Source: Sistotremastrum niveocremeum HHB9708
Lineage: Eukaryota > Basidiomycota > Agaricomycetes > Sistotremastrales > Sistotremastraceae
Assembly: GCA_001630475.1 (NCBI GenBank)
Contig: KV419442.1
Span: 110,727-174,726 of the forward strand
Direction: 5' to 3'
DNA: 64,000 nt
The notes under the pieces were generated by a model that had not been told where the DNA came from, searched no databases, and saw only the letters and a program-made list of their open reading frames with translations. Made by a program: the position numbers and the translations under genes. Of the stretch, positions 1-64,000 are shown piece after piece; the first letter of the stretch is position 1; each line of letters begins with the position of its first letter.

Positions 1-1399
1 GGTGGAGATGCGATGTATGGACGTGCGTCTTAAGCGCCTTATTCTACGGAAATCAATTAAGAGGCAGGCGAAGACTTAAGAAAGGAGGAACGCACAGATT
101 TGAAAGCCTTATCGCATCCATCTTCAGCACACACCCAGTCTCTTCCAACATCTCCTCCTCTACGCCTCTTCGCGTATCTTTCCTCATCCCCATTCACTCC
201 ATCAGCTTCGTCGTCAGCGTCGGCTTTTAGCTGATCTTCGATTTCGCGGTCTTCGTGTACTTTGAGATGTCCGCGCAGACCCTTTTGAGAAGCGAATGTA
301 CGACCGTTACATGAAGGATAGGGACAAGCTGGTGGATGCTCCGACTTCATGTGGGCTTGGAGGGCGGTCCATGTTGCGAAGTATAAAGGAGCAGCGGAAG
401 TCGAAGCACATTCAGAATGTGAACAACTGTATCTACGCTCTGCGAAAGGCGATCATGAATATCTGAGAGTAAAGCAGTGAGACGCGCGTACCGTCGTGGA
501 CTCTGGAATGAACCCGGAGTTTCTGGTTGGTGGCGAAAGACTTTGTACATCCTTCGTGCTCGCAGATGAAAGGTTTCGTGCCTTGCGGTCGGTGCACTTC
601 GGCGATGTGGGATCGTAGTTGATAATTTTTCGAGAACGCTTCATCACAGCCGTTCTCAGTGCACTGAGGGACGCATAAGTGATTCGAGGAGAGGGGGAGA
701 AAGTATATGGATGGATAGCTGACCTCAAATATTCGAGCCCCTCGGTGCAGCTGCCCATGTGCCTTCAAATGCTGCGTCGTCCAAAATCTCTTCTGACAGC
801 CCTCCTCCTCACAAGCGAACGGGCGCTCTGACTCTGGAAGATGAGTGCGGACGTGCGCTTTCAGATGCGATTCTCGAAAATAGGAGCTTGGACATTCCGA
901 GCAAGAAAACGGACGCTAGTAGGTTAAAAGAAAAATTTCGTTAGCTTGAAGGAGAAGAATTTGGTGGCATGCGATCATTCACCTCTCCGGAATGTGTCCT
1001 TTCATGCTCTTCCAGTCTCGAAGGCTTCGAATAACGTTTATTACAGCCAGCGTGAGTACACTGATAGGGCTTTTTGGACGTCGGGCCTGTGGCAGGTACT
1101 GCGGTCCCATTTACAAACATCACTCCTGCAAACAGCTTTGAGGTGGGCTCTAGCTTATCACTAGAGCTTGGTTTTGATGGGCCAGCCTCCGCATTGATAT
1201 ATTCTCCAGAAACTCTCGATGGGTCTCGAGGGTGCTGTTCGTCGTTTTCGCCCTCCGTGGGACTGTAGTGAAACCCTTCGTCGGACGTGGTGTGGGACTG
1301 GGTTGTATCGCCTCCAGAAAGGCGCAAAACGAGAGCGTCATTATTCCTCTTACGTTTCCGAAGCGAAAGGGATGTCGAGGTCCGGAGAGTGCTCGACAT
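1..1399 (-). CDS. TFIIIA-like C2H2 zinc-finger protein, C-terminus beyond the window
   Basis: Likely transcription factor IIIA, the 5S rRNA gene-specific initiation factor that binds the internal control region and recruits TFIIIC. Five exons splice cleanly: 983-1399, 724-915, 492-663, 96-439 and 1-43 (continuing left). After about 110 residues of Ser-rich leader come eight successive C2H2 fingers, e.g. YQCTHAGCNKRYSKPSRL, FSCSECPSSYFRESHL, FACEEEGCQKRFWTTQHL, FICEHEGCTKSFATNQKL and WVCAEDGCDKAFKS/NKALKTH. The fingers have short TGEKP-like or variable linkers, and there is a longer charged insert between fingers 7 and 8. TFIIIA has nine fingers, so one more is expected past the edge. The start at 1399 is the first ATG of the open frame. 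An ordinary multi-finger activator remains possible, but the number and irregular spacing of the fingers fit TFIIIA. Confidence 0.82.
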
Positions 1400-3099
1400 C
1401 GTCGGCCAGACAAGGCTGACAGGGCGGGAGGCGGGATTTTCGGAACTTGCCGCTGCTTATGATTCTCAGTTCTTCGGCCGCTGCTATCTCGAACCCTGCG
1501 ACCCGCATAAACACCAGTACCCTCGAACGATCTAATTGACTGGGTTGAAGAGAATCTATTTTGGGGAGAAAAAGTCATAGAAGCTCAAGCTAAATATACG
1601 GGTACAGATGCTCATTTGGTTTCTCAGACTGTAATCCATGTGATCATCATATGAACATGCTGCATCGTTGATTAAGGATCTGCTGATAAAAATCCGGAGC
1701 ACGACACTGGTAGTTACGCGAGTCGTTGCGAGTCATTGCTTGGAGGATAAACGATCGCTTAACAAGAACGCCGGACAGTCAGAGGGAATGATTATCGGGT
1801 AGACTTGAGAAAGGTATAGAAAGATATCATCATTGCCATTAGAAGCCAGCAAATTGTTCAGAGGGTTCGCACTTGGAAATATCGCCGAATTTGAGGTTGA
1901 ATATACGGTCGCCAGACAACGCGAGGCACAAAAGTAGAGTTCATTGAGAAGTCAAAGTTCATAGGAAAATCGCCCTCAGCCTCCAGAAGTACCAAATCAC
2001 AAGTCGGAGTCTCAGAGCTGTAACTTCATGGAAATCGAGGTCGAAACAGGCCGCAGCTTATTCAACGCAATGGGTAATCTTGTCCTGGGAAGCAGCTGAC
2101 TGCTTAAACCGATAGACTCCGGAATGAGAAGGGCGAGTATGCGGCGAATACTATTAGAGCCAGAGATCCCGATTCACATCATATTGCAAGGAGTGCAGGG
2201 CTCTGCAGTGCTCTGGGACAAGGTTGTGTGACGACTAGCCATGACCCTTCGATGGAACACATAGGTAAATTACGGCTGTGGAAGTATCAGGCATAAATAA
2301 TGACGACTGGACGGTCAAGCTTTGGTACGCACTTGTGAACATTTGGATCGGATTGGATCAGAGCGTCTTCAAAGTGGAAGCAATGCGCGAAATAGGAGGA
2401 TAAAATGGGACGATGTCGACGCCAACGCGAGAACTGATCCGCGTCAACATTGGCAAGATAGGCACCCAAGCTGATCGAGGATCATCGGTCTGAGTGTCTC
2501 CTATATGAAAGTAAGGAAGGAGATGGGGCTTGAAGAATCATTAGCAGGGACATGAGTTCGAGAATAGCAACAGTGCTCACGGTCGATCGGATTCCGCTGC
2601 GAAAACTTTCATGAGGCTACAACACGTACGCCGTTCAATTCCTCACACCCGGGCTCCATCCCTAGCCTTATCCGTCTGCTCTCAGTAAAGGGAAAGGGTG
2701 CTGAACATCAAGATCGTATGACGTATCGGCTTTGCTGGGCTAAAGCAGCTGCTTAGCGGCCCAGTAGCAGTCGTCATCCGAGTGAATTTTGCTAGGCGAG
2801 GTAAAGGGATGGCATGGCAAATCTTGATGCAAGACATTCAGGACCACAAGAAGGCGGAAAGTAAGGCCTGGAGGTAACCACAGACACCATTCGAAGGTTT
2901 GATGATGCTCGGAGTCTGGAAAAGGCTCAGCTGAGCTCGAGCTTGCCGCGTCACCTCGTTCCACTTTCAAACTTGGCATTCCATTTCGGGGAGGCCAAGT
3001 TTCGAAATCAATAGCGCTGGATAATGAGCCGCTATAGCTTAAACTGAATATCCCCTACCCAGGCTGGTTTGGCCCGAGAAGCCGTTCAAGCCTCCGAGT
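1400..3099. other. intergenic, no gene recognised
   Basis: Only short open frames on both strands (the longest about 80 codons, near 2740-2979 on the minus strand), with no recognisable domain and no convincing chain of splice sites. The part next to 1400 must hold the promoter of the zinc-finger gene. Confidence 0.5.
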
Positions 3100-4449
3100 T
3101 GTCGACGTGGAGTTTGGAAAACAAGCTCGAAGCAGCGACACTAACGCTCAGGCTGTCCTTCAAATCTATGATACCGAGGGCTTGAAATCAGTCATATTTG
3201 ATCTCATCTTTACCTGGTGGTCTCCCACAAATCTCGAAAGAGATCAATGTCAAGGTCGATGTGCAGCACCTTCCCAGGGGAGCCAGACTCTCCTGGTGTA
3301 TTCCTTTGTGAATTTCCGTGTTCTCTATTGGTGAGTGTCATCCATTCCATCCCTAATCCAAATCTGTTTTTCAAGTCTGACTTATCGTTCAAGCTGATGT
3401 CCCTCGATTGCTTGACTGCTTCCCAACGAGTCAGCGGCCCCATGCCCTCAAAACAAGGATTTCCCAACATCAAATCCAACCCGGGCCGTCATATTGTGCT
3501 TTATGGGCCAGAGTTAACTCTTGAAACGTACGCCATAATTTTCCAGGGACTAGGACAAGCGACATTCTTCCGCACCCAACCAATATCCTCGGAGGGAGTT
3601 CGACGGGTCCAGTGGTTGCCTTTGATAGCAAGGTGGATGTTCCGTGTCCAATGTTGTTCAAGAAGCAGGCGTTAGTATTATCTTCTCTTCCTCTCGTGTC
3701 AATCTGTTAAGAAAGCAGCGACAGTTTACAGAGATGACTGTCTTCGCAGGGAAGAAGAAGACGGTTTCGGGTCATCCTGGCTGTACGACGAAATTGTTCA
3801 GCGTGCCGCCTATTGATTAAGGCCCAACTTTCAATATGTTTCGAAAACAGAAGAACATTGATGCGGAACACGCAGAAAGGGAGGTTAGTCAAGGAAAATA
3901 TTCTCCTTTTTAGGCCTTAGCGTCCATCTATTGGGATGCTCGCAGTCAGTCTTGCGATACAGATTCTGTGACGTTCTCAGGAGACGTTCACCTTGGTGGC
4001 AATAGACTGTTTTCTGTGGCGGATCGGAGACGTGTTGGTGACTTCGAGCTCCGCACCCAAATCTTGATTTTGGCATTCTACCCCGAACATCAACTCGCCG
4101 CCGTGGATGGCCACAGCGAAGATTCTTGTTCGCGTTTCCAGATCATTTCGAGCAGCTCCGCACAGAGCTGCTCGGAAACACTAATTTGGCGTCTGCACAT
4201 GTTCTCTCGATTCCATTCTTTCAACGCGTTTCAACATCGACACCTGGTTCAACCCCGACATCCACCCACAAAATCAAAGGCTTATACGCAGTAGGCCCGC
4301 TATCCTCTGCTATCAAACCCATCTCGAGACCGAATCACGTTCTCATAGCCCACTCTGATCATCGTCCGTCCGTGCCACCATTCATCCTCGCTCCCTTGCA
4401 CTTTCATGATGCGGCGTCATCACCGGTTTATTCGGAAAATCAGGGATAG
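3100..4449 (+). pseudogene. decayed multi-exon gene, family not recognised
   Basis: Several plausible introns with consensus donors and acceptors (gtgagt near 3331, gttaac near 3513, gttagt near 3671 and 3882) link short exons on the plus strand, which suggests this was once a gene. One chain reads ILPHPTNILGGSSTGPVVAF, then KVDVPCPMLFKKQ, VFAGKKKTVSGHPGCTTKLF, one in-frame TAA near 3821, then TFNMFRKQKNIDAEHAERE and VTFSGDVHLGG. A last open stretch of about 107 codons ends at 4449. No start codon or continuous frame could be built for the 5' part. I do not recognise the family; an arrestin-like or Hsp70-like fold crossed my mind but is not supported. Confidence covers only the statement that decayed coding sequence lies here. 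Confidence 0.35.
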
Positions 4450-4975
4450 GCCACGACGTCGGTCTCTCAGGGCCTTCGAGTCTGTGCTCCTGAGATTTTA
4501 GACGAGAAGAAGGGTGCTGCAACGGAGGTGGGGGAGGCGGGGGATATGTAGCCGGCACTGCTCGTCCCTCGTACCTTCCTGGAGTTTGACCCTTCCGCAA
4601 TTGGATTTCCCGATACGTATATGGTACTTTGGCAATGATCACTGTCTTTATCGACGGCGAGCACCGTTGGGTTCCTGATATCATTGGACCGATCCATTCA
4701 TATGGTCGTCAAGGAAAGACCACTTCTACAAGTCTTGCAGCTTCGGTACAAGGAGTACACTTTTCCCGATACTCAATATATAGCATGTAGAATATTCGTT
4801 GCGATATACATAATATAGCATTCAACCTCTGAATGAATGTCAGGCCGTCTAGTCGGAATTAATCCATCTCCGCCGTTCAAGTGTGTACCACCTGTTCGTT
4901 TTCGCTAAGCGTGTTCACGTGTTCCCGCCATTCGCTCTTTTCCCCCACTCACTCATCTCACCCCCCGCAACGCCA
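4450..4975. other. intergenic, 5' region of GFD copy A
   Basis: No gene seen. A pyrimidine-rich stretch about 30 bp upstream of 4976 (runs of C and CT) resembles the promoter or transcription-start region usual in basidiomycete genes. Confidence 0.35.
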
Positions 4976-7400
4976 TGAATTTCCTCGACGAAAGTGAAGA
5001 CGATCCTTCCAGAAAATGAAGAGCTGCTGATACCTCGTCATCTAGTCCATCTACACAATCAAGGAGACCCTTTGCTCAACGGATACCCCAATTTTGTCAA
5101 AGAAGGGATGAGTTGGCAGGACTCGCAGCTGATCGGGCTGAATCCCCTAATAAATTCAATCGAATTAATGCCTGTTCTGATCGTGAGTTTCTTGTTGCTA
5201 TCGGAACTGAAGCCGTCCTAAGCTCGATGGAAACCGACAGGCCTCAGCAACTGATGCGAATCCTATGTCATTATCTCCGGAAAGGACGTCGCAAAGCTAT
5301 CCTGTGGGCGATAACACCATCAGCATATCCGTACCCTATGCTGATCAGCGGGATGTCCCAATGATACAGCCTCAGATATTGGATACGCCAACGTTGTTCA
5401 CCGATCCAATGGCGGGACCTTCTCAATCCAACTTTGCCTACGCTCAGATTTCTACCACATATAACCTTAACAATTCTCTGCCAAAGCAACATGAGGCAGA
5501 GGCAGAAGAGAGCAACAATATCCTGCGAAAGCAACACGTAGCAGAGATAGACGAATTGAACGGTAAGCCTACTTATTCGTTCCCGTTTGGATGACTCGCT
5601 GATTGAAACTTCTTTTCTGAGGAGCTCTTTCCAACCACCTTAACGCGAATGCCAATGTGACCATGGAGGATCTCTACGAGGTATGTCCATCGGTGGTGAC
5701 CGATAATGAACGAACTGTCAATTGCGAGCGACTGACAATATTAATGTTGATCGTCAGATGTCCCGGTCGAACGGGCTGCATGGACAACTCTCGTCGGCAC
5801 GAAGTCCTGTGATGGCAGGACCAGCAGCTTCTTTATCACTGGCAACCGACATTGACATGGGAGGAAGGAGAGAATCAGGCGGTGGGCTGATGGCTGCGCC
5901 GATGCATTATAGCCCTGTTGTGAATGCAGATAACACGCGGCATCTCGCACCTGCATGGGGTACCGAGACTCTTCCGGACCAAACACCCGGTGCCGGTCCG
6001 AGCTCCTGCGATTTAAATACCGCAATTGTTCGTGCATTGTTTTCTGCGATTGATTGCCCAGAATATTAACTGCTTTTTTGCAGGACCTCCCTCGATTCGG
6101 AAGTGAAGTGATCGTTCCGAATGCCGACAAAGCATCCGGCTTCCCTCCGACGTCCCCGGAAAATTCGTCGAGACTCGCACCGCAGAGCAATGCTCTCGAA
6201 TCCAACAACGTTCCGGTTCTACCTGGTCAATTCAACTCTGTTTTTATATGCAGCGTATTTGGTTCACAGGAGAACTCGGCTGTTGATCCTCTACTCGATC
6301 TCTGGGCAACACGGGCGACTGAGCTGAAAGTCTCGCAGACCGTACTCCAGATCGTCATCCGCAGATTCCTGGGTGAAACCTATCTCCCCGAACTACAGGG
6401 TTTCGACTACTTGATCTCCTCCGAGCGAAAGAAATCACTCCTAATCGGCTGTAATTTATATCTTCCGCCCGATGATGGAACCCCAACTCGAGATCTGACA
6501 GATAGCGAAAAAGCTTTGTGTTTTGCTGCCCTAGGCGTTCTCAGTTTAAGCGCAGAGAGTCTAGGTAATGTATGTATCCCAATTCTGCTCCTATACGTCA
6601 CCAGACTGAGCGTTCTCTGTCAGGTCGGATATCACGCGCCGCTGATACAAGAATGCTTCAAATATTTGAACCCTGCTGCTGAACAATATAACAACGGGCA
6701 GATCGAAGATCGTATCCTTCCCCTCGCGATGTCAGAATATTTCTTTCCCTATCAGAACTTGATACTGACGACTTCACAGTGTTATTCTAGCGACGGCGCA
6801 CTTCAAATTGAAGGCAATGCAGGGGGACAACGACCAGACGCTTTATGCGACTATAGTTCTCCTCCAGCTCGTTCGAAATACAGAATACGTCGAGATGGAT
6901 TATCAAGACGTATCTGATATTGAGAACGTTCTTCATGTAAGCAAGCTCTTCTCTTGCCACTGGAGCGCAAAATTTCAACGAGAGTATCTAGCTGCCGCTA
7001 ATGGTCAACGATTCGACACTCATTCTCGATATGAGTCTCGGGCGCAAACAAAAATTGATGCCAAAGGGCGATTATGCAAGATTATTGCGACGTCATCGCC
7101 GTGAATTGGCAAAGGAATTGAAGTCTATCCCGATGATCAGCAAAGCCGGCAAAGGCGAAGACAAACAGACCCGGATCTTGTTCCTGGCGAGACTGGTTCA
7201 AGCCTGTATTCACCATGCATACGTGAGTATATCATTGTTATCCCCTAAGATATTGAACAACTCACCCGACATATCAGTGGGATGCACTTGACGCGCAAGA
7301 CCCCGGTGCAGATGAAAGATTCAGTGACAGAATGAGCAGACTCTATGATCTATTACGCTCGTCACAATGTGGAGTTCATCTATCACCTTGGTTATTCTGA
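4976..7400 (+). CDS. GFD-family protein, copy A (unknown function)
   Basis: Function unknown; member of the multi-copy family seen six times in this window. Residues near the middle (KQHEAEAEESNNILRKQH) look like a short coiled coil. They are followed by a low-complexity segment and then the family's all-helical C-terminal region: VSQTVLQIVIRRFLGE, LPELQGFDYLI, and ILFLARLVQACIHHAY, then an intron and WDALDAQD. Supported exon joins include an intron of about 70 nt from 5562, one at 5681-5757, one near 6034-6083 and one ending near 7277. The stop is at 7398-7400. The family relation rests on the GFD motif, on the QxxxHxxxW block and on an intron placed exactly before that Trp in all copies. 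The 5' end is not solved: the ATG at 4976 meets a stop after 14 codons, and the open frame that follows is in another phase, so either a very short intron or damage lies there. Confidence 0.6.
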
Positions 7401-8779
7401 TAGGACTATCTCGAAGATGTTGATTTCGTGTCCAGAGTGAAAATTTGTCTTGATCGAGAGCCCTAGCTGAGTCCATGTTGTTTCTAAGATCCAAAAGTGC
7501 CCCGCACCAGTACTTCGACGAAAGGACTTACCGGGAATAAAAGGAAGAACGACATCAGGATATACCCCTCGGGCTAGATAGGAGCTCCATGCATGCAGTC
7601 GGACCCAGAAGAGATATATATCACAATCAAATACTGTTAGTTCCACGAATCAGCTTGTGAATAATGGGGGTATTTCCTGGTTTAAGATCAGCGGAACCCA
7701 GTCGCGAGCCCAGGAACGTACCATGTTCGTGTCTCGGCACTGTATCCTTGAGTTACAAGGTTTTCACTCGATCAAATATCTGCAACGATAACTTCGAGAT
7801 CAGCTTCCAAGCTGCGTGTTTACTGGTAACACAACTTACGACCGATTGAGTGACTTTTAATGCCCGTGCGAGTGGGTACTCCTTAAGCACACATATGTGT
7901 GCCGAGCTCTGACAACTCAGTTCGAATGGCTTATTTTGATTGAAATTAGAGAGAGTACGTACCGAACAAAATTGCGTCGTCGTTGATTGATTTCATGAGA
8001 TGCATGGTGCACGACTCGGGCCTCGAGGCTCAAAGCCACCACTGTATTTCACTGCTCGGGACCGCTTGCTTCATGATTCGGCGCCGCATCACTTAGTCTT
8101 CCTATGTCAGACACTCACATTAAAGCAATATGCCTACATGGAACGAACGTTAATTTCGTCGTCAAATAACTAAATAACGAAGCGCCTTTGACGTGCCTTC
8201 TTACCCCTGAAAGCTTGTCCTACTCACCAGCGTCAAAATCTGAAAAAAATGGTCATCTAATCAAGAGAGGATATCTCTTCAGGAGAACAGAGAGAGACAA
8301 CGATTCTTCCCCCAATGGCTCGAAGTCAAGAAAGCAACGGACTTCCGAACTTCCGACCCAACACGAGGCAAGCTGAGATGTCATCTCTTTTACGCAACGC
8401 ACCCACGCTCGTCGACGTCGATATGCCCATCTGCAAAACAGAACCTGAGAGCCAACTCCCATACGAAGCCTAAATTGCCTCTTCTCAGATCACAAGACAG
8501 GCACTCAGGCACCCTTTTTTCATATCGGCTGGTGACATCCTGCTCATGCTTTGCGGAAGCTGACGCCATTCTTCTACTCGGTTCCACAATCGATAATCAT
8601 ATTGTTATCTTGGAGAACCTCTAGGCCTGGTGTGAATGCGAATGGGAACTCTGCTTGATAGTTAACCCTGGGGAGTCCTTAAAGCCTTCGAAATTTGGAA
8701 AAGTCGCGGATCTGTCCTGATCTCTTGAACCCACCTTTGACGATCATCTGAGTCCTAGTTTCCGAGTCTTAACGCTACC
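7401..8779. other. intergenic, no gene recognised
   Basis: Short open frames only (an 84-codon minus-strand frame at 7392-7646 overlaps the end of copy A). No domain, repeat or RNA gene seen. Confidence 0.4.
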
Positions 8780-9705
8780 ATGCCTGAACAGATCACACTC
8801 TACACTTCCGAAGTGAGCTCGTTCCGTAGATCTCATGTGTGCGTCCCTGGTTGACCTTGAGCTGCGGCAGACATGTCCCTGGGCCCAAAAGACTCGTATC
8901 GCACTGGCCGAAGCGAAACCATTCGGTGCCAAATGGACAGAATTTGAGGTTGATCTGAAGAATAAGCCAGACTTCTACGCTAAGACCGTACGTCTTCCTC
9001 ACACTCCTCATTGATCGTCCCTAATATCGTCTTTCTCGGTCAACAGGTAAATCCTGCATCGAAAGTTCCCGCAATAACCTATGGTGGACCCGCTGTTCCG
9101 CCAGACCAACCATCACCCGAATCCATCAAAATCGCCGAATCAGCTGTGCTCGTCGAATTTATCGCCGATCTCTTCCCTCAGTCCAATCTCCTACCTCAAG
9201 ATCCCGTCTTGCGTGCCAAGATCCGCTTCTTTATCGACGTTGCAACTACCAAATTCGTTCCGGGCTGGTTCCAATTCACTTTCAAAGGCGCCTCGCCAGA
9301 CGCTCTGTACGCCGCCGCCGAACAGGTCCAGGAATTGTTGGATCCTGAAGGACCGTGGTTCGCTGGGGAGCAATTTACGATTGCTGATGTCAGCATCGCG
9401 CCCTTTATCGAGAGGCTCTGCGTCAATCTCCAGAACGACGTCGTTGCCAACCCTGGAGAGGGTTCGAAGGTGTTCAAGGAGCTGAGCGAGGCCCCCAGGT
9501 TTGCCAGATTCGCGAAATATGCAAGGGCAATTCTTGGACGGCCCAGCGTGTCCGGCACGACTCCTCATGTAAGCTCGATCATATTCATTAAGATTAGATC
9601 GACCTTTATATTAACGTTCGTTATGCTATTCAGGAGAAACTAATCGAAGGATCGAGAGTCAGAATCGCTACCTTCAAACAACAGGCCGTCGCTGCTGCTG
9701 CCTAG
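8780..9705 (+). CDS. glutathione S-transferase, omega-like CPW type
   Basis: Cytosolic glutathione transferase, predicted to conjugate glutathione to or deglutathionylate small electrophiles during detoxification. Four exons (8780-8812, 8871-8987, 9047-9568, 9634-9705) give 247 residues, the normal GST length. The N-terminal thioredoxin fold opens with QITLYTSE/TCPWAQKTRIAL; the intron falls inside the active-site loop, and Cys of CPW is the expected catalytic residue as in omega, GTO and lambda classes. The cis-Pro motif follows (NPASKVPAI), then the glutathione-binding ESAVLVEFIADLFP. The C-terminal helical domain carries GPWFAGEQFTIADVSIAPF, the typical N-capping FxxADxxxAPF region. The class assignment (omega/GTO rather than Ure2-like) rests on CPW. 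It lies head-to-tail with the PB1 gene 270 bp downstream. Confidence 0.9.
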
Positions 9706-9974
9706 TCGAGTTGGTTGCCGAATCTTCGATTGTTGTACCATGCATTTTCGACGATGTAGCTGTGTAGTACTATGGAAAATAATATACCCTGCAGTTCGAA
9801 TCCATTCGGCCGAACTTTGAACGGACGCTGGTCTCCAAGGAGACCGTAGAAATCGCGCCGCTGACAAAGCCAATATAGCGTCGACACGTACGAGTCTCGA
9901 GCGCCTATACAAGGAGGGTCGTCCGAGTCACTGCCCCAGCCCGCAGCACCGCAGCCTCTCTCCCCACAGCGGCC

Positions 9975-11223
9975 ATGGACAACATCCAGATGTCTATAAT
10001 CCAGCAGAGAGTGTCATCGGCCTCTCCTCTCGTCGTGAAATGTACATTTCATAGATCCAGCAAACGGATTACATTCGCTTCGTCAAGGATATCGTACGGG
10101 CTTTTGAAAGATAAGGTACGCGTAAATTAACTGCGCTGGAATGAAGACAGCATGGCGCAGTACCTTGGCATATGGTACGGATGCTAATTGGAATGTTCCT
10201 TGCTTTGCAGATCGAGCAAAGCTTTGCGTTATCTGCGGTGCGATACGTCGTCAAGTACAAGGACGATGAAGGCGAGATCATGGACATCGTCTCCGACGAT
10301 GATCTCTACGAAGCCATCGAATATTTCAGCGAAGGGTCCGACGTATCGTCTAATGTCTCATCTGTCGAATCGTTCTCCAGCTCATCTGGATCATCCGAGG
10401 GACGCGTCCTGATGAGAGTGTTCATCGAGATGGAGTACGACGGTCCCAGCCTCTCGGAGACTATGTCGTTGCGCAGCACAAGAGACTCGATGAGATTTGG
10501 CAGCCAAGCCTCCCTTCCTTACTTTGCTAAAAGCGAAACTGAAGCCGCATCGTTCATGGGTCAGTCTCACCTTGCCGTTGCCCCTATCTTGTTTATTCAC
10601 GCGAAAATTTTTCAGAGGCCGGCCCATCGACTAGAAAGGTTCTAGAATCCTCTCTTTTCAACACTAATACCCTCAGTATCATCGTACGTCCTTATCAACT
10701 GCCCAGCTTTGCTTTCTTCCTGACAGTTGAACAGTTGGGTCTCGTTGCCGGCATCCAAGCGCCCATCCTCTACGCTACTTTCAATTTCGAACACGTTCAT
10801 TCTTTCACAACTCGTCTCAGTCACACTCTCTTTACCTCATCTCTCATCTTTCACATCTTCGGCGCAATCCTCGCTCTAGTCGCTCTTCGCGCACCCGCTG
10901 ACCGTCTCCAATTACCGACGCATACCCACTGCTACGACTTACCTTGGTATCGTCGCCTCTCACACACCATCCTCCGGCGATGCGCCTCCTTCGCAACTCA
11001 CTCTCCCCAAATTTTCTCTATCGTGGGGACGGTCTGTCTATTGGCCGCACTGATGTGTATCCAATGGGGCCATCATCCTCTAAGCTTGCATATTGGTACC
11101 ACTCGTTCGATCCTCATGATCGTTACTTGGATCTTCTTCGGATGTCTCGGGTTCTTCTTGTGGGACACATCGAGACAGTCGACGCCGTTCTCGTCGAGAG
11201 ATCATCAGGCGGTCGGCGTGTAA
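9975..11223 (+). CDS. PB1-domain protein with C-terminal membrane segments
   Basis: Four exons (9975-10115, 10211-10559, 10616-10683, 10735-11223) encode 348 residues. Residues about 18-95 form a PB1 ubiquitin-like domain: LVVKCTFHRSSKRITFA with the basic-cluster Lys, then an acidic OPCA-type segment (YKDDEGEIMDIVSDDDLYEA). The domain is thus expected to make PB1-PB1 contacts with a partner. A Ser-rich linker follows. The C-terminal third holds about three hydrophobic helices (LIFHIFGAILALVAL, IFSIVGTVCLLAALMCI, ILMIVTWIFFGCLGFFLWD) and ends in a short hydrophilic tail. PB1 joined to membrane helices is not an arrangement I know from the family (p62, Cdc24, Scd2, NADPH oxidase regulators are soluble). 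The fourth exon was joined at the acceptor before 10735, which keeps phase 0 and the hydrophobic frame; an alternative acceptor nine bases upstream also keeps the frame. Confidence 0.75.
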
Positions 11224-11550
11224 AGACTTGATCGGACGCTCTCACACACACGCGATTTTTATATTCCTATCTCTTCATCTGTCTCTCTTTGTTATCTCTC
11301 TCGTTGCGTCTCGTCTTGTTCCTTTCATAATGTCTCTTTCTCGCTCGCTTTCTGTCCCGTTGTCTTCATACCTGCTTTCGGAAGTGCTTCGGACGGTACT
11401 GGAAAATAAATTCGATAATTATAGGGTTCCGCTCTGGCATATCCTTCTGCGTAACACCTGTTTATCTCAATACAAAACTACCAGACTCAAAACCAATATG
11501 ATAAGGAAGTACATGAGACCCCAAGAATTAATCTATGCCATAAATGCATA
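11224..11550. other. convergent intergenic spacer
   Basis: T- and C-rich sequence between the convergent PB1 and kinase genes; both 3' UTRs must lie here. No gene seen. Confidence 0.4.
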
Positions 11551-14309
11551 TCAATGAGGTGCCTGCCACAGGTCTTTAGAAAGCCAGTCAACAACTTGGG
11601 AAATATTTGGCCGAGAAGTTGGTTGAAACCTCCAACACATGATGCAAAGATCCCAAAGCCTGGGATAAGAATAAAATTCTGGAGGGCATGATGTGATGTT
11701 TGAGATCCATTCCAAAACATCAGAGTCTTTGGGGGACTGCTCTAGTGGAATATTCGGATGAGGAAATTTGCCCATCTTCAGACTGGATAGCAATTGGAAG
11801 TTATCCTTGTCATTTGCATAGGGTAGGATCTCAGCAATCACTTCCTAAAACAAAAATTGAAATTTGCATATCTTGTTTAAGGTTTAACACGAGTCCATAC
11901 TTGCCATACCTGGGTACCTGTGGCAGGTACCTCCCTGCTTTTTTCAGGGCCAGAGTTCATACTTGCCTCTGAAAAAACCCCAAAATCAGGTACTCATACC
12001 TGGGTACCTGCCTGTTTTCCCTACTAAAAACAGCAGGTACCTGGTCCAAGTACCTGCTTGGTCAGTGTTTTTTCCAAAAAGTTGATACTTGGTACTTGCC
12101 CCTTGCTTAGTAAGCAGGTACCTTGCCAGGTATACCTGCGGGTACCTGTTTTTTGCCTGGACTCGTGTTAAACCTTAATCTTGTTTAACTAATCAACTTG
12201 AAGAAATTCAAAAATGCTTACAAGAATAACACATCCCAATGCCCAAATATCAGCTTCCTTTGTTGGCTCTGTAGTGGTCTCAGTTTTCTGATCAAGACAT
12301 ACAATCTCAGGAGCTGTCCAATGACTGATCTTGAGTGGGTGGTTGATGCCAGGTAAAATGTTGCCGTTTGTGAACAATGAAAAGAAGCCAAAATCTGACA
12401 AAACAGCTCTCCCCTCCTCTGTGATGAGGACATTAGACTGATGCAGTTAAGTAAGTACATTTTTCCACAACTGAGACAAATAATGGACATTCACCCCTTT
12501 GAGGTTTCCATGTATGAGACTATTTGAATGAAGATATGCTAAACCATCTGCAATCTCTCTTAGCTGAGGAAATCCAGTTAGTGGATAACTACAGCTTCTA
12601 AGCTAGAAGAGACCTCACAAGTTGTATTCTATCAAGAGTCAAATCTTGGGAGATATACATTTTGATGTTCCCATTGACCATCCAAGGAGAAACAAAAGCA
12701 AGGAACATATGATTCTCTGCTTGTTGATTGCTTGCAATTGTTAGAGGAATGAACAACAGGCCTTGGAAAGGTATGATATTTGGATGAGAGAGAAATGTGT
12801 GAAGATATTTCCTGGTGATATTTTTCTGCATAACATATACTCAGCAGATGAAATGATGGATAAGGAAGATACTGACCCCATCAAAAATAGCCCTTTGTGC
12901 CTTACTGATTTCTATACCTTTGTGAATTTTCACAACAATTGGTGTCCCCCCAATATTTCCAGTGTGAAGGTCTGTGTTCAATCCTTTTATCAGAGGATGA
13001 GGACTGAAGTGATACCACTGGTCTACGATTGTATGGGGAGACATCAAGTGATTGGTATGTGTCAGCCTCAGTACAGAGGAAGTAGCCATTTCCTCTTCTG
13101 TGTAGTGATGCAGAATATCTTTTGCTTCTGATGCTTTGGGCCTCTGCTTTGGGTCAATATCCCAACAAGATTGACAAAAGCTCCAAAGATCAGAGTACTG
13201 ATCAAAGGGGGGAGGAAGAGGAACATTCTGATTGTGATATGGAAGCTTCCCCATTGAAAGGGCATGTATAACTTGATAGTCTTGCTTTAGTTGAGAAAAT
13301 GGCAATATTCCAGTCATTATTTCCTGAAATATGTGATGAACAAATATTAAGAATTCATGCTGAACTGCATACCAGCATGACACATCCAAAAGCCCAGACA
13401 TCTGTTGCTCTGCTATGTTTAATGCCATGTCCTTCAATACTGAAAGCTCAGGTGCCATGAATCTGACTGTGCCCCCTGGATTTGCATTGGTAGAAGTTGA
13501 TGATGTAGTAGTGAAAGTCAGGATTTCATCAATTTTTGCTAGTCTTGACAGACCAAAATCTGCAAGCACTGGGCAGCCTTGGTCATTGATGAAAATATTT
13601 GACTGACATTCATCAATAATCTTGCGCAGAAACAAGGGAAATAGTTTATATACCTCTTTCAAATCAGCATGGATAATGTTGTGTTGGTGCAGATACATCA
13701 ATCCCTCGGCGACTCCGTACATCTGGCACCAAGTTTCATTGGTGTATCAATTTCCAAATGTCAAAACTCTTACAATATGCAACCTATCGATTTCCGGATG
13801 TTGATGAATATATTGGACGGCCGTTCCGTTCGACATCCACGGAGAGACAAGAGAGAACAGCGAGTCGGTCGACGAGCCCATAGAATAGAAATAATATCCT
13901 TCGAAGGGTAGGATGTTCGGATGATGCAAAGACGACCAGATCTCCATTTCGGTCCTCATTTTCTATACGTGAATTGAAGATTCCGGCTCCATCGATGGAA
14001 AGGATGGGAAGGACATACCTGCACGAGAGCGCGTCGCTTCGTTTCAGAGATCCCAATATCTCTCATCACCTTAACGGCAACTTGATGTCCATCCATGCTC
14101 GCGAGATGAATATCGGCAAGAGGACCGAGTTTCACGAGATGACGGTCTGCCGAGAATTCTAGTCGACCAGTAAGATCGGCAACAGGAGTGGTTGCGTCTA
14201 CATCCGCGTCATTATTGGTGGTTTGTACGAAGTTTCGTTCCGTCGAGTTTGACATGCGAGGTTGTTGCAAGGTTGTTGCAAGAAGGCTTGAAGACTGGAA
14301 AGAGTGCAA
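11551..14309 (-). CDS. tandem TKL-type protein kinase: kinase plus pseudokinase, with a frameshift
   Basis: Two Ser/Thr/Tyr-kinase-like domains in one multi-exon gene. Domain 1 (about 14200-13100): VAVKVMRD with the ATP-binding Lys, HHPNILPFEG, the catalytic loop IIHADLKESNIF with Asp kept, ADFGLSRLA, GTVRFMAPEL, DVWAFGCVML and the C-lobe SCWDIDPKQRPKASEA. Domain 2 (about 12960-11551): GTPIVVKIHKG, SHPNIIPFQG, the catalytic loop LIHGNLKGSNVL in which Asp is replaced by Asn, SDFGFFSLF, TAPEIV, DIWALGCVIL, CWRFQPTSRPNIS. Domain 2 is therefore probably a pseudokinase. The frame moves by one base between MAPEL and ATDVW near 13440, with no usable intron there, so domain 1 is broken unless the base is a sequence error. 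The start at 14309 could instead be the ATG at 14255. An hAT-type MITE enlarges one intron. Kinases of this kind are expanded in several agaricomycetes. Confidence 0.8.
11878..12177. mobile_element. hAT-type MITE, 300 bp, inside a kinase intron
   Basis: Perfect 20-bp terminal inverted repeats, TAAGGTTTAACACGAGTCCA at 11878-11897 and its reverse complement at 12158-12177, bound a 300-bp element. It is flanked by an exact 8-bp target-site duplication ATCTTGTT (11870-11877 and 12178-12185). Eight-bp duplications are typical of the hAT superfamily. There is no coding capacity. The interior is made of many GGTACCTG-like palindromic words and T/A runs, so it can fold on itself. Perfect ends and duplication point to a recent insertion. 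It sits in the intron between the exon ending WALGCVIL and the one starting EVIAEILPYA; without it the intron would be about 70 nt, the usual size here. Confidence 0.93.
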
Positions 14310-15015
14310 AGGGGAGATCGACGAGGCCTAGGGAAGACTAGAAAGCTGGTAAGGCGAAAACCAAGACGTTGCCGAGCCTTGACACGGCGACGAACACACG
14401 ACATATTGCGGTGTGACTCAGTGTGAGCGTCTGCGCCAGGTTTGGCAATGGCACAGGTTGACATGTTGACAGCGATGTCGGAGTCCGGATAGTTCTTCAA
14501 CGAAGGTGGATCGTTGTAGACTTGTAGCCCTACCACCTGCGGTACCGCCATCTACACAGCGTCTAATTCCCGAGAAACCCACCCCGAAGATTACACAGAC
14601 TCCTCAAGACTCGGAACGATTAAGTCTAGTCATAAGTTGAAGTTGGTCAATCGGAGTCGAATAGCAGAGCTGATACGTCGGTGCACAGCTTTCGGACAGA
14701 AATTGTCAGGTTCCCGAGAAGTCTGGACTTTGTTGCTCAGGCACCAGTAGTGCTACCGTCTCAGGCTCACACGGAACGCTGAAAAGTGTTCAACTAGATA
14801 GTACAGAAAGTTTGACGGAATAGTAACATAGATATTTCGAGATATACGTTAACCGGCCGAGGACCGTATCAGAGGAGGGCGAGAGCTACAGAAATGCATG
14901 ACATCCTTCGTAGCACCACAATATAATACCTGATAATGACACAACGACCCGACTCCCAGTCCTCTCCATACAGCGATGATTTCTTGGTGAAAGTCTTCAC
15001 GGAATTGACATTCGG
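14310..15015. other. intergenic, no gene recognised
   Basis: Holds the promoter of the kinase gene and the 3' end of the F-box gene. A minus-strand open frame (14198-14551) overlaps the kinase start but has no known domain; it could be an upstream exon. Confidence 0.35.
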
Positions 15016-16645
15016 TCAGTACTGGATCGTATGCAAATTTTCCCCGATGAAGGCCAAGAGCCTTCCTCGACGAACATCAAATGAAAATGTGTTCGGGAGT
15101 CGGGGCTTCAAGTAGCTCCATCCTCTCCCATGTTCTTCTTTCCGAACGTATTTCTCCAAAACATGCGCATCGAGAGTGATCCAACACGATCCATATGCCC
15201 CATCGTCGGGACCTAGAAGCATTTGCATGCGATCAACCTTCTCGTTGTTGGTGATGTGGACTAAATGCGGTCCGGAAGACCCCGCGGTAGCGATGCAAGC
15301 GAGAGTTTTGTGAGGAGGACCTCCAGTAGGCCACGCATAGGGTATCTCGAGTGGTGCGATTAACTTCCAAGTTGAGAGTGATATTGTTCCGGAGTATTCT
15401 GGTTCGTCGGACCTCGAGAATATAGTCACATCCATAACCCGATCTCCTCCGAATTCACGAACGCTGGTACATGTGACGAAAATTTGGGGTGACGGGATTG
15501 CAGAGAATTCAGGGATGCTGTGTATATCGAAGACGTAGGAGATCGGGCAAAGACGGTCATCCCAAGTGCTCTGTTGAGTCTTGCGAACAGGGTTGAGGGG
15601 AGACATGGAGAAGGGGATGTCCATGTCCATGAAGCCGCAGAACGTACGGTACCCCGCAGCTTGGGGCTGATTGTCGCCATTGACAAGTTGAACCACTACT
15701 CCCTCTCGCTTCGGATGAAACAGAACGCCATCTTCCTGAATATTATAGACGTCATTCTAGATCTACTGATTAGGAAAATGATCCTTCAGGAATATGAAGA
15801 TGTAACGCACAGCTTCGTCAGAAAATCTCAACATCGTTCCCGTGCTCTTCTTCCAGTCGCAGAGCAGGAGCTCGCGTTTGGTATAACAAGCAACGATATT
15901 ATCCCGCATGATGAGGATTGGATCATCATCAGAACGTCGGACGAGCTCTGGAAGATAAATCGTGGCAAGAAGTTCGCTCTGGCCGAAAGTCTCTTTCGCA
16001 ATTGAGACCTTGAGAATATAGATATTGGGGAGGTGAATGACGAGCGGAGAAAGGTCCTGGGTGATGTGATCGACCGTGGAAATAAAAGCGAAGTACATCG
16101 CGCCCTGATCCTTCGGAATTTGTACACATGGCTGTTTCGACACTATGCCACGACTGCCGGTGAGTGCGACCGATATCCCAGTAGGACCGCTGGTATCCAT
16201 GAGATGCCAACCATCCTGTTTCGATCTGGAGATACAGAGATGTTCGGTGATGTGAGTTACGGAGAGTGATTCATCGCTTCCGGGAGTCATCTTGCAAATC
16301 GTATGAATGAGGGGGTGGAGAGGAGTATAGACATCGCGAATACGTTCAGCTATGATCTTCGAGCGGATGGCACTTGAATGCATTTCCCAAGACGAGAAGC
16401 TGCGGATGGACTTCTCCTCCGGAAGAGCAACCATGTCGAGATTACACGCATCTCGAAAGGCGTATTTACTACCAGTGACGATGAACCTGAGATAACGACA
16501 CGTCTGATCGCACCAGTATTGGTCAACTCTGAGACATACAGACGAGAAACACGAATACCTGTCCTATATTGATTATATCCTGCACATAAATGCCCTTCAA
16601 AACCTCTTCGACTAGCTCAATAGGGATCTCAATGATTTTGACCAT
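15016..16645 (-). CDS. F-box protein
   Basis: Predicted substrate adaptor of an SCF ubiquitin ligase, binding Skp1 through an N-terminal F-box. Three exons (16559-16645, 15811-16503, 15016-15735) give 499 residues. The F-box is split by the first intron: IIEIPIELVEEVLKGIYVQ, then DIINIGQ/TCRYLRFIV, matching the LPxELxxxIL...DLxxxxxxCRxLRxLV pattern. The remaining 460 residues are mostly short beta-like segments (VTHITEHLCISRSKQDGW, YILKVSIAKETFG, ITLDAHVLEKYVRKEEHGR) without a repeat family that I can name; a beta-propeller-like fold is possible. The start at 16645 is chosen because it places the F-box at the extreme N-terminus. The second intron (15736-15810) uses gtgcgt and is the least certain join. 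Confidence 0.75.
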
Positions 16646-17004
16646 TATCTTGCGATGGCGACGGAGGTGGTGGCAAAGAGAAGGGCGAGACACACAGAAG
16701 GAGTCGGGCGAGCCATTTATTTGGATGCCTCTTTTGTTCCTAGGCTCCTTGTCATGACGTTGGTTTCCGAGAAACAAAGGTGGACAATTGAGTCACTGGC
16801 CGATGGCCGAAATAACCCGCGACTCGCTTACATCAGCAGAAATTCAGACCCAGCAAACGTCGCGTTAAATGAGGTCAAATGGTATAACTGACAATTCTCA
16901 AGGCCAAATGATATGTAGAGCGTAGTAATCGATGCAGTACATGTGTGATGATAGACAGCGTGCGTATGAAACGATATCGTAGATCACGGAGGAATGGTCT
17001 ACTT
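16646..17004. other. intergenic spacer
   Basis: No gene seen; 5' side of the F-box gene and 3' side of the esterase gene. Confidence 0.35.
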
Positions 17005-18067
17005 TTACAGGCACTGGCAGTAGTCTGGACGAGGGTCTGTCAGTACGGTATAACGAAAGCGTGAAGATGTTGGACATACATGCGTTGGAGCACTGGCAAG
17101 TGTATCCGGTGGCGCAGACGGTGGGTCCGGTCCAGCCAATACCGCCACATTGTCCCCAGTGAGCGGAGGTAGCGCCAGTGGGAGGAGCAGAAGAAGTGGT
17201 AGAGTGGCTGGATGAGGAGGAGGAAGAGGAAGAAGAGGAGGAAGAAGAGCTGCCGGAGCCGCTGATGGCAGCGTTGAGCTTGTTCTTGACGAAAGTGAGA
17301 GCGACGGAACCGTATTCGGTAGCGTAACCCTGATGGGTGTTGGCGTCGTTTCCGTTGCAGCAGTAAGGGTCGGCGGCATCGCAGTAGGACTGGATGTTGC
17401 TGGCGTAGGGGCACTGGTATCCGGTGGGACGAGGAGCGAACTGGGGATTTGAGATGAGGAAAATTTTAAGTGAAATCAGACTAATGGATACTCACTCCGG
17501 AGGCCTGGCATGTGCCGACGTTGTAGGAGAGACCGGGGATGTGACGGGGGTCGCCCATGAAGATGGCGGCCTTGATTTGCTTCAAGGAACCGGCGGAGAG
17601 GGGGTACTGGCTGGCAGAGAGACCTTCGTTGGTGTCGCCACCACCGCAGTAAGCATCATCGAAGATTTGACCACCCTATTCGATATTTGAGTCACAGATG
17701 TGTTTTATAAAGCCTATAAAATGACGAAGCGTACCTGGGAGTAACCGACCAAGACCAAGAAAGTGTTCGGGCACTTCTGGTTGAAGGAGTTGACCTGGCT
17801 GGCGACGGCGGAGACACCCTGAATGACTGAGTTGGCGTAGCTGACGCCTCCACACGATGATTGACCACCGCAGGCAGGGTAGCTGATAGCCTCAGAAGTA
17901 GCACCGGGATATGCGTTAACGATGGAGGTGACGACGGATCCGGCGGTACCGTATCCAGGAGGGACGGTGGTTTCACGTGCACCGAAAACGTGGACCTGAG
18001 GGCAACTCTGAGCGAAAACAAGAGATGCGCTAAGGAGGGCGAAGGAAGCAATGCGGATGACAGCCAT
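17005..18067 (-). CDS. secreted acetyl xylan esterase (CE5, cutinase fold) with C-terminal CBM1
   Basis: Removes acetyl groups from xylan outside the cell; the CE5 family also includes cutinases. Four exons (17735-18067, 17496-17675, 17080-17440, 17005-17036) give 301 residues. A signal peptide (MAVIRIASFALLSASLVFA) is followed by CPQVHVFGARETTVPPGYG, the acetyl-xylan-esterase form of the cutinase fold. The nucleophile elbow is GYSQ/GG, with an intron directly after it; the Asp and His of the triad lie in YCDAADPYC and the THQGY region. A linker with a run of Ser then leads to HWGQCGGIGWTGPTVCATGY and TCQCSN...YCQCL, a family-1 cellulose-binding module whose last residues come from a 32-nt exon. 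The architecture matches AXE1-type enzymes. Cutinase activity is less likely because of the CBM and the VFGARETT signature. Confidence 0.92.
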
Positions 18068-21000
18068 GGCGAGAAGAAGTTGACCAGTGATGAAAATAGC
18101 GTTCGCCCCTTCATATTTATAGCATCTGCTGTTTGCCCTCGTCGATCTGCTGCTTGAGACATAACCCAGCCATTTGGGTCAATCGCGGCGCTGTGGTCAA
18201 GTGTTCTTCTCAAAATGAATAGGTTAGAGTTGCCGTGACCTACTATCGCTAATTAACCGGTTCCGTAAACTTCCGATGGATGAATATTTGGTGTCATGGG
18301 ATGGAGCAGGCAGTCAGCCAGCCCTGGAGCTTCAGTGAAAGCAAATTCTCCAGGTAAACCGAGATAACTCCAAGGAAATCGGCTCATACAGTCTTCAACG
18401 AAATGCGGTTGTCTTGAAACCTGAGAAACGCACGAGCAGCAGGGTGCCAGGGTACGAGGTACCCAGCGATCGTAGTTGTTGGTTGCTCGCAGAAACTACG
18501 GGTGGCTTGCATGCCACGTCTCCCGTCACCACCCGTGGTCGTCCAAAAAGGGCTGGAACGCGGTCACGTGTTCTCCACGAATCTGGTGCAGGTGTCTCTG
18601 CTCACCTGAGTCCTCGGAATGTCATCGGGAAACGATGACGGTAAATTTGGATATGAGCAGCACACGCGTACGGCCTCCTGACAGTCTTGGTACAACGTAA
18701 AAACATTTTTGGAACTCAAGGCACGATCGTACGAATTCTGCTCCGAGATTGTCAAACATCGAAGCTTCTTGGCTTGGCAACTTCGTCTCAGTCAAGCAGT
18801 AATAAAATATTTAAGACAATACAAGGAGTCGTAGGACAACCGATGTCGTACAGTCGACTCAGGCGTGAATTAAGCGAGAAGAAATAAATTAAAATCAGAG
18901 GGCCGAGTGTTTGCAGCTCCAGGAGTAATGGTCAGCAAAAGAAGCATGCGCTATAGGGTATACAAGGTGGAACAAGGCGAATTTCGAAGCCTATGAGATC
19001 ATACACTCCATTGTATATTCGCCTAATCCCGAGCCACTGCTAATTGAGGTACGCTGAGACCGCAAGGAGGAGAACTCAACAATCCGAGGAATGGTACGTG
19101 AAGGAACCACAACATCAGAGCGGGATGAATCGGATGATGGTCGGTGGCCAAGTCAATGCGAGCAGCGCATAAATTGAACGGGCCAGCGAGAAACAAGGCG
19201 CGGCACCTGGCCGTAATTTTATCTGCATTCTGGCCTGATCAACGGCCGGCACCAAGAGCTTAATGAACGTTGTCTTCTTGGAAACGACCGTAATTCAGTC
19301 ATTATAACTCAATGAATCGAAGGCTTGTGTATCGGGCGAAACCGTGGAGAGTAGCAGGAGCCTATGCACGCCCTGGCAGCCTTTTAGACGCAGGAGAGCG
19401 ATCATCAAGTTGATAGCTCAGGAAAACAGCTCAAGCAACAATAGTTCGGCATCGCATGTAGACTGATACGGTTGACAGTTTTGACAATGCAGTTTGACCC
19501 TTGGCAAACGGTCCGTGGATGATATATAGTGGAAGCAATCAGTCATCTATTCCCGATAAAGCAGATGATGCAGGTGCCAGGTAGACTGATGGTCAATGCG
19601 ATGTCTGCTGTTGAATGAAGGTCAGCAAGACGGCGCCTGTGGTAGAAGGAAGCTGCGGAATCTCCCGTAAAACTGCACAGTTGCCAAGCAAGGCCAAAGT
19701 TTGCGGCGAGCCAAATCCGCCCGACAAATGCCACGTGTTCCCGAAGGTACCAGGCACAGCGTTGTTTCGACGAGCTCAAAGAACAACAGTGAACTGTTGA
19801 GTAACAAGGGTTTGGATACTTATCTATTCCAGACATTGCTCGTCGACTCCGTTCGACGGGGAGAAATCGCTCGCAGATACAATATATAGTCATCGTTCAC
19901 AGCGCCCATCTGCTACGTTTGCTAACCCAGTAATCGATCTATCCCGCTGTCAATACCGGTATCGCGAACGATACAGGCGGACGAGTGGCTGACAACTATT
20001 TTTTATTCCGTTATCTGCCTCTAAAGCCTGCTATCTTTGTTTCCAAGTGGCAATGGGCATCTCGGAAGCTTTAACTTGCTCTCGTGATTACCTCCAAATT
20101 GTAAACTTGGAGGTTTTTCCAAATTCTACCGGCAGCTTGACAGGAAATTTTCGGTCACATTCCGCCCAAAATAGTTTCGTATCAGACTAAGGTTCAGACG
20201 CATCAGTGACTTGGCTCGTGGAATGCTACAACTCGCACCTGCGTCCGGAACAGAGAGAAGGTCATCTAGTGCACCGACATTCTCGACTTTTAGTACATGC
20301 ACGCCAAAAACAATCCACATCCTCGAAAAGGAATCGCAATCCTCTAGGTCAACCACATTCATGCTATGCTCAGAATCCAGCCCTACTGTGATTGCTTCCC
20401 CTTTTCACACGATGGCATTTCTCCGACCTTTTCTTCGTCGATCGGTCCGCAAGACTGCGACTCGGGGTCTTCGGCAGGACTTCAGGTATCTCTTTGATCT
20501 CGGAAATCCGCAGGCGGAGCTCCAGAGGGCACTTGATCAAACTACGGCACTACCCTGATCTCATGAGTCGCATTGGATGGCAACGCAATAATGAAGGCAC
20601 CCTTCGAGCTTGAGCTCTAGTAGGGATGCCTTCTAAATGACATGGCTATCCAAGCAACCAATGAACGTCGTCTCCTATACTTCAGCGTCCAGTCTTCGAG
20701 TGGTCGGTCAATGGTTTGCGATATTTTAGGGGAATGCAAACTTTCACCTGATCTATCGAATACCGGAGATCTGATGGAAGCCGAATTATACCGAAGAAGT
20801 CTATTTCCATCGAGCGGATTTAGTGAAAGATTTTTCTTTGGCGTCGTTTTGAGGGGCATGGTGAATTTGGCCCAAGCCAGTGAACGAGTAACTGACAGAA
20901 TGCGAAGCGAAGGGATGGGATGGATGTTCGCCTCCGTTTCTTAAGGTCTTTATGAGCAGTCTCGTTGTATCTAGTATCTACGCAGCATATGGTCTGATTT

Positions 21001-21346
21001 CCGAATCTGCATACCCTAATTTATCATTCCTCGGAATCTTTCCATCGTCTGACGGCGACCGATCCCAATTTCGAACACGTCAGCAAGTTTTGTCAGCACT
21101 CGCCGATTTATAGCATGAATGTTGATCAGAAACGAGACTAGAGATCGATCGCAACGGGCGCAACAAGGCTCGGAACTCAAAGAGGGTTGTTAACGTTACT
21201 GGTAGTACCAGTGGTACTCAAACAGCTACCCGAGTTACACGCACACGTATGCTACGGCCGCCAAGCCGGCTTACGTGTAAGATGAGACCCCGTCCGTGCG
21301 GTATGGAAGGAAAGCAGAACACTCAATATAGCCAGGCGGAGAAATC
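18068..21346. other. 3.3-kb gene-poor stretch
   Basis: No gene can be supported. Open frames of 80-116 codons occur (19543-19893 minus, 20211-20558 plus, 20642-20944 plus), but without domains, splice pattern or agreement between strands. A small hairpin (ACCTCCAA... TTGGAGGT) sits near 20090. The part next to 18068 must carry the esterase promoter. Confidence 0.4.
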
Positions 21347-23190
21347 TCAATCGTCGAACAGGGGTCGAAAATCCTTGGAATTGATTATTTGAACAAATTG
21401 TAGGCAGGATGGAAAACGCAACTCACGGAAGCAGATCGAGCTTGAGTAGATGGCAAAAATGAATCTTCAACATCGTCTTCTTCGGTGGAACTGCCGTCCT
21501 CTTCTTTCTGAAATAATATTGGAGGCTCTGACTGTGCAGATGGGGCAATCGGCTTGAACACTTGAGATGGTGGAATGTCGACTTCCTCTCCTTCATCTTC
21601 CATCATGGCAAACAATTCGTCAGCATTCTCCACATCTAGACCAGCCTGTTCCAAAAAGGCATGATCCGCCTGTGTAAGGAGAGCCGGAGGCGGTGGTGCT
21701 TGACTTCCCGGAAGAAATAGCGGTTCTTGCGGCGTTGGTTGTCGGAAAGCATTATTCGAAGAAGGCGGGACGTTTTGAAAGATGCCCGTGGATTGATGAA
21801 ATGGAGGCGAAGCCGCTTCTCTGTCGGCCCCTGGCGCCGCAGGAGTTGATGGAGATCGCTGTGGCTGCGGAGGGTCTGGTTGTCGCGGCGCAGATCCAGA
21901 CGGCATTACACTACTGCGTGCGCTAGAGGTTGTCACGACCATATTTGATCTCTTCCGAACCGGTTGAGGGGGTGGGTCGGCCTCAGGTTCCCGTTCGCGA
22001 CGCTTAGATCCTACTCGTGTAGGGCGTGACTCGGGATCTTCGTTGACTTCTCCTGCTGCAGTCGATATGGCGAAGAATGATTCGTACCGCTCCGTATTGA
22101 TCGCAATGCTAAGTGGCGCATCCGGCTGTGTGAACTTAAGTTCGATCGGGATGTTGATGGATTCTGCTAAAGCTATAGTTGCCTGGCGAGGTATCATGAA
22201 AATCCAGCAAGGTCTTGCGAACGGAACTTACATTGAACTCGCGAAGGTGCCACTTGAGTGTGATAGGCGGCGTCAAGACATAGTATTCTTCGAATTCGTC
22301 GGCGCCAATGCGAAGTTCCGTTGAGACAAAGTTGACCTCTGTTTCGAATGAATGAGAGAGGTCGCGACATAAGGGGGAAAAGGACCTTTAGTGTTTCCCT
22401 CTAAACTGCGCACTCGAACATCGGTACCAGAGAAATGCCATATAAGCTGCGGGTCACTTTTCATCGCCTTTCCCATCGGAAAATGATCAAGGATGTCTTT
22501 AATGACTTCCGAGCCAATGGTCACTCGTGATTCAGTTGAAGCATCGGGTACTCTTGGAGTCATGACCGTAGTATTCACATCGATGATTAGTTTGTGGGTC
22601 TTGATCACACCTGGGAGGTATATGGTTGGCATTGGACTGCGGGAACGGATACGACTTACCATGCTTGCAATGCGCGCGCACAAGGAACTTGCTTTCGACG
22701 GAACTCTTTCTTGTTGAACTCTCTCCGTGATTCTTCTCGAATTCTGGCCCGTCGTGGATCTCGAGCACAATCTTTTCGACTGATCTATCTAACCCCCTCG
22801 GTTTTATGATAGCTAATAAACCCTATCATAAACGCGATTCAGCAGCAGTTCATAGACACAGAACAAGGGCGCCGTACCTTAACTTTCAGCTCTCCGACAA
22901 TGGCCTCATCCTGAGGCGTCGCAAAGGTCAGACTGTCCGCGTTTCGCTGAAGCTTGTAGTGTTTGAAGAACTCGGGGGTAAAGAGAAATCGACAATAAGC
23001 TGACGCGGCAGAGTTGGCTGACGCTATGGTGAATCCATCAGAGGTAGCCTGGATGGTCATGCTATCGCCGTATCGCGAGATGCAGGTCAACGCTCTCGTC
23101 AGTGCTGTGAAGATGGCGGTAGGCAGTGGTCGACTCCGGAGAGATATTCGCGTTACATTTTAACGAAGATGCATCCAAAGTGGCTTCCAT
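21347..23190 (-). CDS. rad9: Rad9, subunit of the 9-1-1 DNA-damage checkpoint clamp
   Basis: Rad9 forms a PCNA-like ring with Rad1 and Hus1 that is loaded on damaged DNA and activates ATR signalling in the nucleus. Seven exons (23157-23190, 22878-23104, 22660-22822, 22386-22610, 22232-22338, 21427-22182, 21347-21373) give 512 residues. The clamp part shows LTRALTCISRYGDSMTI, ANSAASAYCRFLFTPEFF, GLLAIIKPRG...SVEKIVLEI, LIWHFSGTDVRVRSLEG and ELRIGADEFEEYYV. The C-terminal 250 residues form the expected disordered Pro/Ser/acidic tail, ending in an eight-residue exon DFRPLFDD, which resembles the conserved end of Rad9 tails. The join at 22823-22877 was chosen because it restores the GLLAIIKPRG strand in frame. 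Name based on the overall pattern; Hus1 and Rad1 lack such a tail. Confidence 0.88.
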
Positions 23191-23377
23191 CGTGACCTTC
23201 AGAGCTCACCGAGGCTCGTCGCCCTGGATGGGCAGCTGGGGACGTCGTGCTTGTCGATGAGCGAGTCGCGGGAGTAGGAGGTGTTATCACCGAGCAGCTC
23301 GGAATTTCCTATTTTGCTCCGCTTTCGGTCGATCATGACTTCGGCGATTCCGGCCAGCGACGGCCCGCGGCTCATTC

Positions 23378-23896
23378 ATGCTCTCTCGCTGGCTGACTGT
23401 TTCTCGTTTCGCCCCATCGATAAGAACTGCTAGGATGTCATCGACTTCATCAACTTTGCATTATTTTCTTGTATATGCCCCCGACAAGACTGATGAAGGT
23501 GCTTTCGACCGAAGGATGTCAGTCAGAGAGCGACATCTGGAAGGCTGGAAAGATTTGGCGGCCGAAGGCTTTTCAAGTGAGTTCCTCTCATTCGAAATAA
23601 TTACTAGACTATTCAAATAATAATTTGCTCACTCAAATGCCAGAATTCGGAGGTGCTATGCTCAGTCCTGGATCAATCACAGGCGGCGAGCGGAAATTGA
23701 TCGGGTCTACGATGGTCGTACAGGCAGCATCTATCGAAGAGGTGAAGCAGAAAATGGAGAAAGATATTTACTGGACTGCGGGTGTAGTGAGAATCATTTC
23801 CTACTGCTGGCCCCGTGCTCCGGTACTGACCATTATTCACAGTGGGATCTTGAGAAGATGGTTATCGTCCCCTTCCTTCCTTCTAAACCATTGTGA
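23378..23896 (+). CDS. YCII-like domain protein, probably mitochondrial
   Basis: Small alpha/beta-barrel protein of the YCII-related family (function in fungi unknown; bacterial relatives are linked to muconolactone-isomerase-like or stress roles). Exons 23378-23576, 23644-23786 and 23843-23896 give 131 residues. The core reads HYFLVYAPDKTDEGAFDRRM, REHL-type helix (RERHLEGWKDLAAEG), FGGAMLSPGS, MVVQAASIEEVKQKMEKDIY and WTAGV/WDLEKMVIVPF; the final Trp block is typical. The first 20 residues are Arg- and Ser-rich without acids, suggesting a mitochondrial presequence; a shorter form could start at the internal ATG 57 bases downstream. It is divergent from Rad9, whose start lies 187 bp away, so the two may share a bidirectional promoter. 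Confidence 0.82.
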
Positions 23897-24271
23897 AGAT
23901 CAACAATCCCCGCTTATTGGTTCTATCTGAGAACAAGTGTACAATACTTCTTCATCGAAAATGACAAATGCATCCGTCAACTTGCTCATCTGTCCTAAGA
24001 ACTTCCTATTTATCTTGAATCTGATGCGCCTTGGAGGGTTTGGTTGGTTGTCTAATCGTCTTCGCGATCACCGACTGTTTATTAATCCCTAAGGCCGATG
24101 AGGTTTCTCTCTACCATTCAAATCCACACTCGGGCTTCGAAGTAGAATCATTTCAGGACAACATTTCTTAGGAGATTGTTGCCGATACCACATACCACCC
24201 TAAGCCTTCAAGGCCGAGCTCGGAAAGCAAATCAAAAACCATCACAGCTATATTGAATTACTGATGTTCTA

Positions 24272-24832
24272 TTGCTGCCCTACGCATTCGTGTGGTGCCT
24301 TACGAGAGCCCTTCAGGAAGAGCTTTCGAAGAAGGAAGCTTGGGCATTTCTGCGAAGACTTTTTATCTTCAGACACTTCCAGGGGCCCTCAAACTCAAGT
24401 GAAGTTGCCTATGTCGATCTGTCTTTAATATTTCAATATATGAAAGTAGTCCTTGGTCGATACCGATTCATCGAACGGGTATCAATGATAAAGGCCTTTT
24501 GCCGCGCATTTTCAAGCTACGGAGCATCGTTTAAATGGTCAGGAAATGTCAAATCCCAAAACAAAGTCGACCAAAAATTAATTTTTCATATACACGCTGG
24601 GGTGTTTGACGAGCAGATCAAGGAAGGGAAGGTTTCTAAGCCAGGGGAACTGGTAGATGCTTACTCAGCCGCAACATGTATTTTGGCCCTTTTCTGGATC
24701 ATCGAAAAGCACTTAAAATCACACATAAAAAAGGATCTCGAGAGGTACAAGCTCTGCACCAACGTTCGAAATCGGCTGTGTATGGAAGAACAATACACTC
24801 GTGGTTACGCTTACACACGCTCGGCAAGCTGA
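24272..24832 (+). CDS. 186-codon open frame, unknown, doubtful
   Basis: A single uninterrupted frame, unusually long for random sequence here, with mixed helical composition (EELSKKEAWAFLRRLFIF, AATCILALFWIIEKHLKSHI). No domain recognised and no clear introns. It ends inside the block that is duplicated upstream of GFD copies B and F, so part of it may be promoter rather than coding sequence. Confidence 0.25.
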   Translation: MLPYAFVWCLTRALQEELSKKEAWAFLRRLFIFRHFQGPSNSSEVAYVDLSLIFQYMKVVLGRYRFIERVSMIKAFCRAFSSYGASFKWSGNVKSQNKVDQKLIFHIHAGVFDEQIKEGKVSKPGELVDAYSAATCILALFWIIEKHLKSHIKKDLERYKLCTNVRNRLCMEEQYTRGYAYTRSAS

Positions 24833-24910
24833 GTTGCAACTTGACGACTTCAACTTGTCCTCTACCTCTCCCAGCCAGGATCGCTCGAGGTCATCGATTC
24901 ATTGTCTCTG
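24819..24910 (+). promoter_or_regulatory. putative core promoter of GFD copy B, shared with copy F
   Basis: A 17-bp word GCTCGGCAAGCTGAGTT starts 92 bp before the ATG of copy B. The identical word starts 96 bp before the ATG of copy F (62797). Similarity continues more weakly down to the start codons. This shows that duplication carried the promoter along. Its regulatory role is inferred from position. Confidence 0.5.
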
Positions 24911-27101
24911 ATGGAGACGTATTTCGATAACGATATGGACCTGCTTTGGTTGAGGAACAAAGTCGCGCACCAATTCTCAGACCCAGCACGCAATGACGCT
25001 GCGTATCACGACAGTCAGTCCGTCAGCGACTGGGAGTCGGTTTTGCATAGCGTAGATATGAATCAGAGACAGAGCGATGTGAGTAATGTTCAAAGAGTAA
25101 AGGTTGACACCAGACCTGACGCGTTGGCCAGCTTTCGAATTGGGATACTGAGCTTCACACACCGTTTTATCAATACCCTCCCCCAAATCTCCCAACTGAA
25201 CCGCCCCTCACCAGTATCCTAACATCATGGATACACGAAAATTCGCCTGTATTCGAGGATTTGAGAGTGGACAACACGATCCATCCTCATCCTTCACAAC
25301 TGGCGGACGTTTCCAGCGTCTGCCAACACGAAACAATGTACAATGCATTGCCCACGATCCGTGTGGCAGAGCAAGTCCCCCAAAGCCGAGAGGGGAACGA
25401 TTTGCAGAGAGAGTTTGTCTGGACGGACGATGTCTCCGGTGAGTGATATCAGATCGTGTCACGGAAGAGTCCCTTTTAAGCTCCTTCACCGCAGAAAATA
25501 TTAACGGAAATAATCGGTATCCGGAACTCTTCCACCCTCATCGATCTGATTACGATCACGCTTATGATCAAGTCTGTGCGAACGGGCCATCATCTCTTTC
25601 CGTAGAATACCGTCAAGGGTACTATGACGATTCTCGGAATAACGCCGGCTGCTGCTTCTCTGATGGAACGCAGACGCAGTTGTTCGGTACGCGTTCCCTT
25701 TTTGAAATTAGGCTTGATATACTGATAGTCAGTGGCAAACACTCGGATCTAGCTCCATCTCATGATTTCGCTCATCCGATCGTTCCCGATGTGGCGCTCA
25801 TCTCGCTCGAAGATCTCGTCCGGTCCGAAAGACAACGCCGCGGAAACCAGGTAAGCGGTTTATATATCCGGAGAAGAATATGCCTTCATTAAATCTTGAC
25901 AGGCGTTCCGAGAGCAAGAATCAGGCGAAGGGTACCTCGAAGTCGCCTTGCGAAATTTCTCTGCTCTGGTTCGGGCCTCCTTGGGGCATGCAAGATCCAG
26001 CCTCGTTCAGCTGGAGGGTCCGTATTTCATGGTCGACACGCCACCAGTCCTACTCTACTACGCGAATCGAGTCCAGGAGGTCGTCCAGATATATTTCAAT
26101 ACTTCGTGCCTCGATGTGCTTCAGGGCTTCGATAATTTCTTGCCTCCCGGCCTGATGTCGACGTGCCTTTCTTTCCTTGGGATTGTGAAGCCAGACCACG
26201 GGGCGGAAGTTGACGGTCCCAATCCTTCTCAGTTAGCCATCGCGATGATAGTTCTGGACTTCATTGACGTCTCGAACGCTCAAACTGCACGTTTTCGTCG
26301 TGGTCATGCTTTATTTCCGATCGCTTACTGGAGAATACGTTTCTAGGAAAACTATTCTGCTGTCTTCCTTTGTGCAGCACTCGAATACCTAGAATATGCG
26401 TCCCATACAAGCGAAATTAGAGCTGACCCGGACTTCCTCTACGCGGTGTATGTATCTCATCTCGGAGTTCCGCTATATTACTGACATGGCGGATAACAGA
26501 TTGCTCTTGGGATTGCGTAACATCTATCATCCGTCGAAGCCTGCCATCTTCCGATGCATGTTGCCCATTGCGTCGCAGCTCCTCAAGGCACAACGTGCAT
26601 TCTTCTCCGAACCTTATGATGAGGAGTTCTGTTTCTCTGCTCAGCAATTCGGCGAGATGCATCTATTCTTTCACGATGCTATGATGATCGTCGCTGCTAC
26701 TTTCGGTGCTACGGACCGGCCGCATGGAAAGAATGTCCCAGCTATGCATTACGGGGGCGAAGCTCATTTACGAAGCCTGAGTGCTATCCCGAATGTAGCG
26801 CACGATCCTCGGACTCGGATAGCATTACTGTTTGCTATTAGAGCAAGACAAGCATTTCTCCACCTTCGCTACGTGAGTGTTCAATGCTGCGCGCCTGTCC
26901 TCACCACTCATATTTTCTCAGTGGTGCACTGAAGGCGGTCATTATCGAAAAATTCAGGAAAAAGATTTTCAACGTCAATTGGGAGAGGTGCAGAAGGTAG
27001 CTAATCGCCATCTTCCCAAGTTATGGCCCCAGTGTCTGCATGAAGGTCGTGACTGTGTTGTCAAAATAGTCTCGGATCGTCAGGTCATCGTGTATGGTTG
27101 A
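24911..27101 (+). CDS. GFD-family protein, copy B (unknown function)
   Basis: Unknown function. Exon 1 (24911-25080) starts METYFDNDMD, and copy F starts MESYLTGGMW. A 53-nt gtgagt intron leads in frame to LSNWDTELHTPFYQ, paralogous to LSYYTHND...HPFYTPF in copy F. Later parts: VALRN-type helix (YLEVALRNFSALVRASLG), VVQIYFNTSCLDVLQGFDNF, SQLAIAMIVLDFIDV, LLLGLRNIYHPS, IALLFAIRARQAFLHLRY, then an intron and WCTEGGHY, and a stop at 27099-27101. No signal peptide, membrane segment or known catalytic motif. It lies directly upstream of copy C on the same strand, but the two belong to different sub-types, so the pair is an old tandem. Middle exon borders were placed by eye. Confidence 0.65.
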
Positions 27102-27616
27102 ATGTCTTAGGTATACTACCGCTCCAAGTCTCTTTTCTTCTGGGTTCATCGTAGGATCAGGCTTCGTTTGCGGGGGTGAAAGTAGACACTTGGGTTGGAA
27201 CACAGATTTCGTTTTTGCACTGGCAGTCCTCGTAAACTTCATATTGTTCCGTTCGCAAGCTTTTTTTGGTTCTCTAACGTACGAAACCTAAACGGCTATC
27301 CCACTGTAGTGGGTTTTCATGGTGAATTGATCAATCTGAGGCTGCCGTTTCCTATAGCCCAGACCAGATGAATGTTCATTCACCGGAACACTCAAATTAA
27401 TGCTGAGCCCGTGAGAAGCAAGGCTTCAGCGGAGAATCCCATCGCGTAGCTGAGTTTGTATTTACTCGAACCAAACCATTGTCCCAACCGCTCCCCCACA
27501 AGTGGGGTGATGCATCATAGCATGGAGGGCTCGTCCCTCACAGGTCGTCAGTCTATCTGAGATTTCTGTATGAATAAATCGCTCATTGGAGGCCGGTAGC
27601 TGATTCTTCCGGGAGG
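27102..27616. other. spacer between GFD copies B and C
   Basis: No gene seen; a short hairpin (CCCACTGTAGTGGG) lies near 27300. Holds the 3' end of copy B and the promoter of copy C. Confidence 0.35.
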
Positions 27617-29904
27617 ATGGAGGGTGAGACTGGTGTCGAGGATACACGTCGTCGCCCCTGTGGAATAATGACGGAAAACGAGCTGACAAGCGGTTCGAAA
27701 CTACGGGAGAGAGACTGCGAGGAACTAAGGCCAACTCACCAAGACTTCTATGTCGATCGCACGGTACGTGGCTTGGTTTGAAGTGCTTGGGAGATATTCA
27801 GGCCATCGTTCAGGTTGACGCCTTGCGCAGTCGAAGTTATCGAGACTTGAGAGTCAGTGTCTATCATTTGGAAATGCGAAGCGTTTCTTATACTTTATAC
27901 TCATCGCTGTCTCCCTCACTTATCCAGCCCCTACCCACCACGCACTATGTTTCCCCTGCGATACCGTTGCCCCACCCACAACAACTGACGAGCTCTGCGC
28001 TCAGACAAGACACTGACAATTCATTGCCTGCCTCTCGCCTGGCAGACAAGCGTCATGAACGGCGCTCCAATGCCTCGCATCCCTATCATGACCAATTGGT
28101 AGTGATAGACATGCGAAAGCACGTACACCCGGGCAAATTCCGCAAGGCTAAAGGTGAGTACGAAGGTACAGTTATCACTATGCTTGACTCTTATATACTG
28201 CTGCCATAGATCAGAGCTCCACGCCCTCAGACCGGCAGAAAGCGCGTCAGCGTCGAAAAGAAGTCCCAATGCCACGTACTAGTAACACCGGGGAACACTA
28301 TCGACAACACGTATATGAACAACTTCGGCCCGATGATTTGCAGGTGAGCTTTTCATCTCCCTTCTCTTGATGACAGTCGATAATCAAGCCCATGCACGTT
28401 GCTAGTCAGCAAATGTTCATCTCCGGACCGCGACAAATCATGCGGATCCGCATCGGGCCCTCCTTCCGGCGTATCCCACAACGGCTCCAAATTCTTCTTC
28501 AATACCTGCCACGGAACCCATCAATGGCAATGTTGGTATTTTTGTCGTTGTCGTGACTAGTCTGATTTCTCGAGACAGAACCTGCAATCCCTTGCCCCGC
28601 TCTGGAAGACTGGTGCTGTTATGGTTCCGCACCCTCCATGCCGTTACTGCAATCCGGATCTCTGTCTTCATCACTCCGCAATTAACACCTCCACCCCTTA
28701 TGGCCCGTTTCACGAGCTCTTAACACTCGCACGATTGAACCTTGAAGGCTTACATTGCGAGGAACCAAGTCCTATAGGCACTACGACTCTCGATGCCGCT
28801 TTTCACCCGGTGTCGACGATTGAGAACGCAAGGGTTGTTCAGGTCGTGAACCTGTACATTGAGGCACGACACCTCGATATGCTCCACGGTTTCGACTGTG
28901 CCGTTCCTCAAACATATATGATCGCTTCGCTGGTGGCATTGCGATTACGGGGCCCAGCTTCAAATATAAAGCCTTCCGAAGAATCACCTCCCTCTGACAG
29001 TCAACTGGCCGCTTGTCTAATCGTTTTGGATATTATCGATATGTTCCTCGGATTTCAAGACGTGAGTTCATAGTTCTCTGATCCTTCGAATTCAGTTCCT
29101 GAATGCTCCACTTTCTAGGGTGCCTATTCCGGATTATTCCTGCAGGATGCTATCGAATGCTTAAGACGTGCGGCTCGATGTACTGAATCGAAGTCAAACA
29201 CTACCTTTCTTTATGCGCTGTAAGGCCTCTAGATTCCCTCATGATGTTTTCTAATGCAATTTTAGCCTTCTCATTGGCGCACGTAATATCTACCGCCCTG
29301 CTTCGGAGAGGAACGCATTGCTTCCTATATGCAATTTAGCCGCTGAGCTTTGGAAACACGTCCCAAGGCAGCATTTAAAACCAGAGTCTCTGACCGCTAC
29401 TCAATGGCGGGGTCGAATTATAGTAAGGCTCTCACTCTTCTCCTCGTGAATCGTGAGGTATCACTTCTGATTCATCCTCGTTTCAGACTATGGCAAGATT
29501 GAAGGATGCTTTAACGATTGTCCGGGGAAGTCTCGGTGCTGGACAATTCATTCCAAATCCAATCTGGACCCAGGCCATCGCGAATGACTATCTAACGAAT
29601 CTCGAGGGTCTTGTTCATCTCTGGAAGGATAAGAACAACCCTCGAGATCGGGCATTCATCGTGTTAATGGCAAGAAAAACGCAAGTGGTAATTCATAACG
29701 TCTTCGTAAGTCCTTCAATTTCCTTGAAAATAACACTCTAATCTTCTTCGTCGTCAGTGGCAAGCAATTTTTACCAAAGACGCACAATCCAGACCCGCGG
29801 AAGACATTGGAGAAGTACATTGTCAATTCCACGAATGGATACAGAAATTAGTGGAGCTGATGAGAGGATGTGAGATCGAAATGGCGCCGTATTACTTCCA
29901 CTGA
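27617..29904 (+). CDS. GFD-family protein, copy C (unknown function)
   Basis: Best-resolved member, about 550 residues in roughly nine exons. Exon 1 is 27617-27763 (MEGETGVEDTRRRP). After a 164-nt intron comes a basic segment SLPASRLADKRHERRSN; then EHYRQHVYEQLRPDDLQ; ANVHLRTATNHADP; a short Cys/His motif PCRYCNPDLCLHH; and the helical core VVQVVNLYIEARHLDMLHGF/D, QLAACLIVLDIIDMFLG, GLFLQDAIECLRRAAR, LLIGARNIYRPASE, RAFIVLMARKTQVVIHNVF, then an intron and WQAIF. It ends APYYFH. The basic N-terminal part followed by a helical core recalls a transcription-factor layout, but no known DNA-binding domain is present, so this is only a suggestion. Copies D and E are its closest relatives. Confidence 0.7.
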
Positions 29905-30323
29905 CTTCTACATCAACCAATTTGTACTTCTTCATCAACCAGCGGATGAGACATATGTGTCCAGCCATACGATCAGGAAGACGATCATACCGCATCCTTG
30001 CAAGTATATTATCTTCTTCCGCGTTTGAAGTCAGTCAAAACGTGCTCGAGAACGAACTACATGTGAATCGTTCACTGCATACCTAGCGCCTCGAACATAG
30101 ATAATGGGCGTCCTGTGATCTTCAGTACCAAGATCCGACAGGAATTTAAAAAAACGCCGAAAGGGAAAGGAAGAAAAAAATCGGCGCCTCCCGCCGAACG
30201 CACAAGCGCCCTAAATTTTCTCACTCTAGCCGGCCGAGACTCGCCATCCATCCTCACCTCTATCCCTCCTCCTCCATCCCACCTATCCATCTCTTTTCTA
30301 ACGCTAACGTCAATTCAACGATA
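29905..30323. other. spacer, promoter of the GTP/GDP carrier gene
   Basis: A pyrimidine-rich tract (ccatcc/ccctcctcctcc) lies about 60 bp before the ATG at 30324, typical of housekeeping promoters in these fungi. No gene seen. Confidence 0.4.
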
Positions 30324-31607
30324 ATGGCTCCTCAACTAACGGGCATCAGTACTGATTCAAATTGGGCGCGAGGCGTGGGTGCGGGTACAGCAGGTCTGCT
30401 ATCCGCTTTTTAGTACGCTTCAAGGAAAGAACTGATTTTGGTGTGGCGGGGATATAGGCGTTGCTGAATTACTGGTTTTTCATCCTGTGGATACGATCGC
30501 TAAACGACTAATGAGTAACAAAGCCAAGGTACCCTCCCCTCTCACTCCCTCCCCTCCCAACCTTCTAACGAACGACCGAATTTAGGTCTCATCAACAGGC
30601 CTCAACGCCATCATCTTCAAATCAGCAGCCTCAGCACCCCTCCCCACCCGTCTCCTATCACTTTTCCCAGGTCTAGGATACGCAGCTGGATACAAGATTT
30701 CTCAACGGATATATAAATTTGGAGGACAGCCGCTTTTTAATGATTTGTTGAAGAAGAATTATAAGGATAATTTTACGAATGTGTTTGGGGAGCGGAATGG
30801 GAAGTTGATGATGCAAGCTACTGCTGGAAGGTACATTCCCCTCTTGCCCTCCCCCACTCCCCCTTCCCTTTCCTTCTTCCTCGCTTCGGCGAAATTGAGA
30901 GTGAGAGTGATAGAGACTGATCGAATGTGTAGTTTAACAGGAATAGGAGAAGTCGTCCTCCTCCCTCTCGACGTCCTCAAGATCAAAATGCAAACCAACC
31001 CCGAAGCATTCCGAGGCCGTGGTCTATTCCGTATCGTAGCCGAAGAAGGCTCAGCTCTATACCGCGGATGGGGCTGGACAATGGCTCGTAACGCCCCTGG
31101 TTCATTCGCCGTACGTCCCATCCCTCCCTCATCATCCCCCGTCCCCCATTCTCCTTCCCTTCCCTTGTAAAGACCTTCTCGCGTGATATGATGACGCTGA
31201 TGCGGTGTGATGCTACAGCTCTTCGGCGCCTCAGCCTTAACAAAAGACTACGTCCTCAAAGTATCCGACTACTCAAAAGCAACCTGGACCCAAAACTTCA
31301 TCGCATCCATCTCCGGCGCCGTAGCATCAATAACGATAGCAGCTCCATTGGACGTAGTAAAGACTCGTATTCAAAATGCTAATTTCGAGAGTAAAGTGCC
31401 TGGCATTGTCGTTGTTAGAGAATTGATTAGGAATGAGGGTATGGGGGCTTTCTTTAAGGGGTTGACGCCTAAGGTGTGTTCTATCTCGTATCTTTGGGGG
31501 GTGGGGTGCTTATGGGTGTTGGGTAGATCTTGGTTGTGGGACCGAAATTGGTGTTTAGTTATACACTGGCGCAGAGTCTTATCCCTTGGTTCGCCAAATT
31601 CATCTAG
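30324..31607 (+). CDS. GGC1: mitochondrial GTP/GDP carrier (SLC25 family)
   Basis: Inner-membrane carrier that brings GTP into the matrix in exchange for GDP, important for mitochondrial iron and nucleotide balance. Six exons (30324-30393, 30458-30528, 30586-30830, 30933-31110, 31219-31473, 31527-31607) give 299 residues, the normal length. Carrier signatures: VFHPVDTIAKRLMSN in repeat 1, LLPLDVLKIKMQTNPEAF in repeat 2 and APLDVVKTRIQNANF in repeat 3. Stretches nearly identical to yeast Ggc1 include LFPGLGYAAGYKISQR, YRGWGWTMARNAPGSFALFG, FFKGLTPK and GPKLVFSYTLAQSLIP. Identification is by this close resemblance rather than the general carrier fold, so the symbol is used with confidence. Confidence 0.95.
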
Positions 31608-32017
31608 ATTCGACTACATCCATCAGTCGCAAAAGTACTTCCCATTCCGCTATACGTTACGATATTCATATTCTTTCCCTTTCCTTGTCCCGTTCGTTTT
31701 CTTTGGTTTTCTTGTATACTCCCCATTTTCAATTTGATAATCCCATCGATGCACCCCCGGATATTGGATCTATGCTGAGCTGAGAATCGACTTCGTTGCT
31801 TCGTTGATAACTTGATATCCTCATCCTCATCGTTGAGCCTGTCTTCGTATTTGTTAAGAAGGTTACTTTGAAGATCGTTCGCCGAAGGACGCCCTTCTAC
31901 AGATCGTGTCTTTGTATCGACTTCGAACTAGATCATATTCACATCCTAGTCCTCGTTCACACTCTCGTCCAACTTACGAATGTTATTACTATGCGATCGC
32001 GATGAGTTACACACTCA
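31608..32017. other. spacer 3' of the carrier gene
   Basis: Pyrimidine-rich 3' flanking DNA; no gene seen. Confidence 0.35.
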
Positions 32018-32043
32018 ATGACCCAGTGGGACCCACCATGGCC
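32018..32043 (+). repeat. copy 1 of a 26-bp start-codon block encoding MTQWDPPWP
   Basis: Begins with ATG and encodes MTQWDPPWP, then diverges. The same block recurs at 33756. Over the first nine codons the two copies differ only at two third positions (GAC/GAT, CCA/CCC), both silent. The frame here stays open for 113 codons, but the rest has no recognised feature. Confidence 0.55.
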
Positions 32044-32190
32044 AAATAATTCTAGGGCTCTCTCTGACGTCGCTGGGGCAGAAGCTGTCCTCGTGCCTTT
32101 GAAGCTAGCGCTTCTCCGCCCTTCTGCCCACTGCCTCCCGGCGTCATCGTCGCCCGTTGCCCAGCTGCCCAGCTTGCTTTATCCCCACGA

Positions 32191-32618
32191 TGACTCAACA
32201 CAGTTCCCAATCTACGCGATGCGAATCTGGCAATCCGGGCGCGATCTACCCGCCAGGAGGCTATCCAACGCCCGAGCTTACGATGTTCGCCCTGGGCAAA
32301 TCAGACATTCTAACAGAAGGACCCAATACCTCGGCCACAATACAGAAGGCTCTCGATAATCTGGGCCCTAGCTCGACACTGTACCTGCCTCCCGGTAGTG
32401 TTTGGGACGTCCATGATACCATCTTTCTTCATGAATATCAGGAAATGGCAACGTTGGGCTACCCAACCCAAGAATCCGAGCTCGCGCTTTGGGTATTCCT
32501 TTATGTGGGACTCCGATCAAGATACACAGCTCAATCGTCAGGGCGAAGAGACGTGCAGAGGTCCACGCTTATCGCGATCGTGATCAAACATCCCATCGCC
32601 CACGGACCACCTGTTTAG
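32191..32618 (+). pseudogene. fragment of a pectin-lyase-fold (parallel beta-helix) protein
   Basis: The open frame carries NPGAIYPPGGYPTPE, TSATIQKALDNLGPSSTLYL, PPGSVWDVHDTIFL and HEYQEMATLGYPTQE. These resemble the first turns of fungal secreted beta-helix proteins, in which a group of residues calculates which parts of a pericarp-like polysaccharide is bound. The similarity stops near 32500, no further coils follow, and there is no signal peptide, so this is probably a 5' remnant of a once much longer gene (usual length 400 residues or more). Family assignment is from memory of the motif and is moderate at best. Confidence 0.4.
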
Positions 32619-32639
32619 TTCGAATAGACATCGCACGAT

Positions 32640-33755
32640 ACATATAGGCAGGTCTTGAAGCATTTTCACCACAAGTAAAGAATGTGAAGCTGAAATTGGT
32701 TGCCAAATGGGATGAATGATGAATGTATTACGAAATTCATATCCCTGTAGTAGTTATACATTCACACAACTTACATTATAGAAGTAATCAGAACAGAGTA
32801 AAAATAAAGTCTAAGCAAAAGGGAGAGTCGGGTAGCTCCAGAGGATACCACCTGGCCCTTGTCTCCCTCCAACAGGAGCTTTCATCGCGAAGTGAGAATG
32901 TGCAACGCACCTCCTGTCCAGAGTGAGGTGTGTTCCAAACTGGGGGCCTGCAGACCCATAATTTGAAACTATCACCCTGCGCCTGAACCACATCCAAATC
33001 GCGAGAGGGAGCATCTCTGTTGTTACTTATGTGGTACGTTTCTGGGTATGGGCGAGCTGAAGATTTGATTGTGAAAGAGCTCGGGTGGGTTGGCGAATGT
33101 TCAAGAGGCTTCGCAATACAGCACGCCAGAGGAATATTCTTTCGTTTCGGTGGCCAGCACAAGGGGCACAGGTCCCGGCTGACGGTAGCAGATAAGTGGC
33201 CGAGAGCGCTTAATTTGGGAACACCGTTTGCCGAACGCACGGTCGGCTTCCGGATACCGATTGTACATGGATGTTCATCGGTTTAGAGCACCGTCGTCAG
33301 TGTTTCGTCGCTTTTGTTTTCTCATATGTTTGTTGCGCGGCCGCCGAACAGGAAGGAAAGCAGAGTTCGAGAAGGGGTGCACATAAATTCTTGTCGCAAT
33401 TGGTGACGATAGCCCTTCAGATTCTTCAGAATCGCAGATGAGAAGATGCGGAGCCTGAGGCGGCGATACGACTTTGATGACAGAGGCAGTGAGATGTAGA
33501 GCAGATATCGATATCCCAAGGAATTTCAGCGAGCGCAGAAGAGCGGAACCTCTTTGAAGTCCAGACAGTTTCGGGATCATGATGCAGCAAGATCCGTACA
33601 GATGCACGAGGCGCTACGGTGACATTCGTGGTTCAAATTTCTCACATTCGGAAGAGCCGTTATCATATTTATAGTCGAGCTGCGTCGAAAATGAGGAAGC
33701 GAGCATGTCACCGGGTGAATACGATCAATCTAGAATGCGAGTCAGCAAACGCGAA
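32640..33755. other. intergenic, doubtful open frames only
   Basis: A 150-codon (32788-33240) and a 110-codon (33275-33607) minus-strand frame exist, but with no domain, signal or splice evidence. Neither is called as a gene. Confidence 0.35.
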
Positions 33756-33830
33756 ATGACCCAGTGGGATCCACCATGGCCCTATACTATTGATGGTCCT
33801 GGTGACGACGACTCGGACGACGGCGAGTGA
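33756..33830 (+). CDS. possible 24-residue peptide gene beginning MTQWDPPWP
   Basis: ATG to TGA encodes 24 residues: MTQWDPPWP, then YTIDGPG and a very acidic end (DDDSDDGE). The first nine codons match the block at 32018 apart from two silent changes, a pattern expected if the peptide start is under protein-level selection. A conserved Trp/Pro-rich head with a divergent acidic tail could be a small secreted or processed peptide, but it has no signal peptide. It could also be the first exon of a longer gene. Speculative. Confidence 0.3.
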   Translation: MTQWDPPWPYTIDGPGDDDSDDGE

Positions 33831-36800
33831 TGAATGATGAATGATGAAGGCGGAGAGAGGATCGATGAAAGCGTCGTGGACCTCATTTACCCTCACATCA
33901 TACTACCCAGGCCTCATATCTAAATCCATATCCTTATCCGCTCAGCATCCACAATGGGACCTGGATCCACGTCCACATCTGCTTTAAGCTTTCCTGCCCC
34001 TGCCATCGAATCCGAATCCAGTATTCCATTACATCACTTCAGAATCTTACCAGCTCTCGAGATCTCCAGACACTCCGGTATCGCGATGCGTTGCGTTGCG
34101 ATACATGTTGCGATACGGTCGGGATCGATGAGTCGACGTACAGATATCAATCCATCGACCTAAGTGCAGATACGTGCACAAAGATACATGGCGCAATGTC
34201 CGACCGTCCACCACAAGTGTAAGTGTATGCAGTATCCAGCATATATGTACGAGTAGAGAGAGGAGTTGATCGGACAGATTGGACAGATCTAGAGGGCGAG
34301 ACGAAGGCCTTAGTAAGTAGGTCTTAACAAGGTCTTGGTGGTCCTGGTCTGCGAATGCCGGAGATAGCGTGAGTCTAAGGCTGAGGCGCTCGAAGAACTT
34401 GATATGCAATTCGATATGGCTGACGTGACAGTGATTGATATATAACCACCAGCACTAGTATATCCATCCTCATCCTCCTCTCTGGTCCGAATTCTGGCTT
34501 ACAACCGATAGTCTTCTATGGCGTCGATTTCATATTCCTTCCTCTCATCCTATCCAAAAAAAATATTAATCAAAAGCTGACGATCAAAAATATCAGATCA
34601 TTCAACATACATATGTAACAACATAAAAAGGGAAAGAAGGCTCGACTCGGCCCCCGTCGAATAATCACCTAGCTATCCCAGACGGGACTGAAGTCTGGTC
34701 TGGAGATAGTCGAGATCACTCTGACGGTGACGATGGACATCGTTGGAGAGTCACGAGCCACGACAAACGCAGCGAAAAGGAACGCGATAACGGTGATGGA
34801 GGTATTCGTATCACGTTCCCTTGACCGGGCCTGGGATATCTTCACCAGCAATGCCAGTGTATCGGGTATCGTACCCTCGTCCGCGTCCACGTCTGTATCT
34901 GAACCCGAACCTGAATCCGACTTCAAAGCCATGCCCGTGTTCAGATCAACGTCCGCGTTCGAGGACGAGGACGAATACGAGTCGGTAGCCACACCCACAG
35001 CAGGATTGCCGTCCAGGAAGGTCCTGGTGAGTCCCGATGAGTCCCGTCGAGTCCCGTGAGTCGGGGGCGTCATTTCCTACCACGCCGACACGACGCCGCG
35101 ATGTGTTGTGATGCGATCTGCTTTAATTTGATGCGTCGGACAAGTATGGTGAGATCACACTATAATTTGCCCAGTATATCCAACAGAAAGCCTCCAGCAT
35201 TGCGTACATCCATCAAAGTATCAGACGGGCGGACGGACAGCAAGGATACGGAAGCCTGATAACTTGTAGAGGACACAAGCTGTGAGGAAAGAAAGTGTTC
35301 GAGTTAAATAAAGCTGAATAAAGGTGGAGATGAAGATCGGAACGGGAATGTAAGACGCGAAATCGCGGAAGGGGAATAATGCGATGGGCGAAAGAGGAAT
35401 GGAGGTAGAAGACGAAGTCGAAGGAATAGGATGGAGGAGAAGGAAATCAGGATCGAAAGCGAGAGACTCATCGTGCTTTCATCTTCTATATTGCATAAGG
35501 AATATCTGCGGTGGTGCTGGAGGAGAAGTCAGCTCGGATTCGTCACGATGACTGAGTGACTGAGAGTCAATAAGTGAATTTCGAAGGGGGAAAGTGACAC
35601 ACTATTATCAGAAGGAAGTCGAGATCGTGAGTCATCAATCAATTCGACAACTTGAAGATGACTTTAAGGAATGTCGAACAACTCCGCCAATACTAGAAAG
35701 AAAGACGAGGAGTTGGGCCGACTCCAATCCTGAGAAGACGGATTGACTGACCGAGCGACTCAGTGACTGAGTAAGGGACACCATTGGCAAGATCGAAGAG
35801 ATCGCGAGTCATCGGTTGACTCGAGTTCTGGATCGAAGTTGATGGATCTATCGTACGAGGGCGACCGTCGCGTTGGCGGATGCGATTGAAGAGGATCCGG
35901 ACAATCGTAAGCTTAAGTAGAGGCTCGGGGAGAGACTTTGTATGGGAGATGCGGAAGATAGAGTATGGCGGATCTGAAGGATCTGGGATTGAGGATCGAA
36001 ATCAAAAAGCGATTATAGGATGACGAACGAGGATGATAGAGATAGAGGATTGAAGGATTGAAAGAATAACACGACTCGAGGATGAGAAGGCGGATGCAGA
36101 AGTTCTCATGCCGTGCCGAGAGCGTTTACAAGAGTTGGACGATCTTGAACGATCGCTAATGATAGACTCGAGAGTGAGATTTTGTGCCGAGAGAGATGTA
36201 TGGTGGATCTGAAGGATTTGAGGTTGGTGTCGAAATCGACGAGCGTTGATAGGTTGACGAACGAGGATGCGAGGATGATCGAGATAGAGTAATAGCACGA
36301 GCCGAAGAAGAGAAGACCAATTGCGTATGCAAGGAGAGATGAGAGCTCGGCGCGTTAGGTAGGTAGGAAACGGAAAAGACGCCATATGTCTGCAGGATTG
36401 TGAGCATGAGTACTTGGCGATGAACGTTCGATCACCATACTACACACCTTGCGCTATAACTTACACTCAATGAATGCGTGTACTCCAGAACGCATGTTGG
36501 ATATTATATCGCATGTCGCCTCGTTGCTTGGTATGTACACGTACATTCGCATCCTTCTCATGCGCAGTAGTTCGGATGACTAGCAGATCCAGCAGATCTG
36601 GAGACACATGAGATCGTCCATGGACACGATGCATGGTGTATAGTCGAATCGTACCACACGAACGAGGTGGGCGGCATATTCAAGTTGGCCACACTACGCT
36701 TCGAGTTGTGCACACCGTCACGGTCATCATCCACACGATCTCCATTAATTCCTTATGGTCCCATCTCATCGAACCACATTCACCAGCGCCAATTTAATTC

Positions 36801-37228
36801 CTCCTCATTTCCCAGAACAGAATCGTTGTGCTGCGCCTGCAATTGGAACGAGAGTATGATTGCATGAATTGTCAGAATAGCTAAGAGCACAAGTCAGAGC
36901 GGAGGAAAGAGCAAGTGTGAGAAAAAGAATTCGTGAGTCCTCATGACGACTCTCGGCCCGAACTCGCCTAATAGCAATCTCCATCGGCCGAAGACACTTC
37001 TCATCCATCCATCGAAGCAAGCGAAGTACAAAGTGTTCATAGTGAATCATAGAGACCATACGACCACGAAGTCAAACGTACACGTGTATACCTCCTAAGA
37101 AGTATATGTAAGGGACCAGGGCAAGAGTAAGGGCCAGGGGAACTCGAAAGGACTGAAGTGACAATTCAAGTTACGTCGTAACGAATCGTTGATCGGATCC
37201 AGACTCCGACTATTCTTCATCTTCCGCC
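33831..37228. other. 3.4-kb gene-poor stretch
   Basis: No gene supported. Opposite-strand frames at 34669-35073 (minus, 134 codons, one hydrophobic stretch ITVIAFLFAAFVV) and 34727-35059 (plus) overlap in Ser/Asp-rich sequence and neither stands out. A diverged tandem repeat occupies 35955-36400. The part next to 37229 holds the LC8 promoter. Confidence 0.4.
35955..36400. repeat. diverged tandem duplication, unit about 230 bp
   Basis: Two consecutive units can be aligned by eye. Each contains GGATCTGAAGGAT, a GTCGAAATC/ATCGAAATC word and TGACGAACGAGGATG, in the same order about 230 bp apart. Non-coding. Confidence 0.5.
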
Positions 37229-37759
37229 ATGTCTGTAAAAGCAAGTCCCCTTCCTTGCAACGCGTCCAGCCTCTAACCTCCCAATACTAATGGACACGAT
37301 GTACAGCTCGAAGACACACCCGCATCCACCGCATCAGCCACCTCAGGCCCCGGCCCCAACGCCCCCGCATCCACCGCACCCGCCGGCGCCCTCGGTTCCG
37401 CCTCCGCTGGTGCAGCAGCAGCTGGCGCCGCAGCAGGAAAAGCGATAATAAAAAACGCAGACATGTCCGAAGAAATGCAACAAGACTCCGTCGACATCGC
37501 CTCATCCGCCCTCGAGAAATACAACATCGAAAAAGACATCGCAGCGAGTATAAAGAAGGATTTCGATAGGAAGTATGGGCCGACGTGGCATGTTGTTGTA
37601 GGGAAGAATTTTGGGAGTTTCGTTACTCATGGTGCGTCCCCCTCTCCATCCATCAGACTGATGAGAAAGACTGATTTACTGGGGGTTGGGTGGGTAGAGA
37701 CGAAACATTTTATATACTTTTATGTGGGGAGTCTCGCTATTCTGATTTGGAAATCATAA
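37229..37759 (+). CDS. dynein light chain LC8 (DYNLL type) with N-terminal extension
   Basis: LC8 is the small dimeric hub bound to dynein intermediate chain and many other partners in the cytoplasm. Exons 37229-37234 (ATG TCT only), 37307-37631 and 37698-37759 give 130 residues. The core matches animal LC8 closely: [57 protein letters not shown] and [21 protein letters not shown]8 is normally about 89 residues. Here about 40 extra Ala/Pro/Gly/Ser residues precede the core ([18 protein letters not shown]). The two-codon first exon is the only way to place an ATG before the extension; translation from the internal ATG of NADMSEEM would lose the first core strand. Confidence 0.93.
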
Positions 37760-39369
37760 CCTCCCTTCACGCGTCGCTCTCTTCTTTCGGTGTTGGCGTT
37801 GGTACTCTGTACTAGCGACCTCTATTAGCTTCTTCATCGCTCTGCCAGTCATAATCATAATCGCTCTTCTCATCCATCCACATCTCCCGTGAACGTGACG
37901 CGTCAATTCTTCAAGAGTCAAGACTGAAGGCTGATCAGATCGATCGCGATGATTCGACATTTCCCCTTCCACCGTACCTCGTTCCTTGTCCCTCAAGCCT
38001 ATCCTAGTATAACGACAAGAATAGCGCGCGACCCCATTCCCCAATCCTTCCGATTCTAATTTACCATGTACCGTGAAACACGCGCGTACCCCAGATTCCA
38101 TTCATGTTCCTCTCCCCTTCTTCATGTTCTCCGTCGAGCGCTCGTCCAGCGCCTAGTCTTCAAGCATGTGCCTCATCTCGTTTTGTTTCGTTTCACGCGT
38201 CACGTATGTATGGACGCGTTCAGGTCTCACTCGCGGAAGACGGAAGCAGAATGAGTGCCATATCAAGTTGGATTCAAGATCGTCTATTGGTCTCATGCGC
38301 GCTTTGCAATATTGAAATATGTTAACGACCCGAGCGAAGGAAGATGTTCAACGTGAACGCGATCATGCCTAGGGAGCACATGATCTCCCCTTCGACGCGT
38401 GCAACCTGCGCGGTATTCATGCATTCGTGTTAAGCGCCAATGCTGTTCGGTGAGGAATAAGCATGAAGCATGACGCGTCGCTTCACATCGAAATGCACCT
38501 TTACATCCGCGTGAATCCAATATTAATACATGGAATCACTTCGTCGTGTCATCGTGTAAGTACTAGTCTGAGTGAGAGGAGTGAGGGTGAGAGTGCCAAG
38601 TCCGATAGATCCGATCTCTCTCTTGTGCGCATGCATTACCCTAGTACTCGGATTCTAAAATTATAAATAATAAAAGAAAAGAAAAGAATAACTCGGAATG
38701 ATGAAAGGTCAACATGAAGATCACTGATCGGAACACCCAATACTCGATATAGCAAACACAGGAACAAGTACAGATCCGCCGACTCTCAATACTTACGCCG
38801 ACTCGGACTCAATCCATCAATCGACTTGCAATTGTTGATCAATGGCATCGCCGACTCGACGCCGAGCTTGCATCGCATAGAATTTGACTTTGATAGCGCC
38901 GATTATTTTGATCGCTTGATGAGATCGAAGAGGTAGCTGCGACTTATCGTTATCAATACATTTACTGATAATCAACTGAGATAATCAGCCATTATCTGTG
39001 AGAAGTGAGAATGCAGTTGAGATCGCCAGGCTACTAGGACGAGCGAAGGGGAGAAGGCGTAAGAGGTTGCAGCGACTGTATATAATTTATTTTCCGACGA
39101 ATCGGGAAGAGAACAGGAAGAGGACATGAGGAACATGGAAATCTGGAGCTACATCTGAAGCTACATCTGAAGCTACATATCGAGATCGGAATCAGTAGAC
39201 TAGTACAACTAGAACTGAAAAGTCAAATCGACGTCGACGTCGACTATCAAGACGAGGGGCAGGACACAAGTCGGGTAAAAGCAAACGGCGGGAGGAGAGG
39301 GAGGTCGAGAAACAGGAGGAGGAAAAAAAGAAGAAGAAACAAGAGAGAGAAAGAGATAAAACAGAACCG
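37760..39369. other. intergenic, no gene recognised
   Basis: Short open frames only. Between the LC8 3' end and the 3' flank of the GATA gene. Confidence 0.35.
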
Positions 39370-39580
39370 ATAATGATAGACACGAAAACGAAAACGAAAA
39401 CGATAGCAAGCGACGACGACGACGAAAAGGAAAGGAAAGGAAAGGAAAGGAAAGGAAGAAAAACCAGAGAACGAGGAGGAGGAGAGGAAAGGAGAAGGGA
39501 GGAGCGCGACTTAGTAACAAGTACGCATACGACTCTGCAACACACGGAGAGAGAGAGAGAGAGACGGATGATCGTCCGGA
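39370..39580. repeat. purine-rich low-complexity tract
   Basis: Simple repeats on the plus strand: (ACGAAA)n, (GAC)n, (GGAAA)n around 39427-39460 and (GA)n around 39548-39565. The tract is just downstream of the GATA gene, so it is a pyrimidine tract in that gene's 3' region. It creates long artificial open frames on both strands. Confidence 0.8.
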
Positions 39581-39776
39581 GGCGAAAGTGAAAGAGAATA
39601 GGACGGCGGTGCAAGTACAGAGGGAGAGAAGGATACATCGAGGTATACGATGGACCGCGCATCGCATCGCATCACGCGTACGACGCGTGAATCGGAAATC
39701 GACGAACACGGAAAGACTAGGATGGGACGCGTCCTACGACACACTCCGACCCCGAATCCATCCAGTATATGGGGTT

Positions 39777-41922
39777 TCACGACCTCGAAAGAATAGGAGG
39801 AAGGGTAACACCATCATCCCTTCCACCCGAATGGGAATGGATATATCCATGTCCCTGATTCTGCCCATGACCGTGCGCGGAGGTCGATGCGGACGAAGAG
39901 GAATACCGATAAGGATGCACATGCGAATGCGTCATATAAGGCGACGAATGCGTCGAACGTGTTGAATGAGAGTGCATATGCGTAGCCATATTCGCTGAGC
40001 CGGAAGTCGAATTAGGATGGTCGGACTGGAGATTGTATTCTCCATCGAGTTCGTCGTCTATATCCATATCTTCCTTCAGTGCGGGAGCTGGAGCTGGAGC
40101 TGGAGATGCTCCGTTTGACTTTGTTGGATTCGTATGAGGATTGGGGAGGATCTGAGATCCGGTACGGGGGGTGCCTTCTTTCGATGTCGACGCTGAGTTC
40201 GCAGAGGACGAATTGGATGAATTTGCATTCGAGTTGGGAGTGAGATCTCTAGCTGGTGCTAGAGACGAAGAACCGGATGTCGAATTGGAGGTTGAGGTGG
40301 ACGTGGAGTTGTTCGTCCTCTTATACGCCTTCCTCTCCCTCAATCCACATTTATTACACAACTGAAATCCGTGTTAGTTTCGTTTTTGAATAGAAGAGGG
40401 GAGGGGGGAAAAGGGACGTACAGTCTTCCCAGGTTGAACGACACTCCTTCTCCATCCTGCAGATTGTGTGACGTCGCATGTGAAACATCTTCTCCCATTC
40501 CCAATTGTACCGCCATTACCACCGTTGCCTACGATCTGTTGTCCACCAATCGACAAGCTATTACTGCCATTCCCGGTTCCGTTCGGCATAGAGTATATAT
40601 CATACTCCCCCACCATCCCATCCGCGAACTTCATCCCTCCCTGTCCTGGCATCCCCGCCGCCGCCGACGACATAACATGCGATCCAGACTGGGCGGAAGA
40701 TTGAGAAGTTTGAGAGGGGAGATGAGAATGCTTGCGTTCCCTCAATCCACACCTATTACATAATTTCTTCCCTGGGTGGAGTGAGGATGAACGCCATGCG
40801 GGGGATATGGTCGTTTGGCATTCGTAGCATTGTTTCTCTCCTTGTCCTCCACTTCCTCCTCCGTTAGGAGTGGTAGAATGAGAAGGGCCGGGTTTGCCGG
40901 GAAGGGATGTCGAGGAGGAGAGGGTGGAAGAGTTGGAGAGAATGGAAGAAGGGATGGAGGGGGACGTCGTATTGGATGAAGGGTTCGACCCAAGGGACGT
41001 TAAACCCGTCGTCGTCGACAGATTCGACGCAGAGGACGATGAACTCGACGCTTTATCCATCTCAACTCCCCCCGTCTCTCCCCCAGTACCAGTCCCGTCT
41101 ACACGAAGACGTTCTCTGTCGAGCTGTTCTTTCATAGCTCTCTTACGCGCGCGTGCACGTTCCGCCAATCCACATTTATTACACAACTGGTCAAAGACGA
41201 ATGTTAGATTGGGGATAAGAAGGAGGGAGGGGAGGGAGGGGGACGTACGACTGAACCCGGGTTATCGATTGATTTACGCCATCCTGAGGGATGGGTGTCT
41301 GCGCAGTTTGAACATGATCGACCTGTTGTGGTTTGCGAATGGCGGGGTGGGGAATTTGTGTTAGCGTTCGTATGAGGAGGAAGAGAAGATGATGTGGGGC
41401 GTTGGTTGAGGGTTTGGTGTGGAGGAATGGGAGATTGCATCGACGGCTGTTGTGCCTGTCCTTGGTTCTGGTGGCTTTGGGAGTGGCCTTGCGAATGGGA
41501 CTGCGAGTTGGAGGGGTGAGATTGGTGGGATTGGGAAGAATGATGATGGAAGAGAGAAGGATGTATTTCGGAGGGATAATAGCCTGCATGTACGAGGTTA
41601 TGACTCTGCATATCTTTGTTCGTTGCGCTTCCGTTATCTGGACCCGTCTCTGTAGACGTAGGTTCAAGTGTCGCGGGTGGAATGAATTCGCGGAATATGT
41701 CCTCTTGTTGACTGTGCGTCTGGGTGTGAGGGAGGGCTGAGAGGTACGATTTGTCGAATACGAAAGGCTCAAGCACGAGCTCACTAGCAAAGCACAAATC
41801 AGTACACGTCCACTCCGCAAGGCAGAATGAAGGGGATATATATCAATCACAGCTCCAGAGACTCACTGAGTTATGGAATGATGATGATGATGATGATCAT
41901 CGTGATCGCGTACGATTCGCAT
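39777..41922 (-). CDS. transcription regulator with three GATA-like zinc fingers
   Basis: Nuclear DNA-binding protein of 646 residues in four exons (41867-41922, 41249-41783, 40422-41186, 39777-40361). Fingers: 1, CSNCADTHPSGWRKS with LCNKCGLAERARARKR after the second intron; 2, CYECQTTISPAWRSSSLHPG and KKLCNRCGLRERKH in one exon; 3, CFTCDVTQSAGWRRSVVQPG with LCNKCGLRERKAYKR after the third intron. All three have C-x2-C-x19-C-x2-C spacing instead of the usual x17 or x18, and a WR in place. Fingers 1 and 3 are cut by introns at the same place, which points to internal duplication. The rest is Ser/Asn/His-rich, disordered, with His and Gln tracts. The start at 41922 gives a His-rich N-terminus (MRIVRDHDDHHHH). 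A long gene-free region upstream suits a regulated gene. Confidence 0.85.
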
Positions 41923-43592
41923 AGCCAGCCTCGGATGAGGGAAGGACGCACAGCTTGGATGAGAAGGGCTCGCCGATCGCTTCCTGCGAGCGAAAGGGAG
42001 ACTCAGTGAGAGAAAATAGCCGGATTACGTGACGCAACGCTGTGCTATCCGTCACGCGAGAACGAGGCCGATACGCCGTGGCTGCGCTGCCATCCCATGC
42101 CGTGAGCGATGATCATAATCATACAGCAGTGGGCTCATGTATGTGCTTCATCCAGATCATCATCGCCAATCTCTTCTAATCTAAGAGTCCAATCCATCCA
42201 ATCACCGATCCACAAATCTGATTTCCGGGATCTATCAAGCACTATCCCGGGCATCCCACCCAATCACTGAAGTGCATCATAATCCAAGTTTCAAGAAGAG
42301 ATCAGGGGGTGATTAAAGGTGTGAATACGGTGAGTATCAGGATTTGCTGTGCTATAAACCCAATGAGCTGGGCTGTGTTAACAGTGTTATTGTGATTCCG
42401 GTGATCAATTCTCCTTCGCCTTCGAGGATCGTTTGTACAACACAGCACTTGCTATTCTCGACGTGGCACGCTTCACGCTATTGTGTTTGGATCCGCTCGG
42501 TGGTAAACTCAGGCGTGGATCAACGCCGATCCAATGTTCTATTTCCAGCAAAACTCTTGATCGAGGAACAAACACGACGATTTTCAGGCCCTCCACCCTC
42601 CCTTGTGAAGTAGTCGGGGATATCAACACCCGCCGATGGGAGCGCTCGGCATTCTATCCAGCGAGTCTCAGTACGCGTAGGAGTAGCACATACTTGATCG
42701 GATCTATCAGGCATCAATCTGATCACCGCCTCGACTCGACTCACTCCGCTTTCTCTCTCCCACATCGTCATCCTCACAGTACATGTCTCGTTCTGTTCTG
42801 CGCCACCAAGGAGAATTCATAGAAGGAATTGGATGGGCGTCCGATCTAATTCGATATCTATCTGCCTATCGCGAATCCCTTCACGTCTTCGACTCAGATA
42901 TCACGAATCAGGATTTTCAGGCCACACAGCTAAGATCCAGCACAAGCCGATCTACGATCTACAATCTTCTTCTTCTTCCGCGCATCATTGGCATAACCCC
43001 TGTCAATCCATACTTCGAATCCGAATGCCCTACTTCGCCTAACCGTGTCAATCCGTGCCACGCATCCTCGTACCCAGAATCGTGTTCGGCCATCACTCAT
43101 CAATCTTCTTTGCTCGTCCCTTTCCTTGTTCCACTTCGTTCCACTTCAGCTTTCCCTTCTCACGACTCGTACTCTCTACTCTACTCTACTCCCTACAATC
43201 CTCATCCGATCTTTCCGATCGATTGAGTTCTCAGAGTCAATCATCAATCTCGATCAACCTGAACTTTGTCAATCCCTCGATCGTCGATCTCGATCTGAAC
43301 TACCTACCCACACAACAGACTAGTACTAGTTGTCGACATATGCATGATCAACCCTTACTCCCAAATCCGCTCCAGTCTCTAGATCTCTTTCGCTCCATGT
43401 CCTCAAGCAAGCCCAACATCTGGTCATAAATTCTCCCCATCGTCTTCGGTCGATCACTCGTTCCTTCAATGCATCGGATCCTCCTATATATAGCGCCCCT
43501 ATCATGAAGACGGAAGACCATCGATCGCTGGGGTATGGATAATACTTCCTTGACCTCTTCCGATCATTAACATCGTAGCACGCGGTGCGCTA
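41923..43592. other. long upstream region of the GATA gene
   Basis: No gene supported. Open frames of 120-150 codons near 42433-43429 are Ser/Arg-rich and overlap one another in different phases, so they are read as non-coding. Probably 5' UTR and regulatory DNA of the GATA gene. Confidence 0.4.
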
Positions 43593-44017
43593 ACCCACCT
43601 TGTGAAGGGAGGTGAATTTAAGTGTCTTAACCACGGCGAGAATTCACACCTAGACTTGCATTCAAATCGAATTTATGCTTTCAGTTGCTTTCAGTAAAAG
43701 GGATGACATCGCCGATAACTCCGGCCACGCGTCGCAGATAATAAGCGCCTAAAAGTCGGTGCAGCGTCGATCCAGCTCGCTCAATTTTGCGGATGGGCAG
43801 CTGAAAAGCGATAGAATAGACGGTTAGATCATATGTGACACAACTGTGCAATTTTTATGGCGAATGACCTTGAAACAGAGGAGCAATTAGCTTCGAAGTC
43901 CCCGATACAAAACTTTCAATCCGAGAGCCCCCACCACTCCCCTTCCGCCGCTAACCCCGTGATGACGTAAGAGAAAAACCGGACACTTAAATTCACCTCC
44001 GCTTCGCTACGGTGAAT
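43593..44017. mobile_element. MITE-like element with inverted ends, probable TA target site
   Basis: A perfect 19-bp word GGAGGTGAATTTAAGTGTC (about 43609-43627) recurs as its exact reverse complement near 43981-43999. The inverted similarity extends outward with some mismatches to CACC/GGTG ends. TA dinucleotides flank the proposed 425-bp element (43591-43592 and 44018-44019), which would fit a Tc1/mariner-type non-autonomous element. No coding capacity. The exact ends are uncertain because TA is too short to prove a duplication. Confidence 0.6.
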
Positions 44018-44135
44018 TATGTATATCCGCCCTAGGCCTGATCTCCGTTCCTTCTACCGTATGACATCTCATTCGAGTCTTTACATATATTAATCGATAT
44101 ATCAGGAAAGCACTGGCAGAAGAAGCAGGGTACCG

Positions 44136-44160
44136 CCTCCCGTCCCGCGTTCGGCTCGCA
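44136..44160 (+). repeat. 25-bp recurring motif, copy 1
   Basis: Best form of a word (CCTCCCGTCCCGCGTTCGGC then TCGCA) found four times between 44.1 and 46.0 kb. It follows a purine-rich run. Confidence 0.6.
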
Positions 44161-44430
44161 ATCCATTCATCATCATCAATGCCATTCACCGTACCGTCCT
44201 CTAATACTATACTGTACGCATCCCCCGCTGCCCCCGATCCACCATTTTGGCGACCTACTAAATAATCGATATTGTTCTTACAGTAAGTATATTATTTCTC
44301 ATCATATATTATCTCGAGGTTGATTTTCTCTACGTTTATCAATATGCAATATGACTTTCCGTATCGGTCCCAGTTGATCATGATACCTTTCATCAGTGGT
44401 GAAAGGATAGAAGAATAGAAGACATCATCG

Positions 44431-44455
44431 CCTCCCGTCCCGCGCTCGGTTCGCA
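44431..44455 (+). repeat. 25-bp recurring motif, copy 2
   Basis: Differs from copy 1 at two positions (CGCGCTCGGTTCGCA end); also preceded by an AGAAGAATAGAAGA-type purine run. Confidence 0.6.
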
Positions 44456-45033
44456 CAGAAGCCGATGCCATCTAATCTCGAATCACACTTTCCGCTCATA
44501 TCTAGACTGATTTCCTTCCTCCTGAGAGTTGATAGTACTATCTCATTACTATAAGCTTACCATTTATAGCTCCCATATTCCCATTCGACTTTTCTAATCC
44601 GCCTCTTGATGAGAGCTTCTCCGAGAAGTCCGAAACTCATTACAGCAGGACCCGAATAATAACTTCCTATACTGGTCAAGTTGATACTGGTAACAATGGA
44701 GCAGCAGCATGTTCATCGGCGCCCATCATATCTCATCATTCCAGTACATACTACCCATCCTATCGCCCAATTATAGGAATCTTGCTATTCCAAACCGCTC
44801 AAGGAAGCGACTCTGAAATAATCATGTCTTCTCGACTCTCGACTGCTCGAAATAGTGTTGCGGGAGGGAGATTATTCAAGGATGATATTAGTATAGTATT
44901 CCTTGACTATGGGAGATTTCACATTGGGCTTCGTACCGTACTATTACTACTATATCCTCGCACACATTCCTCATTCAGATTCACCAGGAACCGGGAGCCG
45001 AGTTTGTTGATCACGATCAACTTGAAGTAAAGG

Positions 45034-45058
45034 CACCGTCCCGCGTTCGGTTCTCAGC
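45034..45058 (+). repeat. 25-bp recurring motif, copy 3
   Basis: Shares CCGTCCCGCGTTCGGTTC with copies 1 and 2; flanks diverged. Confidence 0.5.
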
Positions 45059-45924
45059 TTGGTTCTAAATCATGTCTTCATCACGCGTCACAATCCGCCG
45101 GCAGAAGCTCAAGTCCTCGCTTCCCCTATCCCAAATAAAGTCCCCGGAGAAAAATATCAATGAGAGCTCGAGCTAGTCGAAATTATCGATTGTTGATGTC
45201 ATTAATATTGATTGCCGTGATCTTCAGAAGTGCATAGGATTCCCCGCTCGACACTCGGAATTTCGTACGTTTTATCTTACATGTATTGATAGGAACAAAG
45301 GCCGGCTCTTCATTGGCAGAATATCTGTCCATGAATCATCCTCACGCTATCGATATCCCAGTCGTTTTACAGAAATAAATAAATGACTGAGCTACAGCTA
45401 CGTAATAACGGCTTCGGACGCATCTCATCAATCTTCATCAGAGATCACAGATCGGCCTCATCAGTTCTTCAGTCCTCATCATCCCCATGAATCATAGCTC
45501 AATGCTTCACATGAGCCCGGATTATGATCTTCCTCTCTCATTGGTTCACTATGATCATTGGATCATCTCATGAGACTCAGACTCAGATGCCTAAACTAAA
45601 TCACTATGTACTGTAAGCGAATGGCTATTCGCTCCGAAACGTGTTTCACTCCACCGGTCACCGTTCCAGTGGTCGAATTTATCTATGGACGACGTCAACG
45701 TTGACACAAATAGCCAACGGTGGATTGCTATCCGTTTCCAAAGGCAAAGCATTAACAAGCACAGATTTACGGACCTGCCGATCTAATAGAATTCGAATTG
45801 ATCGCCGAAGAAACGTTTCGCACAGCATATATATATGTGCTATAGTAGTACAGACTATAAATACCGACCTGAGTCTCTAGCTCGGTTCGATATTCACCAA
45901 TATTCATGTGGCAAAAATTAAAAG

Positions 45925-45952
45925 CTTCCGTCCGGCCCGGCGTTCGGAACTC
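45925..45952 (+). repeat. 25-bp recurring motif, copy 4 (degenerate)
   Basis: TTCCGTCCGGCCCGGCGTTC followed by GG; two small insertions relative to the others. Confidence 0.4.
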
Positions 45953-46681
45953 TAGATCGGTTTGTTTTGTTCTGCTTGCCCAGCTGTTCTTCTTGCTTTC
46001 TGCGTTCACCTCGCTCAGAGACTTGATCGTATATTCCATCTCACTCCCTTTGGAATATGGCTCAGGCTCCGATTGCATTCCATGCCAAGGGATCAGCAAC
46101 ATATCCTTCCAACTCGCAAAACCGATAAAAATGACCCAGCACAATACATGGACAGCCCGAATGCCCGAGCAGTCAATGATCATCCATCTTCCGAACCCAA
46201 GGAACTCGAACTCTCCAGAATCATTCAATAAGATCCTACACAATCCGACATCTCAAGATCTTCCCCACACCGGCCGCACCATCTAATCCCTCCTGAAAAT
46301 CCATCCAAAAGCGGATGATCGACGCACAGCCACGCCGTCTGTCGATAGTTCGTTGATCCCGTTGATGGCATCATGAGCACTGGGACTCAGAAGACTCGAG
46401 CTCATGGCATGCACTGAATGAGAAGATCATCCTGCGGAATGCTTCTCGTGATTGAACCCTGCGATACCAGTGGGCCGGTGGCATGCATATCGGATTCTTG
46501 GATTCTCGATGATCATCAGGCACCGACACGATCGTACAAGGAGAATAGGGTAAGATCGCCTTCTTGTTTGTGGGTGCGGATCCATAGACTCGGATTGTGC
46601 GTTGATCTCTGTGAGCTTAATTCCTTGATCCGCCGACTGATGAATAGTAGGTATGACGTCGAAAGCATCCGGACTCAGGAT

Positions 46682-48072
46682 TCAGTGGAAGTGATTCGGT
46701 GCGATTTCGATATCGCATCCTCTCATCAGCTCCACTAATCTCTGCGTTCATGGAATTGACGATGTACTTCTCCGATGTCTTCTGTGGGCTCGTATGGGAC
46801 ATCGTTCTTACAAAGTGAACGTCACTGATGACTCGAGATTAGAAATTTAGAATTGTATGTCGGTGGAAGACGAAGGACTTACGAATACGGTGTGGATCAC
46901 GGATTGTGTCTTGTCGCACTTATCAGGATCCATGCCTGACTTCGGGGGTTGTTCCTGTGGTCGGAGAGATGCACGAGATCCTCGATTGGTCGGTAGTCGT
47001 TTGCGAGAGCTTCAGACCAAACCGGATCTGATGGGAATTGTTCGAGGCCGAGACTTGCGCGAATAATGAGGGAAGTGCTATCTTCCAACCTTGCTATGAT
47101 CTGAAAGTGAGAATTGATTTCAGACGACGACCTACTGAACGAATTTTGAGAAACCCACTAGTCATGGAAACGACCAAAATACCAACCGTTCCATGAGAAT
47201 CAGGCTCCGGCACGGATATTCTCGAGCAAGAATATTTCGATACAATGTTAGAATGGACAGATCCGCACGATCAGTTGCGATCCGGAGATGAACTTTCGCG
47301 GACTACCGAGGTTGAGAATCGACCATCAGGAGCAAGAGATGAATCTCTCACCTGCAAATCATCGGACCGAGGGTGTTCATAGACATGCTGGCGATAGTGA
47401 TCTCCGGCGTAACGTGAACACCGTTAGCTCGTTTCGATGCTGAGATGGGTTTTGTAGATCTGAGGGCACGGAGCTCCGATCTGTGGAACAGGTATACAAG
47501 GATCAAGCGTGTAGGTATGTCTGCAGTCGGACTCACCCTTAGCCTTGTCATATTTCCCCGGGTGTATCTGTTTTCGCATGTTCAGTATCACCCGGGTAAC
47601 CGGGGTAAGTTGATGGTGTCAGGGATGCGAAGAATTGGAGAGCCGTTCTTGACGCTTGTCTGCCAGGCGAGAGGCAGGCAATGAGTTGTCTACTTTTTGT
47701 CTGAGCGCAGAACTCGCGAGTGGTTGTGGGAACCGTGTCGACGGAGTAGGGGTGAGGGTTGCGCTAGGGAGTGGGGAAAAGTAGTTTGGATGGGCGGAGG
47801 CTGCATTTGTGAGGGAGACAGCAATGAACATGATGAACACTTTGGTTTGAAATAGGGTAGACACTAACTCTCGAGTCTCGATGGTGAGAATCATGCTCAA
47901 CATCAACCTGATCCTCAGCCGGAGTATTTGCGAAGCGAAGGACGTCAAATCAAGCCACGTACAGGGCCATCGACCTTGCCATCGATATCCAAAGGCTCCT
48001 GGCTTGAACGGTTTTCCTCCATTGGTCCAGAGTATTGACGACATGTATCCTTGAGCCCAGCGCTGAGGGGTC
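46682..48072 (-). pseudogene. GFD-family copy D, broken tandem copy of E
   Basis: Related to copies C and E from the first exon region (GLKDTCRQYSGPMEE) through SALRQKVDNSLPASRLADKR to the tail. In the second exon an insertion brings a stop after LSNSSHP. The next exon is out of frame (VPRY-like GDHYRQHVYEH remains in another phase). The start ATG of the relatives is missing. The whole core from the Cys/His motif through GFD to the RNIYRP helix has been deleted: sequence passes straight from the end of the ANVH exon to the exon with ARLEDSTSLIIRASLGLEQF. The last exon is shifted too. N-terminal DNA is still roughly nine-tenths identical to copy E by eye, so the duplication is young. Same strand as E, 345 bp downstream of its stop. 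Confidence 0.8.
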
Positions 48073-48416
48073 GGGTACCAGTACTTCCAAGACGATACCG
48101 AAAACCCAAATACGCATCAGTTTTGAGACACAGAGAGTTCGAAAAAAAGAAGAGCACGTGACGGATGTTTTTGGCCTTCGCAGGACAAAAGTACTGACCA
48201 TCATACGGGGCGTCCATTATTTTTCTTTTATGTTCTGGGCTCCGGATCTGACAGCGGCAGACGATCTGCACACAGTTTGTTCAATGTTCTCGAGCACGTT
48301 TACGCTAACTTCAGATGGCCGAGTGAATATGATATAATTGTCAGGATGCAATATGATCGTCTTTCTGTGTGGTCGGACTCATATCTCTGATTCGTATAGC
48401 GTGGACGACCCAGGAA

Positions 48417-50725
48417 TCAGTGGAAGTAATAAGGTGCAATCTCGACGTCGTATCCTCTCACGAGCTCAACCAATTTCTGCATGCGATCGTGGAATTGGCG
48501 ATGCAGTTCCCCGATATCTTCCGTCTGCTTAGCTTGTCCTTTCTTGCTAAAAAGTCCTTGCCACTGATGACGGGGAAGATTGGAAGTCTTATATCGACGA
48601 GATTTGACGGACTTACGAAGACGTTGTGGATCACTGCCTGCACTTTTCTTGCCATTAACAGGAGGAACGCCCTATCTCGAGGGTTGTCTCTTTGTTTCCA
48701 TAGGATCGCCAGGCCTTTGAGATTTGTCAAATGGTCGTTGGCGATGGCGTCGGTCCAAACCGGATTCGATATAAAATGGTCAGCGCCAAGGCTTGCGCGA
48801 ACGATGAGGATCCCCTGTTTCAATTTTCCCATGACCTGTGAGTCAAATCGATCAAGACAACGATCTACCAGGCGAAAATGGAATCTTACCATTCTTTCGC
48901 AACGCCATTGAGTAGCACTAAGAGAATTGGAAGTCAAATGCTGCTTCGAGACGTGTCCCCAGAGTTCAATAGCTAGATTACACAGCGGAAGGAATTCGTT
49001 TCTCTCGGAAGCTGGGCGGTAAATATTTCGTGCGCCGAGGAGGACGCTAAGATTGAGTTAGAAGACATCATAAAATGTTTTTCGAAGTCGTACAGCGCAT
49101 AAAGAAAACTGGCGTTCGACTTCAAATCAGTGCTTCGAGTCGCACGTGCCAAACATTCCATCGCATCTTGCAGGAATAGTCCGCAGTAGGCACCCTAGAA
49201 AGCCAAGCGTCTATCAATTTCGTTCGGGTAGTTTGGAGAGAAATCTGAACCTACATCATTGGATCCGAGGAACAGATCGATAATGTCCAGAATAACTAGA
49301 CAAGGTGCCAGCTGACTAACAGTTGGAGGCGGTTCATCGACACACTCATTTGGGGCCAGATCCCGTAATCCTAATACCGCTAGCGAAGAACTGATATACG
49401 TTTGAGGCATCACATAGTCGAAACCATGGAGCATATTGAGGTATTGCGCCTCAACGGACAGCTGGACAACCTGACGAACCCTTGCGTTCTCGATCGTAGA
49501 AACAGGTTGAAATAGGGCCTCGAGATTTGTATTGTCGGAGCTGAAGTTTGGATGACGTGAGTGGTCGAGGTTCAATCGTGCAAGTGACAAGATGTTGATA
49601 AACGGGTTATTGGGAGTCGCACTGTGAGGCGTGGCATGATGCGGAAGGGGATTCGGATTGCAATATCGGCACCATGGGTTCGGCACTACGATAGCACCAG
49701 TTTGCCATAACCTAGTGGACGGTCGCAGATCCTATTGCGGAGATCAGGCAAGGCATGACAATGTCCATAACGTGACACTAACCAGAACATCGATAGCAGG
49801 CTCCGCGACGGCCGTACGGGAAGAATATTCTGGAGCAGTGTTTGGAACCTTTGGCTGCGCCGGAACGAGGGCCGGTGGTGGATCCGCATGATTTGTCGCG
49901 GTCCGGGGATGAACGTTTGCGGCCTGGCAATGGGTATGGGGTTGAGTATCAAGCTTCGTCAAGAGAAGGAGATGAACAACTCACCTGCGAATTCTCGGGC
50001 CGAAGTTGTTCATACACATGCTGGCGGTAATGATTTCGGCTGTAACGTGGCACCGCAACATCCTTTGGAGGCCGAGGCGAATTCTCTTGGTCTGAGGGCA
50101 CGGAGCTCAGATCTATGACACCAGTATATAAGGATCAAGCATCCAGCTATCTGTGCAGTCGGACTCACCCTTCGCCCAGCGATATTTCTCCGGATGTATC
50201 TGCTTTCGCAGGTCCATCACTACCAATTGGCGTTGGTAGGGGTGCGTATGATTGGAGCGCCGTTCTTGACGCTTGTCTGCCAGGCGAGAGGCAGGCAATG
50301 AATTGTTTGATTTTTGTCTGAGCGCAGAACTCGCGAGTGGTTGCGGGAACCGTGTCGAAGCTGTCGTCGAGGTGAGGACTGCGCTAAGGAGCGGGGAAAA
50401 GTAGTTTGGCTTGGGTGGAGGCCGCGTCTGTGAGGGGAGAGAGCGATGAACATGATAAAAGGTTCAGATATACAGATTCAGAGACTGACTCCCGAGTTTT
50501 TGTGCTGTCGACCGTGATCAACGTCAACCTGGTCGGCAGCGCAAATACTTGCGAATAAAGTCAAACCGAGACACTTACAGCGCGATAGACACCCATATGC
50601 TCATAACTTTGTCTCACTGCTGCAGTGACTTCCAAGCAGTTTTTCTCGGACTGGTCTGAAACGTCTTCCTCCATTGGCCCAGAGGGCTGACGCCATGTGT
50701 TCTGGTGCCCAAAATCACCGTCCAT
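48417..50725 (-). CDS. GFD-family protein, copy E (unknown function)
   Basis: Intact member close to copy C, on the opposite strand and 20 kb away. It starts MDGDFGHQNTWRQPSGPMEE at 50725. Then come LASSALRQKSNNSLPASRLA and DKRQERRSN; YRQHVYEQLRPENSQ; ANVHPRTATNHADPPPALVP; WCRYCNPNPLPHH; VRQVVQLSVEAQYLNMLHGF then DYV; LAPCLVILDIIDLFLG; FLQDAMECLARATRS; LLGARNIYRPASERNEF; RAFLLLMARKVQAVIHNVF, then an intron and WQGLFSKK. The end is APYYFH, as in copy C. No signal peptide or membrane segment. All introns match those of copy C in place and phase as far as could be followed, including the acceptor after the pyrimidine run near 50405 that precedes the basic segment. Confidence 0.7.
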
Positions 50726-52907
50726 CCTCCCGGGAGAATCAGCTGTCGGTCTCGAATCAATGATTAATTTGTACAGAAATATCAGATGCACTGACGAGTC
50801 GTGAGGGTTGGCCCTTTCCCCACTGGTGGGCGAGCAATTGGTACAAGGTTTCGGTTGAAGTAAATACAAACTCAGCTACGCGCCCGCTCATGCACTTCAC
50901 GAAGTCAGCGCTTCGACCCAGGCTCTATCGATATCTGCTTGTCTAGCCTCAACTGTTAATGACTACATGCTCCCTAGAAATCAACTGTCGATCTTGCTAG
51001 CATTGGAATACGCGACTGCTTTTGCTGGGACAGCGCTAGCCTCGGAGACAGGGGTGCATCAGTCAATTGATCAACTTGACGTTCAACGGCACTACATCTC
51101 TTCTTTTTACTTCTTCACGACAATATGCTATAGACTGAACCAACTATCCTTCTATGGGGATATTTGAGAGGACCGCGATTAACGAAGACAGGCAAAACGA
51201 TGTTCTTATTCCCCTGGCTGGTTCTTATCTCTCGGTCCAGTTCATTATCTATCCTTTAACGACGATTCCGGCTATGCTTGATTACTTCATCCTGATTTGA
51301 AATCTGAGAACGGAGAACACAGCTTAGCCTCTGCGACGTCACTTCACGCAGTCTCATTCGAATTCTGTTATAGCTCTGCATCACCCTTGTGTTCGGGGCG
51401 CCCGGAACACCTCTTTCGATGACTTTTGGAGCCCGCTTAAGAACTGGTTTATTGGCGGATTCACTGTTGACATCTCTCCGAGCAACCCTTCAAATGACAT
51501 CAGAACTTTCCATGCGCCACCTAATAATATGCAGAGGCTCCCCCGGGCTCAGAATTCGACCTCGATATCGAATATGTCGGGCCAATAAATTGCTACGTCA
51601 CGCCCAGCTGAAATCGAAATGCCGATCTGGTATTTTGAACTCAGCTATCGTATGAAACAGGGGTGCAAGTCCGCTGTACCTGAGGCCGCCATGAAAGAAG
51701 TCCGAAGAACATATCCTGGAGTGGATCCCCCTGAATTCCCGACGCCACAAGATAAATTGAGGGCTCTCCGCGGTCGTGATGTCTTCAAGAGGCCGTATCT
51801 TCTTCAATTTTTTTCTTAAAAAGACATAGCTTATGGACATCGACGATTGGTGCGAGATCTCAGATTTCTTAAGTGGAGATTTCGCACCGGTACTAATCGG
51901 TTCTGCTATGCTACCTTTGGGGTTGGCATCGTGCTCTTTTTGGAGCCCGAGGCTGTGTCCACATCTTGGCCCGGAGCCTTCCTGCAGGATGTCGAATTGT
52001 CCTAATGGTCTGCTCATCGTACGTCAAACGTCCTAGAGCATCATCCGAGGTCAACGGTCATTATTCTCAATTCGTGATCACATCATCCTTCCAGCTTGAC
52101 TCGGTACTCTACCGGCTTTGTCTTGTATCGATACGGATGGGTGACCAAATTTCTATTGCGCCCCCATTCCAATTGAGGTTAGCCTATGCGCCGTCATGCG
52201 CACTCGAACGTCGTGAACCCTTGATGTGCAATTACAGAGATGTCAACGAACCAACGGATGTCAAGGGGAAAGGAGAGTCTTCTCGTAAGCTTCCTTACAT
52301 CGGCAATGCCCTGCGTTATCACTCTGTGAGGGAATCAGCCTGGTCTCCAACACCCATCCGTATTCTTCTGATTTCAATGATAAACTACGAGTGATGCTCA
52401 TTCCAAACAGTTCTGACTCCAAGGCTTTCGGATTGCCAACGACGTTCTGCTATTCTCGAGCGTCAAACTTGAGTTCCCGCCGAGCCGGCCCTGACTGATG
52501 TCAGAAATAGATCAAGATGAGCGAGCTGGCTTCTAGACTAAGGCTAGTTTCTACCAGATCGCCGGTTCAGCAGCAGGTCCGTCTGGGCGGATCATGCCGC
52601 CCTGGACTGAACCTACGGCTCAAGGATTTCGCCAAAAAACGGCGGAAGTAAATTCCTCTCCGCATTGAGGACGAAGGCGCAATTGAAAACAGACTATGTC
52701 CTGAAGATCTGATTTATTGACAGGTCACATCATAGAGATGGAGTCGACTACTTTCGGATAGGCTCTGGGAGTGGATACAAACGACCCTGCAAATGCCTTC
52801 GATTTGATACCCACTCGAAAATCTAGTCCAAAATATCGCTCCCAACTTGGAGCTCTCTGGACCTCATAAGACGCGCGCTTGGCTATTGCTCTGTTTCTCC
52901 AATCAAC
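50726..52907. other. intergenic with unrecognised short frames
   Basis: Three consecutive plus-strand frames (51619-51819, 51833-52036, 51966-52394) might be parts of a decayed gene, but no chain of introns or domain could be established. No RNA gene or repeat seen. Confidence 0.35.
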
Positions 52908-54121
52908 ATGTCTTCCTCACAAAATACCTATCTTCTCTGTAATAACAAAACAACCCTATCTCGTGCCGTTGATGCATTGAAAAATGCACCGGCCATCCTG
53001 ATTGACTGCGAGGCGAAAATAAACGGATGCATAGGGGGTACTTTATCTCTCATCAGTCTCGGTGTCCCTTCCTCTCTACTATCTTCCCGCCCCCGCATCC
53101 CTCCATTTCTCCCCGTCTTCGTGGTGGATGCTCTCGCTTTTTCCAAGAACGAGTTGAGGCAGCTATATAAGCTGCTCGAAGATGCCAGTGTCCGAAAAGT
53201 CATCTTTGGAGGTCGGAATGATTCCAGCGAGCTCCATCACGGACAGGGTGTGTCATTGGCTGGTGCCATTGATCTACAGATCGCCGACATTATCTCACGT
53301 GGCATGAGAGGCGAGGGTATAGAGGATCAGATGCAGAGAATCGAGCGTTATGTGGGACGAGAGGAGCTAGATGACCCCGAACGGCGTGCATGCTATACTA
53401 GGGTCCATCGTTTGTCTTGTCTGGATCGCTGTGTAAAGGAGCACGGCATCAACACTGATCTCATTCCCTACGGGCCAAAACCCAGTAAGTGTTTCGAATT
53501 TCTCGTAGAGGTTCTGTTATTTATCGAACTTACATGTACGCTCGAGGTCATTCGACTGCCTGGCTCAAGAGGCCCCTTAATCATCGTCAAGTAGTCTATG
53601 CTGCTGACGATATTCTCCTCCTCGATCTTCTTTATCGCCACTTCCAGACACGTGGGTACATTCTGCCTGCCTTGGTGTCACAAAGCGCGAAGTTTCTGTC
53701 AATCCATCGCCGTCGGAGGCCGTCCGAACACGATCGGTATTGGAGTCACGGTCTCCTCCCGCTCGAGATCATCGATAAATCGAGCAACGCCCAGGCTCAT
53801 GTCGTATGCGCCGGTTGCAAACGTGATTTGCCTAGCGACTGTTTCCCTGTTCGAACATCTGAAAATTCTACTACAGATATCCGCGTCGACAAATGCTTTG
53901 TTTGTTGCGGACTAGCTCACATATCCCATCAGTGTCACCTTCGAAATCCGTACGCCGACCCTGAACCCTCTCAGAATGCGGAGGATCACAACAATTCAGA
54001 CGATGAATCGGCAGACGATCTTGCACGCGATTTCGACGAGTTGTCATTTATTGAATGGGAGTATCCTGACTGGTACGATTTATATGATCCAGCAACTGAT
54101 GACTCGGAATATGAATACTGA
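52908..54121 (+). CDS. 3'-5' exonuclease-domain protein with C-terminal Cys motif
   Basis: DEDD-type nuclease fold as in WRN, Rrp6 and EXD1. Two exons (52908-53484, 53547-54121) give 383 residues. Motif I is ILIDCEA (D-x-E). The motif II region is VIFGGRNDSSELHH. The motif III region is HRQVVYAADDILLLDLLYRH (Y-x3-D), so the catalytic acids appear present. The C-terminal part carries VVCAGCKRDLPSDCFP and KCFVCCGLAHISHQCH, two Cys pairs with His that may bind zinc, then a strongly acidic tail (DDESADDLARDFDELSF). The substrate (DNA or RNA) cannot be told from sequence; EXD1-like RNA-binding partners and pseudo-nucleases exist in this group. The splice joins PKPS to HSTAWLKRPL, restoring the domain. 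Confidence 0.85.
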
Positions 54122-54668
54122 TCACTAATCACGCTCGCTAAGTCTTCCGTCTTCGAAAAATTCAATGTACCAGTACTTATCGTATGATTTTGTATATCGT
54201 CCGGGCGTAGTACGGTTCTCCAATGTACTGAGATGAAAGAAATTGTACCATTAATTTTCGATTCGATCTACTAGGGAAACATTTCCAGACTCCGTGAGAC
54301 TGTGGGAGATACTACAGTGATCAAACTAAACAAATACATCTCTCAGACGTTACTCCCAATTCTCGAAGCTTCGCTTGTTTCCCTTTGTTATTTGGACACT
54401 CTTGTCGAAACTTCGAATGTCCCAACCTTTTGTGCTGATGGTTTTATCCCTCAGTCTCCATCATCTCATGCATCAATCAAACCGTGTAATATGTACTAGT
54501 AGTATCAATGTCACACTTCATAGCTAACACTCTGTTGAGGGTGTTGCCGTTGGATCCGACCCTTTCCGGAACATGCCGAACATCTCGCTGGCATGCCGAC
54601 TTTGGACACGTCACGACTGACAATTTTCTCGAAGACTTACCAGTGACAATATCGCCATGCGGAATATC

Positions 54669-54740
54669 GCCTTCTTAGCTCAGTGGTAGAGCGCATCACT
54701 AGTAATGATGAGGTCGTAGGTCCGACTCCTGCAGGAGGCA
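54669..54740 (+). tRNA. tRNA-Thr (anticodon AGT)
   Basis: A 72-nt cloverleaf without intron. The acceptor stem GCCTTCT pairs with AGGAGGC plus discriminator A; D-arm with GCTCAGTGGTAGAGC (A box); anticodon stem CATCA/TGATG enclosing the loop CTAGTAA (anticodon AGT, read as IGU); T-arm GTAGGTCCGACTCCTGC (B box). A run of T follows a few bases downstream, as expected for Pol III termination. Confidence 0.96.
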
Positions 54741-54937
54741 TAGTCTTTTCTTTGCTGCCCGTCGTCCCGATTCGCATGTGCGTCGTTGAGCAAGTCGATG
54801 ACGTCCACGGACCCGGTGACACCTTTATCAGAAATAGAGCTTATAAATCGATGGAAGGTCTATTAAGTTTTATTGTATAATACATTGGTTCTCTTTTGTC
54901 CGTATCGCCCCAAGAAATTTAGCACAGTAATCTCAGC

Positions 54938-57275
54938 TCAAGCCCAAGTCTGCTTGATAACATCCGAAGTCCTCTCCGCCAAAGCATAGATAGTCGCTTC
55001 CGGATGTCCTGCAACGATGAACGGCTAGAGATAAAAAGACATGAATAAATATGAATAAATACACAAATAAATGAAATGCAAAAGGGGATCAAAATCCCAA
55101 CACCATCGCCCAGAATCCGAAGTTCAAGAATATGAAACTCACGAAAACGCTAGCATCGACGACTCGTAATCCAGTTACACCTTTCACGAGAAGCTTGGAA
55201 TCGACGACGCCTGTCTCGCCTTTGCCGACTCCCTGGATTCGGTTGGTGCCGATGGGATGGTAGATAGGGACGGTGTTGCTTCGAACGAAATCGTCGATTT
55301 CATCATCGGTCTGTGCGACGGCGGCATCGGGTGCTAAGCCGAGATTGAAGCCGGCCCAAGAGGTGGCGTTCATGAAGGCTCGTGCGGATTTGATAGCGAA
55401 GCGGGAGAGGATGATGTCATATTCGTTGGTGAGGAATGCAGGATCGATGAGGGGTGAGTCCCACGGAGAAGAGCTGTTGAGAGTGATAGTTCCGCCTGTG
55501 ATTCCTTAAGACGCTGAGAATAACTCAGATATGGGAATAACGCACGTGAAGCAGGGGCAACGACTACTTGCGTGATGGTCGTGTAGTTTCCGGTCGTCGG
55601 CGCGGTGATTGGCAAGAAGGAAGCCCAACCATCCTAAATTGGCCCAGATCAATATCTCATGCTTAAACCGATTAAATCAGGAAAGACGCACTCTCCAAAC
55701 GAACTCGTAGTGGGGGGAATTGGGTCCGCTAGCCGTATCCGGGAATTGCCGGAAGACGCTATCGTTCGAAGGGAGCCTCAAAAATGCAATCGCCGGTGAA
55801 ACAGTGTCCACCAAGACACCAGTTCCAGTGTTGTTGTATTGCTCTTCAGCCAGTTCCAAATCGGTCGCGTTACGCTTCAGATCGTCGAGGGTGTTGCCGG
55901 AGTTGGCAAAGAAGTGGTTTGCGAGGGCGGGATGGTCGACAAGGTTTTGGCCGACCTGAGGGTTGGAAAGGACGACGGGGATTTTGAGAGAGGAGAGCTC
56001 GGAGGAGGGGCCGATGCCGGAGAGAAGGAGGAGCTGCGTTGAACCGACGGTTCCACCGGAGAGGATGACTTCCTTTGATGGACTGACGGTAAAGCTAGGA
56101 GCTGGAGTATCGGTCAGCATTTGTCTTGAGATTAGCAGATAAATTGATAGTACATGAAGGTCCTGCGGAGAATTGTATTCCGGTAGCATGTGGGCTTGTT
56201 CGGCCGGCTTTGGAGAAGAGGATTTTAGTGACCTGCTGTTCAATGAGGACGTCGAGATTTGGTCTTGAGATGTATTTGGGAGCCAGATAAGCTGTAGCAG
56301 AGCTTGATCTAACTGTGTCGTTGATGGAGGCCTGCAGCCAGCCTTATCAAGCGAGATCAGTGAGATGATGGGGATCCGATAAGGAATCTATCTTACTGAT
56401 TCCTAGCTGATTTCCGCTGTTTCCGTCGAGGTTGAAAGGGAATGTTGTGGGATCGGCGTTTGTGGTGTTGATGATTCTTCCACTGATTTCATTTGGATAA
56501 CCGGGGAGTGAGACTCCTAATGGACCGTTAAAGCCGTGAACCGAGGGCTCGAATTGCTTTGAAGTATCATGATGATCGGCAGGGGGAGTGAAGGTTTCGA
56601 GCTATACTTGGATGAGTTGGATCTCTCAGTTCACAAAGGAAGATCGTGCCTTTTTGAAGTATGGATAGATGGTCTTCCATGACCAACCTGAATCTCCCGA
56701 GTACTTGGCGATGCTATCCCAGTATTCAGATGAACCACGAGTGTAGATCATATAGTCTATAACATGCGTTAAGCCAGCGCGTAGAATCACGGAGAATGAA
56801 AGAAGTACTTATGGAACTCGATCCTCCGAGGAGTTTGCCGCGTTCATAGTTGAGAGTTCTATTGCCCAAGGCTACTTGTGGTGTGGTGGTATACTATGAA
56901 ATGTCAACGGATGGCGTTGAGTGAGAGTTCGTATAACTCACGTTCCATGTCCAGGGTTTATTCGGTGATGCGGTTGGCGCAAAATAAGGCGTACTGATCA
57001 GTTCGAGCCCGTCATTGCTGCAGATATCATTCAGATAATATTCCATATTTTATGCGCGGTGGGATTTACCTGATACCAGCCTCTACGACCAATACCTTCC
57101 ACTTCGGATTTTCGGTCAAGCGGTTCGCGATCACATTTCCTGCAGTACCGGCGCCTACTACGACAAAGTCGTAATCTTTCCCAATTTGTTTGGGATCGGT
57201 GAGGAGTTTCGCATGAGATGAGATGGACAGGGAAGAGAAGAGGAGTGAGGAGATTAAAAATGATAAACGGCGCAT
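54938..57275 (-). CDS. secreted GMC oxidoreductase (AA3_2-like), copy 1
   Basis: FAD-dependent alcohol or sugar oxidoreductase, probably supplying H2O2 or quinone reduction during lignocellulose attack. The signal peptide [20 protein letters not shown] precedes [20 protein letters not shown] (ADP-binding fold). Then [12 protein letters not shown] and [12 protein letters not shown] (GMC signature), [20 protein letters not shown] (second GMC signature), [16 protein letters not shown] and [10 protein letters not shown]. The catalytic blocks are [13 protein letters not shown] with the first His and [19 protein letters not shown] with the second. About ten exons and roughly 600 residues. The start at 57275 is chosen for the signal peptide; an ATG 30 bases upstream is in frame. 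A paralogue lies next to it in the same orientation with the same intron places. Substrate (aryl alcohol, glucose, other) not decidable. Confidence 0.9.
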
Positions 57276-57668
57276 CTTTTCCCGGAGAGCTGGCGTTCGA
57301 ACCACGACGAAAATGTCATCGCATGAGGATAGCTCTTATACGAGGACCTGGGGCTGGCATATTCACGCTCGGATTGAAGTATTCAAGTTGGGAAAGACGT
57401 CCGAGGGTGCTGGAGTAGTGAGACAAGCATGAGATACGCGTCATTGAAGGATACAGTTGCGTCGCGACTAGGAACACATGGATGACATGATGATCATCTC
57501 CTACAAAAGGAAATTAGCGTTGTAAGCAAACATGCTCTTTGGATATAGCAGCGCACTTTTTCCTAGCGAAACCTTCTGGATACTTCCTATTCTTCTAAAT
57601 ATTAGCATTTGCAGCAAGTGGGGCGCTCAAAGATTAGGTTTACCGAGATTGAACGGAGAAATTTGGGG

Positions 57669-58209
57669 TTAGCTAGGCGGATAGCCTGTCATGATAGTCG
57701 CTTCAGTCGCTTCAAAGCAGCGATCCGCATGTAATGGCGTGACGCTGCGCAGGCGACGTTGGCGCCATGGCTTCGATTTGCTCCAAGAGTTGTTTGGACA
57801 TGTTTGGCTGCCTCGCTTCGACAACGGTCTCTCACGGTCGTCGTTTTCGGCGCCAGATGACTCAGCGGCACGTTGAGCTCTTCGATCGTTTGAGTTCTCC
57901 ACCTGACAAAAGTCTAAGGGGTACGATCTTCTGGAGTTCGCGAAGGATCTTGGACACAGATCCAGATACTTGCTCTGCAGATTTTTTGTACCTTGCGATT
58001 TTGTCTGATCTTTGTCGATATCTATAAATAGCTCTAGCGATTGCGAGATAAAGGTGCACAATGTTTCCATGTCGGCATGTTTAGGTTGCACCCCAAGCGA
58101 AGGAAGCCAATCGCATAACGAACGAATGCCTGAAACAGGAACAAACCTTACTTGCTTACAAAACACCTTTCTCGCTCAGAATTGCAAGGATTGCGCTAAT
58201 AACCTCCAT
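57669..58209 (-). CDS. small gene with STAND-like N-terminal helices, doubtful
   Basis: Starts MEVISAILAILSEKG, then a 40-nt intron, then IRSLCDWLPSLGVQPKH and ETLCTFISQSLELFI. The start recalls the N-terminal helical segment of basidiomycete STAND/NLR-like proteins, but no NTPase or repeats follow. A second frame in the same DNA (KILRELQKIVPLRLLSG) also looks helical, so the 3' half is unresolved: either a truncated gene or one further intron. It lies between the two GMC genes on the same strand. Confidence 0.35.
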
Positions 58210-58535
58210 TCTGACTAGGAGGGTGTCGGATGTAATACGAACTATAGTGTTCGAACGAGAAGAGCGGGATAGTTGGGGTCGGAAGGTCGATGTTCGAACA
58301 CGAGTAGTCAAGCTGAAACGCTCGCTGAGTATAGCGCTGAATACTCATGCTATATCACGACGGCCCGATGCTTCGCTCGCGTGTCATCAGATAACCGCCT
58401 GCCGATACCGAAGAGCACGTTGAAGATTCGGAACTTTGACACACAACGCATCGGATGACAACGGGTCAATTATTTCCAATCGAGTAAATTCAGAAACATG
58501 ATCGATATCTCGTCCAAGTAAAGTCCAATTTTCCT

Positions 58536-60865
58536 TCAGGCCCAAGCCGTTTTGATAATGTCCGCGCTTCTCTCGGCGAGGGCATACACCGTGGCTTCGG
58601 TGTGTCCAGGCACAATGAACGGCTAAAAATAGAAGCATAAGGATAAGGATACAACGCCGGGGAATTTGAAAGAAGGAAAGAGTATTCAGAATCCGAGAAG
58701 GGTGACCCAAAAAATGAAATTTAACAAGACGATACTCACAAAGACACTCGCGTCAACGACTCTTAACTTGTCCACTCCTTTCACCAAAAGTTCATTGGTG
58801 ACTACCCCGTCCTCGTTTGCCCCTACACCCTGCATGCGGTTCGTGCCGGTAGGATGCCATAATGTGACAGCATTATTGCGAATGTATTGGATGATTTCTG
58901 CATCCGTGTTCGTATTTGCGCTATCAGGGGCTAAGCCGAGGTTGAATCCCTTCCATGATTTCTCAGACATGAATTGTTTCGCTGATTTGAAAGCTAGGAG
59001 ATGGAGGGTGACGTCATAGTCGGAGGTGAGGAATCCTGGGTCGATGAGAGGGAATTCGAATGCGGAGGGCGAGTTCAAGACGATGGAACCACCTGGTGGA
59101 GTCAAGTTATTAACGTGTGAGGAAGGGGGGACAAGGTGGACGTACGTGATGCAGGAGCGACGAGAACCTGAGTCAGGGTCACAAAATCCCCGGTAGGAGG
59201 TGCAATGGCAGTAGGGAGGAAGCTAGCCCAGATGTCCTGTCCATTCATTCAGCCCTTCACCTCATATGACAAGAGTGAGAAGTACGTACCGACCATAGGA
59301 ACTCGTAATGCGCTGATTTCGGTCCGACGCTCGAATCCGGAAATTGCTGGAAGAGACTATTGTTCGATGGAACTCTGAAGAATCCAATCGTGTCAGACAC
59401 CGTATCCACCAGAGGACCTTCGCCTTCGTCAGCGTATTCTTCTTCAGCGACTTCCAATGCAGTTGCGTTTTCTCGAAGTTGGTCGAGGGACTGTGGAGCG
59501 TTTACGGAGAAGTGGTTGAAGACCGCAGGATGATCGATTAAATTTTGACCGACTTGTGTGCTGCTCACGACGAGCGGGATGTTGAAAGCATTGAGCTGCG
59601 CAGGAGGGCCGATACCGCTGAGCATGAGTAGCTGGACGGAGCCGATTGCCCCACCGCAGAGGATGACTTCCTTCGAAGGCTTGACTGTGAAGGTTGGCGC
59701 TATAGATGACGCCTCAAGACAAGAATAAAGTGCATCAAGAAGCGGGCACATACCGCCAGGCCCTGCTGAGAATGTAACGCCTATTGCGGCCGGTGTACCG
59801 TGCGACGTTGAGAAGAGGACTTTCGTAACTTGCTGTTGTATCAGGACGTGGAGATTTGGTCGCGATATGAACTGCGGTGCGAGATATGCTACTGCCGAAC
59901 TTGCACGGACAGTATCATTGATGGATGCCTGAAGCCAGCCTGTCTCAATCGAAGATATTATGAGAATCACGTGATCGAGATACGAAGTCGAATAAGTCGA
60001 ATAACTCACCGACGCCTAGTTGATCGCCGCTGTTGACGTCGAGGTTGAATTTGAAGTCTGCGTGGTCGACAAAGGTGGTGTTGATCACTCGTGAACTTAG
60101 TTCGCTTGCGAAGCCTGAGAGGGATACGGAGAGCGGTCCTGAGAATCCGTGCACGAGTGGATTGAATTGGCCGGTGGTGTTATGGTGGTCGGCAGGCGGT
60201 GTGATGGTTTCTAACTAGGCGCGAGTCGATAAGGTGATTAAGGAGACGATGGATTGAATTACCTTCTTAAAGTAAGGTAGCATGGAGATCCATGACCACC
60301 CAGGATCGCCAGACCACTTTGCGATAGCATCCCAATAATCCGATGAGCCACGAGTGTAGATCATGAAATCTGGTACTGATTGAGAAAATATATGGCTCAT
60401 GATAAAGAATATCTCACTTATTGAACTTGATCCTCCAAGAAGCTTGCCACGCTGATAGGCCATCGATCGGCTGTTGAGGGCCTTTTGAGGGACAGTGGTA
60501 TACTGTTGGGATTTCAGTTGCAGAAACGAATAGATCACGGCTTCTCGTACATTCCACGTCCATGGTTTGTTCGGGGATGCATCAGGGCCAAGGAAGGGCA
60601 CACTGACGTCCTCGATTCCCGCGTTACTACAAAGATGGGTGATGAGTTTCCTAGTTTCAATCATTCGGTAGAGGACGCACTTGATCCCAGCTTCAACCAC
60701 CAATATCTTCCAGTTTGAATTTTCGGACAGTCGATTGGCGACGACATTTCCTGCAGTCCCGCCTCCCACGATCACAAAGTCGTAATCGGTCGCGATTTTT
60801 GTAGGGTCGGTTATAATGATCGCGTATACGCATGCGAGGAGTGTAGAGATAAGAACAAAACGCAT
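58536..60865 (-). CDS. secreted GMC oxidoreductase (AA3_2-like), copy 2
   Basis: Tandem paralogue of the preceding gene. The signal peptide MRFVLISTLLACVYA leads to DYDFVIVGGGTAGNVVANRL. Then [66 protein letters not shown] and DHPAVFNHF. The catalytic region is LWHPTGTNRMQGVGANEDG (first His), ending PFIVPGHTEATVYALAERS (second His) and stop. Intron positions match copy 1 wherever both could be read. In both copies the usual Asn after LGGSS is replaced in the spliced joint (SSSI-D-F/Y-M), as in some aryl-alcohol-type enzymes. The start at 60865 gives the shortest clean signal peptide; in-frame ATGs at 60871 and further upstream are possible. Confidence 0.9.
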
Positions 60866-62796
60866 GGGCATCCGTGGTTGAAGCATGTGAAGCGGACGGA
60901 GTCGGGGGCAGTGGCCCAATGGTATCGACCACTGGGTGCAGAGACCAAAGCTCGAGAGCATCCTTATGAATGGACTCTGCTTTAAGGCATTTCTATTATT
61001 ATTTTCAGTATGAGTTTCATCAAGGCTTTACACAGTGCCGACCTCACTTGAGACTACAACATGCACTTGATGGCGGATCGTGGATCAGTACACCTTGAGA
61101 AGAAGGGTGGGGAGTTGGAGGCGGTGAACAGCGGAAGACACATGATCTAAATCCGGAGAATAAGAATCCAGGTTCCGTAGTTCTTGCAACTCCTCTCGCA
61201 AGAGCGTATTCGTGCCTAGTAGCGCGACGGCAGTGACTGCATTCTTCAACATGCTCGTGAGGAACAAGATCGCGCCGAATGCCATAAAACGGAGGTATCG
61301 AGGCCACAGCTCATATTCATTTGTCAACAGACATCGTTACGAGCCAGAATTCGCCAGTTAAAGGTAGATCATCTCATGTAGCTGATCCGTCCAACGAGTG
61401 CGGCGTCGGCGGTGAAGGCTATTTGGTCGTATTTGTATCTTCGCTCTCCCACCGCTGGCTCGACGACACTGGTTGGCTCCGACGGTATCTGTTACTGAAC
61501 CTTACGGTAGAGAGTAAAGATGCCACGAAAGATGTCCTCTGTTCCTGATTTTATCGACAAACTCTCTCAATCTCAATTGCTTGGATCTTTTGACACTCAG
61601 CGACTTGTTGCATATGCCGTAGCTCAATTACGTCTCGTACGATCATCAGCATATCTCAATTTCTTTTTTCGGCCACTGCGAGGAATGGTTCTCTGTTTAG
61701 CCGGGTTTTTCTCCACCAATGAATCGTACACGTTCTCAGGCACGCACGAGATTTCCTAGACACTCGCCCCAGAACGGCTTCTTCGAAATTTCAGGAGACC
61801 CTCAAGCTCTCAACTTAAGGTCTGTAGTGTGAAGAGCTCGTACCGTGGCTACTCGCTTTCTAAGGATCCCCAACATGCAAACTGAGATGCCAGCGCGTGA
61901 CGCGACATTATCGAACACGAACGGATATTCATATTATACTCGATATTCTACTCATCGCACCTCCTTTACCTTGTTCTGCTCGTATGATCTAGCATCTCTA
62001 CATGCTTGGCGCTTCTGCACAATTGTTCACAGCCAACAGATGCATGTGTTGATCGATGCTTTGGGGAATTAGAAGAATGTTGCGACGCTGCCTCAGCTCA
62101 GGTTACATCAGAACTTCATGACCGTGTGGTGCGTTTTGGAAACCCCCTTCTCACCCGTGAGGTCACAGAAGCATTAGGATCTCGATTACAAGTTGGTTTC
62201 TATTCGCCTTGGGTGCGGAGCAGGACGATGTTTATTCGATTCAAGGAATTTGCTAAACTGGGTGTGTTTGCTATTCAAAGTGCAGCTCTGAGTGCTCTTT
62301 TCTCGTTCAAAGTTCATAGAAAGGATTTATGAACTGGAGAGTTTTTCTCTAGGAGAAAAGTACGGACATTCCGAACGCACATAGAACCGAGCTACATCAG
62401 ACAGCTTCTCTATTCGATGTTAAGGAAACGAACAAACAGGCTTCGAATATGCTCCATCGGACAAGTCTTCGTTGACTCAGGGCTCGCTTAGAGATGATCC
62501 CCCGGGAGATGCGAAGCTCTACGAGAAGCTGCTACTTTAAGTTTGTCGAAATGATGTTCTTTCTCTCCAATGAAATGTTCGTCATATCCGTCCTATTCTT
62601 CGATTGTGCGCTTGATTGTTCGCCCTTGTCGTCGAACGAATATGTCGAACTGGATTGTAAACCACAAGCCCAATAGTGCCCACGGCCATGAAATATGTCC
62701 AAAGCTCTAGAAAAAGGATTCGTCCTGAGAACTCATCGAATGAATTGTGATTCACCTTTTGCTTATACTCGAATGAGAAACAATACGCTTAGTCCC
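60866..62796. other. intergenic with unrecognised short frames
   Basis: An 80-codon minus frame (61085-61327) has one hydrophobic helix (FMAFGAILFLTSMLKNAVTA). A 108-codon plus frame (62006-62332) has no domain. Neither could be extended by splicing, so none is called. Confidence 0.35.
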
Positions 62797-62892
62797 GCTC
62801 GGCAAGCTGAGTTACAAACTGAACAGGTTGAACTCGCCCTCCACGGTGCTCGCCCAGCTTCAGGGTCACTGAGCCAGTGAACGTCGTTCAAG
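62797..62892 (+). promoter_or_regulatory. putative core promoter of GFD copy F, shared with copy B
   Basis: Begins with GCTCGGCAAGCTGAGTT, identical to the word 92 bp before copy B; here it is 96 bp before the ATG. Confidence 0.5.
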
Positions 62893-64000
62893 ATGGAGTC
62901 TTATCTCACAGGTGGTATGTGGTTCTTTCTTGTGGCGCTGTTCGCGAAACGACGAGTCGCAGGCCACGGCCATCTGCAGAACACGAACTTCCAAGGCGAC
63001 GAACGAGGAGCGTCGTTTTACCAACATATTGGGGCTGGTTTTAGTCAGTTTTCTACTTACGTCCGTGATTTCCTGTTCATCAATTAGGTCCTGTACCACT
63101 AATGCAAAGGGCTTTTATCAGAATCCGGCAACTCATCTAATGTTCTCTCCCCTTCCCCCTCCCTCCATACCTCCACAGCTCCCCGTGGACGCGACGATGG
63201 CTTCCGCGTTGTCTTATTATACCCATAATGACATCAATACGGAAACGGGTCATCCCTTCTACACACCTTTCGTTGACGTGGAAGACGATATGAACGTCTA
63301 TCACCAACAAAACATGAACAATATACTGCCCACGGATCGTGGGACAGAGCAGGTCATAGAGAAACCAGCGAGAAGATTTTTCGAGATCGATGGCGTCTCT
63401 AGTGAGTAAACTGCCTCTCATGGATTTCTTCCCTCTTAAATCTCCCGGCAGTGAATAATATTAGCGGAGTTGGTCGCGAACCGGAATTCAGTAGCGAAGC
63501 CTTCGTTCCGGACTGGTCGCCACCTCATCCTGCCACTAGAGGTGAGTACGCTCGCCTCTCGGAGCAAGGAAAGGTGTACAGCTCGAGCAGCTGGAATCCG
63601 CATGTACATGGTGAGAGCTCGGTTCTTATCGAGATGGATCTGTCGCGCTGATGTTTGGCCCGATGATGGGTGGTTAAGCTTCGGATCTGATTCCGGGAAA
63701 TTACTCCGCGGGATCAATCATTCCCAAGGCGGCACCAACTTCATTCGAGCAGCACGTCCGGACCGGACGCAGATGCACGTCTCAATCCGAGCAATTCACT
63801 GTCAGTGCCGCTCTGGCTTCGCTCGTATCGCATTGTTCATTTCATTTTCTCTTCAGATACTTTCGGAACAAGGGGAGCCGACATTGAAGCATTCATTACG
63901 CCATCTGGGGTCGCTGGTTCGCGCGGCTTTGGACAATGACATCGACCCCGAGAGCATCCAGCAGGCCGCTGGATTCGAACATCAACAAAGATCGGCATCG
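62893..64000 (+). CDS. GFD-family protein, copy F (unknown function), cut by the window edge
   Basis: Paralogue of copy B. It starts MESYLTGGMW, and the exon reads on through FQGDERGASFYQHIGAG. After the intron(s) before 63177 come ALSYYTHNDINTETGHPFYT, MNNILPTDRGTEQV, then an intron and VNNISGVGREPEFSSEAFV (copy B: ENINGNNRYPELFHPHRSDY). Near the edge are SLRHLGSLVRAALDNDIDPE and QQAAGFEHQQ, matching ALRNFSALVRASLG in copy B. The helical core with the GFD motif must lie beyond 64000. Reading frames inside are open apart from introns, so it looks intact as far as seen. Confidence 0.6.

What the first reader, a model, noticed from the sequence alone, without database searches (positions are those of the whole stretch)
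4976..64000. Six copies of an unrecognised helical protein family in one 64-kb window
Copies A (4976-7400), B (24911-27101), C (27617-29904), D (46682-48072, broken), E (48417-50725) and F (62893 to the edge) share an LxGFD motif, a VLDIID-type helix, an RNIYxP helix and a QxxxHxxxW block with an intron exactly before the Trp. Three sub-types are visible: A; B and F; C, D and E. The N-terminal halves differ (coiled coil in A, basic SRLADKRxERRSN and a CxxC/HH motif in C and E). I know no family of this shape. The mix of conserved core, variable head, tandem copies and decay is what fast-evolving accessory families (regulators, recognition proteins, selfish or defence genes) look like. A transcription-factor-like role is only a guess.
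Basis: partly seen in the sequence, partly recalled or inferred. Interest (0 to 1): 0.82.

Follow-up and report, generated by a model that had tools for sequence, protein, structure and literature searches.

The report
Seventeen-copy orphan protein cluster near telomere
A fungus carries at least seventeen related genes of no recognised protein family in one chromosome-end region, sharing gene structure, a short head motif and often a promoter element; they may encode regulatory proteins, but their job is not yet known.

Summary
The window lies on contig C49 (238 kb) of a 34.7-Mb fungal genome. Seven protein queries gave 78 match rows (self-matches included), all on C49. Splice-aware models show a shared gene plan: a 101-nt second core exon in 9 of 12 copies, and an intron directly before the Trp in 9 of 9. 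Three sister pairs show dN/dS 0.21-0.34 (purifying selection); D is broken. Six of seven close pairs are inverted. New here: a ten-residue head motif (NxLPxxRxAD/E) in 12 of 17 copies, and a promoter element with core AGCTGAGTT before 8 copies, its longer form about 70 times denser on C49 than elsewhere. Pfam, NCBIfam and PDB sequence searches name no family. A resemblance to the Fungal_trans domain does not clearly beat shuffles (5 of 200 score as high). The structure attempt failed (pLDDT 38). Best reading: an old subtelomeric family of probably nuclear regulators. The family is near certain; its function is inferred. Markers of known mating loci lie on other contigs.

The parts
4976..7400 (+). 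Copy A (sub-type A/G2-G5). Core exons 6084-6569, 6624-6711, 6791-6936, 6992-7222, 7278-7400; head exon borders not settled
   Evidence: splice-aware models; genome search
24911..27101 (+). Copy B (sub-type B/F), 602 aa as hand-spliced. Core exons 25903-26268, 26347-26447, 26500-26872, 26922-27101; acidic head
27617..29904 (+). Copy C (sub-type C/D/E), 593 aa as hand-spliced. Core exons 28580-29061, 29119-29219, 29266-29422, 29487-29705, 29758-29904
46682..48072 (-). Copy D, pseudogene: stop in the head exon, about 0.9 kb of core missing relative to E
48417..50725 (-). Copy E, inverted duplicate of C. Core exons 49731-49255, 49194-49094, 49046-48890, 48835-48617, 48563-48417
62893..64000 (+). 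Copy F (sub-type B/F), head part; core lies beyond the window at C49:174766-175618
24822..24835 (+). Promoter element CGGCAAGCTGAGTT, 75 bp before the ATG of B
27443..27456 (+). Promoter element of C, CGCGTAGCTGAGTT, followed by a TATA-like stretch
50869..50882 (-). Promoter element of E, CGCGTAGCTGAGTT
62800..62813 (+). Promoter element CGGCAAGCTGAGTT of F
5472..5501 (+). Head motif of A (NSLPKQHEAE)
25342..25371 (+). Head motif of B (NALPTIRVAE)
28018..28047 (+). Head motif of C (NSLPASRLAD), followed by a basic run
47658..47687 (-). Head motif remnant of D (NSLPASRLAD)
50275..50304 (-). Head motif of E (NSLPASRLAD)
63320..63349 (+). Head motif of F (NILPTDRGTE)

Best explanation
This is an old family of proteins of about 600 residues (two copies, B and C, spliced in full). 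Each has a long low-complexity head that in most copies carries one conserved ten-residue motif, and a conserved, probably all-helical C-terminal core of about 300 residues. The family grew by repeated local, mostly inverted, duplication inside one subtelomeric region; no copy was found elsewhere in this genome. These DNA facts and the purifying selection are shown. The mechanism is inferred: the proteins most likely work as nuclear regulators (transcription-factor-like or cofactors). Acidic (B) or basic (C/E) heads would contact the transcription machinery or DNA, and the core would serve as a dimerisation or regulatory domain. A shared core-promoter element, in several copies next to a TATA-like stretch, would switch at least eight copies on together.
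For: 78 of 78 match rows from seven queries lie on C49. Shared exon plan. dN/dS 0.25 (C/E), 0.34 (I/J), 0.21 (K/L). Head motif in 12 of 17 copies; the strict pattern has 7 matches in the window against a mean of 0.14 in 50 base shuffles. Promoter element: 8 of 25 genome matches of the longer form lie on C49, 0.17 expected. Heads of B and C are 60-62% disorder-promoting residues, net charge -24 in B. Basic runs follow the motif in C/E and H. A telomere-like repeat lies at the C49 end.
Against: No DNA-binding domain found by Pfam in full B, full C or an A head piece. Profile comparison with six Fungal_trans segments of the same genome gave probability 0.4%; 5 of 200 column shuffles scored as high. 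The fold is unknown: the one model has pLDDT 38.2. Basic runs are missing in B, F and K. One core helix of C and E reaches a 19-residue hydropathy of 1.83, above the usual 1.6 mark for membrane helices (mark recalled), though A and B stay at 1.42-1.47, so a membrane role is not fully excluded. The promoter element was not found before A or G1-G6. Genome-wide the longer form is not over-represented (25 matches, 37 for the reversed control); only its density on C49 is. Both patterns were read off the copies before counting.
Confidence: 0.4

Rival explanations
1. The core is a very diverged fungal transcription-factor middle homology region (Fungal_trans, PF04082) that has lost its zinc-cluster head, so the copies are true descendants of zinc-cluster factors.
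For: Order of helices looks alike by eye. The hhalign local hit (FLQDAIECL...LYALLLIGAR against FLERALSRL...IQASCLLATYFF) falls in the register expected from that reading. A Fungal_trans gene lies on the same contig at C49:205756.
Against: Probability 0.4%; 5 of 200 shuffles score as high (shuffle mean 12.4, maximum 20.9, real 17.6); the reversed profile scores 15.4; the global mode aligns only 2 columns. No PF04082 hit in 15 core members at E up to 5. The neighbour gene in L050 scores 24 against the family profile, about the level of unrelated strands.
Confidence: 0.2
2. Ordinary subtelomeric amplification of a protein with a metabolic, stress or other non-regulatory role.
For: Subtelomeric place; neighbours are duplicated too: exonuclease-like genes near E and beyond F, two GMC-like genes.
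Against: No enzyme or binding family matches. Long charged low-complexity heads are unusual for enzymes (general knowledge). The promoter element is kept over saturated divergence.
Confidence: 0.25
3. A self/non-self recognition or compatibility locus: linked, ancient, divergent paralogues kept together by selection, as in mating-type or S-locus clusters.
For: All matches linked, saturated divergence between some sub-types, inverted pairs, no unlinked copies found.
Against: Markers of the known basidiomycete mating loci are elsewhere: peptidase M3 (MIP-type) on C14, STE3 receptors on C13 and C35. No homeodomain found by Pfam in full B, full C or an A head piece. No second haplotype was available to test polymorphism.
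Confidence: 0.1
4. Selfish or defence genes (meiotic driver, killer or transposon-borne).
For: Multi-copy, decayed copy D, chromosome-end location.
Against: No spread to other contigs (78 of 78 rows on C49). Purifying selection in three pairs. No mobile-element family among the ten window ORFs scanned; the rest of the window was not scanned. A padloc search was not made.
Confidence: 0.05

Closest known systems
Fungal_trans / middle homology region proteins (PF04082)
   Same: Helical C-terminal domain after a long low-complexity head; similar helix order by eye (recalled, not a test).
   Different: No zinc cluster found; no convincing profile match; own motif LxGFD invariant in 15 aligned copies.
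Subtelomeric lineage-specific gene families of fungi (as a kind; recalled)
   Same: Local copies near a chromosome end, with decay and segmental duplication.
   Different: Old divergence inside a single contig with no unlinked copy found; mostly inverted duplicates interleaved with unrelated genes; a shared promoter element in four sub-types.
Basidiomycete mating-type A locus (homeodomain gene pairs; recalled)
   Same: Linked, anciently diverged paralogues.
   Different: No homeodomain found in full B or C; the MIP-type peptidase marker is on another contig.

Membership tests
Fungal_trans (PF04082) | Match to the Pfam model over its cut-off | tested here: not met
   0 of 15 core members at E up to 5; full B and C none; the same model has 31 matches in this genome, 30 over the cut-off
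Fungal_trans (PF04082) | Profile-profile similarity above chance | tested here: not met
   Probability 0.4%; 5 of 200 shuffles score as high. Small alignments (15 and 6 rows), so a weak test
Fungal_trans (PF04082) | Same fold | tested here: inconclusive
   Model of the first half of the core has pLDDT 38.2; no fold search was run
Zinc-cluster transcription factors | C6 zinc cluster in the head | tested here: not met
   No Pfam zinc-cluster hit in full B, full C or an A head piece; C and E carry CRYCNP..HH only. Heads of the other copies were not scanned
bZIP factors | Basic region plus leucine zipper | tested here: not met
   No Pfam bZIP hit in full B, full C or an A head piece; heads of the other copies were not scanned
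Mating-type A locus | Homeodomain genes next to the MIP-type peptidase | tested here: not met
   Peptidase M3 matches only on C14; no homeodomain hit in full B or C; homeodomain genes elsewhere were not searched
Mating-type B locus | STE3 receptors and pheromones | tested here: not met
   25 STE3 match rows, all on C13 and C35; pheromones not tested
Lineage-limited subtelomeric family | Copies confined to a chromosome-end region | tested here: met
   78 of 78 match rows on C49; telomere-like repeat at its end
Lineage-limited subtelomeric family | Absent from other fungi | not testable with these tools
   The sequence collections held are viral, prokaryotic, phage, plasmid and metagenome ones; none is a fungal genome collection

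The most novel reading that the evidence does not exclude
The cluster is a previously undescribed recognition or regulatory supergene of a basidiomycete: an anciently diverged, physically linked set of paralogous regulators of a new fold, held together in inverted pairs and driven by one family-specific promoter element, perhaps a further compatibility locus.
Probability: 0.1. Interest if true: 0.85.

Novelty: new variant of a known kind. Interest (0 to 1): 0.45.

Why it matters
If right, it adds a protein family with no named Pfam, NCBIfam or PDB sequence match, probably regulatory, and a clear case of a family that diversified for a long time inside one chromosome-end region with no copy found outside it. 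The shared promoter element and head motif make function directly testable: one element predicts co-regulation of at least eight genes, and one ten-residue motif predicts a common partner.

Tried and rejected
Contiguous pieces of E, C, B and A (first half of the core) were used, with intron 1 read through in frame (TAG read as Q at the 3' splice-site codon of C, E and B, and at one further TAG inside C's intron; none in A). The model was unusable (mean pLDDT 38.2, pTM 0.24), so no fold search was run. (a piece of B) was translated and not used.

Fungal_trans homology: suggestive by eye, set aside as unproven.

Mating-type locus: MIP-type peptidase and STE3 lie on other contigs.

Degenerate bZIP basic region in the head motif: considered from memory; Pfam gives nothing.

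Upstream element as a coding exon: its DNA can be read as RxAE, and in F it lies in a 35-codon upstream ORF. The nine core bases are the same, third codon positions included, in 8 copies of four sub-types, and the frame is stopped in H, so a DNA element is the better reading.

Literature: five answered paper searches showed nothing on this family; one search had no hits, and one search listed 10 of 24. Of papers I saw search listings with the starts of abstracts, plus passages of PMC10100673.

Rows left out of counts: G6 (same modelled protein as G1) and D were left out of the tree and of alignment A2, and D of the models. The head-motif count of 12 of 17 uses two patterns: the strict one finds A, B, C, D, E, F, G3, J, K, L; the looser one adds G2 and G5. 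H and I have degenerate forms and are not counted; G1, G6 and G4 gave none. Not counted as copies: the upstream ORF of F, and one hit in 42 kb of other contigs.
Full report
What the window is. The window is C49:110727-174726 of a genome of 34,710,156 bases in 111 contigs; C49 has 238,472 bases. No fungal sequence collection was on hand.

Is it real. I wrote a small splice-aware profile aligner, starting from an alignment of C, E, B and A. It returns cores without stops for A, B, C and E (rechecked), agreeing with hand-made models, and core models for F, H, I, J, K and L outside the window. G1 and G6 are modelled over three exons (the last a fragment), G2-G5 over one exon only; D was not modelled. 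The second core exon is 101 nt, entered in phase 0 and left in phase 2, in B, C, E, F, G1, G6, H, I and J: 9 of 12 copies modelled that far, of which G1 and G6 have identical DNA and are not independent. It is 104 nt in K and L and 88 nt in A. The intron directly before the Trp is present in 9 of 9 copies reached (A, B, C, E, F, H, I, K, L). LxGFD is invariant in 15 aligned copies; the other motifs drift between sub-types. These are shared gene plans, not chance motifs.

How many copies and where. Seven protein queries against the whole genome (A, C, B, I, G1, K, G3; E-value limits 0.001, 0.1, 1, 1, 1, 10, 10) gave 5, 18, 14, 16, 8, 12 and 5 match rows: 78 in all, self-matches and repeats of the same exons included, every one on C49. 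The tool scores only its best candidates, so the count is a lower bound. The rows resolve into 17 copies. In C49 order with strand and approximate kb of the core start: G1+ 1.6, G2+ 6.9, G3+ 9.6, G4- 17.1, G5- 51.0, G6- 56.3, A+ 116.8, B+ 136.6, C+ 139.3, D- 157.4-158.8 (whole), E- 160.5, F+ 174.8, H+ 179.9, I+ 182.5, K+ 184.9, L- 189.7, J- 192.4. The right end of C49 carries a 12-nt repeat whose 26 matches in this genome all lie at contig ends, so the cluster is probably subtelomeric, its last copy about 45 kb from that end. More than half of C49 outside the window was not fetched; there the absence of further copies rests on the seven queries.

How it grew. DNA comparison shows inverted duplicate blocks. 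C49:1-8340 matches 57893-49554 (G1/G2 against G6/G5): identical over about the first 4.7 kb, 92-99% to about 5.7 kb, then 64-78%. G3 matches G4 in pieces at 68-76%. C matches E over 2.7 kb at 69%. I+K matches J+L in pieces at 65-77%. D is a direct neighbour copy of E that keeps head and tail but lacks the middle. So six of seven close pairs are inverted. An LG tree of the first 210 columns of 15 core sequences (G6 and D left out) groups H/(I,J) at 0.994, B/F 0.989, C/E 0.985, K/L 0.984 and A with G2-G5 at 1.000. Several rows are short fragments, and the place of G1 is not resolved (0.000).

Selection. Nei-Gojobori values: C/E core, 363 codons, dN 0.25, dS 0.99; I/J, 216 codons, dN 0.19, dS 0.57; K/L, 258 codons, dN 0.18, dS 0.84; H/I, 218 codons, dN 0.34, dS 2.03; B/F, 224 codons, dN 0.46, dS saturated. 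Ratios of 0.17-0.34 mean purifying selection on the pair as a whole; A, G1-G6 and D were not tested. A head exon of C/E (59 codons) has dN 0.18 and dS 0.35, ratio 0.51, so constraint on that exon's protein is weaker. Its low dS hints at nucleotide-level constraint or gene conversion.

Two new features. First, a head motif. N-x-L-P-x-x-R-x-A-D/E or close variants occur in the heads of A, B, C, D, E, F, G3, J, K and L under a strict pattern, and of G2 and G5 under a looser one: 12 of 17 copies. H and I carry degenerate forms; none was found for G1, G6 or G4. The strict pattern has 7 matches in the window against a mean of 0.14 in 50 base shuffles, and 1 match in 42 kb of other contigs. One of the 7 lies in a short ORF upstream of F, not in a head. 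Second, a promoter element. AGCTGAGTT occurs 5 times in the window against 0.43 expected (0 of 100 shuffles reach 5); four of the five lie just upstream of B, C, E and F. The longer form SGNWAGCTGAGTT has 25 matches in the genome, 8 on C49 where 0.17 is expected, about 70 times the density elsewhere. The reversed control pattern has 37 genome matches, so the element is not over-represented genome-wide; the excess is local to C49. Six of the 8 precede B, F, H, J, K and L; the other two (C49:18111 + and 162364 -) have no copy assigned. C and E carry the core with CGCGT in front, and I a two-base variant. In H, I and J the element runs straight into TTTATAT. It was not found before A or G1-G6 in the stretches scanned; a partial form, GCTGAGTT, lies on the strand of G4 at 17703. 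Both patterns were read off the copies before counting, so the contrasts are descriptive. Inverted duplication explains the likeness within pairs, but not across four old sub-types.

What it is not. Pfam gave no family above cut-off for full C (best Drf_FH1, E 0.16), cores E, A and B, full B and an A head piece, or the 15 core members (one stray match to one member, E 0.19). NCBIfam gave none at E up to 1. PDB sequences gave one designed helical protein at E 0.94. The family was compared with six Fungal_trans segments from the same genome: probability 0.4%, score 17.6, reached by 5 of 200 column shuffles (mean 12.4, maximum 20.9); the reversed profile scored 15.4. The aligned helices are those one would expect, so the link remains a lead and nothing more. 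Peptidase M3 sits on C14 and STE3 receptors on C13 and C35, which speaks against a classical mating locus.

Mechanism. B (602 aa) and C (593 aa), spliced by hand, have low-complexity heads (60-62% disorder-promoting residues; net charge -24 in B, +2 in C) and a core of neutral mean hydropathy. One core helix reaches 1.83 over 19 residues in C and E, above the usual 1.6 mark (recalled), but only 1.47 and 1.42 in A and B. A buried helix of a soluble core is the simpler reading, and a membrane role is not fully excluded. The failed model draws helices only, below pLDDT 50 throughout, which is weak support at best. Acidic or basic heads, basic runs after the head motif in C/E and H, and a common promoter element fit a set of co-expressed nuclear regulators best. 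I rate this reading at 0.4; each step from soluble to nuclear to regulator is inference. What is shown is the family, its confinement as far as searched, its selection in three pairs, the motif and the promoter element.

Novelty. Clustered chromosome-end families are a known kind (recalled). The variant here is the combination: great age, confinement to one contig, mostly inverted copies, and one promoter element kept across four old sub-types, in a protein family that the libraries searched do not name. Absence from print rests only on five answered searches of an open-access library, none of which could name the family.

Noticed in passing
C49:238361-238472 (L090), and ends of C25, C27, C41, C43, C53, C71, C77, C81, C88: A 12-nt repeat TTAGGTTAGCGG: 26 of 26 matches (up to 2 mismatches) lie within about 150 bases of a contig end on ten contigs, with outward-fitting strand; the reversed control gave 0. 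It looks like an unusual telomere repeat. PMC10100673 (passages seen) reports TTAGGG for most of the 21 Basidiomycota it resolved; TTAGGTTAG is not in its main text. The tool skips very common words, so inner copies may have been missed.
   Followed up: partly
C49:1-8340 against 57893-49554: Inverted arms identical over about 4.7 kb at the contig start, 92-99% to about 5.7 kb, then 64-78%. Either recent conversion or an assembly join at a repeat.
   Followed up: partly
window 52908-54121 and L039:2776-3462: Two 3'-5' exonuclease-like genes, one near E (Pfam hit) and one beyond F (alike by eye, not scanned), suggesting that block duplication took neighbours along.
   Followed up: no
window 54900-61000: Two adjacent GMC oxidoreductase-like genes, direct duplicates at about 65% DNA identity; only one was scanned with Pfam.
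   Followed up: no
window 39777-41850: ORFs with several GATA-type zinc fingers in a row by eye (one Pfam hit in the ORF scanned), within serine-rich and repetitive sequence.
   Followed up: no
window 51638-51646 (-) and C49:18111-18123 (+): Two further copies of the promoter element with no family gene assigned to them; possible relics or other genes.
   Followed up: no
window 62773-62880 (+): A 35-codon upstream ORF before F whose peptide resembles the head motif and overlaps the promoter element.
   Followed up: partly
window 27976-28152 against 50170-50346: The head exon of C and E has much lower dS (0.35) than their cores (0.99), as if conserved at DNA level or converted.
   Followed up: no
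C49:205756-206139 (L050): A Fungal_trans gene on the same contig, about 12 kb beyond the last copy; it does not match the family profile above background.
   Followed up: partly
window 11554-13962: Adjacent similar protein-kinase-like fragments; one was scanned with Pfam.
   Followed up: no
C13 and C35: 25 STE3-type receptor match rows (exon by exon) on two contigs: several pheromone-receptor-like genes.
   Followed up: no
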